DNA of 64,000 bases from Nymphaea colorata (Eukaryota; Streptophyta; Magnoliopsida; Nymphaeales; Nymphaeaceae). Below are positions 1 to 64,000 of the stretch, one piece after another (position 1 is the stretch's first letter; every line of letters begins with the position of its first letter). A model generated the notes under the pieces. That model was not told the DNA's origin, did no database searches, and saw only the letters and a list, made by a program, of their open reading frames with translations. The stretch is from the NCBI RefSeq assembly GCF_008831285.2, contig NC_045141.1, forward strand, positions 23,710,742-23,774,741, written 5' to 3'. Position numbers and translations under genes: made by a program.

Positions 1-155
1 GTACGCCTCCAAAGGAGGCATACCCTACCGGTACCGGTACGACACCGGTACCGGTATGGGGCTGGGTACGGCTCCGGTACGCGTTGACCGTACCGAATAC
101 GGTCAACGTACCGGAGGCCGTATCCGTCCAAAATTGGACACGATCAACATTGATC
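1..155. repeat. GTACCGG-rich block with perfect hairpins
   Basis: The block is made largely of GTACC/GGTAC words. It holds three short inverted repeats: GCCTCC/GGAGGC (5-10 with 14-19), an 11-bp perfect stem CGTTGACCGTA/TACGGTCAACG (82-92 with 98-108, loop of five) and GTCCAA/TTGGAC (126-131 with 134-139). A related GTACC-rich block lies at 1011-1110. This looks like a transposon terminus or degenerate satellite, but no family is recognised and the element is cut by the window edge. Confidence 0.55.
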
Positions 156-978
156 GAGTCCAATTTTGTCCATTTTTTTTAAACGTTTATTTCATTTTAA
201 CGTTAAAAATCATTTTGACGTTAAAAAAAAAAGTAAAATAAAACCCTTTCGTTTCTGCCTTTACGACTCTTTACCTCTCGTCTCTCTCCCGCAACGAAGC
301 AGCGGCGACAGGCGACGGCAGGGGCGGCGAACGCAGGGCGGAACGGCGACGACAGCAGCGACGGCAGGAGGTGACTGTGACGTTCTTTTTCATTTTTTGT
401 TTTCATTTTCATCGGCTCCACCCCTGCCTTCGCCGCCGGCGACGGGTTGTGTGTGCATAAAACTCATTGCCTGAAAGTGAAAACCCAACACCCCTCTCTC
501 TGGCTCGCCCTTTCTCTACCCGAGAGGGTTTCAAATCTCTCTCCCTCTCTACCCGAGAGGCTAGCCGACGATTTATAGCCCAGCCACTTCCTCATGTGTT
601 TTGTGTGTTTATTTGTATGTGTCAATGTGATTTGCAGCTTTTTTTTTGTGTGTTTTCATAATAAACTTGATCTTCTTCTTGGTAAGCCAGAGATTCAGAG
701 AATATAATAAAGGCCTCCTTTTCATTCTTCACTATCTTAGAATATGAGGCCTTTTCATTCTTCACTGTCTTAGAATATTGTTGAATGTGGATTGCATTTG
801 CCGGCAGGGCATGTGAATGAGTGTTGCACTCATGCTGTTGTACTGAATGAGTGCTGCATGTAGAGCCGTTGTATAATTGTATGTTAATTACTTCCATACG
901 TGTTTTGGACCATGATTTGATTCTGTTTGCAATTTTTTGATATATATGTGTGAATATGTTATTTTGTTTGAAATTTTT

Positions 979-980
<2 letters not shown>
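156..980. other. Spacer with short duplications, no gene supported
   Basis: No coding region is supported here. The stretch has two copies of a CTCTACCCGAGAG word near 513-560, and a tandem pair built on TTTTCATTCTTCACT[A/G]TCTTAGAATAT at about 717-780. Open frames are short and low in complexity. Confidence 0.5.

Positions 981-1010
<30 letters not shown>
981..1010. repeat. (AT)n microsatellite
   Basis: Uninterrupted AT dinucleotide tract of about 30 bp, immediately left of the second GTACC-rich block. Confidence 0.9.
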
Positions 1011-1013
<3 letters not shown>

Positions 1014-1110
1014 CGTGTGTGTACGGCCGTACCCCCGTACCCAAATTTTTTGAAAATGGTCCGTACCTGTACCGGTATCCGTACCCGCACCCGTACCTGT
1101 ACCTATGTGA
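1011..1110. repeat. GTACC-rich block, second copy
   Basis: Repeated CCGTACC, GTACCGG and CCCGTACC words resemble the block at the left edge of the window. The two blocks may be the ends of one element of about 1.1 kb or independent simple repeats; the sequence does not decide. Confidence 0.5.
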
Positions 1111-1645
1111 CATAGAACAATAGTGAACGGCAAAGACGCAGTAACCGACACCGCAGAATCATCACAAATATCTACATAGGTAGACCTCAATACCACCAGT
1201 TCCCACTTTCAACAAGACAATAGAAAGGCTAAGATCAGATTGTCGGAGTCTTTAGAAGAGAAGCCGTTTTTCTATTAGAATACCAGGCTGCAGACAGTCT
1301 TATTAACTGAAAAACTATAATTTTCAAGAACTGAACCAACGACCACAACCTAATCGTATCTAGAACTTTGCCTCCTACTGAGGAAGAAGCAAGATACTTA
1401 TTAGTTCTGAATTAGAAAGCACAAAGGAAAGGTGATTCTGCTACTACGATTATGCATTTGTTGCATTACTTGTAGACCAGAAATCATGATGGTTGCCAGT
1501 GGAACAGATTTCTGACCCTTCATCACTGTTCAGTTTCCTTATAATCGAGGCACTATGTTTTGAATAAAGACTTAAGATAAATCCTGAGATACAACAATGG
1601 AAATGCAAGCCTGCTGGTTTGAAATTGTTTATGTATAAATAGTAC
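1111..1645. other. Transaldolase intron or 3' flank; no further exon found
   Basis: This is downstream of the last recognised transaldolase exon on the minus strand. I looked for the rest of the enzyme (the QAGASVIQIFVGR-like and KLMAAAVRN-like segments of the plant family) and do not see it. Either the next exon lies left of the window or the gene is truncated by the repeat at 1-1110. Confidence 0.45.
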
Positions 1646-3641
1646 CTGTAAACAAATGTAAGATGTGTCTGTATTCCTTCAGATTCCAGCAATCTTGAGG
1701 CCTCAATACCCTAATTCAAAAAACAACTTACAAACATCAGTAGAAAAAAAAACAAGAAGCATGAACCGAGTGGCACTTGCACAGATAAAGTAACAGTGTT
1801 TCTTACCTGCCATGTTGAAGGAATCTTGAACAAGAGACGGTCCTGAGGAACTTCAACCTCAGCATACAATTTTAGCAGTTCATGTACCTGGGAACACAAA
1901 AAATCGAAAGTCTGACTAAGTATATACTCCTTTCACTTAATACAACCCCTAGTAACAGCAACATTAAGAATAGGGCCGTAAGTTTTGGTGGAGCCAGAGA
2001 GAATCTTTAGTGGTTGGGTGCTAATAGGTGCAGTATGAGGTACAAGATCCATAATATGTGATTGCCAAGTATATAAGTGAAGAACACACCACTAGCGCCA
2101 CATGCATAAATATGTCAAAGAAGCAATGACCCTCGGCAATGGCAAAACAGAAAACACAAAAAAGCAGTCAACCTAAATCTGCACTAACTATGACAACAAT
2201 GCTGCAAGTAATATTACTCCACCAAGTTAAAGAACGCAACATGATTAAATTTCTGATACCTTCAGGTGTGCCAACTGAAATCTGCTGTATGTGACGAGAA
2301 GCTATAATTTATGCAAAATCTAGTTCATGAATCGACCATCCTTAAATTCTCACATACCTTCCTTACAATTCCATGTGTATCATAAGCCAATCGAGCATCC
2401 ACCTCAGTCGACACACGGCCAGGCACTTCTTTCACAAGTTCTGCCCCAACATTGACAAGTGCCTATAGAAACATAAGATTAAACAGTTGACAGACTTGTT
2501 GATAGTTTTAACCCACTTTCTGAAACAGAAGAATGAGCTCGAAATCCGATCAAATCACCATCAGCGGACCTTATTAAAGAAACAACCGAGTCGATCCTTG
2601 GGGTCATCCTTAGCATAACATTGTCCATCTGCAAGAGCTGTTTCTATAGCACTCTGCACCCCATTTGAGTAAATATTCACAACCAACGAAATAGCGGGGA
2701 GATAGAAACCGAGCGATTGCGTGGCCCACCTTAAACTTGGTATCCGGGAGGCTGGTGATTCCTAATAGCAGGGAAGAGCTAACCGTGGCAGCTGTTGGTG
2801 GAAACCTGTCGATGGCAAGATACGTTCGCCATTGCCACCGACCAATGTAGTGAATTAGTATCAAGAAAACTTGCCACACCAATCACGAGTTTTTCACAGT
2901 TGAAAGCATAAAGTCAGAAATGAGGTTCACCTCTCGAAGTCATCAAAGATAACGGTGTCAGGGACGATCTCACTGAACGCAGAGACTGCGTCAAGCTCGG
3001 TAATCGGTGCTGAAACAGTTCCATCCACTTCATTTAAAAGAGAGAGAGAAAGAGGAGAGGGGAGAAGATGGGGACAAGGCCTCATAAAACTACTAATGGC
3101 ACCCCTAATATCAAGATCAACACCACTCTACATCAACACTCCTCCCAAATATTATCAGGATAGCACCCTCCGCGAATGGAAATGAGAACGTGGCTACAAC
3201 ACGCCACCCAATCCAACCGGTTGCGCTATCCAAGTGATGGAGGGAGAGAGATGCTTTACCGGCTTCGATAGAAGAGGCATTGGCGGACGAAGATGCGGCA
3301 GCTGTGATGAAGAAAATAGGAAGTTGCTGCTGATGCCTGAGTGAGAGACTGGGTCTCGCCCGCAGGAACGACCATCGGTTGCTTCTCTCCTGCCAAGAAA
3401 TCGAAGGAACCAACAATCCCACAGATATCAAATAAATGAAAGTCCCGAAACTTATCTCGAAATTTCCGGCACCGGATTTTCGATCGTGAAATGGGAAGAA
3501 GAAGAAGAGAAGAAGAAGAGGACAAGGAGGAACAGTCAACAGAGTGACAGACAAGAACCTGAATGTGCTTTGGAGAGACGGAGAAGAACGCAGATGAGGA
3601 AGACGCGAACATCGTGAGCTTGTGGTAGATTCAAACTTCAA
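1646..3641 (-). CDS. Transaldolase, chloroplast-type (partial: 3' exons missing)
   Basis: Transaldolase moves a dihydroxyacetone unit between sugar phosphates in the non-oxidative pentose phosphate pathway; the plant At1g12230-type protein is predicted to be plastidial. Readable exons, 5' to 3': a piece ending at 2931 ([14 protein letters not shown]), 2805-2730 ([20 protein letters not shown]), 2653-2570, 2462-2358 ([17 protein letters not shown]), 1887-1807 ([12 protein letters not shown]) and 1710-1646 ([15 protein letters not shown]). All six listed donors are GT, the acceptors of the five full exons are AG, and phases match. The lysine of [10 protein letters not shown] aligns with the Schiff-base lysine of TalB-type enzymes, and the Asp of VIFDDF with the conserved N-terminal Asp. 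The first exon (about 3641-3250) is unresolved: two frames are open (start codons near 3641 and at 3612), both Ser-rich as expected of a transit peptide. The second half of the barrel is absent from the window, so this is partial or a 3'-truncated pseudogene. Confidence 0.8.
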
Positions 3642-3649
3642 TAACTGCG

Positions 3650-4960
3650 ATCGTTGCTCCCTCTTCTACTTCACTACTTTCGGTGAACCCTCCGCCTGGA
3701 GGGCCTGTTACAACTGAGCGTAACCGTCTATCCTTGACGATGGACGGCAGCCAATAGAGGGCGACAACTTCGATGATGAAGATGTGGATAGTTAGAATGA
3801 TGAACTAATCAAAGATTGCTTGATCGTGTGAATTTTGCAACGAAAACTCTCCCAAGGACAAGATTTCTGGTTAATTACTCTTTAGAGGCTATGGAATTTT
3901 GGGTTCTGAACCAAATACTGGGTGTTTTAATACAAGCTCATGATCATATCATAAGATAACTGGTCGGGTGGGTGAAGCGGTGATGAGTCGATCATTCTCA
4001 TAAGCACTATTTTTTCTGAACTTTGTAAATGATGGCTGTGTGATATTTGGTTGATGGAAGAAATGGATAGAGAGGCTTCGATATCTTAAAAACATCCGCC
4101 CAGTGCCCACCCTTATTTGAATCTATCATTATCTGGATTATTGTTTTTCTAAACTGTAAATGATGGATTTGTGAAATTTAGCTAATGGGAGAAATGGATA
4201 AAGGGGCTTGGATCTCTGCGCAGTGCCCACCTATTATTTGAATCTATCATTATCTGGATTTGGATCTGAATCTGTGATGGAGAAAAACCACATTGCGCTC
4301 AGGAAGTGAAAGCGCCGCCCCGAAACCCATTATTGGCCTCCATTAGTTGCCCCTAAATCATAATTGGCAACGGGCGCGGTGCAGTGGGGAAGAAATGGGC
4401 GGGGTTTAGTAACAACAGCTTGTTATTTTAGCTTGACTGGCACCTCTGGAGATTCTTCAATTCCAAAAATCTAGCTCCGGCACAAATTTCCCGCTGATAT
4501 CGACATGATAATGACAAATGTTACGTTGGTATTCGGCTGCATCCCAACGTAACCCTGAATACAGCACAGTCGATTCGTTTCCCAACTTGAATAATGACCG
4601 CATCAATACGGGTGAATTACTCAATCGATGGATAACAGGTGAAAAAAAAGCTGGAGGGTTTCATTCCTGACAAGCAAAAAGGTGCAAGCAAAAAGGTGCA
4701 TCTGTTGATGAATTGATAGAATAAAATTTGAACACTGCCAAAACTTCAAAAGAATGGTTTATACAACGAAAAGAATTGACAACTGTGTATTAACTTTATA
4801 CTTTACATATAGAACAAAGGGGTGCAAAAAAGCAGCTGCAGACAGACGGCAGCTTGGTAATATGGGCGGTGATATCTATCTCTTTCGTCACCCCAATCTA
4901 TAAATTTGATACGACATATTACTGACATGTACAATGGACAGAATATGATGATAAAATTCT
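3650..4960. other. Spacer between transaldolase and TPP genes
   Basis: This holds the presumed promoter of the minus-strand transaldolase gene on its left and the 3' end of the TPP gene on its right. Apart from the tandem repeat at 4015-4262 I see no gene. Confidence 0.5.
4015..4262. repeat. Two-copy tandem repeat, about 120 bp per unit
   Basis: Two diverged direct copies share, in the same order, GTAAATGATGG, a GGAGAAATGGATA-like word, CAGTGCCCACC and TTTGAATCTATCATTATCTG. The first copy runs about 4018-4140 and the second about 4150-4262. No coding potential. Confidence 0.75.
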
Positions 4961-7648
4961 TCATTCACGAGCTCCCTTACTCCAGCGAACCAAGTTCTTG
5001 AGGAAATGCATCACCTGGAAGAAAACCATATATACTGCTTACCTTGATATTAATGACTGTGAGGAAAGACTTCGTGTACTGCTGAACTGATGGTTACCTC
5101 ATCCGGATCTCTCAAGGAGTAAAAAGCATTCGTTTCCTTGGGCACAGATGTCACTAAAATGCCGCAACCTCGACCCTGTTTGCGCAGAACCTGAATTACA
5201 AATACCAGGATTGTAAGCAAGAAGATTGGTACCCATTGACTAGAAAATTCCAGGCGCCAATATGCTACACCTGGTACATCCAACCGCCCAGAATTTTAGC
5301 TTGGCAACGTTCTGAGAGCCATGCCTTCAAGATTTCTCCCATGCCACCTCCAAAATGAGTAAACGACATAAGGAACAGTCAATTAAAGCCTCAGATCAAT
5401 TACCTTGAAAGCATCTTCATCTGTACGATCGTCTCCAATATATATAGGAAGCACATTGCTGCGATTACCAAGACCTGCATCAACACGGAGCTCCGTAAGT
5501 AACACCCATCTCTGGGCAAGCCTCGAGTTAAGGAGGATCAGATCCCATTAAATAAGATGGCATGACTTGAAACAACAGGACCCACCCACTCTGAAAGCCT
5601 TGCATGAAGAACCATTCTCTTCAGAACAAATAAAAAGGTGTGATTTTGAAGACTCACCAAATGAATCAAGTAGAAACTCAATTGCTCTTCCCTTATCCCA
5701 CTTGATCACTGGACGGACCTCTAAAACCTACAAAATTACGTTCATAACTGCCAGACGCATTCATATAAATATGATGGTCAATTCAAAATGGACCTTGATC
5801 CAAGAAAAGTACCTTTCGCCCATGGGTTAGTCTCAATCGAGGGTAATGACTTAGTACATCATCAACACATTGTGCAACTTTTGACCATTTCTGCGCAGCC
5901 CAAACAAATATCAACAATATCTAGTTACACAATCTCAACTCTTGTGGTGATTATAAAAGACATGGTGATGGGCAAGCTCTTACCTCTTCTTCCACAAGCC
6001 GATAGTGTACCGACACACAAAACTTATTATTCTCTACCTTCACACCTTTAATTGTTATTGTGCTCTCAATAAGCACCTTAAAAACCTAACATGAACAAGA
6101 AGACCTTTAAAGCAAACTAGATGAAAAGCTGAAATCAAAATTCAATGCTAAAAGGGAACATACATCATACCTCATCAATCAGAGGTAAAAATTCACTAGC
6201 AGGTTGGAACAAAGTAATTTCCTTTCCCTGCATATCAATACAGGCTTCCAGTCAAATAAGGAACAGTACTCTCCCATAACTACAATCATAAGTACATGAT
6301 TTTTCTTTTCAAAAGTTGCAGGCTAATCTATTTTTATGAAAAGTGTACAAAACCTTGAGTTAGATTCCTAGACTTGGAAACACTTAAGAGAAGACTACAG
6401 ATTGCAATCCAGTAACTACCCATGCTGCACCATGATATACGGTACAGAAAAGGAGAAGTAGTCTTCTGGAAAAGGACAATCCCCAAACTAGAAGTTACAA
6501 TCCAAAAGTTTCTAGTGACACAAAAAAGTTTCTGGAATTTATTTTTCAGGTCATATTTACAATGCACCATTTTCCAAGTGTACTTAATAATCAACAAAGA
6601 GGTCATGTTAACAGGAATGACAAAAAGGAACACGAAGTCAGTATTTGCTTAGAAGTTAGGGACGCTCACCGTGTTATCAGTCAACCTAACACAATTTGGA
6701 TGAATATGTACAAATGGACAATGTTTAGAAGGACACATTATATCCATCCCATGACTCCCAGCATAATAGAGTTCAGTCAATCCAACAAACTCAAATACCT
6801 GAAATGGTTTTAGTGGATAACCCAAGTCAGAGCGATGCATCATATGAGAGCAGTATAGAAACATTGCTCGCAATTTTAAAAAGGGTTAAAGGTAGCAGAG
6901 ATACACACCTTATCACGGGATCTTCCACTAATTATTGCTGTTGGAAAACACTTTGCTACTTGTTTTACAGCATCACGCATCTACAAGTTGAAAACCAATA
7001 GGAAAAAGCACAAGGAACAGAAAAATGTCATGACAGAAGCGCTAACTGTATTCACAAAATTTTATCAGGAGTTGGAAGGAAAAACATACTGCATCAGACA
7101 TAAAAGCACGATCAGGGTCATTAACAATTGGTGACAATGTCCCATCATAGTCAAGAAACAAAGCTATCTGCTTTCCATTGGCAGAGTCTGCAATCTTCTC
7201 AAACGAACTCAAGGCTGATGGGTGTTTGAGCTGAACAAAAGTTTAAATATTGTCAACAACACAGAGATGCTAAAGAACTAATGACACATTCTGGCTACTT
7301 CTAGACAAATGGTTAAATCATCTTGAAGTTTCAGATAACCAGAAAAATTACCATCCATGAATGATATGCTGCATCAACCCCATCCAACTTTGCAATTTCA
7401 AAGCTAAAATCCTTAGCAAAAAATTTCCTTGGAGGTGAGGAAGATTTCATTGAATCAAGCAAACCACTGGCAAGAGCATCATCAAGTTTGCTCGGAGTTA
7501 TTTTCTTCTTCGAAATTGACCGACATAGTATGGAAGGGAATGATGTGGCTGGTGGAGAATAAAGCAATGAGTGAATGCCCAGTCTTGACTTGGTTAATGG
7601 AGCAGGATCTGTAAGAACAGGTGAAGTATGGTTTGATTTAAGGTCCAT
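4961..7648 (-). CDS. TPP: Trehalose-6-phosphate phosphatase, complete, 11 coding exons
   Basis: Dephosphorylates trehalose-6-phosphate to trehalose, lowering a sugar signal. Exons 5' to 3': 7648-7352, 7230-7090, 6980-6909, 6798-6670, 6227-6171, 6085-5984, 5890-5813, 5727-5658, 5474-5404, 5190-5098, 5014-4961. Every junction is GT-AG, phases agree, and the spliced frame is 387 aa, normal for plant TPP. HAD motif I is [11 protein letters not shown] (Asp126 and Asp128). [12 protein letters not shown] and [10 protein letters not shown] follow, then [13 protein letters not shown], and motif IV is [12 protein letters not shown] (329-338). The C-terminus is [17 protein letters not shown]. The ATG at 7648 opens the frame that runs into the conserved AYHSWM segment. 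The variable first 90 residues are Ser/Pro-rich, as in the family. Nothing suggests a defect. The isoform cannot be named from sequence alone. Confidence 0.96.
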
Positions 7649-10497
7649 TTCATCCAGGTTTCAAGGCTTTCTCCAGATAAGTTCCAGCGCCAGATGGTCA
7701 GGTCGAATTTGCTGGTGTCCAGATATTTATCCAACCCTTTTATCTATAAAGAACCACCTCTTCAATTTCTTCTTCTTGCTTTGGTTATGTATGCAGCCCA
7801 TCAAAAGGAAGCCTCTTGGAAACTGACAGTGTGCATGCCTTCACAACCAATGCACGCAGAGAATCAAATGCTTCACCCCAGATACATATGTTGAACAACA
7901 GAGAGAATTCTTTCCTGAGAAATTTGAAATTGCAGCTTGTGATGACATAAATCACACGCACACCTGATCCTCCCTAGAAGTCCAGTGCTTAACTACACGT
8001 TCCATAACAGAAATAAAAGCAAAGATCTCAAAGCACTTTAAAAGTCAGAATTCCAGGCAAAATGCACCAATCTTCTGTAGTCAGTAAGCAATATACAGGT
8101 CAACGGAAAGCCCCAGTAAGATGGAGAAAATTGAGCTAAAACCAAGAAACACCTTGCAGCCAAAGAAAATTATCCAATTTGCAGAGGCCCTGTTTGGGTG
8201 AGGGCAAAATTTCCATTCCTTTTCCCTATTAATTTGTCAAGCATTGCAAAACGCTTGCAAGCTTACCATTTTCTTTTCCTTTTTCAAGAAGAAAACTTTA
8301 CCTCCTTCAGCCAACATTTTTAAGGCTGCCTTTATCATTGACGCCAGGGATTTTGCCTTGCACCAAGGAAAGGCAAAGCAAGTGTGGCATGCAAATGGAA
8401 AATTCTTTCAGGTGAATAAAACAGCCCAAAGAGAAAAGAAATTGCATACTGTGAGTAATTGAATCATCACCAACAAATGCAATTAGGACGCTCCTTAGCA
8501 AGCCCACATTACCATCATCCAAGTTTCCGACTTTCAAAAGAAAGATGAAGAATGACCAGTCCAACTCATACCACCACAGCTGAAATACAGTCACTTTTGG
8601 TTTCAGGCAGACAGTGAGGAAAATGTTTTCTGAATAAATAAATAAATAACAGGTTGCACACAGCCGAGCACAAAGGGAGCAGAGAGAAGAAGCTCATGAT
8701 ATCAAAGGACAGGAAAACCGACCGGTATCAACAGTTGGGACTGTTGGTAAATTATTAATGTAAGCAAGGACAAGAGAATCTGTTCAAATATTGCATCCAA
8801 CAGGGCCAAGAATACCTCACGATTGAAGAATGCAAACGTCCCAATTCACCAACAGGTTTCTTTATCGCAAATTTAACTGACAGCTGATCTAGGTAAACGC
8901 TAAATGTCCCTTACATGATATTCATTATCACAAATTGTTTGCCTGCACCAGAGGACATCAAATGAATCTGACTCAAGCTTCAAGGAGACAAGAACAAAAA
9001 AAATACAAAAAAAAAAAAAGAGAACCAGTTAACCTACAAAATATTTTGCCAGAGTAAGAGAAAGAAATGTAGTGTGGCAACCCATGTCAAATTAATAAGG
9101 ATTACATTACAGATTTCAACAATAAAAATATCCCAATAAAACAAATAATGAGCCACAAACAATATACATATTGTGACGGAACTAAAAGAATACATTAAGA
9201 AACGGATCTGCCTGATGCATGAGAATAATACAGTCACAGATATATCTAGGGAAAATTAACATATAAGCACCGTCAACTATCACCAACTAACAGAAATCCA
9301 CATAGGACTAGGAGTGTCAAAATTAAGTCGCAACTGTCAATCTGGTTACCAAACCTAGATCTTTAAATATGCAAAAGTTCTCCTTCGAGTGTTCAAAGAT
9401 GAGCTACCAAGAATTTAAACAGTTTCTCCTCCTCTGCACTTTCTTTTCTCCATTGGAGAAAAGGTACAATAAGAAGAAACCAAACTGAGATGATTTGGTA
9501 TGTACTTGTCATTATCTTATACACGATTGCGACTTGGATATTTGTTACCTTCTGCTCTATATCAAGTAGATACAGGAATCTCAGGTAGATCACATTCCCT
9601 TCAACAGAAAAAACGATCTCCGCCATTATTTGACCGGTCAAACAGTTAATGAACGAACAGAAATGTGATGGACAACGGTAAGAGAAAAGAAAACAGGGAC
9701 ACATGGTCGAGATGATCCCATCGTCATAGAACACAAACAGTCTATAAAGGCGACATACCATAAATGGTCATGTCGGCAGTGTGATTCTACGTTAGAACCA
9801 CTTTACAATAACAATAACTTTTTCAATAATAAAAACCCAATAACTGACATAAACTTGTGCAGTCTGCAGGCCATGCAGATAACTTTAACGAGGACAAACA
9901 CAACAGGATGGCAAATAATGGCTGACAGCCAAATCATAGAAAAAGAAAGGAGAAACCATTCATGGTCCAAAGGTGCAATGGAGAAAGCAACATTTAACCG
10001 TGATGATAGTGAATCAGCAACAACAACGTCGTAACACCGAGTAGTGACAAAGCACCGGTGATGACAAAAGAAGACCCCATTCATAGGATTCCATTCCAGA
10101 GAAGCACTCACAGACTCAATAGCACAGCAACAGCAAAGCTCTCATTCTTCCCCGCAATAAGAAAACAATACCCATCATAGGATTCCATTCCAGAGGCTAC
10201 CCACAGATTGTATTAACACAGCATGAACAGGAAACTCCCTTGTTCATGGTACGAACATCAATAATGGTTCACTGGGCAAGCTTCGTCTTTTAACCACAAC
10301 CAACAAATTGACTAACTCAATCAGCACCGAAAATCAGAAACGTCTCACATGGCAAGACTCACAGATAAGGACAACAACAAACAGAAGGGAGAAGCAACAA
10401 CCAACAGGACAAAACAACACACTGAAGTGATTTAACCAATGCTAAATAAACGTTGAAGAAGGAGCAGGAGAAAGGCGATCCAGTGTTGCCTGAATAC
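7649..10497 (-). other. Probable 5' leader region and long leader intron of TPP
   Basis: Nearly 3 kb with no supported coding exon lies upstream of the TPP start codon, ending at a donor-like AAG|GTATTC on the minus strand (exon side at 10498). Plant TPP genes often have introns in the 5' leader, so I infer a non-coding first exon near 10.5-10.57 kb. A transcript would be needed to show it. The open frames in this span (for example 9393-9761) have no family signature. Confidence 0.4.
10070..10220. repeat. Short tandem duplication
   Basis: CATAGGATTCCATTCCAGAG occurs at about 10082 and again at about 10175, each followed by a related run (CTCACAGACT... and CCCACAGATT...) and an ACACAGC/GCACAGC word. 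Two copies, roughly 95 bp apart. Confidence 0.7.
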
Positions 10498-10597
10498 CTT
10501 CAGAAATGGAATCTCAATGAGCGCCCACGGAGAAGAGAAACAACAAAAGGGGAGAGACGACGAAGGAGGAGAAGGGCGGTGGTGCTTTTGGCCTCGT

Positions 10598-10606
10598 CTA
10601 TTTATG
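10598..10606 (-). promoter_or_regulatory. Possible TATA box for TPP
   Basis: On the minus strand this reads CATAAATAG, a TATA-like element. It lies about 100 bp upstream of the candidate leader donor at 10498, a plausible spacing for a short non-coding first exon. Inference only. Confidence 0.3.
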
Positions 10607-10639
10607 GTCGTCCGCGTAGGGCAAGAAGACGTGCCAGCA

Positions 10640-12850
10640 AGAGCCAATTCCCGTGGTCGAACGCTCGTGTTGGAATTGGAAACCTTCTCGAGTCGATAAA
10701 AAAAAAAAAAAAAGTAACCAAACCATTGGAAACGAAATAATGAGAAACTTTCGGTTTCCGTTAACGTTGGTGGGAAATACGGCGTCATCTCATCATCTCC
10801 CTCTGGTTCTTGTCTCTTCCGGTCTTCAACGGCCATCATAAACAGCCTGTAGCGTTTGTAGGAAGTGGGTCTACGTGGCAGGGTACGTCTGCCAGCGTGG
10901 ATGGAACCCGTGCCCAAACTGTTGCCACGTTGCTCGAGACATGGCGTTAGGAACACTGCCACATCAGACGCACTCGCGTCCCACTGCAGGACAGCTGGCA
11001 AAGGGCCCCAAATCACATGCCCGCTTCCGTTTTCGGTGCCACGACAGAACCCTTACCCCATACGTCCACTTTCTCTAGGGACATTTCAATTCACTGCCAG
11101 TTTCTCAGCCAAATATTGCAACACAAGGGGTTAGGTGCCCAGGGACATTTGAAAGTGTCAGTTTCACAGATGCTTAGAAAATTTTCACAAATTCCAAGAG
11201 ATACAGTTGGTGGTTCTTTTCTTTTTTCTTTCCTTGGGCAGCGGCCACTCATTTTTTATGTTATTCTCAGTTGTTGATGATTCTACAATGTTTTGATGTA
11301 TGTTTTCATTTTTACATCAAGTTAAATATAATAACCCAGAGTTTTACTTTGTTGACTCTTGAAGTATTCATTATTTTGGGTAATGTCATTAGTGCGCTAT
11401 CAAACACATTAGGGGTGCTTAAGTGCATCTTACACACTCAACGTCAACTGACGTGACCTTCATTTTAAGATGGGGCATGTCAAATCGCGCGTCTCGATGA
11501 CACCCTCAAACCCGTTTTGACAAAATAATGGGTTTTGTGAAAAAAAAAAAAAAGTTTTTTTAAAATGTTTGGATGACTCATTTTGATTTTTCTGCTTCTA
11601 GAAAAAATTTTTTTACACTGTCATCCAACATTACCTTTCTGTTTTAAAATTATTCAAGTCAAACTTTTTTTTTTTCACGTATTTATATGCCAGTATTATC
11701 AAAATCCATCCTAATGAGCCTCTTTGTTTTAGCAGCCGATTGAAGAGTAGCATGTATTAATTCGTTTTATATAATATTAATAATTTTTGTTTTGATTTTT
11801 CTAACTTTTTCTCCAATTCACAGCTGGTTTAGCTGAATCGTGATGTGACAATTCATTCAATAATTGTTCAACATTTCGCAGCTATTCGGTGAATCGACAG
11901 CTACGGAATGAATTCTCACAACACTTATATATACATATATAACTGGAAAATCATCCCTTCATAATCAAATTCAAATTATATTAAAGTTTTGTCTGTACAT
12001 TGGGATAATGAGGAAAGCATCATCAACTCAGGTTTATTTATTTAGTTGAGATTGTCTTCTTCTTTTTAAAATTGAAAATGAGCCAACTGAAAGTTTTTCC
12101 GACGGCAAGACACGTTCGTAAGATAATAATAACAATAATTCCAAGGAAACAAATAGACCAAAATTTGCGGTGAGAAAACAGCCGGTGGATACTTTTTAAA
12201 ATTAAATAAATGCATCAAACGGAGAAGATGACAGAACTGTAGATGTTATAAATGACGTAAAGAAAAGGAGTTGCCATCTCGCATCTTGCCTCTCTTCCCA
12301 ACAATTTATTCATTTATTTATTTATTTTCTTCACAAGTTGCATTCAGAGAGTAGGTAAGGCACATACTTTGGAAGAGGAATTGTATGAAAAGAGAAGGCA
12401 TCCTTGTGGGAATGTAGTGGGACATGGACTAACACCAAGTTGGGTCCTCCTTAGTACAAAATCTGACTCGATTCCACACACTGCTTCATCTAGACAATCG
12501 TGTCTATTGCTTGTCTGTAAACAAATTTTATAGGGTTTCGATAAATTGGATTAAATTACAAAATTTCTTTGACAAATTGTCTATAAATGATTCTTTTCCA
12601 AGTAAATTTATTGTTATGAATGTACTTGAGCATGTACCTAACAAACACTGGAGAATTAAAAAAGAGAGAAGGCTGTTAATTAAGCATACATCTTTTTTTT
12701 TTTTTTTTTTGTACGTGGGTGTTTGGGTTGGGGGGGGGGGGGGGGATTTTTAATAAAAGCTTAACTAAAATGATTTAACGTGCTTATAAATTATAATTTT
12801 GTTTTACAAAATCTAAAGTTGGCCATCGCCCCTATAAGTTCCCCCCTTAA
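10640..12850. other. Spacer, no gene seen
   Basis: The stretch is GC-richer up to about 11050 (probable TPP promoter side) and then AT-rich. Long T and A runs occur at about 11540-11700. Open frames on both strands lack recognisable domains. Confidence 0.5.
12693..12745. repeat. Poly-T and poly-G tracts
   Basis: A T run (about 12693-12710) is followed after a short GT-rich link by a G run of about 16 (12730-12745). The G homopolymer is a likely site of assembly or length error. Confidence 0.85.
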
Positions 12851-12860
12851 CTCCATTCAT

Positions 12861-13337
12861 ATGGGTGAACACGAGCCGAGTCAAGCCCGAGTTCAATCAG
12901 CTCAAGCTCAGCTTGACTAATGAAACCTCAAGCTCGACACGGCTCGAGAATAGTTCGACGAAAGCAGTTTGAGCTTGACTTCGCAATTACGTGTTGAGCT
13001 CTAGCTCGACTCAATTAAGGCTCGACAAACTCGTTTGAATAGAAATAGTATTCATCGTTACGTGTTGAGCTCGAGCTCAACTCGATTAAGGCTCAACAAA
13101 CTCGTAAACTCGTTTGAATATATCGACTTGATTACGACTCAACAAACTCATAAACTCGTTTTGAATATATCGACTTGATTAAGGCTCAACAAACTCGATT
13201 AAGGCTCGATCTTGACTCAAGAGTTACGTGTTGAGCTCGAACTCAACTCGATTATTTAAACTGGTCGACTCATGAGCTTGAGTTGGACTAGTTAAGCAAA
13301 TGACTTGATTCTTTAGCGACTCCTTGTTCACCCCTAT
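12861..13337. mobile_element. hAT-like MITE filled with CTCGA-type repeats
   Basis: The left end reads ATGGGTGAACACGAGCCGAG and the reverse complement of the right end reads ATAGGGGTGAACAAGGAGTC. These are imperfect terminal inverted repeats of the GGGTGAAC type seen in plant hAT elements. The flanking 8-mers CCATTCAT (12853-12860) and CCACCCAT (13338-13345) agree at six of eight positions, as expected of an old 8-bp target duplication. The interior is a degenerate array of GAGCTCGAGCTC, CTCGATTAAGGCTC and AACAAACTCGTAAACTCG words. There is no transposase frame, so it is non-autonomous. Confidence 0.55.
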
Positions 13338-13557
13338 CCACCCATGATTACTTATCAGAATTACCTGTTATTTGTATCTGGATCCAGAATCCGGGCCTCA
13401 TGTGGTTGGATAAGAATCACGTGAGGGGAATCTACCGTCTCTTAACTTAAAGGTTAAGGAGGTGCAGATCGGCAACATCAAATACACGTGAGCTTCCGGA
13501 TCATCCTGCAATCAGGATCAACGGCTGAGATCATTTAGCACAGTATACGGACAACTG

Positions 13558-13586
13558 TTTATATATATATATATATATATATATAT
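13558..13586. repeat. (TA)n microsatellite
   Basis: TA dinucleotide tract of about 28 bp. Confidence 0.9.
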
Positions 13587-13599
13587 TTTCCCCTTTTCA

Positions 13600-14210
13600 G
13601 AGAGGAATTAAAGATAAGACAGGTTTATCTGATAATGCATGCATAAATCCATATAATAGGTGGCTCCTTTGACATAGTAGAGAAGAAGACACTGAACACG
13701 AGATAATTCAAGGAAGTTATTATGCATGCTTTCTCTGTGCCGGCATCTTGTCATGGAGCGATAGATACGTGATGGGCAGGGCTGAGTGCGACGGAAGCTG
13801 CGTCTTCGAGCGATGGGGGTAGAGCCCAGCTTCTCTGTCTGTGCTTCCCCTAGCATGCCATGTGGTGCGGTCGGGCTGGAGGCGCCGCCTTCTTCGGGGC
13901 ACGATAAATGCGTTGCTGCGTGTGAGAGCTACACCTCCCGTCGCCGGTGTCGCTCGGATTTCGGTACTGAGCAGAGGCGCCATTAAACTAGTGATCAGAG
14001 CAGCTTCAAACTTTGGTTTCTTTCTTGCGATTCCCTTGTCCTTTTCGACAGATGGTTGCTTGATGCTGGGCAAATGGTTAAGCAGAAGAGGCGGATCGGT
14101 GGCACTTGTGATGAAGGAAAAATCTTTCGAGTTTCTTTTCTGTTTTTTTGAATGTATCATGGCTGGCTTACTGATTGGGAGGTGCATGTCTTGTTCTTAG
14201 CGTCGTTTTG
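13600..14210. other. GC-richer block, long open frames on both strands, unidentified
   Basis: A plus-strand frame (13841-14200, 119 aa) and a minus-strand frame (14187-13720, 155 aa) overlap. The block is richer in GC than its surroundings. I recognise no domain, signal peptide or splice pattern. Overlapping open frames are common by chance in GC-rich DNA, so I do not call a gene. Confidence 0.3.
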
Positions 14211-17200
14211 GTGTATGTAAAGTTCCTAAGAAACCAACATTTTAGCATTATGATCGTCTTTCCAATGATTTAATTAATGCGACGAAACATGAAGGGCCCG
14301 GGTGTTGAATGATTCACTCACTCACTCCCTTTAAACTTAAAACGCCTTTAAATTCAGCTCACGACCCACCTGACCAGGTACATGCAATCGTAGGCAAATA
14401 AATGCGCGTCATACGAGTCAATAATGACCAAACTTTTGTACTAGAGAACCAGAGGTCGATCAGACAAGGAAGAACAGTGTTAAAAGAAAATCTCCGTATA
14501 TCACCGAGAAATTTTGAGTGAAAATCTTGAAAAGTGGAAGGCGTATCCAAAAGCATAAATAAAAGAGAGAAAAGCAAGAAACTCATGATTTATCAATTTT
14601 CATTTTCGGTCACAGGCAGTGCTGGGTGCAGTGGGCCACTGCCCACGTCAGCCCATAAAAAAAAAAATATTTTAATGTGTTAACTTCACATTGTTATGAT
14701 TCTAAAATAATTTTATGTAGTGCCCACACCACACCAAAGTTGTGTTTGCCTACCCCAGGAATGAAAAATCTTGGTTCTGCCACTGTCACGAGGGCATTTT
14801 TTGCATAGTAAAATGTCAAGGTCATGACATTTTTCACCTTTTAAGCAGGTGCTTGGCGATTTAGTGCTCTGCAATTTTGGGCTGTCCGTGTTTGATATAG
14901 CCTGGAAAACATGCATGCAGGTGAAATTTCACTCACGCTTTCATCCTAAACAGAATGCAAGTCCAACTCTCTTTATGAAGATCGAGGAGCTTTTCTTCCA
15001 AGTACATACAATTCGAGGCCCTTACAGGCAACTAAACAGAGGACTTCTCGACTTTACGCCTCTGTTTTGTCTGTATCTTATTTTACTAATTATTTATGCG
15101 ATTATACACACATGCTTATGTAATTGCAGTCGGTGATGGGATGGGGGTGACGCAAGAAACAAGTTTTTTCTTGATCCGCATGTGTCGTGCCAATGCATTT
15201 AAGAGTTTAGCATAGCTTGTGTAATGGCTGGTGTAACATGTGGACAACTAGTTATTGATTTCTATTCATTTTGTCATCAACTCTTTTAGACCTTAGTGAC
15301 AAGGAAATAGGGGAGGGGCCCAAAGGACATAGCATAGCTAGTCCAACATGTTTCTGGTGTGTTTTCTATTCGATTAATTTTAACATGTTTGAGGTGTGTT
15401 TTCTATTCGATTACTATAGGTGTTGTTTTTTGACACTTTAAACAGTGAAACATGTGACACTCAAGCTGACGGATGTATTATAATTCATCCACGTCTCAAA
15501 GCAGCCTTATATTCGAAGAGCAATGAGGGTGTTAGCCATTTTTCGAACAGCTGCGCTCACTTAAAGGAAGATGGAGGAGCATAGACTTTATATTGGCTCC
15601 TCGATTCTCCATGATGCATGTGGGTACAAAAAATTGATCTTTAAGAGTCGATTTTATTTTATTTTTATTTTTTGTAAGGATTATATGATGTCTGAGGGAA
15701 CACTTTTTTCACTAATTAAAGAGCTATACATGTAACAAAAGGACTTGAATTATGAGCATTGCAAATTTTTTCTTTTTTCCTATTCAGACACATTTGTCTG
15801 CAGGTGCATGCACCCACCCACACACATATACACTGATATGCAATGTGGAATACATGGCAAGCAATAGGAAATGGCTTACTTTAACCGTGTCTGGTAATTG
15901 GACTTTTAATGGAGGTTTATCATTAGAAATCACATTGGCATCAACGTCAATATCTTGTAGCTTTCAATGATATCAGATTTTAAAGGTTTCTTGGCAAACC
16001 ATAGTTCAGATCTTGTGTAACAATATGTGGATATGTGACACTGGATATACAAGGTTATGTGCCTGAGTAAAAGCACATAATCATGAAAAGATGAATTAGG
16101 GGCACTTTAGTAATGGGATAATTTCTTTTTGTTCTAGATATTTGTCCAAAGATTACGGCAGGTTCACAAAACACAGCATTAATTGACCTGCCCCAATTTT
16201 CAAGAAAGTTGTTACCATTGTCAAACGGCTCCTTATGGCAACATTTTCTGCACTTTCTCAATGGAACTTTGTCAAAAATAAGGAAGGATGAGGCATAGAA
16301 TATTTAATTCAAACTATATGGTATTTCTTCTTCTCAGTAGTCACAAGTTCTATAGCACTTTCATTGGTTGTCTATGGAAGGCAATATTGATGGGCAAATG
16401 ACCGAACAAAACTATTACTGCCAATAACCTAATTATTTTTTAAAAATTTATGCTTGTTATATTTCCTTACAAGAAGCACTCGGTTTAGACCTCGATTCTG
16501 ATATATGGACTAGAAAGATAGTTGAACTACAAACTTGATTACTTTTGGAACAAAATGACCTGATTATATATGAAAATTGAACGCATGATCGAAGTAAGAG
16601 ATTGATTCTTAACCGATTGTTGATTAATAGACCTATCATGACATTCAAATTAACTGGAAAGGAAATTTCTTATGCTATTTGTGATGTTGTCACTGGTAGC
16701 TCCACTGAAAGCTTGATTGTAGAAGTATGCAGCTTGCCTTTTGACATGATGGCTTCATGCAGTGGGTTTCTGTTAGTTAGGCCTTGTTATAGTAACCAAG
16801 TATTTTGGTTCTGGATGCCATAAATTTCAGCTCCGCATCCTTTAATTGTTTTCTCTCTTTCTCCACAGTCATAGAAGTCACATTTCACAATTTGTTCCAA
16901 TCGTCAGGTGATGCTTGTGAAAATGTTCTAGTCACTGGGCATATGCGCTTTCTCATTATGTGAATTGGCCTCATAGGCGCACCTGCATTCTTCTCGGTGA
17001 TGCTGCCGGCGCTTTGCTGGTGCAACCGTGCAAGTATGGTTCAAGAATAACATAATATTTTGTTGGAATGGAAATGGATAACTCTTTGCAAAAGCATAGT
17101 AATGAGGTTCGATTAGTTAATGAAAGCTGACTTTCACATTGGTTTCCACATACCATGCACAAGCACGCCACATGCACACACATCTGGTGCCTCTTGTCTG

Positions 17201-20200
17201 GTGATGGGAAGCCATTTTTAGTCATCCTAGTAGTAGCATAGAAACAGAATCGAGAAATGATAGGGGTCATCTCAGCATTCAGATGAATGGCAAGAAAATG
17301 TTTTCGTTTTGTTGTTTGTTGTGTTCCTAATGTGATTAAAGCTGCACTTGGTGAAGCGAGTTTGTTGATGCCTATCCTTGCACGATGTTCTTCCTGACAT
17401 TCAGCTGCAACAAGAGTTCGATGGAGTGCATCAGTATGAATATGCAGGCAAACCAAAGGATAATTGATGTCATAGAAATATGTACGCAAATCTAAGGAGA
17501 AAGAATTAATCAAATTTGGCCAATGACCAGTGCAGCTTCCATCCCTCGGATGAAGTGATCGTTCATAGTGGAAAGGTACAGAAGGGCCATGTGATTGCTA
17601 CTGTGGGTTTCGGACCGGTCCTGACATGGGGCTCTACAATTGTTAAGTGGGTTGAATAAAAGCAAACCAAAATAAGAAAAACTAAGAGCATCTGTCATCC
17701 TGTTGAAGCATTTGAGTTTTTCAGTTTACTGTTATTGACTCCTGGTGGGGCAAAGCGCTTCCCTCTCTCGTTCCTTGGCCCTTCTTCCTGTACTACTGCC
17801 TTTGCCTAACTTTGTTGGCTATATCAACACGAAATTTCGACCACCTCCAATGTATTGGCTCCGGGATTCATTGGGAGGAAAGAAAACAAGGATGGGATTA
17901 TATGGAATGGCCAATTTTTTACTCAAGCCATGTTGGCGCCTATTTGTGTTTTGCCCCTTCTGTTGCTCTATCTTCACTAAAACCTGAGCAGGTCCTGCCC
18001 TCGATGTTCCTAGCTTGCACCGCTTGCCCCTTGCTTCTCTTCTCCCCACTTCCCTGCTATGTCTTTCCTTTGCCTCTTCACGCGGCAATCTTGGCTCACT
18101 TGTTAATGGTGGTGGATTTTGGAGGAGCACAATGACCGTGTTTTTACAGACCTTTTTAGCTCTTCGTCTTCGTCGTTGCTTTGCTGTTGGTGGAGACTAT
18201 CTTCCACCCTCTCTTCCTTTCTCTTGTGTGCTTTATCTTGATATGTTTTGTTTCTTTCTCCGTTTTCAGTAATCTCTCTTCTTCGTGCTCTTTTCTCGCA
18301 CCAAATTTGGTCGTCTCTCTCAGTCTTCGTTCTATCATATTCATCCTGCACTTAATATTGTACCTTTTTACTAAGCTTGGTGAATTAAGCGTTATTTGGT
18401 TGTCAGACTTGGTGGCGTTGGTTCATTCATTCATATAGTCGTTTTTAATTTTGATCCACTTTTTATTTGATCAAACAACTTATTATTCAAGTTGAATTTC
18501 CGAGTCGGTTGACTCACCGAACCGGAAGCCTGGCCGATTCGTTGATTCGATTTAGTTTCCCACTTCATTGAACCTACGTCAACATCTGCATCCCAGAACG
18601 TATTTACACTTCTGTTCATTGTTATTTGTCATTTTGCCATATTTGAGGATGAACACTTATGTCTAAGTTTCAGCCGATATTTCCATTAATCCAGATAATG
18701 ACATTTTTTCTTACACTTCTTTTAATGCTAATATGAAAATCTTGGTTTTGTCTCTCTCTTTGACAACTTGAGTCTAAAACTATGAACTGGGAGATGGATT
18801 CTGGAACGCCAACATTCCTCAATCTGTGCCTTTGTTGGTCACTGGAATGCAGTTGAACCCTTTGAAGATAAAAGGTTACATCCAGGCAGAGGAGGATGCA
18901 GCAAGGATTGGGTACTATGTGGACAATTGCCCACACAGATCCACAACCCATTTTTATATTTTTTGAAGAATTTTTTTATTTACATATTGATGTTCCTTAA
19001 AAATTTAAAATTTTTATCCATAATGCCCCTCAGCCAGAATTTTCTTTCTGGCTCCACTTTATGCCAACAGAAATTTTATAGCTATTGCCCGAGCTAGATA
19101 GGCATGGTTACTTTGAGACCAAATAATCACACTCAGTTCTCCTGCCACGATACTTTTCAGGATTACCAAGCAACCATTGGAATTGTTGAGTCCTGAAATT
19201 CTTGGTTTTATCTTCTTAGAATCTTTGCTCCTTCGGTGCTTTTCTTGTTTGCTGGGTGCCCTTTGAAATTTAATTGATACATATTAGTGCTCATTTTGTC
19301 TCAAAGATTTTATTTTATTTATTAAAAACCTTAGGGATAAGCTTCTCTAAAGTAATATACATATTCACAAGTTGGCCGCGCAGGTAATAAGATGATTTAA
19401 ACAGCTCGGACAAGAGAAATTAAACACCGCAGAACCATGGGAATTGGAGAAAGCAGGTTTTATAAACCATTGACTGCATGAAGTGTGGAAATAATAGCAA
19501 ACCATTGACTGCATGAACTGTGATCTTTCGAAATTTGAAAATATAATAGGCCTGGCCATGTCTCATCTGCAGCAAAGCTTCAAAGCACTGGTTCCGAGTT
19601 CGACAAAGAACGGGACAAGTGGGGAGCGGAGGCGAAGCCATTCACGCATGTTCTCCACTTGGATGGCAACTATATGGAAGAAAGAGCTTCAACTTCTTGG
19701 AGTTGGTACTCAATTATTTGATGTCACCCCACATGTGCCCACATGCACCACCCTCATGCAAATGCACATACAACATAAAATATATTCGCTTTACCTAATC
19801 ATCAACCCACACTTTGCAGTGGTCAATCCCAATCAATGCTGAATTAAATTTTCCCAATTAAGGCTACAAGAGCTTCCACAGATCTACACCTGAAGAAAAA
19901 GGAGGACTTCGAGAACCTCAATTTCTTATTCTTTTTTCTTCTTTCCCTTTTTGACGGCGTGGCGGTTTGTGGCCTTGTTGAGTTTACCTGGTTCTGGTTT
20001 TCGCTTCGCTTCATGTGTACACATAAATAAGTAGCATATATCTTAATGCTTCCATATTTAATGAGCTTATAAAGACCATACCAACATTGTCAATATTGAT
20101 CTATAGCAAACGTGAATCGGTTTTACAGTATGATGTGAAAGTTCATGCCATATATCGATGCACGGAATCAAAGTTAACTGGTTGTGTATCTAAAGAGAAT

Positions 20201-20960
20201 AATCCGGTTCATTCTGGCCTGCGATCTCATGTTAAGAAAGTGGAATCTAGGCTGATCCACTCGACACTGATAACAGAGCGCCATACTTTGTCTAAGGGGA
20301 AATTCCTTCTCAAACAAACAGAAGTTGGAGTATTTTTGAACAAATTACACTGTCCAATAGAAGGCCAATGACAATAATCTCAAGAAAAGGCAGGGATTTG
20401 CTTCACGCATATGAGCACCGGTATAATTAATCTGAATCACGTGCTTCATGTACCATCCAAGTAAAAACCTATATATGGTCTCTATGCATGTGGAAGCTTT
20501 CACATAAAAAAAAAATTCTTCCATATTTTGATTTTAACACCGTTTAAGCCCAATTACAACATATTTAGAGTGAGAAACATTTAGAGAATTATCTGTAAAA
20601 CTGATGACAAACTTATTCATTTGAACTTTGACATATGTTATCTAGTCAAACGTGGATGTTAGAGTTTCCTGCATTAGGTGTAACGATCAAACCTCACTAT
20701 TTACACCTACGCAGCAATTATCTACATAGTAAACGATCCACTGCAACCTTGGCTTTTAGTAGGCAGCTTAGAGTCTTTATTTCCTTTTCTTCACTGAAAA
20801 TTGCACGTTAATTTCCATGCAAATTAAGCAGCTTAGGGAGTGATTATTAATTTGGCATGGAATCGACTCATGGTGGAGCTGAGCTTCTATAACCTCAGCT
20901 TAGCGCCCACAGTGTTGTAACTGCACTAATTACCAACCAGGAAATAACAATGTAGCAGTA
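14211..20960. other. Gene-poor spacer with repeat scraps
   Basis: No gene is supported. There are two stretches of common plant repeat type, about 14617-14790 and 18880-19060, with TGCCCAC and CTGGCTCC/GGTTCTGCC words. A direct 37-bp duplication at 15346-15417 is built on AACATGTTT..GGTGTGTTTTC. CT-rich sequence runs through 17990-18330. A minus-strand frame of 180 aa at 17513-16971 has no family signature. Confidence 0.45.
15346..15417. repeat. 37-bp tandem duplication
   Basis: Two adjacent copies of AACATGTTT followed by GGTGTGTTTTCTATTCGATTA; they differ at a few positions only. Confidence 0.75.
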
Positions 20961-21209
20961 CTGGCGTTTCATCATGGGCACTTGAAATTTTGATTCCTTT
21001 GTAGGACAATTACCTTCATTAAGGACTGTATGGAGTAGTGAAGGTAGAGAACTGCGATCCAGTATGAAGACAGGAGTAGAGTACAGGCATAAGATCGTAA
21101 CGATTCATCTGAGGGTCTCCTTGTGTCCCATCTTAGCATCCAACCAGCTCCTTCGACCAATATTAACTCCAAATTTTAAGTGCACCACTATTGAGATTAT
21201 GCATGTCCG

Positions 21210-21262
21210 CCTCTCTCTCTCTCTCTCTCTCACACACACATACACACACACACACACACATA
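21210..21262. repeat. Compound (CT)n(CA)n microsatellite
   Basis: A CT tract passes directly into a CA tract with one interruption. Confidence 0.9.
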
Positions 21263-23154
21263 CATATATTTTAGAGATCTTGATTTTGTGTACACACAGC
21301 CATCTATCCTTTCAAGGTACTGGTTTACACGGGCCCGTTTGATCCAAAACACTTTTCCATTTTAAAGAAATGATGTTGATCTCATCCATAGCACGACCAA
21401 TACAGAAAGTAAGCTATTAGAGCAATCAAATTAACTTTGGGTGAATATGAGAAATTTCTACCGTCAGAATGAGACCGAGTGAAAGCAGCAGCTCCAATGT
21501 TCTTGCTTCAACCAAAACATTAGGGTGCGTTTGCTAGCCTTTGATCTTAGATTTGAGGATGCATAAAATGGCGTATTTTAGGAGATTTTCAATTTAAACA
21601 AACTAAAGATCTTAGTAGCATGAATTTAACATGTTAGAAAAGCATGCATTTAAAGCCAGATGGAGGGTAGTATGATCTAATACATGAATTTGAGATCTTA
21701 GGATCTCACATCACCGTGGATCTCAAATAGACCATAAAACAAGCATAACCTTACTCTCCCACCCAATTGCCACAAGGAATATAGATGTCATGCCATTCGA
21801 ACCAGTAACCTAGCACCTGAGGGCCATTAGCTTAAAGCCGTGCACCAACAGGTACCCCTCGAGAGAGTGATCAGATTAACTAAGAAAGAGATGAAAGAAT
21901 ATTACCTTTTCAAAACGCAAGAAATGAATAGAGAGATCGGAACGAAAGGAAAGAAATATCGCTTTCTCACAAAGTGGGGCGCGCGGAGTAAAGCATGTTT
22001 AATAGGGAACCCTACAAAAAGTAATCCCTTTTAATGTTTGTTTCATCCACCAGGAAAAGTAACTGTATATTTTATTGGCAAATAATAGATTTTGACGAGA
22101 GAGTGGGTGAAACAGACGAAGCGGCCTTAAAAAATAAAAATAATGAACAAGAGGTTATGATTAACTAGGAGTGAACAAATTGCAATTACATAATGGCAAT
22201 CGTTTGTTAAAATTTATTGAACTCATGTAATCTTTTCAAATTGTCCTAAAAGATTTAAACGTGCACTTGAAAATACTTAAAATCTATGCACGAAGCATTG
22301 GTGCACAATTGAAAGATTTGGAGTAAACTAGTTTAGATTCACGTCTATCCTGGAAGTTCCTAAATTATGCGGGTAAAATTTCTCGTTTGTAGAAAATGTG
22401 GGCAACAACGTTGCAAATGGCTATCAAACTAAACCAATTTAAAAAATTTCAAATAAACAAGTCAGAGCTATATATATCAAATGTTCGGCGGCCATGGCCC
22501 CTCGCCCCTCTTTAAGAAGTAATATATAATAATTAAGTACATATGCTCTCCAGAAGAATTTGGTAATGACAAATCTTATCACATACTTTTTAACTCCTTC
22601 ATGAAAATAACAAAAATGAGAATTTACTATGTAGATCGGATGGCAATTCTTCTTATTGTGCATTAACTATGTCCGAAAATCCAGACAAGTCAAAGATCTA
22701 CAAATATTAATTTCAATCCCAATAAAACTCATTAAAATGCCCGCAATGAATCGACGCATTAATTTCTTTAAACATTTAGAAGGAAACCCAAGTCTTCGTT
22801 TCTTTAAATGTCGCACTGTTCACGTCAAAAAGTTACTGCAATTTAGAAGGATATCTGCAGGCTGATGCCAGGGAAGTGAAAGGTGAAAACCCAACGAAAA
22901 GGCGTTCAAACTTAACAAAAGAAAAAAAAAAAAAGCAGCAATGTGAAAAGGAGCAGGAAGAAGGACAGGCGCTTGTGGTGTTGCACAGTTCTCCAAAGAA
23001 GAGGATAAGTCAAAAACAGTAGTTTTACAGCGTTAGCTTCAGAGATCACATGCCTGGCGTTTAAAAAGGAATGTCCCGACCTGTGAGACCCCCATGGCGC
23101 CACTTACCCTTCCCATACCTTCACCTATCACTGTCTCTCATCTCTGTAAAAAGT

Positions 23155-23172
23155 TGTGTGTGTGTGTGTGTG
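23155..23172. repeat. (GT)n microsatellite
   Basis: Short GT dinucleotide tract. Confidence 0.85.
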
Positions 23173-24662
23173 TTCGCATGCATGCTAACGAGAAAGAGCG
23201 AGAGAAAGAGAGAGAGATATTGCTTTCGAATGACTGGAAAGGATCTGACTCACACGATGACTCTTTTGATTCAGTATCAGTAGACGGTGAATCATTTTAA
23301 AAGAGATGTACAGAATCGGGTTGTATTCTTTACATCCACTCAGTGTGAATCGGCCTGTAACTCTTGAGAGAAACAACAGAACACTTTGAATGTGCCTCCT
23401 GGCCTCCAATTTAACATTTATAATTTGGCTTGCGCAAGCGGTGACATGCGTCGGACTGAAAGTTTTTTGACCAAACTTAGCTTTTACCTCCCTTCTATTC
23501 AGCTTTGCAACTGGAATATATATATATATAACACGGGAGGAGAATAAAGAGAGAAAGAAGACAAGACGCTTTGGCCATTGAGCGTTATTTTCATTTTTTT
23601 TTCCCAACTTTGAATGATTGAAATCATTCCTAATCAATTCAGCACTGAACTGTTTCGCGCAGACGTAAAAAAAGGGAGGTGATGAACTAGACAACAAGGG
23701 AAGAGCTGGTTTTCTTTCTGTGCCTTTCTTTTGCAAAAAAGACGCACACAGATGTTCTTAGTTAAGTTTACAAGTATATACAGATTTCATTCTCAATTAC
23801 TGAAAAGGGTAAAAAACAATTTATTTTCCTATAAAAAAGATTGGGGGCGTCATGGCATTTGTTTAGAAATTCCAAGGAGGTGGGAGGCAGCCTTTTCTAC
23901 GAAAATTTCAATGGGTTCTTAAGTTATTTTTGAAAACCATGACATGCAAACGTTTCGTTTTTAAGAAATGTGTTTGTTAATTAACTAGTAACAGGACAGG
24001 AAGAGGAGCTTCAGCACAAGACTCGAGAACAGAGATAACAGCCGACAAAGCCAGAGTCCTCGAAATGCCACCTGAGAACGCCTCGCAGACTCGTCCCGAC
24101 TACTGTAGAGCATATTCTTCAAACCCATATATACAGTCGACTGGCCCTGAAAAAGGCGCCGGAGCCCTTCCCAGTCATCCAGGCAGGCTAGAATAGAGTC
24201 CGGGATATCGGCTAACGCCCTTTCCCCATGAAGCCTTCCTGCCAACCTGCTGCTGGAGAAAGAAGCGATGAGCTGATCTTTCCTCGCAGTAGAGAAGAAG
24301 GGTGCTCGATTGTTTGTCTTGTTAAAAATGTTTGTTCTCAAATCCAACTTGAACCTTCTGTTTCGTTTTGGCCCTATATCATGCCCTCGCCATTTGCAAA
24401 GGATTTTGTAAACTTCTCCACCATTTTAACGTCAAAGGCGAGCGACGTAGTTAAATAATTGCAAACTTTTTTGAAAGACTAAATTTACACTTGACATTTT
24501 GTAAATAGTTTAATAATTTGATTGATGCAAACCAAAATTGTTAAATATATATAAAAGCCTTTAACTGCTCAATCATTAGCTTTTAAAGAAATATGCAAAC
24601 CAAAATGTTTTTCATGACGCGCAACAGAAGGATACAGAACAAATATGATGAGAAATCTGACA

Positions 24663-24664
<2 letters not shown>

Positions 24665-24711
<47 letters not shown>
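24665..24711. repeat. (TA)n microsatellite
   Basis: Uninterrupted TA tract of about 46 bp followed by a short CA and GT run. Confidence 0.92.
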
Positions 24712-24716
<5 letters not shown>

Positions 24717-25607
24717 TGTGTGTGTGTGGAAAAGGAGGAACTCCTCAAAACGGTGGGGAATATTGGTCTCGTTTGTATGGACCGATAGACAAAGATAACT
24801 ACGTTAACAAGACAAAGATTGAATGGTCACACTCACATCAAGCGTCAGTACCGAAAGATTCTTACGGTTTGGCAATTACTGGTATTTGGCAACCAGCAGG
24901 AGTTGACGTAGTCAATTCCCTTCCCTGCTGGGAAGATGATCAAAGAAAGATAAGCCAAAATTACTCACTCGAATTGTAGCCAACTATTAATTCGCAGGGG
25001 AGTTCAGATCCAACAGATGGTCCAAATCCAACGCCATCATGTGATTATGGTACCAATATTGTGACAGATTTTTTTTCTTAATGAGTAATTTGGGTTCAAG
25101 CAAAGTTTGATGTAGTTACATATTTTAAGAGTTTCTCTTTCATAATGAAAGACAGAAGCGCGATTAGTTTTTATTGCAGTTGGGGTTCGAAGCCGTTGGA
25201 TTAGAATCGTTCAGATACAGACACAGGAAATTTTAATTCAAACCAGATTGAGTTACGTTAAAAGAAGACGAAAACCTCCGTGCCAAACCTGACCGCCTTT
25301 GGCTGATATCTAGCAATTCTTAATGAGTTTTGCCTTTTTTTTTTATTGAAAAGCAACGTGAACGAGCAGGCCAAAGGGGGTAAAAAACAAGTAAACAAGA
25401 ATGAAAATCTCTTTTATAATGGGGAAGTGAATTCAAAACGTCCAGCTGCTTGACCAACGGTTTGTAGTTTTCGATAAATTCAACCGTAGGGATGAATAAC
25501 AAATGTAATACACTAGTTGTTAGACAACAGCGTATTGAAATCTTATAAACATATAACAAAGATAATTTCTCTAAAGTAATCACTAAGTGGTTCTTAATTT
25601 TTTAATA

Positions 25608-25657
25608 CTCTCTCTCCCTCTCTCTCTCACACACACACACACACACGCACACACACA
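25608..25657. repeat. Compound (CT)n(CA)n microsatellite
   Basis: CT-rich tract followed by a CA tract with one CG interruption. Confidence 0.9.
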
Positions 25658-25977
25658 AAATATATGTACTCAAAAAGATGGAGGCACAAGTTAATGTGAT
25701 TACTAGTAAAAGTTAAACCGCCAGAAAATTACAATGCTTCTCTACAAAATTGGCGGTGGTCTCGATCATTATCATCATCCACAAGACCCTCCTATCGCCA
25801 CCGCCATGTTCACACCCTTTTACACTTACATTTCCACAGTAAAACAGTAAAAAAGAGAACGAAAAACATATACGCCGCAAAGATTCTGAGAAAAGTGAGG
25901 AGGCCCGCCAAAATAATGAATCCAAACAGAGCTCAAAGCTTCAGGCGAACCAGGCAAAACAAATAGAGCTAGCGAGC

Positions 25978-26002
25978 GAGAGAGAGAGAGAGAGAGAGAG
26001 AG
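25978..26002. repeat. (GA)n tract abutting the PLATZ stop codon
   Basis: A GA tract of about 25 bp ends at the base next to the PLATZ stop codon (TGA at 26005-26003, minus strand). The start of the 3' UTR is therefore a CT repeat in the transcript. Confidence 0.88.
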
Positions 26003-27390
26003 TCAGTAGAATGGGGATCTCTGAGGGACGCCCTTCCTGCGATTATTAATCATGGAAGCGACCATCTCTGTCGGAGGGGTGCACGTCCGGAACGGCCGTG
26101 GGACGGAGATACTGCTCCTCTTCCTCCTCACAAGCTCTGGCTCCGAGCAGGCGAAGGCAGGCGGCATCTGCAAGGAAACCGACGTGTCCAGGACAGAATC
26201 CGGCGTCATTTGCCCGTCCTCGAGGTCGTCCCCTTCTCCCCTGAATCCTTCCTGCAAGGGCAGGAAGTTGCAGTCGTAGAGATACTTCGATAGGGAGCCC
26301 TCACTCCTTAGTAGATGCTGCACCTAAATTCCCACAGAGAAAGGGGAAAAAAGAAGATACCCAATAATCAAAATCGACTGATTAGTTGATTTAAGGACTC
26401 CCCACAATTCAAAATTAGAAACAAAGAAATAAAAATGGCGAAGCAGGAAGAGAAATGAATACCTTGCATGCTAGAGAGCAAAAGAGGAATGGCTCTTGGA
26501 GGCTCCGATCACACGTACTACAGATGTTACCGGATCCTCTGAACGGCCGAGATTGAGGTCTCTGAGTCAAAAACACCACTTTTGCGCTATTGGTGGTGTA
26601 TGCCTAAAAAGTAGAGAAAATTTCGGAAAGTTCAAAAGAGAACAAAGAATTCGGTGGAAATAAGAAACGGAAAAGAAAAAAGCTCAATTACAGCTAGACA
26701 ATTTACAGAAAAGTTCCAAAAATGAAAATAAAGACAAGCCATCAATCCTGGTTCACCTTTGTCAACTAGTGTTATTTTGCTTACCCAGCAAGCATCGAAA
26801 AAAAAAAATCTTAGAAAAGAGGAAAATTGAGAAAGTACCAGTCAAAAAGAAAAAAAAAAAAACATGATTTCTGCGAAGAGCAAACCTGAACATAAGCGCA
26901 ATCGATGAGCTTCTCCAAATCGTCTAATCGAATCACGTCATGATAAACGTATCTCCGAACCTGCCGTAATCGAAAGACAGGGACGATTAGAAAAATAAGC
27001 TGAATTAAATTAGAATATCTGAGGAAAGAGATGGCAGCAGCTGAATAAGTTCATAAAACAGGAAGAAGAAAGAAAGAAAGAACCTGAAGGAGGCGATGGC
27101 ATCGGTGAAGAGGAATACAATGAGGGCAGATGCTGCAGCAGCAATCCAAGCAGAAGATGTTCTTCTCATTCTTCTTAGCAGTCTCATGAAGAAGGCAAGG
27201 GATGAAGAATTTCTCGGAGAGAAGGGCGTCCAACCACAAAGGAGTGGGAGATGAAATTCCTGACGCAAAGCCCACCTGTCGAGGAAACACAAAAGGAAAG
27301 AACAAAATAAAATTGCCTGTCAAAGAAGCGACGACTATCTGGTTTTTCTTCTCCTCCTGATTCGCGTTGGATGAAAACGAAACCTACCAT
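26003..27390 (-). CDS. PLATZ-family zinc-dependent DNA-binding protein, complete, 5 coding exons
   Basis: PLATZ proteins are plant-specific zinc-dependent binders of A/T-rich DNA, or partners of RNA polymerase III, acting in the nucleus. Coding exons 5' to 3': 27390-27388 (the ATG alone), 27275-27084, 26960-26886, 26603-26463, 26323-26003. All junctions are GT-AG with matching phase, giving 243 aa, typical of the family. Both zinc-ligand sets are complete: Cys28-x2-His31, Cys43-x2-Cys46, Cys51-x2-Cys54 and His58-x2-His61, then Cys118-x2-Cys121 and Cys132-x3-Cys136. The conserved core RRYVYHDVIRL and NSAKVVFLTQRPQ is present. The C-terminal third (from about residue 150) is acidic, then basic (VRRKRSS, NNRRKG), as is usual. 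No defect is seen. Confidence 0.94.
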
Positions 27391-27806
27391 TATTTTGCCT
27401 TGGGGAATCAGAGAGCACAAGTGTGAGAAATTCTCATGAATTGACTTCCTTTTGGCGCTTGTTTACATATGCCTACACATAAAACTCTGCTAAAACTTGT
27501 GTTGTACGGTCTCCTACTGGAAACGATGAAAAAAGAAAGGAAAACAGAAGGGGAGGAGCAAGGGTTGAGAAGGGAAGATATGTGCTGCAGCAAAAAGGGA
27601 ATTCTCTCTCTACCTTATACTGGAAAAGAAAGGATAAAAAAGGAAAGAGGAGAAGGCCTTGTGCCTGAGAGGAGGAAGGGATGGTGGTGCTCCAACTGGT
27701 CTGTGATTGGGGAAGTTAAACAGCAAGCAAGCAGAGAGTGTCCTTGCTTTAGAGCGTCACTCAGTCATTTAAGTAGGCTGGCCCTCTCTCTCTCTCCTCA
27801 CAAGTC
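27391..27806 (-). promoter_or_regulatory. Upstream region and 5' leader of PLATZ
   Basis: Minus-strand sequence upstream of the PLATZ start codon. A TATA-like GTATAAGG is read on the minus strand at 27613-27620, about 225 bp before the ATG, and would place the transcript start near 27585. The leader side is TC-rich. Position and function are inferred. Confidence 0.35.
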
Positions 27807-27824
27807 TAAACCCTAAACCCTAAC
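27807..27824. promoter_or_regulatory. Double telo-box
   Basis: TAAACCCTAAACCCTAAC contains two overlapping AAACCCTAA telo-box motifs, known in plant promoters of growth and translation genes, where they bind TRB-type and related proteins. It lies about 420 bp upstream of the PLATZ ATG and about 190 bp upstream of its TATA-like element. It is too short to be a telomere remnant. Confidence 0.6.
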
Positions 27825-27891
27825 CACATGGATCCCAGAGCGTGGCAGGCTCTCTACCTTCTGCTATATGACAAACACCTTGGATAGTCAC

Positions 27892-27922
27892 GTCTCTCTC
27901 TCTCTCTCTCCCCCCCCCCCCC
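27892..27922. repeat. (CT)n followed by poly-C
   Basis: A CT tract runs into a C homopolymer of about 13. Confidence 0.9.
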
Positions 27923-27924
27923 TG

Positions 27925-30900
27925 CTGTGCACATACCAAAATTACCAACTGATCCATGGTGCCCCTAGATCGTTCGCAGAGGAGTCAAATTAATAATTCA
28001 AACACGAACTTATGGTGATGTGCAGGAAAATCTTACATGAATCCATGTGAAAGTTGATCAAGTATTTTGGAGCAAGGTCAGCGGCAACAATGGGTGCGAT
28101 TTGACACACTGTTCGCCTATAATTTCATGACTTAGTAAGGCTGAAATTTTAAGAGAAACTTTTATGTATTTGGCAAAGGTGTGAAATGGGGATGGCCAAA
28201 GTGCGGAGAAAAAGAGGTTGGCGAGGGGTAAGCTCGTCCATCTTGATGTGGATCTCCCGAAGATTTGATTTTGATAGATTTTCGGCTTTGACTTTGTCTA
28301 AAAACCCTTTCCCTCTTCGACTTTTTAAAACTCTCCGGCCGCATTTTTCCGGCTATTCAGAAGCCCAAAGTCACTGATCGATGTTCTTAGCGGAGGAAGA
28401 TCTCAAGTAGCGGAGGAAGATCTCGAGATAAATCTATAAAAAAGAGTCAGACTTTTGCTATTTTAAAAACATAAATAGAGAAATTAAACAGGTGCGTGAA
28501 TGATCAACTCAAGCGTTTCATCATATTCTTACTATTCCCCTTAGCAACTGGCATGAGAAGCACACCTGTAATTGCAAAATAAAGGTGTGTGGTGTCTTAG
28601 CTCATTATCAATATTAAAAAAAGAATTTGATCAAACATCTCATGTCTTGTCATTTGATGCATATGTGCAGTCCCAACTGTAAATTAGTAGGAAAACACTG
28701 TTAATATGATGACCTTCACACTAACAGAAACTAGTTAAAGTACACCGACAATTAGCCAGTGGACTCTGTGCTGCCCATCTCTTGCATGGACTGAAATTGA
28801 CCAACCAGGTTTTTCATTTCACCTCCTCACAATTTGCACAAAAGGAACGTTTGGCAACAGGAACACTGAAAGATTAACATTGTGTGAGTTTTTATATCTA
28901 GGAATATCTAAGAATGCACCATTTCTCAGAAATCGTGCGTAGAGATTAAGTTCCAATGGTCCTAGTGAGAAACAGTCTTCCTTAATTAATTAGCAGGATA
29001 TGATAAATATATATGCCCAAAATAATTCGTTTTCAAAGAAAAGAGAAATGTGAAATATTGGGTTTTATACTGGGAGAGAAGGATGAGTCTTCAATTCGAC
29101 ATCCTTCACAGCCGCAACATAATCGAGTTGCATTCTGACTTAAAATGGGGGTGAGGAATAGCCACGAGATTCATGAAATGCACTCTCAAAGAGTGTGACA
29201 TGAATTTGTCTGAATCTTTGCCTTTTTTGGTGTGTTCATGGGACAGGAACAACCTATTGACATAACCAAATACTACCCTCTTATTGTATTGTTCTTCCAG
29301 GAGAATGGATCCAATGATCAGAGAAGCAGACTCCTCTCAACAAGGCATTAACAGTATTATCATTAAGGCATTTCAATGGACCATAATGGTCTAGATGCCA
29401 AAAGCTTTTAGGCTTCATTAAAAACTTGAAGTATTTTTTAAGATTACTTGACTTTAAATCATGTTCAGTTACTTGTTGAATGAAAGAAAAGAAATAACGC
29501 CAACATTTGCAAGCCAATGCATACTGATGGAAACACAGAGCAGCAAACTGACACCATCTTGAGAGGTTACAGTACTTCAACCCAGTATTTGGGTACTTTT
29601 TCTCATCACAACACAATAATGCAAGGTGTTGCTTAAGGGTAAAAGTACATCAATTGGGTTGGAGTACTAAGATCCCGATGGCAATGACAGAACTTGCTTT
29701 TTACTATAAGTAGCCTGCCAGTGTAAAAACTCAGTGAACACGCCCTTTCTCAACTCCTTTTCTTTCCAGTCCAAGAAATTTCACTTCCATATTATATCGC
29801 TGCTTTTCCACTGCTCCTACCTTCAAGGGAGCAATTTATATTCCAGACAACTTGAAGCCCGACCAGAGGGAGCAGTTGCCGCCATGTTTGCCGTCACATC
29901 GAAAGAAGTTCATTGTACATCGAGCAAATCTGAAGCTCAACCCATGCAGAGTCGTCATCTGGACACTCTTTCTTTGCCATCTCTCGTCCACTGCAGGAGA
30001 AATATAAGAGCACACTCAAATTAGTAGCTAAGCAACAAACAGACAAGATATGAGTGGAGATGAACTTGGGCTTATAAATTAACCAGATCTATGATTCATT
30101 ATGTTCTCCATGTTCCTCATGCAAAAATAGTTTGATCAGTATACGTCGTGTAGCTTTATGAATGCTTTATAGCATTGCCCTTTCCTTTTTCTGTCTCTTT
30201 TTTAACCTACAATTGGTAAAGCACTTAAAGGGCAAGGTCAAGTATTCATATAAGTTTAGTGTGGTCACATCTAGTCTTGAGTAGGAATACATGATGCTTT
30301 TCTCTAGTTTGTAATGGTAAATGCTTCTTGCAATGCTTGTTTATCAAGAAACATACTTGAAATCAAAGTAACTTAGTAAAAAGGATTTGGGTTTTTCACC
30401 AACTAAGTTTGAGTACTTTTTCACCACCAAACTAAGTTTATACACGCTTGATTAGTTGTAGCTTTCGACAAGTTCCACAACATCTCCCCATTTATTTAAA
30501 AAACACTCTTGTCCCTATTTACAAGTCAAAATGTTTCCCGTTTCCCTCCTATCGGAAAAATAAAAAGTAAACTGGAACGATCATTGTCCATTAAAACTGA
30601 AAATTAGTCTTCAAGTTTTTTCGAGTGATATCCTAATTCTATTACTTGCCATCTTATATATCTAGTGCTTTAGTTTGTAGAAAAGTAGGAAGAGGAGAGA
30701 CTTGCGTGGTTCGGCTCGATACAACTTGCTCTCTCGAGCAGAATACACACAATGACATTTTATTGATAATAGCAAATACATAATTTATTCATCGTTGAGT
30801 GCGAAATTCATCCTCATCTAAATCTTCGCGACGGATTATTTATGCGAGCTATTGTTTCCATAGTTGCTGAAATCCATTTCCCAATGTTATTGTCGTGACT

Positions 30901-32080
30901 TTCTTTGCCTGGCAACAAGAGACAGCCATGGCTTCGTTATCAGACTGGACATGCTCATCGCAGTCTGGATTACGAATCCTTCTTCATCAATTTTGTGTTA
31001 CACATGTTGCTTGGGATGTTAATCGATGAGATTCAGGTTTAAGCATCCAATTGAATTCAACATCGGATTGGTTTTAAATAAGTATCAAGTGGAATTCGAA
31101 TTTGATTTAGATTCTCATTTAGTTTCAAATAAATATACTATATCCAATATCCATACATTTTGAAAGCCCATCTTGGCATATACCATGGGCAGTGCTATTT
31201 AAAAGTTGGATTTGGATTGGGATGTGGCAATAGAAGTCAGGTTTAAATTATGAATTTGCAAATCGAATTCAGTTAAGGTATTCACTTTTCTTTGCTTTCA
31301 CTTGAATCTAAATCTGAATCTAAGTATGTGAACAACTGATTAATTGGATATATTGAAGGGTACATCCAATTCGGATTCAATCTGTTGACATCCCTAAATA
31401 TAGCTGTGTGAAAACGCCAATTTGGCTTCTCAACATTCACCTCCCAATTGGCTTAGTAAAGTGACCTGGAAGCTGTTGTTTAGATCTGATGAATCTGGTT
31501 ATAATCTGTCTCTGAGTTTGTTGAAACATGGGGCAGGAGTTCTCAGAATTCGAACGTCAAGATCCTTGAGAATAAGCTTAATCCATGGAAACTCTATGGC
31601 AGTTGAGGCCATCGCATGGTATTCAAACTCAATGGTGGAGCGAGGCAATGTTCTTTTTGTCTTGGCACTCTAAGAAATTCAATTAGCACCTAAGAAGGTG
31701 CAGAAACCCTATGTTCAGAAGCCAAATAGGCACACATATAAAGGGAACTTTGTTGTTTGATGTGTAATCTGGAGGAAATCATCCCATTTATACAACTTTG
31801 TAGCGTCCATCAAGGAGTTGACGTGTGAACCGATAAGCATAATTAATGGCAAAAGACATCTACCAACATGTATATTAAAGATTAAGATCATGAAGAAGAT
31901 CATCACCCACTATACCTTTAAATAAATGTAACACTTATAGGCATTTGCTATGGCCTCCCATTCAAGCATTCGAGATTTTGCAGAAATATTAACAGCATAT
32001 TTCGTTTGGCGCTTAACGAAAGATCCAAATGTTTCCAACAACTACTATCCTCCCAAGAGAATAGTGCAATTGCTCAGGAG
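27925..32080. other. Spacer between PLATZ and BAG; transposon scraps
   Basis: No intact gene is seen. There is a short tandem repeat of AGCGGAGGAAGATCTC at about 28390-28425. A TGCGTGGTTCGGCTCGATAC stretch at about 30703 resembles the start of some plant LTRs but has no partner that I can find. About 31020-31380 is rich in degenerate GGATTCAAATTTGAATT words, a common plant repeat. Confidence 0.4.
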
Positions 32081-32086
32081 ACTTAA

Positions 32087-32274
32087 CTAGAAATATCCCA
32101 CTTGTTAATAGCTGCAATAGTGACGACAATGCAAATATCATTGGGCCACATAACTGGAGAAAATTTATCACTAAAATCAATCAGTTCTGTCTAAGTAAAA
32201 TCAGTATAAGCAACAAGATGAGCCTCTAACTTGTCTGGAGTTCCATTCGATCAGATGAAGTTTGGTTCGAACAC
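32087..32274 (-). pseudogene. Decayed Copia reverse-transcriptase fragment
   Basis: Read on the minus strand from 32274, one frame gives NGTPDKLEAHLVAYTDF, a stop, then TELIDFSDKFSPVMWPNDI and AAINKWDI. This aligns with the Copia RT segment around KARLVAKGFTQTEGIDF..TFSPVVKPTTIR. Two in-frame stops (after VFEPNFI and after TDFT) and the absence of flanking pol domains show it is a dead relic. Lineage cannot be told. Confidence 0.75.
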
Positions 32275-32279
32275 TCATC

Positions 32280-33652
32280 GTCGCGGCCCATGTGTCCATC
32301 CCAAATGTCTCAGACCTTCTTCAACAGATAAAGAGCATTAATGGTCACCATCAGAAGCCACGATGCAATCTGCATGTTGCTGCAATATAAGATGCAAAGG
32401 TTACACAAACAGATGATATATTTTGTAGAGATCAATCATTTGAAGTCTTGGAATGTAAAACCCCAAAAGCTTAAACCAACCTTCTTAAATATTCTTGCTA
32501 AATCTATTGGATATAGTAACGTTCTAGTTTTGGTGATTCAAATTTGAATCGTCTATATATAACTGACTTCAGACAAAGAGAAAAACCTACTTAGATTTTT
32601 AAATTCTTCTAACTAAACAAGCAAGCATACAGTTCCATTGCCTACTATTTAGTATTGTAACTAAGAGGACTTTTCAAGAACTCCACTACAAAAATGCAGA
32701 TCCTTACTGATGCCTAGAAAACGAAAAGGAAACGCCTAAGCTCTTGCAACTTGGAAAGAGGGGCCTTTGTGAACATGTCGTCCTCCACTTCTACTATTAG
32801 AAAACTGACCTTCAAAAAATATTTTGAGAGTGATGTTTGTGTTTGAAGGAATCGGCAGAACCACATGGTCGGTCAGCTGAGCAGAAATCACATGCACTGC
32901 CATTTACAAAATCAAGGAGTCGCTTGGTCGTGCGGAATCGATGCCAAGGTTGTAGATCCTCGCGGCTTCTGCCGATACGTCACGTATCGCCAAAAAAAAA
33001 ATTGAAACTAGGAAGTGGCCGATACCAAACAACAGACCGATACAACCAAATCACTCTGCATAAGTCCTGTCTCGGAAGCCATGCCAAAATTTCATGGGCC
33101 TTGGCCTCTTTGACTTTAACTAGGCCGGCCGTTGACGAGTCCAACCGAGTTGGTCAAACTCCATTGGCGTTGGGACCGAGCCCGGGCCCGGACCCAGTTC
33201 GAGATGGTCTGATTCGCTCGATCAAAGCCGGTCTAAAACCGCTTCTTCAGAAACCCAGGGGAGCAAGTAAACGGGCAAATTCCTGCCGGCGGCGGCGACG
33301 GTGGGAACTCAGACTCACCCGCTTTGTGGCATCCGGCCCCAGCTGTGCCGCACTTTCCAGTTTCCTTTTTTCCCTATCGACACATATGAGCACCCACACA
33401 TCAAGGCCGACACTTGCAGTTCGGAAAGGCTGGAAATCTCCTACCCATCTTAGGGTGGTGGCAGCTTATGGATGTTCGGCTTATTTTTCAAACTCACACA
33501 GAGTTGAAGAGCCAAGAGCCCCATCACACCCCCATTTGCTAGAACATTACAAAGCAGCTTCTTTAAAATCCGATCATTCCCGTGCCCTTCTGCTGCTGTT
33601 CCTCTTCCTTCTGCTTCTCCCTCTCTTTCTTTGGTAATCTCTTTGAAGAAAA
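32280..33652 (+). promoter_or_regulatory. Upstream region of the BAG gene
   Basis: Contains a near-palindrome CGATACGTCACGTATCG at about 32975-32991 with further GATAC words to about 33045. From about 33590 there is a CT-rich tract that looks like a 5' leader directly before the BAG start codon. A 266-aa open frame (32837-33637) has no domain and mixed composition; I regard it as chance. No clear TATA box was found. Confidence 0.4.
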
Positions 33653-36314
33653 ATGAGTCTCTTCAGGAAGACGGAGTTCTGCTTGGACTCATCTTTTGAT
33701 CTCCTTTACGACCAACTTTTTCCTCTCGCTCCGCGGATGCCCTGCCACCCGCTGCTCCTCCCACCGCCGCCACCATTGGAGAAGCCGCTCGTGCAGCCCC
33801 TGCCGTTGTCCGTCCTCGATTTCTTCCACCCAAGCTCCATCGACCTCCCATTCGATGCGCTCGAGAAGAGCTACGCTTCCGACTTGGTCGAGCTTAATGC
33901 CACCCCCTTCTCCTCCACACTCAGGAGATACAGGAAGGAATATCACTTCCCCGCTCCCGCCGTCTCCGATCTGATCGAGGTTAGCAGAACTCCCTTTTCC
34001 TCTTCCGTCAGGAGGTACAGGAAGGAATGCCACTCCCCTGCTCCGGCGTCCCTGTTCTCCGCGTCGTCGACCTTCTCTTCCTTTGCCTCCGACCTCCGCC
34101 TGCCCGCCGAGGTCGAGAAGGACGCGATGCTACAGTGCCTGAGCGATCGCATCTCTGCGCTCGAGCTGGGGCTCGAGGAGATTTTCTCCTCCCACCCCAG
34201 GCTCGTCTGCAAGGAGAAAGCAGGGCGAGACGTTTCTTACAGCTACAAGCTCGAGTCGGAAGGGGGGAAGGGACTCGATCGGAAGCAGAAATGGACCGCC
34301 GAGATTAAGGGGCTCCACGGTGAGGACTCGCGGATCTCCGCCACGTACAAACTTGAGGCCTCCGCTATGAAGAAGGAGAAAGACAAGAAGACGAAGCCCG
34401 CCGCCACCCGCGTGGTTCAGATCGAAGACGTAGACTCCGCCGTCGCCCGCAAGCAGGTGACCTTCTTCCTCCTCTCCTCCTTGCTTCCGTGGCTTGGTGC
34501 AAGATGGGGGCTGCACATCTTCTCAGGTGGACGCCTGGGAACATGAAACCCCCGTTGTGGATTTTCCGCGTTTCAGTCTTTTTCGCGAACGTTCTTTCCC
34601 ATTTGGATTTTGGCATTACCATGGTTTGCTGAAAATCTTAGGGTTTATTGTTTGGATGGAAACTCTTTCCTTTGAAAATCTAGTTTGGCTGTATAAAAGA
34701 TTACCCAGCGTAGTCATCTCGCTGATCGCATTAACGAATAAACAAGCTATAGTTCAACCATCTTATAGTGACTATCTTATACCTTAGATTGTAAGTTGTA
34801 GCCCACTCCGAAAAGAAAAAAGAGGCATCTAAGAATGTCCCCAAGAAAAAATCTACTAAATAAACTTTCTTTCGTTTTTCATGAATTTTGATCTTCATGA
34901 GACAATGTAGTTGTTGGCTCTTTCTAGTCGAAAGTCATCGTGATGTTAGGGATGTTTTGCCTATTTTCTGTGCGGATTGGCGTGCCCACTCACGGCAAAA
35001 ACTGTGGGTCACATGGCTTGGTGGGTCCGGGTCCGCACCAGGTGATAGAGCTCGGTTCAGTTTAGTCAGGTCCTTTGCCCAGCTTGGTCGGTAGGCTTAG
35101 TGGTGGTACACGCTTGGCCGCCACCGGTTCCGTGAGTGGGAGTCGCGTGACAGAATCGCGGATCTCGAGGTCTGTCATTCTGCCAGTTTTGGGCGGGTGG
35201 GAAGGAACGAGGCTGTCCAATCCATTGAAAGGGTAGGCGAATTTGATGCTTCTCGAGGTTGTTTGGCTGGGAAATTCTTTCCTCATTTTATTTAACTGGA
35301 AAAATACTTGCATTCCCCACATGAGTTAAGTGCCGTATCCGGTACTTCTTTCTTGCTTTCGATGGTGATCGTGATGATGATGATCACGGTGGTCGTGTTG
35401 ACCATGGAAGTTTTTAAGATGGGTACAATCAAATGACTCCGTTATTGACATTTTAGAACACGATTTGTACAAGTTTTCTCTTAGAATGGTCTGCAGAGAA
35501 ATCCTTTTCCTACAATGGTTCCTCTGCCTCCAAACGCGAGCTAATGGAGTTGATCACGTGACTCAGGATGTCACCTGTGTTGTGTAGCGCTGTGTTGAAT
35601 AACTGGATAATCTTTAGTCTTTTGCTTTCATGTTTAATGTGACTAGGAGCTGTTTGCGAAGCGGAGATCAGCAGCCGTAGCAGCTATTAAGAGCAGAGTA
35701 AGGAAAGGCAAGTGGAGGCAGCTCTCTCCTGAGGATGCTGCCTTGATCATTCAGATGAGCTTCCGAGCGCATCTTGTTCGTCGCTCGCAGGCGCTTCGAG
35801 GACTTAGGGACCTTGCCATAGCCAAGGCTAAATTGAAGGAACTTAGATCCTTGTTCAACAATTTCTCTTACCGGCGCCGCCTGACTGTTGACGCCGAAGA
35901 ACGGCAGAGGTTCTCGGAAAAGATCATCGTCCTCCTGCTCACTGTTGAAGGCATTGCGGTAATACTCAACTTACAGTTTTAGTAACACTCTGGATTTTCT
36001 GATGGAACACCGTATTTCTTGCTTCTGGGAAATGCATTTTCTGAAAGCTGATTGAGCCTCCGTGTTTAATATTGTTTTGCCAGGGTGTTGACTTGATGAT
36101 TAGAGAGGCACAGAGGAGCATGATCAAAGAACTGGAAGCCATGCTTGAGGCCGTGGATCCACAACCTGCTGGTAAGCTGGCGTCATTCAAGAGAAGGACG
36201 TTCGATCTGCCTGAACCATGCAGCAACGGTGAACTGGTAGAGATGGCAAAGGGTGTGGCTGAGGTAGTGCAGATGCTTGACCAAGACTGTCACAAGGTGG
36301 ACATCCGTGGGTAG
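33653..36314 (+). CDS. BAG7: BAG family co-chaperone, BAG7-like, complete, 3 exons
   Basis: BAG proteins bind the Hsp70 ATPase domain and promote nucleotide exchange; Arabidopsis BAG7 acts at the ER in the heat and unfolded-protein response. Exons are 33653-34456, 35647-35958 and 36084-36314, with GT-AG introns of 1190 and 125 bp, all in phase 0, giving 448 aa, close to BAG7 length. The N-terminus is Pro/Ser-rich. KWTAEIKG and ATRVVQIEDVDSA match the BAG7 subgroup. An IQ calmodulin-binding motif, IIQMSFRAHLVRR, starts at about residue 302. The BAG domain follows (LRDLAIAKAKLKELRSLFNN to MLEAVDPQ). Basic AKRRSAAVAAIKSRVRKGK at 272-290 could be a nuclear signal. Residues 76-132 are a tandem duplication. 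Exons 2-3 lie in the duplicated block of this window; this is the only copy with exon 1. It is convergent with the FMO-1 relic. Confidence 0.92.
33878..34051 (+). repeat. 87-bp in-frame tandem duplication in BAG exon 1
   Basis: Two adjacent 29-codon units, 33878-33964 and 33965-34051, encode SDL[V/I]E....TPFSS..RRYRKE..[F/S]PAPA. The DNA copies differ at scattered sites, so the duplication is not recent. Confidence 0.85.
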
Positions 36315-37403
36315 ACACACAAAACTAGTAACGCACAAAGCATCTCTTCTGGTTTGTTGTCTATCAATTCCGTCGTGGTAGAAGTTTTCTGACATGATCG
36401 TCCGCGCTTTCCTTCTAGTTGTTTTAACTTTTCCTGCTGAAACAGGAAGTTTTTGGATGGACCCCTTCTTGTTGTGTTTATGCGAGATGTAAACTCTATT
36501 TATCATGTGATCCTATATTACTAGGCTACTTCTTGTCTCCGTCTCCATCGTTACTGTTTACGTTCTATGCTTTTGGTCTCTTAGTTAAATAGCAGATAAT
36601 TGTGCCGTTGCTTTCCGTCCGTGATCTGCATTATGCAGGTGAGAATTGGATACGAATAAGCTAATAATAAGTTTGCCAACTTCTACTTCCACTCTTGTTT
36701 GGTACGTGACTCAACTTCATTTGAGAACGGTGCCATTAGGCCTGCAGAAGCTGGACAGGCCTGGCCATGGCTCAACTGGTGTTCTGCTTGTAGCTCTTAC
36801 TAGTGAACTTGAAAGGTGCATATTCAAGTCAGTAGACTCAGCGGTGCAGAAGTTAGTACGCGGTGGAGAAATATACCCCGTCATGTATATACAGAAATTA
36901 GAGTATCTACTTCAAGTACCAAATATAGAGTATGAATCTTATGGCTCGTACCCTTCAACGTACTCGCCTCCTAAAATGGCCGGTTTGGACTCCGGTTTCC
37001 GCAAGTTATACTACTTTGGGGATGCGAGACATCGTAAAAATTTTTGTAGAATGAGTTGGTTTGGGCTTGGACGATTCAAACATTGCCATGAAAATGCCTG
37101 ACCTTGGGATATGCATTCAAACAATGCCATGAAAACGCCTGATCTTGGGATACGCACTAAGAACTCAATTTATCAACCGCTTCCCCAACTTAGTTAATCA
37201 CCAACTCTTTACTTCTCAAGGGAGCGTTTGAATAACCATGAAAAGGATTTAGTGAAATTTCATAAAAAAGGGCGTAGAACAGAGTCATCTACATAGCCCA
37301 TCAGTGCATCCCGAAATGCTGTAAAGGAAAAGCGTATGGGAAGAAAAGGTGACGACTTTTTTCCACATACATTTGCTCTTGAAAAAGCCCCGAATGTTAG
37401 AAG
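36315..37403. other. BAG 3' flank, shared by the duplication units
   Basis: Contains a 151-aa open frame (36646-37101), but the matching stretches of units 2 (46137-46560) and 3 (56187 on) do not keep the frame, so it is probably not a gene. CTACA at 37289-37293 is the empty target site of the TRIM-like element found in unit 3. Confidence 0.6.
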
Positions 37404-37709
37404 TGTTAGTTAATGTGAACGTGTGAGCAATATGTGGAAGTTGAGATCGTGTGAACATGTGGTGGTTTTTTTTAGTTTCTTTTTTTTAGCCATAAAAATA
37501 TGAATTAATGGTTATGTGTCCACAAAATGGAGCTGCTTTTTGGCAAGTGGCATTAGTGGGTAGTTTTTTCTTTTGTTCTATAAATACTAGTTTCATGCGT
37601 GTAATCCAAGGAGTGAAAAAGAATGAAAGTGTTGAGGTCTTTTCAAGTTTTATTTTAACGTGCCCTTTTGTAGTGTTGTTTGCTGTGGGAGTTAGAAAGA
37701 CTTCCTTCA
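37404..37709 (+). repeat. Copia 5' LTR
   Basis: 306 bp, TG...CA ends; same length as the 3' LTR. Confidence 0.93.
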
Positions 37710-37713
37710 ATCT

Positions 37714-37725
37714 TGGTATCAGAGC
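37714..37725 (+). other. Primer binding site
   Basis: TGGTATCAGAGC, complementary to the 3' end of plant initiator tRNA-Met, four bases after the 5' LTR. Confidence 0.9.
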
Positions 37726-37823
37726 GCCAGGTTGCGTGGCCATCTCAAGTATCGTGGAGCATTGCAGAAGCAAGGAACTCCAAATCGCGTGCTATTGGTA
37801 AGAGTTATTTTTTGAAAGCTGGT

Positions 37824-38426
37824 ATGGCTAATTCAAATACTCTCAATTTATCCCAATCCTTAGTGCCTATTTTTAATTGTGAGAACTATGAGTTTTGGAG
37901 TATCAAAATGAAGACTTACTTCATTTCACAAGATCTTTGGGAGTTAGTTGAGAATGGTTATGCAGAAACTGAAGTATCAAAGGCAGCAGGAAAGTCAATA
38001 GAGAAAATTGATGTTAAGAAATTTCGGAAGAAAGATGCAAAGGCACTCTCAGTATTGCAGCAGGCTGTATCAGAGACTGTCTTCCCAACTATTGCTGGTG
38101 CAAAGAAGTCAAGTGAAGCGTGGCTATTCCTCAAACAAAAATTTCATGGAGATAAGAAAATTACTATAGTTAAGCTCCAAATCTTAAGGAGAGAGTTTGA
38201 AACATTTTGCATGAAAACTGGTGAGTCCGTTCAAAATTATTTTTCTAGACTCTCTACTATTGTAAATCAAATGAAGAGTTTCGGTGAAGCCATAACCGAG
38301 CAAAAGGTGGTTGAAAATGTGTTAAGAAGTCTTCCTTTTAAATTTGATCATGTTGTCACTGCAATAGAAAAATCCAAAGATTTGTCTATTTATTCTATTG
38401 ATGTACTTGACACATACCAGACCTGA
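37824..38426 (+). CDS. Copia gag (nucleocapsid part removed)
   Basis: 200-aa open frame from ATG 37824. It shows the Copia gag features: FNCENYEFWSIKMKTYF near the start, LWELVENG, AWLFLKQKFHG, and ENVLRSLPFKFDHVVTAIE near the end. It codes the capsid-like part. The CCHC zinc knuckle that normally follows is absent because the internal deletion begins at about 38400. The last residues after SIDVL are read out of frame from pol DNA. Confidence 0.88.
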   Translation: MANSNTLNLSQSLVPIFNCENYEFWSIKMKTYFISQDLWELVENGYAETEVSKAAGKSIEKIDVKKFRKKDAKALSVLQQAVSETVFPTIAGAKKSSEAWLFLKQKFHGDKKITIVKLQILRREFETFCMKTGESVQNYFSRLSTIVNQMKSFGEAITEQKVVENVLRSLPFKFDHVVTAIEKSKDLSIYSIDVLDTYQT

Positions 38427-39057
38427 CATTGTGTTTTCAGTGAGTTTGATATCAAGGTTCATGCAAGATCCTTCAGTGCAACATCTTGGTGCAGCAAAAA
38501 GAATTCTTCGTTATATTCAATCTACACTCAACTATGGAATTTTTTATAAACCTGTGACTAACTTTGGTTTAATTGGATATACTGATAGTGATTGGGCAGG
38601 TTCTGTTGATGATCGGAAAAGTACAAGTGGTTTTGTATTTGGATTTGATTCAAGTGCTGTGTCGTGGTGCTCAAAGAAACAAAGTTCAACAGCCTTATCC
38701 TCTTCGGAAGCTGAGTATATTGCTGCTACTGCTGCTGCATGTCAAGCAATATGGATGAGACGTATTTTAGAAGATCTTCAATTGAAGCAAGAGAATCCAA
38801 CTCAGTTATACTGTGATAACAAATCTACTATTTCCATGGAAAAAAATCCATCATTTCACGGAAGGACTAAACATATAGAGTTACGTTATCACTTTATTAG
38901 AGACGTGATTGAGAAAGAAGAAATTGAGTTGAAGCAATGTTTCACAAAAGAGCAAGTTGCGGATGGTTTTACAAAAGCACTACCACCATCAAAGTTTTTC
39001 AATTTTCGAGAAGCGATTAGAGTACAAGATTTTCACATTAAGGGGGAGAAATGTTAG
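38398..39057 (+). pseudogene. Copia pol remnant: end of RT and complete RNase H
   Basis: Open over 219 codons but without its own normal start. It opens at YLTHTRPDIVFSVSLISRFM, at the end of RT, and covers the whole RNase H domain. Catalytic residues are present: Asp in TDSDWAG, Glu in SSSEAEY, Asp in YCDNKS, and the His/Asp region HIELRYHFIRD. The stop codon lies just inside the 3' LTR. Confidence 0.9.
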
Positions 39058-39357
39058 TTAATGTGAACGTGTGAGCAATATGTGGAAGTGGAGATCGTGT
39101 GAACATGTGGTGGTTTTTTTTAGTTTCTTTTCTTTAACCATAAAAATAGGAATTAGTGGTTATGTGTCCACAAAATGGGGCCACTTTTTGGCAAGTGGCA
39201 TTAGTGGGTAGTTTTTTCTTTTGTTCTATAAATACTAGTTTCATGCGTGTAATCGAAGGAGTGAAAAAGAATGAAAGTGTTGAGGTCTTTTCAAGTTTTA
39301 TTTTAACGTGCCCTTTTGTAGTGTTGTTTGTTGTGGGAGTTAGAAAGACTTCCTTCA
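39052..39357 (+). repeat. Copia 3' LTR
   Basis: 306 bp, followed by the target duplication AGAAG. Confidence 0.93.
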
Positions 39358-39585
39358 AGAAGATGCCTTGTTTGAAATTTTCAATACATATTTTCAGTAT
39401 ACCGAAGTCCACGGTTTTTCGCCTGTCGAACATGACTACATGCTTGATGCATGTCTCACACGGAGCCACAAACTTTATTTTCCCTTCTTATTTATACGAA
39501 ATAGGAATACAGCGTCCTTGTTCAGGACACTAAATAAGTCACTAAATGGTGAAGATACCAACACACAACAAACCACAGGAAGACA

Positions 39586-42500
39586 TCATCGTATTTTCAA
39601 CTTCTCAAGAGAAAGGAAGAGCTCCTGGGCTTGTAAAACCAGATCATGGTCGTCCCATTCATCACGATGAGTCTCTGGTCGAGTCTGCCAGTTCTGTAAA
39701 GCTGCCTCGAGCATCCCCTTCCTCCAGCTCTCCACCATTGGGCAGCCACATTTCATTGCGAGCCAATCATCATACTCGAACCGTCAAAGTTGCAGCAGTT
39801 TTTTTTAAGTTAAAGCCATTATTAATAAGCTGGAATGTCAACCAACACTAGATTGGCAGACGTTGCACACACTGACACAACGCACTCACAATACTCAAAT
39901 CTGAAAATTGAAACTTTCAAACTTGTGATTATTGGTCAATCTTATTAATGTGTCATTGCAATCACAAGCTCAGACATTATAACTTGTGTTCTCACGCATA
40001 TCTCTGAAATAACCTGACATTTAAGTGATGTTAATCGGGAGAACAATTGTACCTGATATTCTGACATATTATGAGTGTAACGTTTAGGGTAACCAGCATC
40101 TTGTATCTGGGAGTAAAAGGCTTCAACGTCCTCCATCATCTCCATTTCAGTTGGAAGCAAGATCTTTTCTGAGAGAATGCCTGCCACCCATTTGCATTGT
40201 AATTCAAACATCGGAAAAGGAAGAATCTGCAGTGAACAAAAGAGCATTATTAGCCCCTTAATCATAAGTAACACCATTGCTTTACTATGTGTGAGAGAAA
40301 ACCTTCCACGGTATGCCAATGAACGAAAGTGATGGAGCCAGTGACGGTGGGAAAACATGCTTATACAGAGGCCCAACCCTGTTGTCATCCACACTCACAA
40401 CACCATTTGTCTCCAGAAATGGGAAATAATATTTATAGCTGCAATAAGAAGCATAAAACAGATGACAATTGAGAAAAAAAAAAAAAACCAATGCAAGTCC
40501 AAGGCTGCAACGAGTTTTGCATTTGGATGGGACAACTAAACACCATCTACAGACTGAGTCAAATTGGACAGGACAGAAGATTAGTCAGTCAGCAGACGGA
40601 CTATATTAGAAAACTTAGACCAAGGGTGTAAATGGTAAAATATACTAAAGCAGTGAAGCTGGCCAGACAGTGAATTAGAATGGCAGGCTTCTCCAATGTT
40701 TCTACACCAATGCATAGACCGTAACTTTTGGAGGCATAGCTAGCTAGCATGTCTTTTCTAAAAATAGACCGTCAGATTCAAATTGAACAGTGTGAAGAGA
40801 AGAAATATGGATCGAGCATGCTGGTGTTTGTATGTGCATGTCGAATATGCATCCCACAGAAAAGATCTACTTCAAGAAAACTTACTTTTGAAGAACATTT
40901 TTAAGGCAAACCAGTTTAAGATAATACTGTACCCTGTGCAATGCATGATGACATCAGCTACAACTGAACTTCCGTCGTTGAATACCACTTCACCATCCTC
41001 ATGGGCACTTTTGATCTGAATATAGTTTCAGCTAACATTAGCTTTTTATATTTCACACGATGATGTGGTACTACTCTTACCAACAGCTTCTTCTTCGGTA
41101 ACATTTTGAGATATTAACAGTAGAGGAACTTCGTTACCGTGGAATGAAGCCACATGTTGTCGTAGCCTGGTTGCCGCTTTGTAGTTTGGATCAGTGCAGT
41201 CCTTGAGGAAATATGAACTTCCTTAGCCACTGGAGCAATGTCTCTGGAAATATCAGCACCACTGGCTGCATCACCTATTAAAACCACTACCTAAAAAAGG
41301 AGATTAAAAGAAAATGAGACAAACAATTATTTGGCATCTCGGATGCATGAAATACGCCGGGGTGTATTTTGATCTGGTGTGCCCACGTAATAGTATTATT
41401 CACATGGGCATGGCCAGGGCAGACGAACTTTTAAAAAAAATTGAGTGCTTCTGCATCAAGATTCTGAAAAACTCACTATGTCAACAGCTCAATAGCATGT
41501 AACAGGAACTACCATTATTTAATTTTATCATATTTCTAAAGAAAGAAAATGAACAGCCGTGAATCTAAATCAGTAGAAAGACACAGCAGATGTCCCAGAC
41601 CAAAATTTATATTGAACAATGACTGAAGCAGAGGGTATATTATCGAATCGCAAATGCAGAGGATTTTGTACTTCGATGATATTTTTGAGACAGAAATGGA
41701 TTAATGAGGTCATGATTTTAAAATACCAGTCTGGCATCCATGTCGAAATTTCAGAACTATTTAAAAGCATACTAAATTAATGATATGTTTTTAGGGTATA
41801 ACATAAACAGAAGAATTCTCTGTGAGAAAAACGATCAAGCTTCCATCACGGGCAAGTACCAAAACGTAGATCGCTATGTCAATTAGCTGCCGTGTTCCAA
41901 TCATTCACATACCTTATCCTCGAATGGTTCAGGAACACGATAGTTATGGCTGTGAATTTGCTTGCCTGGCCATCTATCAACACCTACAAGAAGCAATAGT
42001 ACAGAAGCGGTCATGGAAGAAAGTAATTGAAGAATAGAAAGAGAAGTAGTTGAAGAACAGAAACAGACTTAATTTCATCACCATAAAAAGTATGCATGGC
42101 AGGCTGGAGATATGCTAACACTTCATTTTCATTGTCGCCTCTTGCTGAGGCAAAGGCGGCAAAGCCTCCCTCAGACCCTCTCCAATCCGTGGTTTGTCTA
42201 GGTGAAGATTCCTGGAAGAATCCTTCACTTCGTAGTTCTACTCGTTTGAGGAGGTAGTACCACAAGTATAATGTAAGTTCAAAACTCGATTTGGTTGCAT
42301 GAAATGCATAGTTCGAATGAGCATTTCATCCAAGCATGCAAAACATGGGACTCTGAAGGTAAAATGAGGTCAGTAACAGGCAGCAGCACGAGCATATCGT
42401 TCATATTCTTAACACTCATGATCCTGCTTCAAATCAATCAAGAATGAATAGCTTTCCATTTCAGTTTGCGAACATGGTAGATTCCAACTCCCCTTCATGA

Positions 42501-43086
42501 CCATGCAAGGTATAAGGTAGCACCAAATTACCAGGGATCTCAGCAACACGGGGCTCCGTGTGATGGCCGCTGCAGACCACGACGGCGTCAAAGACCTCAA
42601 TCACGTCGACGGCCTCTTCGTCGCTTTTGACCTTCCGCGACCGAACCAGCCACCTCCCGTCCGCCGCCCTGGTTACATGGAGGACGTCGGTTTGGAATCG
42701 GATCAACTTCATGAGGTCAAAGTCCCTGGCGAAGCCCGAGAGGTAGGCGAGCACCTCCTCGTGGCTGGGGAACCGCCGCTCGTCGCGACCGCCACTGCCG
42801 TGAACGGGTAGTCGCAAAAGCCCATTGACTCCCTGGGGAGGTTGGTGCGGAGCGACTTGTAGAGGCTGCTTTGGACCACCGTCCGACTGGGGTCGCGGCC
42901 GAGGAGGTCACCGGAGTCGACCTCCGAAGTATAGACCCACGTCCCGCCAACAGTGTCACCCCGCTCGAAGACAACCACGAGGAGGCCCTCCCTCTTCAAC
43001 TCCCTCGCCGCCACCAGCCCCGCGGCCCCAGCTCCGATCACCGCCACCTCCTTCGCCTCCATAGCGTCGCTCGCGTTAGTCCCCAT
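39586..43086 (-). pseudogene. FMO-1: FMO GS-OX-like monooxygenase, inactivated
   Basis: Exons 5' to 3': 43086-42532, 41983-41913, 41290-41138, 41015-40933, 40438-40303, 40226-40053, 39780-39586. The family S- or N-oxygenates small nucleophiles using FAD and NADPH. The FAD motif [10 protein letters not shown], the NADPH motif IGDAASGADISRD and the FMO signature WPGKQIHSHNY are all present. Two lesions are visible. One base is missing at about 42786-42793 in exon 1, against FMO-2, which shifts the frame after the DYPFTAVA segment. The acceptor of the last intron reads GG instead of AG at 39782-39781; both FMO-2 and FMO-4 have CAG. All other junctions and exon frames are sound, so inactivation looks recent. 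An alternative is a sequencing error at the frameshift, but the acceptor change would remain. Confidence 0.88.
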
Positions 43087-44545
43087 CTCTCCCCCTATTT
43101 GTGGCTCCACATTCTTCAAGTCAGCAGTAAAAATTACAAACGTGAAAGGTGGATTTCAGGTCCGGGGACGTGGGAGGACAATTTGTTGGATCCGGTTTAG
43201 TATCCGATCATAGATATTTTTCTAGATAGATCAATCCATTATACATATCACTTCACTTCACAGGTTCCCTTTTCGGCTGAACAGGACCCAGTGGTCTATT
43301 CGTCCCCCTTGGCCCTCCCGATCTGATTTTGTGTGGATCTGGATATCTGCACGTAAGCATGTCACCATGATGGTACATTGTTAAGGGGACCTAATTGGAC
43401 TGAATCAAAATCGGGAGCCCATGATCCAAGTGGAACACAAAACTTGCTTGCACGTTTCCTCTTCAATTTGAAAATTTGAACTCCAACCACCTTAATCTTC
43501 CGTTCTCCACAATTTTCTCCCTCCCCATCTTCTTCTTCTTCTCTCTTTATTTTAATTGTTACAGCGGGCTATGTGGTGCCGTCTCAAGCCCATAGATTTC
43601 AACTGAATTGGTATTTTAGACACTGGCACACGAGAGAGGGACGAAATTTTTCCCGTTCAAGTTGCTTCTTGAATCTTGGCTGTATTATCATACATGGAAA
43701 GCGAGGCTTAAGGGAGTTTTGTGGGTGTTTGCAAGCATGTGTCCACAAAGAAAAGAACAAAGGAAAAGCCAGCGGCACAATTAAGAATCATCAGCCAATG
43801 GTGCATGCGCATAGCCAGTTGGTGTACAGCCCTTTTCTTTTCATAATAAGGTTGGGAGACCTACTCTTCCCGCAGGCTTGCATCGAGAAGAGAGTAGTTC
43901 GCAGTTCGCAAGTCCAAATGATTCCCTTTGTTGAGTTTTCAAAAAGAAAATAACTTTTCCTTTCAAAACAAGTGCTTCAAACAAGGTTTTTTTTTTTTTT
44001 GCATGTGATTCAGGACGACATGCATGAGAGAAGTTTGCATCAAGATGATTGTCCAACAAGAATGCTGAAACCCACAGACCTCATACGGGAAAGGGGGTTG
44101 GACTTGACATGCAGATCTCATATCCTTCCCATGTGCTGGGAGGCAAAGACCACCCATACAGTAGTGATTTACTGCCACTAGCTGAGGGCTTCCGTTGCTG
44201 GAACTCAGGCTTGGAAAGAAAGAGGAAGACAGAGAGACGGAGCCATATGAGCTGGGGGCAGTTGCTCACACCATTCCCTTAAAGTTTTTCTTTATTTCCA
44301 AATGAATATTTTTAAATATTTTCTATGTTATGTATATGAGTTCTCCTTTGACATGACAACTGCTCACACCAACCTCTCAAGGTTTCTTTATTTTTAAAAT
44401 ATTTGTTATGCTGTGTATACTAGTGTCCACATGAAGATCTGTAAAGAGTGCCCTCTCCAGATTTTGTGTCTCGCTCGGCCACTGGAGAGAAGTGGATACT
44501 AGTTAAGGGTTATGCCAAAGTGCACACGCATACACACTCATATTC

Positions 44546-44572
44546 AGAGAGAGAGAGAGAGAGAGAGAGAGG
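44546..44572. repeat. (GA)n tract
   Basis: GA dinucleotide tract; further GA-rich stretches follow to 44798. Confidence 0.9.
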
Positions 44573-44766
44573 AACATGCAGATGATTTGAGATAGAGAGA
44601 AAGAGAGCCTATGGCGAAAGCCGGCACGAGTGGCCTAAGAGAGAGAGAGGTCAGACGAGGATTGACAAGCAAAACCCTTGTCCAACTGCATTCAAGAAAG
44701 AGAGGTTGAGAGAGAGAGCAAAGGACAGCGAGTCATTGACAAACAGTACCACCCATCAGTGAAACC

Positions 44767-44768
<2 letters not shown>

Positions 44769-44798
<30 letters not shown>
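44769..44798. repeat. (GA)n tract at the unit 1/unit 2 junction
   Basis: GA tract of about 30 bp ending some 18 bp before the start of homology with BAG intron 1. A shorter GA tract stands at the same place before unit 3 (about 55777-55790). Confidence 0.88.
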
Positions 44799-44799
<1 letters not shown>

Positions 44800-45194
44800 G
44801 AGGGGAAGATACTTGGAGGGGCTGTTTGGCTGGGAAATTCTCTCTTGCATTGCCTACATGTGTTAAGTGACGTATCCGGTATTCTTTCATGCAATGCTTT
44901 GGATGATGATGGTGATGATGGTGGTGATGATCACGGTTGTTGTCGTGACCATGGAAGTTTTTGAGTGGGAAGATGGAAATGACTCCGTTATTTAAATTGT
45001 AAAACACGATTTGTACAACTTTTCTCTTAGAATGGTCAGACGAAGATCTTTTCCTACAATGGGCCTTTGCCTCCAAACGCGAGTTAATGGAGTTCATCAC
45101 ATGACCCAGATGCACCTGTCATCCTGTCTTATGCAGGACTGTGTTGAATAATTGAATAGACGTTGGTCTTTGCTTTGATGTTTAATGTGAGAAG

Positions 45195-45843
45195 GAGGTG
45201 CTTGCGAAGAGGAGAGCAGCAGCCGTGGCAGCGATTAAAAGCAGAGCAAGGAAAATCAAGGAAGCAGCTCTCTCCTCCTGAGGATGCTGCCTTGATCATT
45301 CAGATGAGCTTCCGAGCGCATCTTGTTCGTCCCACGCAGATGCTTCGAGGACATAGGGACCTTGCAATAGCCGATGCAAAATTGAAGGAACTTAGATCCT
45401 TGTTCGACTATTTCTTTTACGCCGAAGAACGACAGAGGTTCTCGGAAAAGATCATCCTCCCGCTGACTGTTGAAGACATTTCAGTAAATTAAAATTACAG
45501 TTTTAATTTTTTAATGACACTGGATTTTCTCATGGAGCACCATATTTCATGTTTTGCGAAACGCATTTTCTGAAAGCTGATTGAACCTCCATCTTTAATC
45601 TTGCTTTGTCAAGGTCCTGATTTGATGATCAGAGAGGCAGATAGGAGCATGATCAAAGAGCTGGAAGCCATGCTCGAGACCGTGGATCCACAACCTGCTG
45701 GTAAGTTGGCGTGGTTCAAGAGAAGGAAGTTTGATCTGCCTGAGACATGCAGCAATGGTGAACTGGTGGAGATGGCAAAGGGTGCGGCTGAGGTAGTGCA
45801 GATGCTTGACCAAGACAGTCACAAGGTGGACATCCATGGGTAG
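45195..45843 (+). pseudogene. BAG relic: exons 2 and 3 only
   Basis: The exon 2 copy starts at about 45195 and the exon 3 copy at about 45614. Exon 1 is absent because the duplication breakpoint lies in intron 1. Against the intact gene, exon 2 has a net one-base insertion near 45260, giving an early TGA, and a 21-base in-frame loss removing RRRLTVD from the BAG domain. It also lacks one codon near the end of the exon. The exon 3 acceptor CAG has become CAA, with the next AG one base later. Exon 3 itself is still open (SMIKELEAMLETVDPQPAGK to DIHG). Confidence 0.88.
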
Positions 45844-47165
45844 ACACACAAACTTAGTGACGCATAGAGCATCTTTTCCGGTTTGTTGTCTATCAATTCC
45901 GCGGTAGTAGAAGTTTCTGACATGGTCGTTCGCGTTTTCCTTTCTAGTTGTATAACTTTTCCTTCTGAAACAGGAAGTTTTTGGAAGTATGGACCCCTTG
46001 TTGTGTTTATGCGCGTTACAAACACTACTTATAATATGATCCATATTTCTAGGCTTATTGTTGTCGTTGTCTCCATCTTCCACCGTTTACGTTCTATGTT
46101 TTTGGCCTCCTAGTAAAATGCTTTCCGTCCCTGATCGGATACGAATAAGCTAATAATAAGTTTGCCAACTTCTACCTCCACTCTTATTTGGTACGAGACC
46201 AGACTTCATTTGAGAACGGTGCCATTAGGTCCTCAGAAGCTGGACAGGCCTGCTCATGGCCAACTGACACTCTGCTTATAAAAATGTAATTCCAGCTAGT
46301 GAACGTGAAAGGCGCATATTCGTGTCAGTAGATTCAGCGGAGCATAAGTTGGGTGACCGGTGAGGAAGGATACCGCATCACTTCTATATACAGAAATCAC
46401 AGTATTGGTTTCAAGTACCAAGAACAGAGTACGAATCTTATGGCCTAGACCCTTCAACGTACTGGCCGCCTAAAATGGCGGGTTTGGACTCCGGCTTCCG
46501 CAAGTTATACTACTTTGGGGATGCGAGACATCGTAAAATTTTTTTGTAAATTAGTTTGTTCGGGCTTGGACGATTCAAGCATTGCCATCAAAATGCCTGA
46601 CTTTGGAACATGCATTCAAGCATTGCCATCAAAACGCCTGATCTTGGGATACGCACTAAGAACTCAATCTATCAAATGCTTCCCCAAGTTAGTTAACCAC
46701 TAACTCTTTACTTCTCAAGGGAGCGTTTGAATGACCATGAAAAGGATTTTGTGAAATTTCAAAGAAAAGGGCGTAAAACAGAGTCATCTACATAGGCCAT
46801 CGGTGCATCCCGAAATCAGATAATAAGGCTGTGGAAGAAAAAGTGACGACTTTTTTCCACAAAAATTTGTTCTTGAAAAAGTCCCGAATGTTAGAAAATG
46901 ACTTGTTTGAAATTTTCAATACATATTTTTAGTTTACCGAAGTCCAAGGTTTTTCGCCTGTCTGTCCAACATGACTACATGCTTGATGCATGTCACACAC
47001 GGAGCCACAAACTTAATTTCCCATCTTATTTATACGAAATAAGAATACTGCTTCCTTGTTTAGGACACTAAATAAGTCCACTGAAACAATGACCCAGAAG
47101 GGAGCAAATGGTGAAGATACAAATACACAATAAACCACAGGAAGATATCATCTTATTTTCAACTG
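45844..47165. other. BAG and FMO 3' flanks of unit 2
   Basis: Duplicate of 36315-39585 without the Copia element. The uninterrupted Copia target (AGAAA, about 46893-46897) and the uninterrupted TRIM target CTACA (46788-46792) are both present. No gene is seen. Confidence 0.7.
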
Positions 47166-50100
47166 TTAAAGAGAAAGGAAGCACTCCTGGGCTTGTAAAA
47201 CCAAGTCATGGTCGTCCCATTCATCACGATAAGTCTCTGGTCGAGCCCCCCTGTTCACCGAAGCTGCCTCGTACATTCCCTTCCTCCAGCTCTCCACCAT
47301 TGGGCAGCCGCATTGCATTGCAAGCCAATCATCATACTCGAACTGTCAAAGTTGCAGCAGTTTTTTCCCAAGTTAAGACCATTATATAATAAGCTGAATG
47401 TCAACAAACACCAGATTGGCAGACGGTGCATACATTGATTCCACACTCACAATAGTCAAATCTGAAAATAGAAACTTTCATGCTTGTGATTGTTGGTCAA
47501 CCACACGAATATGTGATTGCAATCACAAGCTGAGAAACTGTCACCTTTGCTCTCACGCCTACTTCTGAAATAACCTAACCTTAAGTGATATTAACAAGAC
47601 GAGAACAACTGTACCTGACATTCTGACATATTATGAGTATAACGCTTAGGGTAACCAACAGATTCTATCTGGGAGTAAAAAGCTTCTACATCCTCCATCA
47701 TCTCTTTTTCAGTTGGAAGCGAAATCTTTTCTGAGAGAATGCCTGCCACCCATTTGCATTGTAATTCAAACATCGGAAAAGGAAGCATCTGCAGTAAAAC
47801 AAAAGAAGCATTAGCCCCTGAATCATAACTAACACCATTGCTTTACTGTGTCTGAGAGAAAACCTTCCATGGTATGCCAACGAACGAAAGTGATGGAGCC
47901 AATGGTGGTGGGAAAACATGCTTATACAGTGGGCCAACCCGGTTATCATCCACAGTCACAAAACCGTTTGTCTCCAGAAACGAGAAATGATATTGGTAGC
48001 TGCAATTAGATTCAGATAACAGACGACAATTAAAAAGAGCACCAATGCAAGTTCAAGGCTGTAATGAGTTTTGCTTTGGGTGGGGCAACTAAACGCCATC
48101 TACAGAATGAGTCAAAGTGGACAGGACAGAAAATCCATCAGCGGACAGACTACTAGAAAACTTAGACCAAGCCACCAAGGGCGTAAGTAGTAAAATATAT
48201 ACAGGAGGCAGCTCCACTGTTTCCACACCAATGCATAGGCCATAAGTTTTGGAGGAAAAGCTAGCATATCTTTCTCTATAAGTAGACAGGCAGATTCAGG
48301 TTGAACCGTGTGAAGAGAAAAAATATGGCTCAAGCATGCTGGTGTTTGTATGTGCATGTCGAATATGTATCCCACAAAAAGAGCTACCTCAAGAAAACCT
48401 ACTTTTAAAAAGCATCGTACGGCAAACCAAGTTTACATAATACTGTACCCCGTGCAATGTAGAATGACATCAGCTTCAACTGAACTTCCGTCGGTGAATA
48501 CCACTTTACCATCCTCATGGGCACTTTTGATCTGCATAGTTTCAGCTAATATTAGCTTTAGTGTTTCACTCGATGACGTGGTACTATTTTTACTAACAGC
48601 TTCTTCTGCAGTAACTTTTGAGATGTTAACAGTAGAGGAACTTTATTACCGTGGGATGAAGCCACATGTTGTCGCTGCCTGGTTGCCTTTTTGTCGTTTC
48701 GATCAATGCAGACCTTGAGGATATATGAACTTCCTTCGCCATTGGAGCAATGTCTCTAGAAATATCAGAACCACTGGCTGCATCACCTATTAAAACCACT
48801 ACCTAAAAAGGAGATTAAAGGTAAATGTGATGCACAATTATTTGGCATCTCGGATGCATGAAATAGGCCATTCCAGATTTGAATGAGCAAAATAGGTGCC
48901 TATGGTGACAAGGGCGTATTTGGATTTCGTATGCCCACTTAACAATATCATTCGCATGGGTGGGGCCAGTGCAGACCAACTTTTGAAAAAACTTGATTGT
49001 TTCATGCGCCAAGATTTTGAAACGCAAGCAGCTCTTTAGCATGTAACAGGAATCAAACCTTTATTTAATTTGGACACATTCCTAAAGAAAGAAAATGAAC
49101 AGCCCTGAATGTAAATCAGTAAGAAAGAAACTGAAAATGTCCCAGACCAAAATTTATATCGAACTATGCCCGAAGCAGAGGGTAGATTATCGAATTTCAA
49201 ATGCAGAGGATTCGCTATTTTGATGACATGTTTGAGACAAATGGATTAATGAGGCCATGATTTTAAAATAGCGATCTGGCATCCCTGATGAAATTTCAGA
49301 ACTACTTAAAGACATAATCAAATAATGATCTGCTTTTAGAATATAATGACATATACAGAAGAAGTCTGTGTGGAAAACGATCATACTTCCATCTTGGGCA
49401 GGCCGCCCCAGATGTAGAGCGCTATGACAATTAGCAGGCGTATTTCAATCATTCGCATACCTTATCCTCAAATGGTTCAGGAACACGATAGTTGTGGCTG
49501 TGAATTTGCTTGCCTGGCCATCGATCAACACCTACAAGGAGCAACATTTGGGAAGCAGTCATAAAAGAAAGTAATTGAAGAACAGAAAGAAATTTAATTT
49601 TACAACAACAAAATTTATTCATGGCAGCATGGAGATAGGCTAGCACTTCATTTTCATTGTCTCCTCTTGCTGAGACAAAGCCTTCCCCCTATAATCGATC
49701 CGTGCCTTGTCAGTCTAGGTGAAGGTTCCTCGAAGAATCCTTCATTTCGTTGTTGTACTCATTTGAGGAGATACCACAAGTATAATGTAAGTTGAAAACA
49801 CGATTTCGTAGTATGAAATGCAAAGACCGAATCAGCATTGCATCCAAACATGCAAAATATGAGACTCGAAATTAAAATGAAGGCAGTAACAGGCAGCAGC
49901 TCAAGCATATAGTTCATATTCTTAACACTCATAATCCTGCTTCACATCAATCAGGAATTAATTACATTCCATTTCAGTTTGTGAACAGGGTAGAATCCAA
50001 CCCCCCTTCATGTCCATGCATAATGCAAGGTATAAGGTAGCACCAAATTACCAGGGATCTCAGCGATACGAGGCTCTGTGTGATGGCCGCTGCAGACCAC

Positions 50101-50613
50101 GACAGCATCAAAGACCTCACTCGCATCGACGGCCTCCTCGCCGCTGAGGACCTTCCGCGACCGAACCAGCCACCTCCCGTCCGCCACCCTGGTTACATGG
50201 AAGACGTCGGTTTGGAATCGGATCAACTTCAAGAGGTCGAAGTCCAAGGCGAAGTCGGAGAGGTAGGCGAGCACCTCCTCGTGGCTGGGGAACCGCCGGT
50301 CGTCGCGGCCGGCCACCGCCGTGAACGGGTAGTCGAGAAACCCCATTGATTCCCTAGGGAGGTTGGTGCGGAGCGACTTGTAGAGGCTGCTTTGGACCAC
50401 CATCCGACTGGGGTCGCGGCCGAGGAGGTCACCGGAGTCGACCTCCGAAGTATAGACCCACGTGCCGCCGACGGTGTCACCCCGCTCGAAGACAACCACG
50501 CGGTGGCCCTCCCTCTTCAACTCCCTCGCCGCCACCAGCCCCGCGGCCCCCGCTCCGATCACCGCCACCTCCTTCGCCTCCAGACCGTCGCTCGCTGTGC
50601 CTGTACTCCCCAT
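47166..50613 (-). CDS. FMO-2: FMO GS-OX-like monooxygenase, intact, 7 exons
   Basis: Exons 5' to 3': 50613-50052, 49531-49461, 48802-48650, 48531-48449, 47999-47864, 47788-47615, 47342-47166. All junctions are GT-AG, phases agree, and the frame is 451 aa, the usual length for plant clade FMO GS-OX. The FAD motif [10 protein letters not shown] has its Gly residues at 20, 22 and 25. Exon 1 also carries [13 protein letters not shown]. The FMO signature WPGKQIHSHNY is at 192-202 and the NADPH motif IGDAASGSDISRD starts at 216. The C-terminal FEYDDWLAMQCGCP and RPETYRDEWDDHDLV are typical. The start is the ATG conserved in all three copies (MGST/MGTN). It ends six residues before FMO-1 and FMO-4 because a Glu codon has become TAA. 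In Brassicales such enzymes S-oxygenate methylthioalkyl glucosinolates; here the substrate is unknown. It is the only intact copy of four. Confidence 0.92.
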
Positions 50614-50667
50614 CTTTCTGTCTCTCTCGCTCTCCGTGTGTGTGGTGGCTAGCTCCACATTCACCAA

Positions 50668-52487
50668 GTAGGCGTAGTAAAGTTATAGACGTGAAAGGTG
50701 GATGTGAGGTCCAGCCATGTGGGAGGACAATTCGTTGGATCCGGTTTATAATCCGATCATAGATATTATTTCTAGATTTAGATCAATCAACTACGCATAT
50801 CTGAGGTTAGGTTTCTTGTTTCAGATGAACACGACACAGTGGTTTTCACACTAACTCTGTAATGGACTGTTTCTACGGGTCCAGAATCCACATTCAGGAG
50901 TCCTTTGCATGTAGGCACCCTATGCCCTTCCGATCTCATTTTGTTTGGCTCTGGATCTTTACACTGTAGCCGGCACCAGGTTTCACAGATTGGGGACATG
51001 GCAAAGCATGATGGCACATTGTTATGCGGACCCTAATTGGACTGTATCACAATGGGGAGCCCATGATCCTAGAGGAGGAAGATAGTTGTTGCCTGTACGT
51101 CTCTTCCTCTTGCATCATACTCTCTGACTGGTTTCAATTTTAAATTTTCAACTCCAACTACCTAAATGTACCATCCTCCTCATTTTTCTCTCTCCCACTT
51201 CTTTTTCTTTCTTCCTTTTTTAAGTGTTACAGCGGGCTCTGTCATGTTCATTTGCGGCCTCAAGCCCATAGATTTCATGTGGACTGGTATTCTAGGCACT
51301 GGCACAAACAAAGCGGGACCAAATGTGCCTGCAGTGTCGTCCTTGGCTGTATTACCATGAGAAGACGTGGGCAGTGATGCATGCTTAATGGACTTTCGTG
51401 AGCGTCTGCAAGCATGTATCCACAAAATAGGAAAAAAAGAAAAGCTAGTGATACAATTAAGAGTCATCCGCCGATGGTGCATGCGCATTCCAAGTTGTCT
51501 GCTAGACTCCTTCTGAAAGAGTTCAAGTTGGAAAGGACATTACATTACACGTGACTACCCAAGGCGTACGTCTCTTGCCTTGGACTGAAACAGCGAAGTT
51601 TGCAACTAGCATCGATCCAAATGATTCCCTTTGTTGAGTTCACATCGCTCTCTCATTATATGTGTTTCATTGACATAAGTATTCGGTGAAATTTTTCACA
51701 ACATCTCGTCCTTTAAACCATATTAAATATCCCTCAACTCAATACCAAGATCCTTCAATGCCATCGACATAAAATGTCTTTGTGAATTGAACGGGAACAT
51801 GCTTATTTGCATGCCACCCATTTGTGCTATCCATAATTGGGCGAGAGAGGGAGGGGTAGCCCTCAGTTATTAAAACTCAAATTTATTGGATCACATTTAG
51901 ATCTATGATCCAAGAGTTTCCAAACACGACATATCACTACTTGTCATCTATTAGTTGATTTGCTCACTAGTTTGTAGAGCATGGAAACTAATAAATATGA
52001 GAAACTGCCACAGCAAATAACCGAGGCCTACCACCACGGTCGATATTTTAGAACGTCTTTCTTTTAAGAGGGAAAATTTGCGAACGATTTTTACGTTTTT
52101 CCTTGATGCGGTGGATTATCGTTTGAAAATTTTGCAAATGGAGGCTCAAGTTTTCAGAACCTCAAATTTTGAGGACCAACAAAGAGACCCTCAGCATTTA
52201 CTCCATTGTTCATAAATGTGCGCCTTCACTGACGAAGATGGACGAAGACTTTCCTTTCTTTTGCTAATGACCACATTACGTCGCTCTGTAGCCTCCTGTC
52301 AGCCCACCTGTAAAACCTCTATCCTTTCCCGACCAAAGGAAAACTGTACAGATAATACTACAACAATTTATAGAAGGCCCAAAGACCACCTTCTTTTGTG
52401 TCATAACATTGTGTAGGAGATTGCTTCTAGATACCCACAAAATCAAAATATTTGTAGATTGTTCAACTCCTCACTAACACATAAGCA
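50668..52487. other. FMO-2 upstream region, flank type Y
   Basis: Matches 61180-62995 closely, for example TTTCACAGATTGGGGACATG, AACGGGAACATGCTTATT and GGCCTACCACCACGGTCGAT. No gene is seen before the small open frame at 52488. Confidence 0.6.
50745..50750 (-). promoter_or_regulatory. TATA box of FMO-2
   Basis: TATAAA on the minus strand, about 132 bp upstream of the start codon. FMO-1 and FMO-4 read TACTAAA at the same place, so only the intact gene has the consensus. Confidence 0.5.
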
Positions 52488-52634
52488 ATGGCTGCCAAGA
52501 CCACCATTGTGCTGATTCTCTTCTTTGTCTTTTGTTCTTCATTGGACCAAGCTACGGGCGCTTCAAACACTCAACGTTTGGCAGGTCCTTCCAAAACCAG
52601 GGATCTTAGTGTGGGTGATCATTTTCTCACATGA
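52488..52634 (+). CDS. Small secreted-type open frame (48 aa), unidentified
   Basis: The frame opens with MAAKTTIVLILFFVFCSS, a good signal peptide, followed by DQATGASNTQRLAGPSKTRD and VGDHFLT. About 40 bases after the stop another stretch reads NNTRGPLPAELGRLHNLLQL (52673-52735), a leucine-rich repeat. The frame may therefore be the signal-peptide exon of a decayed LRR protein rather than a true peptide gene. The second copy at 62996 has a 7-bp insertion and a 13-bp deletion that spoil the signal peptide. Confidence 0.35.
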   Translation: MAAKTTIVLILFFVFCSSLDQATGASNTQRLAGPSKTRDLSVGDHFLT

Positions 52635-52672
52635 AACGACCCCTTTTGGATGGAGACTATGATAAAATTCAA

Positions 52673-52738
52673 GAACAACACTAGAGGACCACTTCCAGCA
52701 GAATTAGGTCGTCTTCACAACCTGTTGCAATTACAGTA
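52673..52738 (+). pseudogene. Leucine-rich-repeat relic
   Basis: One repeat of the plant extracellular LRR type, NNTRGPLPAELGRLHNLLQL, ends at a stop. The matching place in unit 3 (about 63177-63231) lacks the GAATTAG segment and is out of frame. Confidence 0.5.
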
Positions 52739-52739
52739 A

Positions 52740-53276
52740 TATTACAGAGCAGCTTCCATCTTCAATATTTAAACTATTCTGCTTTAATGGAGTTGGAGTT
52801 GGCACCAAATTCCATCTCCCCCACCAATTTGCTTTTTACGTTGCACAAACTGAATACAAATTCTGTCTGTATTTATGTGAACGGCTCAGGCCATTTTGGT
52901 ATATTAGTTATTTCAAATAACTTTCTCTGTCAACAACCGTCAAAAACAGGGTTTCATTTGTGAGAAAGTAAAACTTGAGGGCCTCCATGTTGCCCTTCAA
53001 AAGTTGAGGGTCGATGTATCATAGGCTTGGAAACATGAGCGTCTATCTGTTATTTTTTCTTATCATTTCCTTTTGATGCAATGGGCTGTGAGTCGTGGCG
53101 GCTCACCATTTTTTTTTTCTCCTCTTTTCTTTTCTTTTCTTTTTTCGAAATGATGATCGTGAAGCCCAATTGCATCTTATAAAAATAACACCATGGAAAG
53201 CTCAATTCAAACTTCATGTGGAGTCATGAACTTAACATGACACCTTTTAAATGATCTTCTTGCCACCTGCTGACGC
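52740..53276. other. Flank Y continued, no gene
   Basis: Collinear with about 63240-63750. Contains a T-rich pyrimidine tract with TTTTC repeats near 53108-53145. Confidence 0.55.
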
Positions 53277-53468
53277 TTATCTAGGTGCCATGGATAAATC
53301 ACCATTGTTCCATATGCTAGCGGAGTTCCCGATGCCTATGACGTACCAGTTGTCCTTCGGCCTTGTGGTGGTACCAAGCGGCAGTATAATGCAACGCCCA
53401 GGGTTCAAAACTGGTATATGTAGAGTAAAAGAAAGGAACACGAGGAGTATGAGGCATATACCACTCAT
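53277..53468 (-). CDS. Small secreted-type open frame (63 aa), unidentified
   Basis: The ATG at 53468 is chosen because it begins the part conserved with the copy at 63751-63963. It starts MSGICLILLVFLSFTLHIPV (signal-peptide-like) and continues with ILPLGTTTRPKDNWYVIGIG, NSASIWNNGDLSM and a stop. Both copies are open and differ mainly by single residues. The DNWYV[I/V]GIGNSASIW core is not one I recognise. It may be a real small protein, the first exon of something larger, or a relic. Confidence 0.4.
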   Translation of the reverse strand: MSGICLILLVFLSFTLHIPVLNPGRCIILPLGTTTRPKDNWYVIGIGNSASIWNNGDLSMAPR

Positions 53469-53489
53469 CTTTGTTTCCACATGCTAACA

Positions 53490-54092
53490 GAGCTCATTGT
53501 TTCCCATATCTTACAAGCCCACAGTTTTGGTGCATCCGAAGCAGTGTTGTAAAATTTAGTTTCTGAACCAAACTATGAAGTTGCCAATTCGGTGAATCGG
53601 CCCTATTTTGATTCAGGTAAATCAGTCAAAAATTTAAAAAATCATTTCAAAAAATAAATGAAAATTGTAAAAAATAAACAAAATAAGAAATAAATATATT
53701 AAAATTCTAGTGAGAATTTGAATGTGGCGCTTTTGAATCAGCTGGTTCGGGCCGATTCTGGTAACGCATATCCAGACACCAGGAGTGGAGTTGAGAAGTA
53801 TGGGATAGCACAACATGAAGACCAACTGAACCAGCCGTGAATTTGTTCAGTCTTGGAACCTATTCACCACAACGTAAGGCACAAGACAAGTCACCTCTAT
53901 CCAGTAGTAACATCAAAGCCCTGCAGCCAGTTAACAGAAAAACTAATTTTATCGTCCCGAAATTTCAATGGTTCACCATGATTTCCTGAGAATGAGAAAC
54001 TTGCTTCATTCTTTATCAGAATTATTACAGAAATTTCAGCGAAACAATGTTCTCATAAGTGCTACATGGGAAAGAACACAAGAAAGATACCG
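53490..54092. other. Junction region between flank Y and the FMO-3 relic
   Basis: About 53540-53850 is rich in AATCGGCC and GGTTCGGGCCGATTC words, a common plant repeat. It lies between the end of flank Y and the FMO-3 exon and may have been involved in the rearrangement. No gene. Confidence 0.45.
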
Positions 54093-54284
54093 TCATATTT
54101 TCAACGTCTTAAGTGAAAGGAAGTGTTCCTGGGCTTGCAAAACCAAATCATGGTCATCCCATTCATCACGATAAGTTTCAGGCTGTGTCCGCCTCCTCTT
54201 GGAAGCCTCAGCATACATCTTCCTTCTCCAATTCTCCACCTTCGGATATCCACATTGTGTTGCAAGCCAATCATCATACTCAAA
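54093..54284 (-). pseudogene. FMO-3 relic: last exon only
   Basis: The exon reads FEYDDWLATQCGYPKVENWR, then PETYRDEWDDHDLVLQAQEH and FLSLKTLKI, then stop: 63 codons, open, with a TAG acceptor at 54287-54285. Exons 1-6 are absent; only about 300 bp separate it from flank X. Its protein differs from FMO-1, -2 and -4 more than those differ from each other (RRKMYAEASKRRRTQ against RKGM.EAA). Confidence 0.85.
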
Positions 54285-54589
54285 CTACAAGTAGAAAATG
54301 GCTTTTGACCCAAGTCAGTAGCATGAAAATCAATTCCACGGAACAAGAGATCCTGTCATAACGAACATAACTGACACACATTTTTCAACAACAAGTTTTC
54401 AGCTCAGCTGGGCACCATTGCCAAAGTAATCTTTGTCGGGCGGGGGCTTCGGTTTCTACTCCCCTGCATACTAAGTCCTTATTTGTTTCACACAGTTTTC
54501 TGTCAAGACTCAAAATAGATCATTCTACCAGAAAAATATCAAAAATTGGAGGGCAAATATAACGAGCAACATAAAACGAGGGGGACCCA

Positions 54590-55808
54590 GCCTCAATATT
54601 GAAAAGTTTTGACTCCAACAGCCTAAATCTTCTGTTCTCCATAATTTTCTGCCTCCCCGTCTTCTTCGTCTTCTCTCTTTGTTGTAAGCGTTACAGCGGG
54701 CTATGTCATGTTCATGTGCCGTCTGAAGCCCACGGATTTCAAATGAATTGGCATTTTAGGCACTGGCACACGAGAGAGGGACAAAATTTTTCCCGTTCAA
54801 GTTGCTTCTTGGCTGTATTATCATGAGAAAACAGGGAAAGCGAGGCTTAAGGGAGTTTTGTGGGCTTTTGCAAGCATGTATCCACAAATAAAAGAACAAA
54901 GGAAAAGCCAGTGGCACAATTAGGAATCATCAGCCAATGGGGCATGTGCTTACCCAGTTGGTGTACAGCCCTTTTGTTTTAATAATAAGGTTGGGAGACC
55001 TACTCTCCCCGCAGGCTTGCACCGAGAAGATACAACCCCAGGCTCAAGCCTCTTGCCTCGGAGTCAAACAGCGCAGTTCGCAAGTCCAAATGATTGCCTT
55101 TGTTGAGTTTTCAAAAAGAAAAATAACTTTTCCTTTCAAAACGTGTGATTCAAACAAGGTATTTTTTTGCATGTGATTCAGGACGACATGCATGAGAGAA
55201 GTTTGCATCAAGATGATTGTCCAACAAGAATGTTGAAATCGACAGACCTCATACGGGAAAGGGGGTTGGACTTGACATGCGGATCTCATATCCTTCCCAT
55301 GTGCAAGGAGGCAAAGACCACCCTCACAGTAGTGATTTACTGCCAGTAGCCGAGGGCTTCTGTAGCTGAAACTCAGGCTTGGAAAGAAAGAGGAAGACAG
55401 AGAGACGGAGCCATATGAGCTGGTTGGGTCTGTTGCTTACACCATTCCCTTAAAAGGTTTTCCTTATTTTCAAATGAATATTTTTAAATATTTTTTATGC
55501 TATGTACTCCTTTGACATGACAACTGCTCACACCAACCTTCCCAAGGTTTCTTTGTTTTCAAATTAATATTTTTAAATGTTTGTTATGTTGTGTATAAGA
55601 GTGTCTACATGTAAATCTGCAAAGAGTGCCCCCTCCAGATTTTGTTTCTGACTCGGCCAATGGAGAGAAGTGGATACTAGTTAAGGGTTATGTCAAGGTG
55701 CGCACGCATACATGCACATATTCACAGAGAGAGAGAGAGGGAGCAAAGGACAGCAAGTCATTGACAAACAGTACCACAGAGAGAGAGAGACGAGAGGAAG
55801 ATACTTGG
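54590..55808. other. Second copy of flank X
   Basis: Closely matches 43480-44815. The GA-rich stretch is about 150 bp shorter than in the first copy: material between two GA tracts (44573-44720 in unit 1) is missing here. Confidence 0.75.
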
Positions 55809-56376
55809 AGGGGTTGTTTGGCTGGGAAATTCTTTTCTCGTTTTATTTAGATGGAAAATACTTGCATTGCCCACATGAGTTAAGTGACGTATCCGGTACT
55901 TTCATGCAATGCTTTGGATGATGATCGTGGTGATGATGGTGGTGATGATCACGGTCATTGTCATGACCATGGAAGTTTCTGAGTACCAAGATGGAAATGA
56001 CTCAGCTATTTAGATTTTAAAACACGATTTGTACAATTTTTCTCTTAGATTGGTCTGACGAAGATCTTTTCCTACAATGGGCCTTTGCCTCCAAAGGCGA
56101 GTTAATGGAGTTTATCACATGACCCGGGATGCACCTGTCATCCTGTCTTATGTAGGACTCTGTTGAATAATTGGATAATCTTTAGTCTTATGGCCTAGAC
56201 CCTTCAACATACTAGCCTCCTAAAATGGCCGGTTTGGACTCCGGTTTCCGCAAGTTATACTACTTTCCCAAGTTAGTTAACCAATAACTTTTTACTTCTC
56301 AAGGGAGCGTTTGAATGACCATGGAAAGGATTTCGTGAAATTTCATAAAAAAGGGCATAGAACAGAATCATCTACA

Positions 56377-56674
56377 TGTTGAAAACATAAAAATGAGAAA
56401 TTTTAATGTGGAGTAATTTTATTTATCCACGGAAGCCTTAAGATTGATAAAGTATTTCAACGTCTTATATATAGGCATTACAGCGGAGGCAACTCATTTT
56501 AAGGAGTTGATACAAAATATTCATTATCAACACAATGGTTCCTTGAGTTGTGCTTGTTATTAACTGTTTCCAGAACCGTTGACATGATCTTTTGCCTCAT
56601 ATTTGCTAACAATCCTTTCCATAATGATGGCATCCTCATCAAATGTGTTGCACTGTTAACCATCGTTCTTTTCA
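56377..56674 (-). repeat. TRIM 3' LTR (minus orientation)
   Basis: 298 bp. Paired with 56959-57251 through shared words such as TTTATTTATCCACG, ACAAAATATTCATTATCA and AATCCTTTCCATAATG-like sequence. Confidence 0.78.
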
Positions 56675-56774
56675 TCTTCCCTTGGAGGGTGCACAAGTCC
56701 AAATTTGTCATGGAGATTTTGTAAAGGTAGATCATGTTTTGGGAGTGATTCAAAAATCCTAAGTTTGATTCCTG

Positions 56775-56950
56775 AAGATTTTGTTAATAGGACTGAGTCC
56801 TTGCTTTGGCAAAGAATGCAGTGAACTCTTTCATCGTCTGCAAGCCATCTTTGGGCTTCGATCTTCTTCTCCTGCTCATTAATGAAGAAGGCAGTGATCT
56901 CTTTGATCGTCTATAGGTCATCTTTGGACTTCAATTTTGTTCTCCTGCTT
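56775..56950. repeat. Tandem duplication inside the TRIM interior
   Basis: Two diverged copies of GAA.GCAGTGA.CTCTTT.ATCGTCT followed by CATCTTTGG.CTTC and TTCTCCTGCT, about 75 bp apart. Confidence 0.75.
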
Positions 56951-56958
56951 TGATATCA

Positions 56959-57251
56959 TGAAGAAAAACAAAAAAGATAGGAAATTTTAAAGTGCATTAT
57001 TTTTATTTATCCACGAAAGATCATTGGCTTTGAAATTGATAAAGTATGTCAATCTTTTAGCTGAGATAACTCCAATTTTAAAGAGCTGTTACAAAATATT
57101 CATTATCACAAAACCGTTTTCCAATATTCTGCTCGTTAACTATTTCCATAATTCATCATCTTGATTTTTGCCACCATATTTGCAAACGATCCTTTCCATA
57201 ATGTTGGCATCTTTATCATATGTGTTGTGCCCTTAACCATCATTTTTTTCA
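56959..57251 (-). repeat. TRIM 5' LTR (minus orientation)
   Basis: 293 bp, next to the degenerate primer site at 56947-56958. Confidence 0.78.
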
Positions 57252-57609
57252 CTACATAGCCCCTCAGTGCATCCCGATGATGCTGTCGAAGAAAAAGTGA
57301 CGACTTTTTTCCACAGAAATTTGTTCTTGAAAATGTCGAGAATGTTAGAAAATTACTTGTTTGAAATTTTCAGTACATATTTTCAGTTTACCGAACTCCA
57401 AGGTTTTTCGCCTGTCTGTCCAACATGACTACATGCTTGATGCATGTCACACACGGAGCCACAAACTTAATTTCCCTCCTTGTTTATACGAAATAAGATT
57501 ATAAGAATACTGCTTCCTTGTTTAGGACACTAAATAAGTCCACCGAAACAATGACCCAGAAGGGAGCAAATGGTGAAGATACAAATACACAACAAACCAC
57601 AGCAAGACA
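57252..57609. other. FMO-4 3' flank
   Basis: Duplicate of the stretches before FMO-1 and FMO-2. It includes the uninterrupted Copia target (AGAAA, about 57347). Confidence 0.65.
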
Positions 57610-60600
57610 TCATCTTATTTTCAACTTTTCAAGAGAAAGGAAGCTCTCCTGGGCTTGTAAAACCAAGTCATGGTCGTCCCATTCATCACGATAAGTCTCT
57701 GGTCGAGCCCCCCTGTTCACTGAAGCTGCCTCGTACATTCCCTTCCTCCAGCTCTCCACCATTGGGCAGCCGCATTGCGTTGCAAGCCAATCATCATACT
57801 CGAACTGTCAAAGTTGCAGCAGTTTTTTCCCAAGTTAAGACCATTATATAATAAGCTGAATGTCAACAAACACCAGATTGGCAGACGGTGCATACATTGA
57901 TTCCACACTCACAATAGTCAAATCTGAAAATAGAAACTTTCAAGCTTGTGATTATTGGTCAATCACACGAATATGTGATTGCAATCACAAGCTGAGAAAC
58001 TATCACCTTTGCTCTCACGCCTACCTCTGAAATAACCTAACCTTAAGTGATGTTAACAGGACGAGAACAACTGTACCTGATATTCTGACATATTATGAGT
58101 ATAACGCTGAGGGTAACCAACATCTTCTATCTGGGAGTAAAAAGCTTCTACATCCTCCATCATCTCTTTTTCAGTTGGAAGCGAAACCTTTTCTGAGAGA
58201 ATGCCTGCCACCCATTTGCTTTGTAATTCAAACATCGGAAAAGGTAGCATCTGCAGTAAAACCAAAGAAGCATTAGCCCCTTAATCATAACTAAAACCAT
58301 TGCTTTACTGTGTCTGAGAGAAAACCTTCCATGGTATGCCAATGAACGAAAGCGACGGAGCCAATGGCGGTGGGAAAACATGCTTATACACTGGGCCAAG
58401 CCGGTTATCATCCACAGTCACAACACCATTTGTCTCCAGAAATGGGAAATGATATTGGTAGCTGCAATAAGATTCATATAACAGACGACAATTAAAAAGA
58501 GCACCAATGCAAGTTCAAGGCTGTAATGAGTTTTGCTTTGGTGGGGCAACTAAACGCCATCTACAGAATGAGTCAAAGTGGACAGGACAGAAAATCCATC
58601 AGCGGACAGACTACTAGAAAACTTAGACCAAGCCACCAAGGGCGTAAGCAGTAAAATATACAGGAACAGCTCCACTGTTTCCACACCAATGCATAGGCCA
58701 TAAGTTTTGGAGGCAAAGCCAGCATATCTTTCTCTATAAGTAGACAGGAAGATTCAAGTTGAACCGTGTGAAGAGAAAAAATATGGTTCAAGCATGCTGG
58801 TGTTCGTATGTGCATGTCGAATATGTATCCCACAGAAAAGAGCTACCTCAAGAAAACCTACTTTTAAAAGCATAGGCAAACCAAGTTTACATAATACTGT
58901 ACCCTGTGCAATGTAGAATGACATCAGCTACAACTGAACTTCCATCGGTGAATACCACTTTTCCATCCTCATGGGCACTTTTGATCTGCATAGTTTCAGC
59001 TAATATTAGCTTTAGTGTTTCACTCGATGACGTGGTACTACTTTTACTAACAGCTTCTTCTGCAGTAACCTTTTGAGATGTTAACAGTAGGGGAACCTTA
59101 CCGTGGGATGAAGCCACATGTTGTCGAAGCCTGGTTGAATTTTTGTCGTTTCGATCAATGCAGACCTTGAGGATATATGAACTTCCTTCGCCATTGGAGC
59201 AATGTCTCTAGAAATATCAGAACCACTGGCTGCATCACCTATTAAGACCACTACCTAAAAAGGAGATTAAAGGTAAATGTGATGCACAATTATTTGGCAT
59301 CTCGGATGCATGAAATAGGCCATTCCAGATTTGAACGATCAAAATAGCTGCCTATGGTGACAAGGTCGTATTTGGATTTCGTATGCCCACTTAATAATAT
59401 CATTCGCATGGGTGGGGCCAGTGCAGACCAACTTTTATAAAAGCTTGATTGTTTTACGCGTCAAGATTTTGAAAACAACAAAATGCAAACAGCTCTTTAG
59501 CATGTAACAGGAACTAAACCTTTATTTAATTTGGACACATTCCTAAAGAAAGAAAATCAACAGCCGTGAATGTAAATCAGTAAGAAAGACGCTGTAAATG
59601 TCCCAGACCAAAATTTATATCGAACTATGCCCGAAACAGATGGTAGATTATCGAATTTCAAATGCAGAGGATTCTGTATTTTGATGACATGTTTGAGACA
59701 GAAATGGATTAATGAGGCCATGATTTTAAAATAGCACTCTGGCATCCCTGATGAAATTTCAGAACTACTTAAAGACAATCAAATAATGAACTGCTTTTAG
59801 AATATAATGACATGTACAGAAGAATTCTGTGTGGAAAACTATACTTCCATCATGGGCAGGCAGCCCCAGATGTAGAGCGCTATGACAATTAACAGGCGTA
59901 TTTCAACCATTCGCATACCTTATCCTCAAATGGTTTAGGAACACGATAGTTGTGGCTGTGAATTTGCTTGCCTGGCCATTTATCAACACCTACAAGAAGC
60001 AACAGTAGGGAAGCAGTCATAAAAGAAAGTAATTGAAGAACAGAAAGACATTTAATTTTTATAACAATAAAAATTATTCATGGCAGGATGGAGATAGGGT
60101 AACACTTCATTTTCATTGTCGCCTCTTGCTGAGACAAAGCCTTCCCCTCTCTAATCGATCCGTGCCTTGTCAGTCTAGGTGAAGGTTCCTGGAAGAATCC
60201 TTCACTTCGTTGTTGTACTCATTTGAGGAGGTACCACAAGTATAATGTAAGTTGAAAACACGATTTGGTAGCATGAAATGCAAAGACCGAATCAGCATTG
60301 CATACAAACATGCAAAATATGAGACTCGAAATTAAAATGAAGGCAGCAACAGTCAGCAGCTCAAGCATATAGTTCATATTCCTAACACTCATAATCCTGC
60401 TTCAAATGAATCAGGAATTAATTACATTCGGTTTCAGTCTGTGAACATGGTAGAATTCAACTCCCCTTCATGTCCATGCAACGTATAAGATAGCACCAAA
60501 TTACCAGGGATCTCAGCGATACGAGGCTCTGTGTGATGGCCGCTGCAGACCACGACAGCATCAAAGACCTCACTCACGTCGACGGCCTCTTGCCGCTGAG

Positions 60601-61059
60601 GACCTTCCGCGACCGAACCAGCCACCTCCCGTCCGCCGCCCTGGTTACATGGAAGACGTCGGTTTGGAATCGGATCAACTTCAAGAGGTCGAAGTCCAAG
60701 GCGAAGTCGGAGAGGTAGGCGAGCACCTCCTCGTGGCTGGGGAACCGCCGGTCGTCGAGGCCGGCCACCGCCGTGAACGGGTAGTCGAAAAACCCCATTG
60801 ACTCCCTGGGGACGTTGGTGCGGAGAGACTTGTAGAGGCTGCTTTGGACCACTATCCGACTGGGGTCGCGGGCGAGGAGGTCACCGGAGTCGACCTTCGA
60901 AGTATAGACTCACGTGCCGCCGACGGTGTCACCCCGCTCGAAGACAACCACGCGGTGGCCCTCCTTCTTCAACTCCCTCGCGGCCACCAGCCCCGCCGCC
61001 CCCGCTCCGATCACCGCCACCTCCTTCGCCTTCATAGCGTCCCTCGCTGTACTCCCCAT
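57610..61059 (-). pseudogene. FMO-4: FMO GS-OX-like monooxygenase, inactivated
   Basis: Exons 5' to 3': 61059-60505, 59989-59919, 59254-59102, 58985-58903, 58461-58326, 58250-58077, 57804-57610. All splice sites are GT-AG and lengths match FMO-2 exon by exon apart from exon 1 and the longer last exon. Two lesions lie in exon 1. Codon 50, the Trp of GDTVGGTWVY, is TGA at 60912-60910. One base is missing at about 60588-60591 (KVLSGEEAV becomes KVLSGKRPST). Downstream exons are open, with substitutions such as VPKPFEDK for VPEPFEDK. It resembles FMO-2 more than FMO-1 in both exons and flank. A start codon internal to exon 1 would skip the FAD-binding motif, so no useful product is expected. Confidence 0.9.
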
Positions 61060-62995
<1,936 letters not shown>

Positions 62996-63136
62996 ATGGC
63001 TGCCGTTTGCCAAGACCACCATTGTGCTGATTCTCTTCTTTATCTTTTGTTCTTCACGGGCGCTTCAAACACTCGACGTTTGGCAGGTCCTTCCAAAACC
63101 AGGGATCTTAGTGTGGGTGATCATTTTCTCACATGA
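62996..63136 (+). pseudogene. Second copy of the 48-aa secreted-type frame, signal peptide lost
   Basis: A 7-bp insertion (GTTTGCC) after the third codon and a 13-bp deletion further on leave the last 25 codons in the original frame (GASNTRRLAGPSKTRD to VGDHFLT). The hydrophobic stretch is replaced by VCQDHHCADSLLYLLFF. Confidence 0.45.
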
Positions 63137-63139
63137 AAC

Positions 63140-63750
63140 AACCCCTTTTTGATGGAGAATATGATAAAATTCAAGAACAACACTAGAGGACCACTTCCAG
63201 CAGGTCGTCTTCACAACCTGTTGCAATTACAGTAATATTACAGATCAGCTTCCATCTTCAATATTTAAACTATTCTGCTTTAATGAAGTTGGGGTTAGCA
63301 TCAAATTCCATCTCCCCAACCAATTTGCTCTTTACGTTGCACAAACTGAATACCAATTCTGTCTGTATTTAAGTTAACGGCCCAGGCATTTTGTTATATT
63401 AGTTATTTCAAATAACTTTCTGTCAAGTGTCAACAACCGTCAAAAACAGGGGTTCAGTTGTGAGCATCATTTAAGTAAAACTTGAGGGCCTCCATGTTGG
63501 CCTTCGAAAGTTGAGGGTCGATGTGTTATAGGCTTGGAAACATGTGCGTCTATCTGTTATTTTTTCTTATCATTTCCTTCTGATGTAATGGGCTGTGAGT
63601 CGTGGCGGCTCACCATGTTTTTTTTTTTTTTCTTCTCTTTTCTTTTTTCAAAATGATGATCGTGAAGCCCAATCGCATCTTATAAAAATAATACCATGGA
63701 AGTAGAAGGTTCAAACTTAATGTGTAGTCATGAACTTAACATGACATCTT
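63140..63750. other. Flank Y continued, no gene
   Basis: Collinear with 52640-53276. Contains a T run with TTCTC repeats near 63618-63650. Confidence 0.5.
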
Positions 63751-63963
63751 TTAAATTATCTTCTTGCCATCTGCCCAAGGAGCCATGGACCACTCACCAT
63801 TGTCCCATATGCTAGCGGAGTTCCCGATGCCCACGACGTACCAGTTGTCCTTCGGCCTTGCGATGGTACCAAGTGGCAGTATGATGGAACGTGCAGGGTT
63901 CAGAACTGGTCTATGAAGCGTAAGAGAGAGGACTACGAAGCCTATGAGGCATAAACCACTCAT
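63751..63963 (-). CDS. Small secreted-type open frame (70 aa), unidentified
   Basis: Second copy of the frame at 53277-53468. It begins MSGLCLIGFVVLSLTLHRPV (signal-peptide-like), continues with ILPLGTIARPKDNWYVVGIG and NSASIWDNGEWSMAPWADGK and ends KII. An in-frame ATG five codons upstream (63978) exists in this copy only. It is seven residues longer than the other copy, which stops after SMAPR. Function unknown. Confidence 0.4.
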   Translation of the reverse strand: MSGLCLIGFVVLSLTLHRPVLNPARSIILPLGTIARPKDNWYVVGIGNSASIWDNGEWSMAPWADGKKII

Positions 63964-64000
63964 CTTTGTTTCCCACATGCTAACAGAACAGAGCTCATGG

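Follow-up and report, generated by a model that had tools for sequence, protein, structure and literature searches.

Genes and inserts at the locus

The window, a stretch of 64,000 nucleotides, contains what appears from its sequence to be a plant segment, with the rear half of a BAG (chaperone-helper) gene and an adjacent FMO (oxidase) gene, copied twice side by side, an instance of ordinary gene birth and death (Table 1). The parent BAG gene in unit A had been described as intact in the initial annotation, and the spliced model, with canonical sites throughout, agrees with this. In the encoded protein a candidate IQ motif (PF00612, residues 298–314, E 0.004, 17.3 bits against a cut-off of 20.3) precedes a candidate BAG domain (PF02179, residues 333–397, E 1.6e-4, 22.5 bits against a curated cut-off of 23.4), the order expected for a plant IQ-containing BAG protein; both scores lie just below the cut-offs. 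The BAG protein had no match in the PDB at E 0.1. Searches for tRNAs and Rfam families gave no match at gathering scores, and 10 of the 60 listed open reading frames of the left half, compared with Pfam, gave none at E 0.01.

FMO sequences lie on the minus strand and the BAG gene on the plus strand, so that the two are convergent. The translation of FMO copy B matches the profile PF00743 in two stretches (2.6e-61, 208.1 bits against a cut-off of 22), and residues 11–449 are matched at E 6.3e-189 by PDB entry 6wpu, a flavin-containing monooxygenase by its title, which we take to be the garlic S-oxygenase AsFMO. Hallmarks of FMO proteins are a GxGxxG motif and the FMO motif; GAGAAG and WPGKQIHSHNY are present in FMO-B, the second with W where F is usual. 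The gene is predicted to be of the plant S-oxygenase type, and copy B is probably expressed.

A whole convergent FMO gene had been proposed for every extra copy. The convergent seven-exon layout is indeed found in A, B and D, but the reading frame is open in B alone. Amplification of the FMO gene, also proposed, holds only weakly, as the tally is one intact copy, two disabled copies with two lesions each, and one relic. The relic, an exon-7-only piece, had been overlooked. A defect in the exon-3 donor of copy D, hinted at by an alignment gap, was dropped because the donor is GT. Ka/Ks for FMO was 0.31 (0.21–0.48) between A and B and 0.55 (0.34–1.07) between B and D.

Unit A carries a copia-type insert that had likewise been overlooked. 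Its direct repeats align over 312 columns, a few flanking bases included, at 96.5% identity, and it has LTRs, TG..CA ends, a 5-bp target duplication and a copia gag domain (PF14223, 9.1e-34). Pol is incomplete: the middle of the element is missing, and the gag reading frame stops near a second, presumably RNase H-like, reading frame, which had no Pfam hit. Repeats inside the insert of unit D look older than the insertion.

Table 1. Coordinates of features in the window
Feature	Position	Strand	Basis or remark
Parent BAG gene, intact, 448 aa	33,653–36,314	+	spliced model, canonical sites
BAG exons	33,653–34,456; 35,647–35,958; 36,084–36,314	+	spliced model
Left breakpoint of first duplication	35,245–35,258		A–B and A–D homology begins, BAG intron 1
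Unit A (BAG from intron 1 through exon 3, then FMO copy A, X and Y)	35,257–44,565		self-BLAST, alignment
Ty1/copia-type LTR element, internally deleted	37,404–39,357	+	confined to A, the site being unoccupied in B and D; target repeat of 5 bp
FMO copy A (part homologous to B coding region), disabled	39,607–43,086	-	exon 1 frameshift; canonical exon-7 splice acceptor lost
X and Y of A, 5′ of FMO; left edge of second-duplication block	43,463–44,565		A–C K2P 0.095; quartet 33:0:0
Junction A/B (Y end to BAG intron 1), GA-rich	44,566–44,812		aligns with junction C/D
Unit B (fragment with BAG exons 2–3, the intact FMO, X and Z)	44,813–53,491		D matches nearly to window end except D's deletion
BAG exon 2–3 fragment in B, without exon 1	45,195–45,843	+	exon 2 with indels, both in frame and frame-breaking; open exon 3
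FMO copy B, sole intact copy, 7 exons, 451 aa	47,166–50,613	-	Pfam FMO-like 2.6e-61; PDB 6wpu E 6.3e-189
Fourth, older FMO relic: exon 7 (54,111–54,284) and flank	53,991–54,324	-	tblastn; K2P against A, B and D 0.39–0.45
Block C, left of D: second copy of X and Y of A	54,593–55,743		seam of second duplication, or of a misjoin, at 54,593
Junction C/D, copy of junction A/B	55,744–55,804		alignment
Unit D, runs off window end; BAG exons 2–3 deleted	55,805–64,000		homology, tblastn
Insert in D, 875 bp	56,377–57,251		alignment
FMO copy D (part homologous to B coding region), disabled	57,631–61,059	-	exon 1 nonsense codon and frameshift

Arrangement of the repeats

Self-BLAST of the whole window (E up to 1e-10, matches of at least 100 bp) found direct repeats, far above chance, only within 35,257–63,987, and gave no repeat match in 1–35,256. 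Examples are 46,828–51,257 with 57,282–61,700 (93.7% identity over 4,462 columns) and 36,645–37,402 with 46,134–46,896 (86.2% identity). The copies are colinear, direct and adjacent in one sequence, and support the tandem segmental duplication of BAG and FMO put forward in the initial annotation. The start said to be common to three units was also recovered: homology begins at ~35,245–35,258 in A, ~44,813 in B and ~55,800–55,812 in D, an equivalent point in all three. This point falls inside intron 1, which separates the end of BAG exon 1 (34,456) from the start of exon 2 (35,647).

Inheritance of BAG exons 2–3 by the extra copies is correct for B but not for D. With the BAG protein as query, tblastn (E up to 1) picked up the exons only in A and B, and the homology of D skips from the position matching 35,624 to that matching 36,937; D has lost exons 2–3, and therefore just one of the two extra units has them. 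Exon 3 of the fragment in B, compared with A, gave a Ka/Ks of 0.26 (CI 0.08–0.89), which the constraint on A itself could explain. We find it hardly credible that this promoterless fragment is alive. The GA-rich junction of Y and BAG would then drive a short transcript, of the BAG tail or antisense, in the direction of the intact convergent FMO gene, and this new regulatory pair would explain why unit B holds the sole intact FMO copy. The open exon 3 speaks for a live fragment and the damaged exon 2 against it.

A further pairing, missed in the initial annotation, joins 43,463–44,565 to 54,593–55,743. When 43,463–53,491 was compared with 54,593–63,987 in 21 windows, 18 showed identities of 0.83–0.97, and the remaining three (0.43–0.56) lie over the deletion and insert of D. 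Beyond its first ~50 bp, Y is missing in B and D.

Divergence between the copies

Upstream of FMO, A groups with C and B with D. In the X quartet 33 informative sites favour (A,C),(B,D), against 0 and 0 for the other two pairings, and the tree ((A,C),(B,D)) had 100% bootstrap support in 200 replicates. K2P distances in X (95% CI) were 0.113 (0.080–0.148) for A–C, 0.105 (0.070–0.144) for B–D and 0.277 (0.209–0.370) for A–B; at 43,463 the A–C distance spans 0.081–0.113. The initial annotation had taken the units as three equals, made by repeated duplication at one intron breakpoint with amplification of FMO, as their common start point would suggest. The quartet contradicts this, because C pairs with A and not with a third equal unit; in addition D is without BAG exons, and two of the three seven-exon FMO copies are disabled. 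We consider three equal units very improbable.

A–B and B–D values were 0.247 (0.175–0.321) and 0.088 (0.061–0.119) in the FMO promoter, 0.192 and 0.084 in the BAG intron, and 0.181 and 0.049 in noncoding FMO sequence; Ks for FMO was 0.060 between B and D. The overall A–B K2P of 0.164 makes a haplotype artefact very unlikely for A versus B. Junctions A/B and C/D differ by 0.080 (93 columns, CI 0.022–0.105), in line with the remainder of the second block.

Rates are uneven, B–D distances being 0.027–0.049 in or near the FMO gene and 0.08–0.105 around it. The exon-7 tree joined B and D at only 72% (site counts 9, 1 and 1). A search for A–B gene conversion across the FMO block gave no sign of it: in all nine windows, the last of which has only 4 sites, B and D have more sites in common than either has with A. 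At 36,937–37,294 the A–B distance is only 0.105 (0.068–0.151), and the signal is mixed at 37,180–37,294 (AB 6, AD 3, BD 4); gene conversion may have affected these short BAG 3′ pieces.

Probable order of the duplications

From the observed repeats, boundaries, divergences, tree and lesions, the simplest history we can deduce for the number and order of events is two successive, phase-shifted tandem duplications followed by decay, and we consider it probable. The ancestor would have carried a BAG gene with IQ and BAG domains, resembling BAG5/6/7, and a convergent FMO gene of the S-oxygenase type. In the first event Y, to the right of FMO, would have been joined to the point in BAG intron 1, giving units A and B. 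What the new unit would have received is a complete FMO gene and BAG exons 2–3, but neither exon 1 nor the promoter of BAG. Later, and out of phase, a block of ~11 kb at ~43,463–54,592 would have been copied behind itself as 54,593–64,000 and beyond (C–D). This block comprises X, Y, the junction, B, Z and the FMO relic, and would thus have carried the first junction along. A second event out of phase would explain why the right end of A pairs with C and B with D, and why the first junction occurs twice; the most fitting reading of the shared unit start is a single junction, formed once and then copied. Decay, presumably neutral, would have brought the copia insert and two FMO lesions to A, the loss of BAG exons 2–3, the insert and two FMO lesions to D, and frame damage to the BAG fragment of B. 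The sole intact copies in the window are split between units: the parental A holds that of BAG, the derived B that of FMO.

The A–B divergence is alike to the left and right of 43,463 (0.247 and 0.277) and A–C homology starts abruptly, which places the seam at 54,593 and not in A. The same unchanged divergence, with the much younger A–C distance, led us to reject a history in which Z and a second FMO gene were originally present in A and were removed when X repeats recombined. Since C and A share no homology left of the seam, the second event was no simple homologous exchange, and the absence of Y past ~50 bp from B and D requires one further deletion or replacement. The uneven rates, the modest exon-7 support for joining B and D, and the older-looking repeats in the insert of D also speak against two duplications, and histories of unequal exchange or conversion may apply instead.

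One such history is a single duplication followed by unequal homologous exchange between A and B, giving an array of unit 1, a hybrid middle unit (2L/1R) and unit 2. It predicts the same topology and equal ages for A–C and B–D, but would keep the middle unit in register, whereas here X, Z and the FMO relic precede the X of C, and the seam is without flanking homology. We regard it as distinctly unlikely.

A somewhat stronger, though still unlikely, alternative is that only A and B are real, and that C–D stems from the other haplotype, or a homeologue, of the right end of A plus B, misjoined at ~54,593. A misjoin predicts that A–C and B–D are equally divergent, as they are, and the sides of the seam share no homology. 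By the standard of usual allelic diversity, 0.049 in noncoding sequence of the FMO block, an FMO Ks of 0.060 and 0.08–0.11 between genes would be high for alleles, a wide hybrid excepted. The deletion and the insert private to D count against a misjoin, though alleles could also differ in this way. According to the available text of PMC9516828, false heterotype duplications were the main source of false duplication in earlier vertebrate assemblies, which favours a misjoin; gaps between copies are one sign of false duplications in the same text, but there is no N in the window. The C–D block may be a haplotype misjoin; the A/B duplication, the older, would survive it.

Comparison with known systems

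With two phase-shifted duplications as the preferred history, the locus lets one read how tandem duplications that follow one another out of phase carry an older junction along and give several repeats an apparent common start. It also illustrates that intact copies of two neighbouring genes may end in different units, and how closely a haplotype misjoin can resemble a genuine second duplication. Automatic annotation may well call surplus BAG and FMO genes, where one of each looks intact in the window.

Within the paper collection searched, none combined BAG7, FMO GS-OX and tandem. By its match to 6wpu, FMO-B would resemble garlic AsFMO, though the two may differ in substrate. AsFMO is listed without a structure in the table of PMC10682829, in its accessible part. 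The parent BAG protein, with its candidate IQ motif and BAG domain, may belong with Arabidopsis BAG5/6/7, in which an IQ motif lies next to the BAG domain (review PMC10086319, available text).

Plant FMO clusters, in rice and in wheat clade II as cited in PMC9960948, are attributed to tandem duplication in the portion of that paper available, and include suspected pseudogenes and an S-oxygenation clade. The locus shares with them the FMO family, the tandem copies and the suspected pseudogenes; unlike in those clusters, as far as that portion describes them, the junctions and the order of events are readable here, and a BAG fragment is included. Partial gene duplicates, in which a truncated extra copy stands beside a complete parent, are frequent in several eukaryotes (Katju 2012, PMC3449122, accessible text). 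Here too the breakpoint falls inside a gene and a truncated copy stands beside the whole parent, but the truncated BAG gene travels with a complete neighbour, and was later copied and then deleted in D.

Layout of the repeats

The 64,000-base window (G+C 41%, zero N) was compared with itself by BLAST, keeping matches with E up to 1e-10 and a length of 100 bp or more. Repeats were confined to 35,257–63,987, confirming that those described in the initial annotation are real. They form units A, B and D, which carry BAG (chaperone-helper) and FMO (flavin-containing monooxygenase) sequences, and C, a second copy of segments X and Y that lie 5′ of FMO in unit A. The spliced structure of BAG and FMO, together with a copia element, points to plant nuclear DNA. 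Ten of the 60 listed left-half ORFs (1-33600) were compared with Pfam and gave no match; this region is possibly gene-poor, or its genes have short exons.

Coordinates of repeat units and inserted or relic features
Feature	Position	Characteristics
Unit A	35,257–44,565	includes X and Y, 43,463–44,565
Unit B	44,813–53,491	
C	54,593–55,743	left of D
Unit D	55,805–64,000	cut by window end
FMO exon-7 relic (fourth FMO piece)	54,111–54,284; with flank 53991-54324	K2P to other copies 0.39–0.45
Ty1/copia-type element	37404-39357	unit A only; copia gag domain, LTRs, 5-bp target duplication
875-bp insert	56377-57251	unit D; 5-bp target repeat, TG..CA ends

Proposed order of the duplications

Four copies of X are present, and they group as ((A,C),(B,D)) in a tree with a bootstrap of 100; 33 sites favour this topology, and 0 and 0 the two alternatives. 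The A–C and B–D distances are of the same depth (K2P 0.113 and 0.105), and A–B is 0.277. As the A–B distance left of X is similar (0.247), A looks continuous, with the seam apparently at the left end of C, 54,593. The interval 43,463–53,491 recurs in order as 54,593–63,987: of 21 windows, 18 have identities of 0.83–0.97 and the other three, which cover the deletion and insert in D, 0.43–0.56.

Two successive tandem duplications that were not in phase with each other would explain this pattern in few steps. The first would have yielded A and B; most of Y would then have been lost or replaced in B, a change that the model requires before the second event, in which a block starting at about 43,463 would have been copied to 54,593 onwards. 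Unequal exchange is a close variant of this history, but a homologous exchange at the seam is disfavoured, there being no homology to its left.

Sequence common to A, B and D begins at about 35,245–35,258. To its left A has native intron, and B and D share a GA-rich sequence following Y (junction core K2P 0.080, CI 0.022–0.105, 93 columns). Because B and D continue into the same sequence, the junction most likely arose once and was copied later.

Two haplotypes misjoined at 54,593 would also fit, and likewise predict equal A–C and B–D distances. The divergence (5% in noncoding sequence of the FMO block, Ks 0.060, 8–11% between genes) is, however, high for alleles, although a wide hybrid could reach it; usual plant allelic diversity lies below such values. 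Nor is there a gap in the sequence. Such a misjoin would hardly affect the A/B duplication, with its overall divergence of 0.164.

Distances are uneven across segments, from 0.105 (36,937–37,294) to 0.277 for A–B and from 0.027 to 0.105 for B–D (0.094 and 0.041 in FMO coding exons alone), and it is therefore the comparison within segments that counts. B–D was the smallest of the three distances in every segment of the K2P comparison where A, B and D are comparable; among the short BAG 3′ pieces, that at 37,180–37,294 is an exception (AB 8, AD 11 and BD 10 differences in 115). The low A–B value at 36937-37294 / 46436-46793, below the rest of the unit, may mark either a conserved stretch or a conversion tract.

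Fate of the BAG and FMO copies

The parent BAG gene (+ strand, 3 exons, 448 aa) is intact and convergent with FMO. Its protein matched the Pfam IQ and BAG domains in the expected order, both just under curated cut-offs, and had no PDB match at E 0.1. Every extra copy had been proposed to inherit BAG exons 2–3. This holds for unit B, which has both exons and lacks exon 1. In D, homology breaks off at the position matching 35,624 and resumes at the one matching 36,937, and tblastn detected no BAG exons; the proposal therefore fails for one of the two extra copies. In B, exon 2 has lost 2 bases, gained 3 and undergone in-frame deletions of 21 and 3 bases, and the frame of exon 3 is open. Ka/Ks for B versus A was 0.67 (0.31–1.89) in exon 2 and 0.26 (0.08–0.89) in exon 3, intervals too wide either to prove or to exclude constraint.

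Only one of the three seven-exon FMO copies is intact, that in B (− strand, canonical sites, 451 aa). Its protein matched the Pfam FMO-like family (2.6e-61) and, as top PDB match, 6wpu (residues 11–449, E 6.3e-189). Copy A is frameshifted in exon 1, and at its exon 7 the canonical acceptor, for which a substitute may lie close by, is missing; in copy D, exon 1 contains both a nonsense codon and a frameshift. Ka/Ks, omitting codons with gaps or stops, was 0.31 (0.21–0.48) for A–B and 0.55 (0.34–1.07) for B–D, with overlapping intervals. Eight synonymous and 15 nonsynonymous changes were assigned to B, and 9 and 19 to D. Relaxed constraint since the second event, B included, would fit these values without being proved by them.

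No exons 1–6 matching the exon-7 relic lie next to it. Its K2P to the other copies, measured on exon 7 and its flank, is 0.39–0.45; the corresponding values are 0.13–0.15 between A and either B or D, and 0.027 between B and D. These distances point to an older FMO paralogue predating the split of those copies.

Insertions in A and D

In the copia-type element, gag adjoins an end that we take to be RNase H-like, and the middle of pol is missing. Because its LTRs are 96.5% identical (K2P 0.036) and B and D have empty sites, the insertion is probably more recent than both duplications. In the D insert, two direct repeats of ~290 bp lie no more than 5 bases from the ends and share only 73% identity; if LTRs, they would predate the duplication, although the corresponding sites in A and B are empty. 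Between X and Z (the segment after X in B), D carries an (AT)27 microsatellite followed by (AG)15 (62103-62187).

Relation to known duplications

A narrow literature search found no single paper combining BAG7, FMO GS-OX and tandem duplication, and we make no claim of a first report. The repeats are ordinary in kind, if somewhat more intricate than first described: partial gene duplicates are a well-described class (PMC3449122), and FMO clusters and suspected pseudogenes have been described in rice (PMC9960948).
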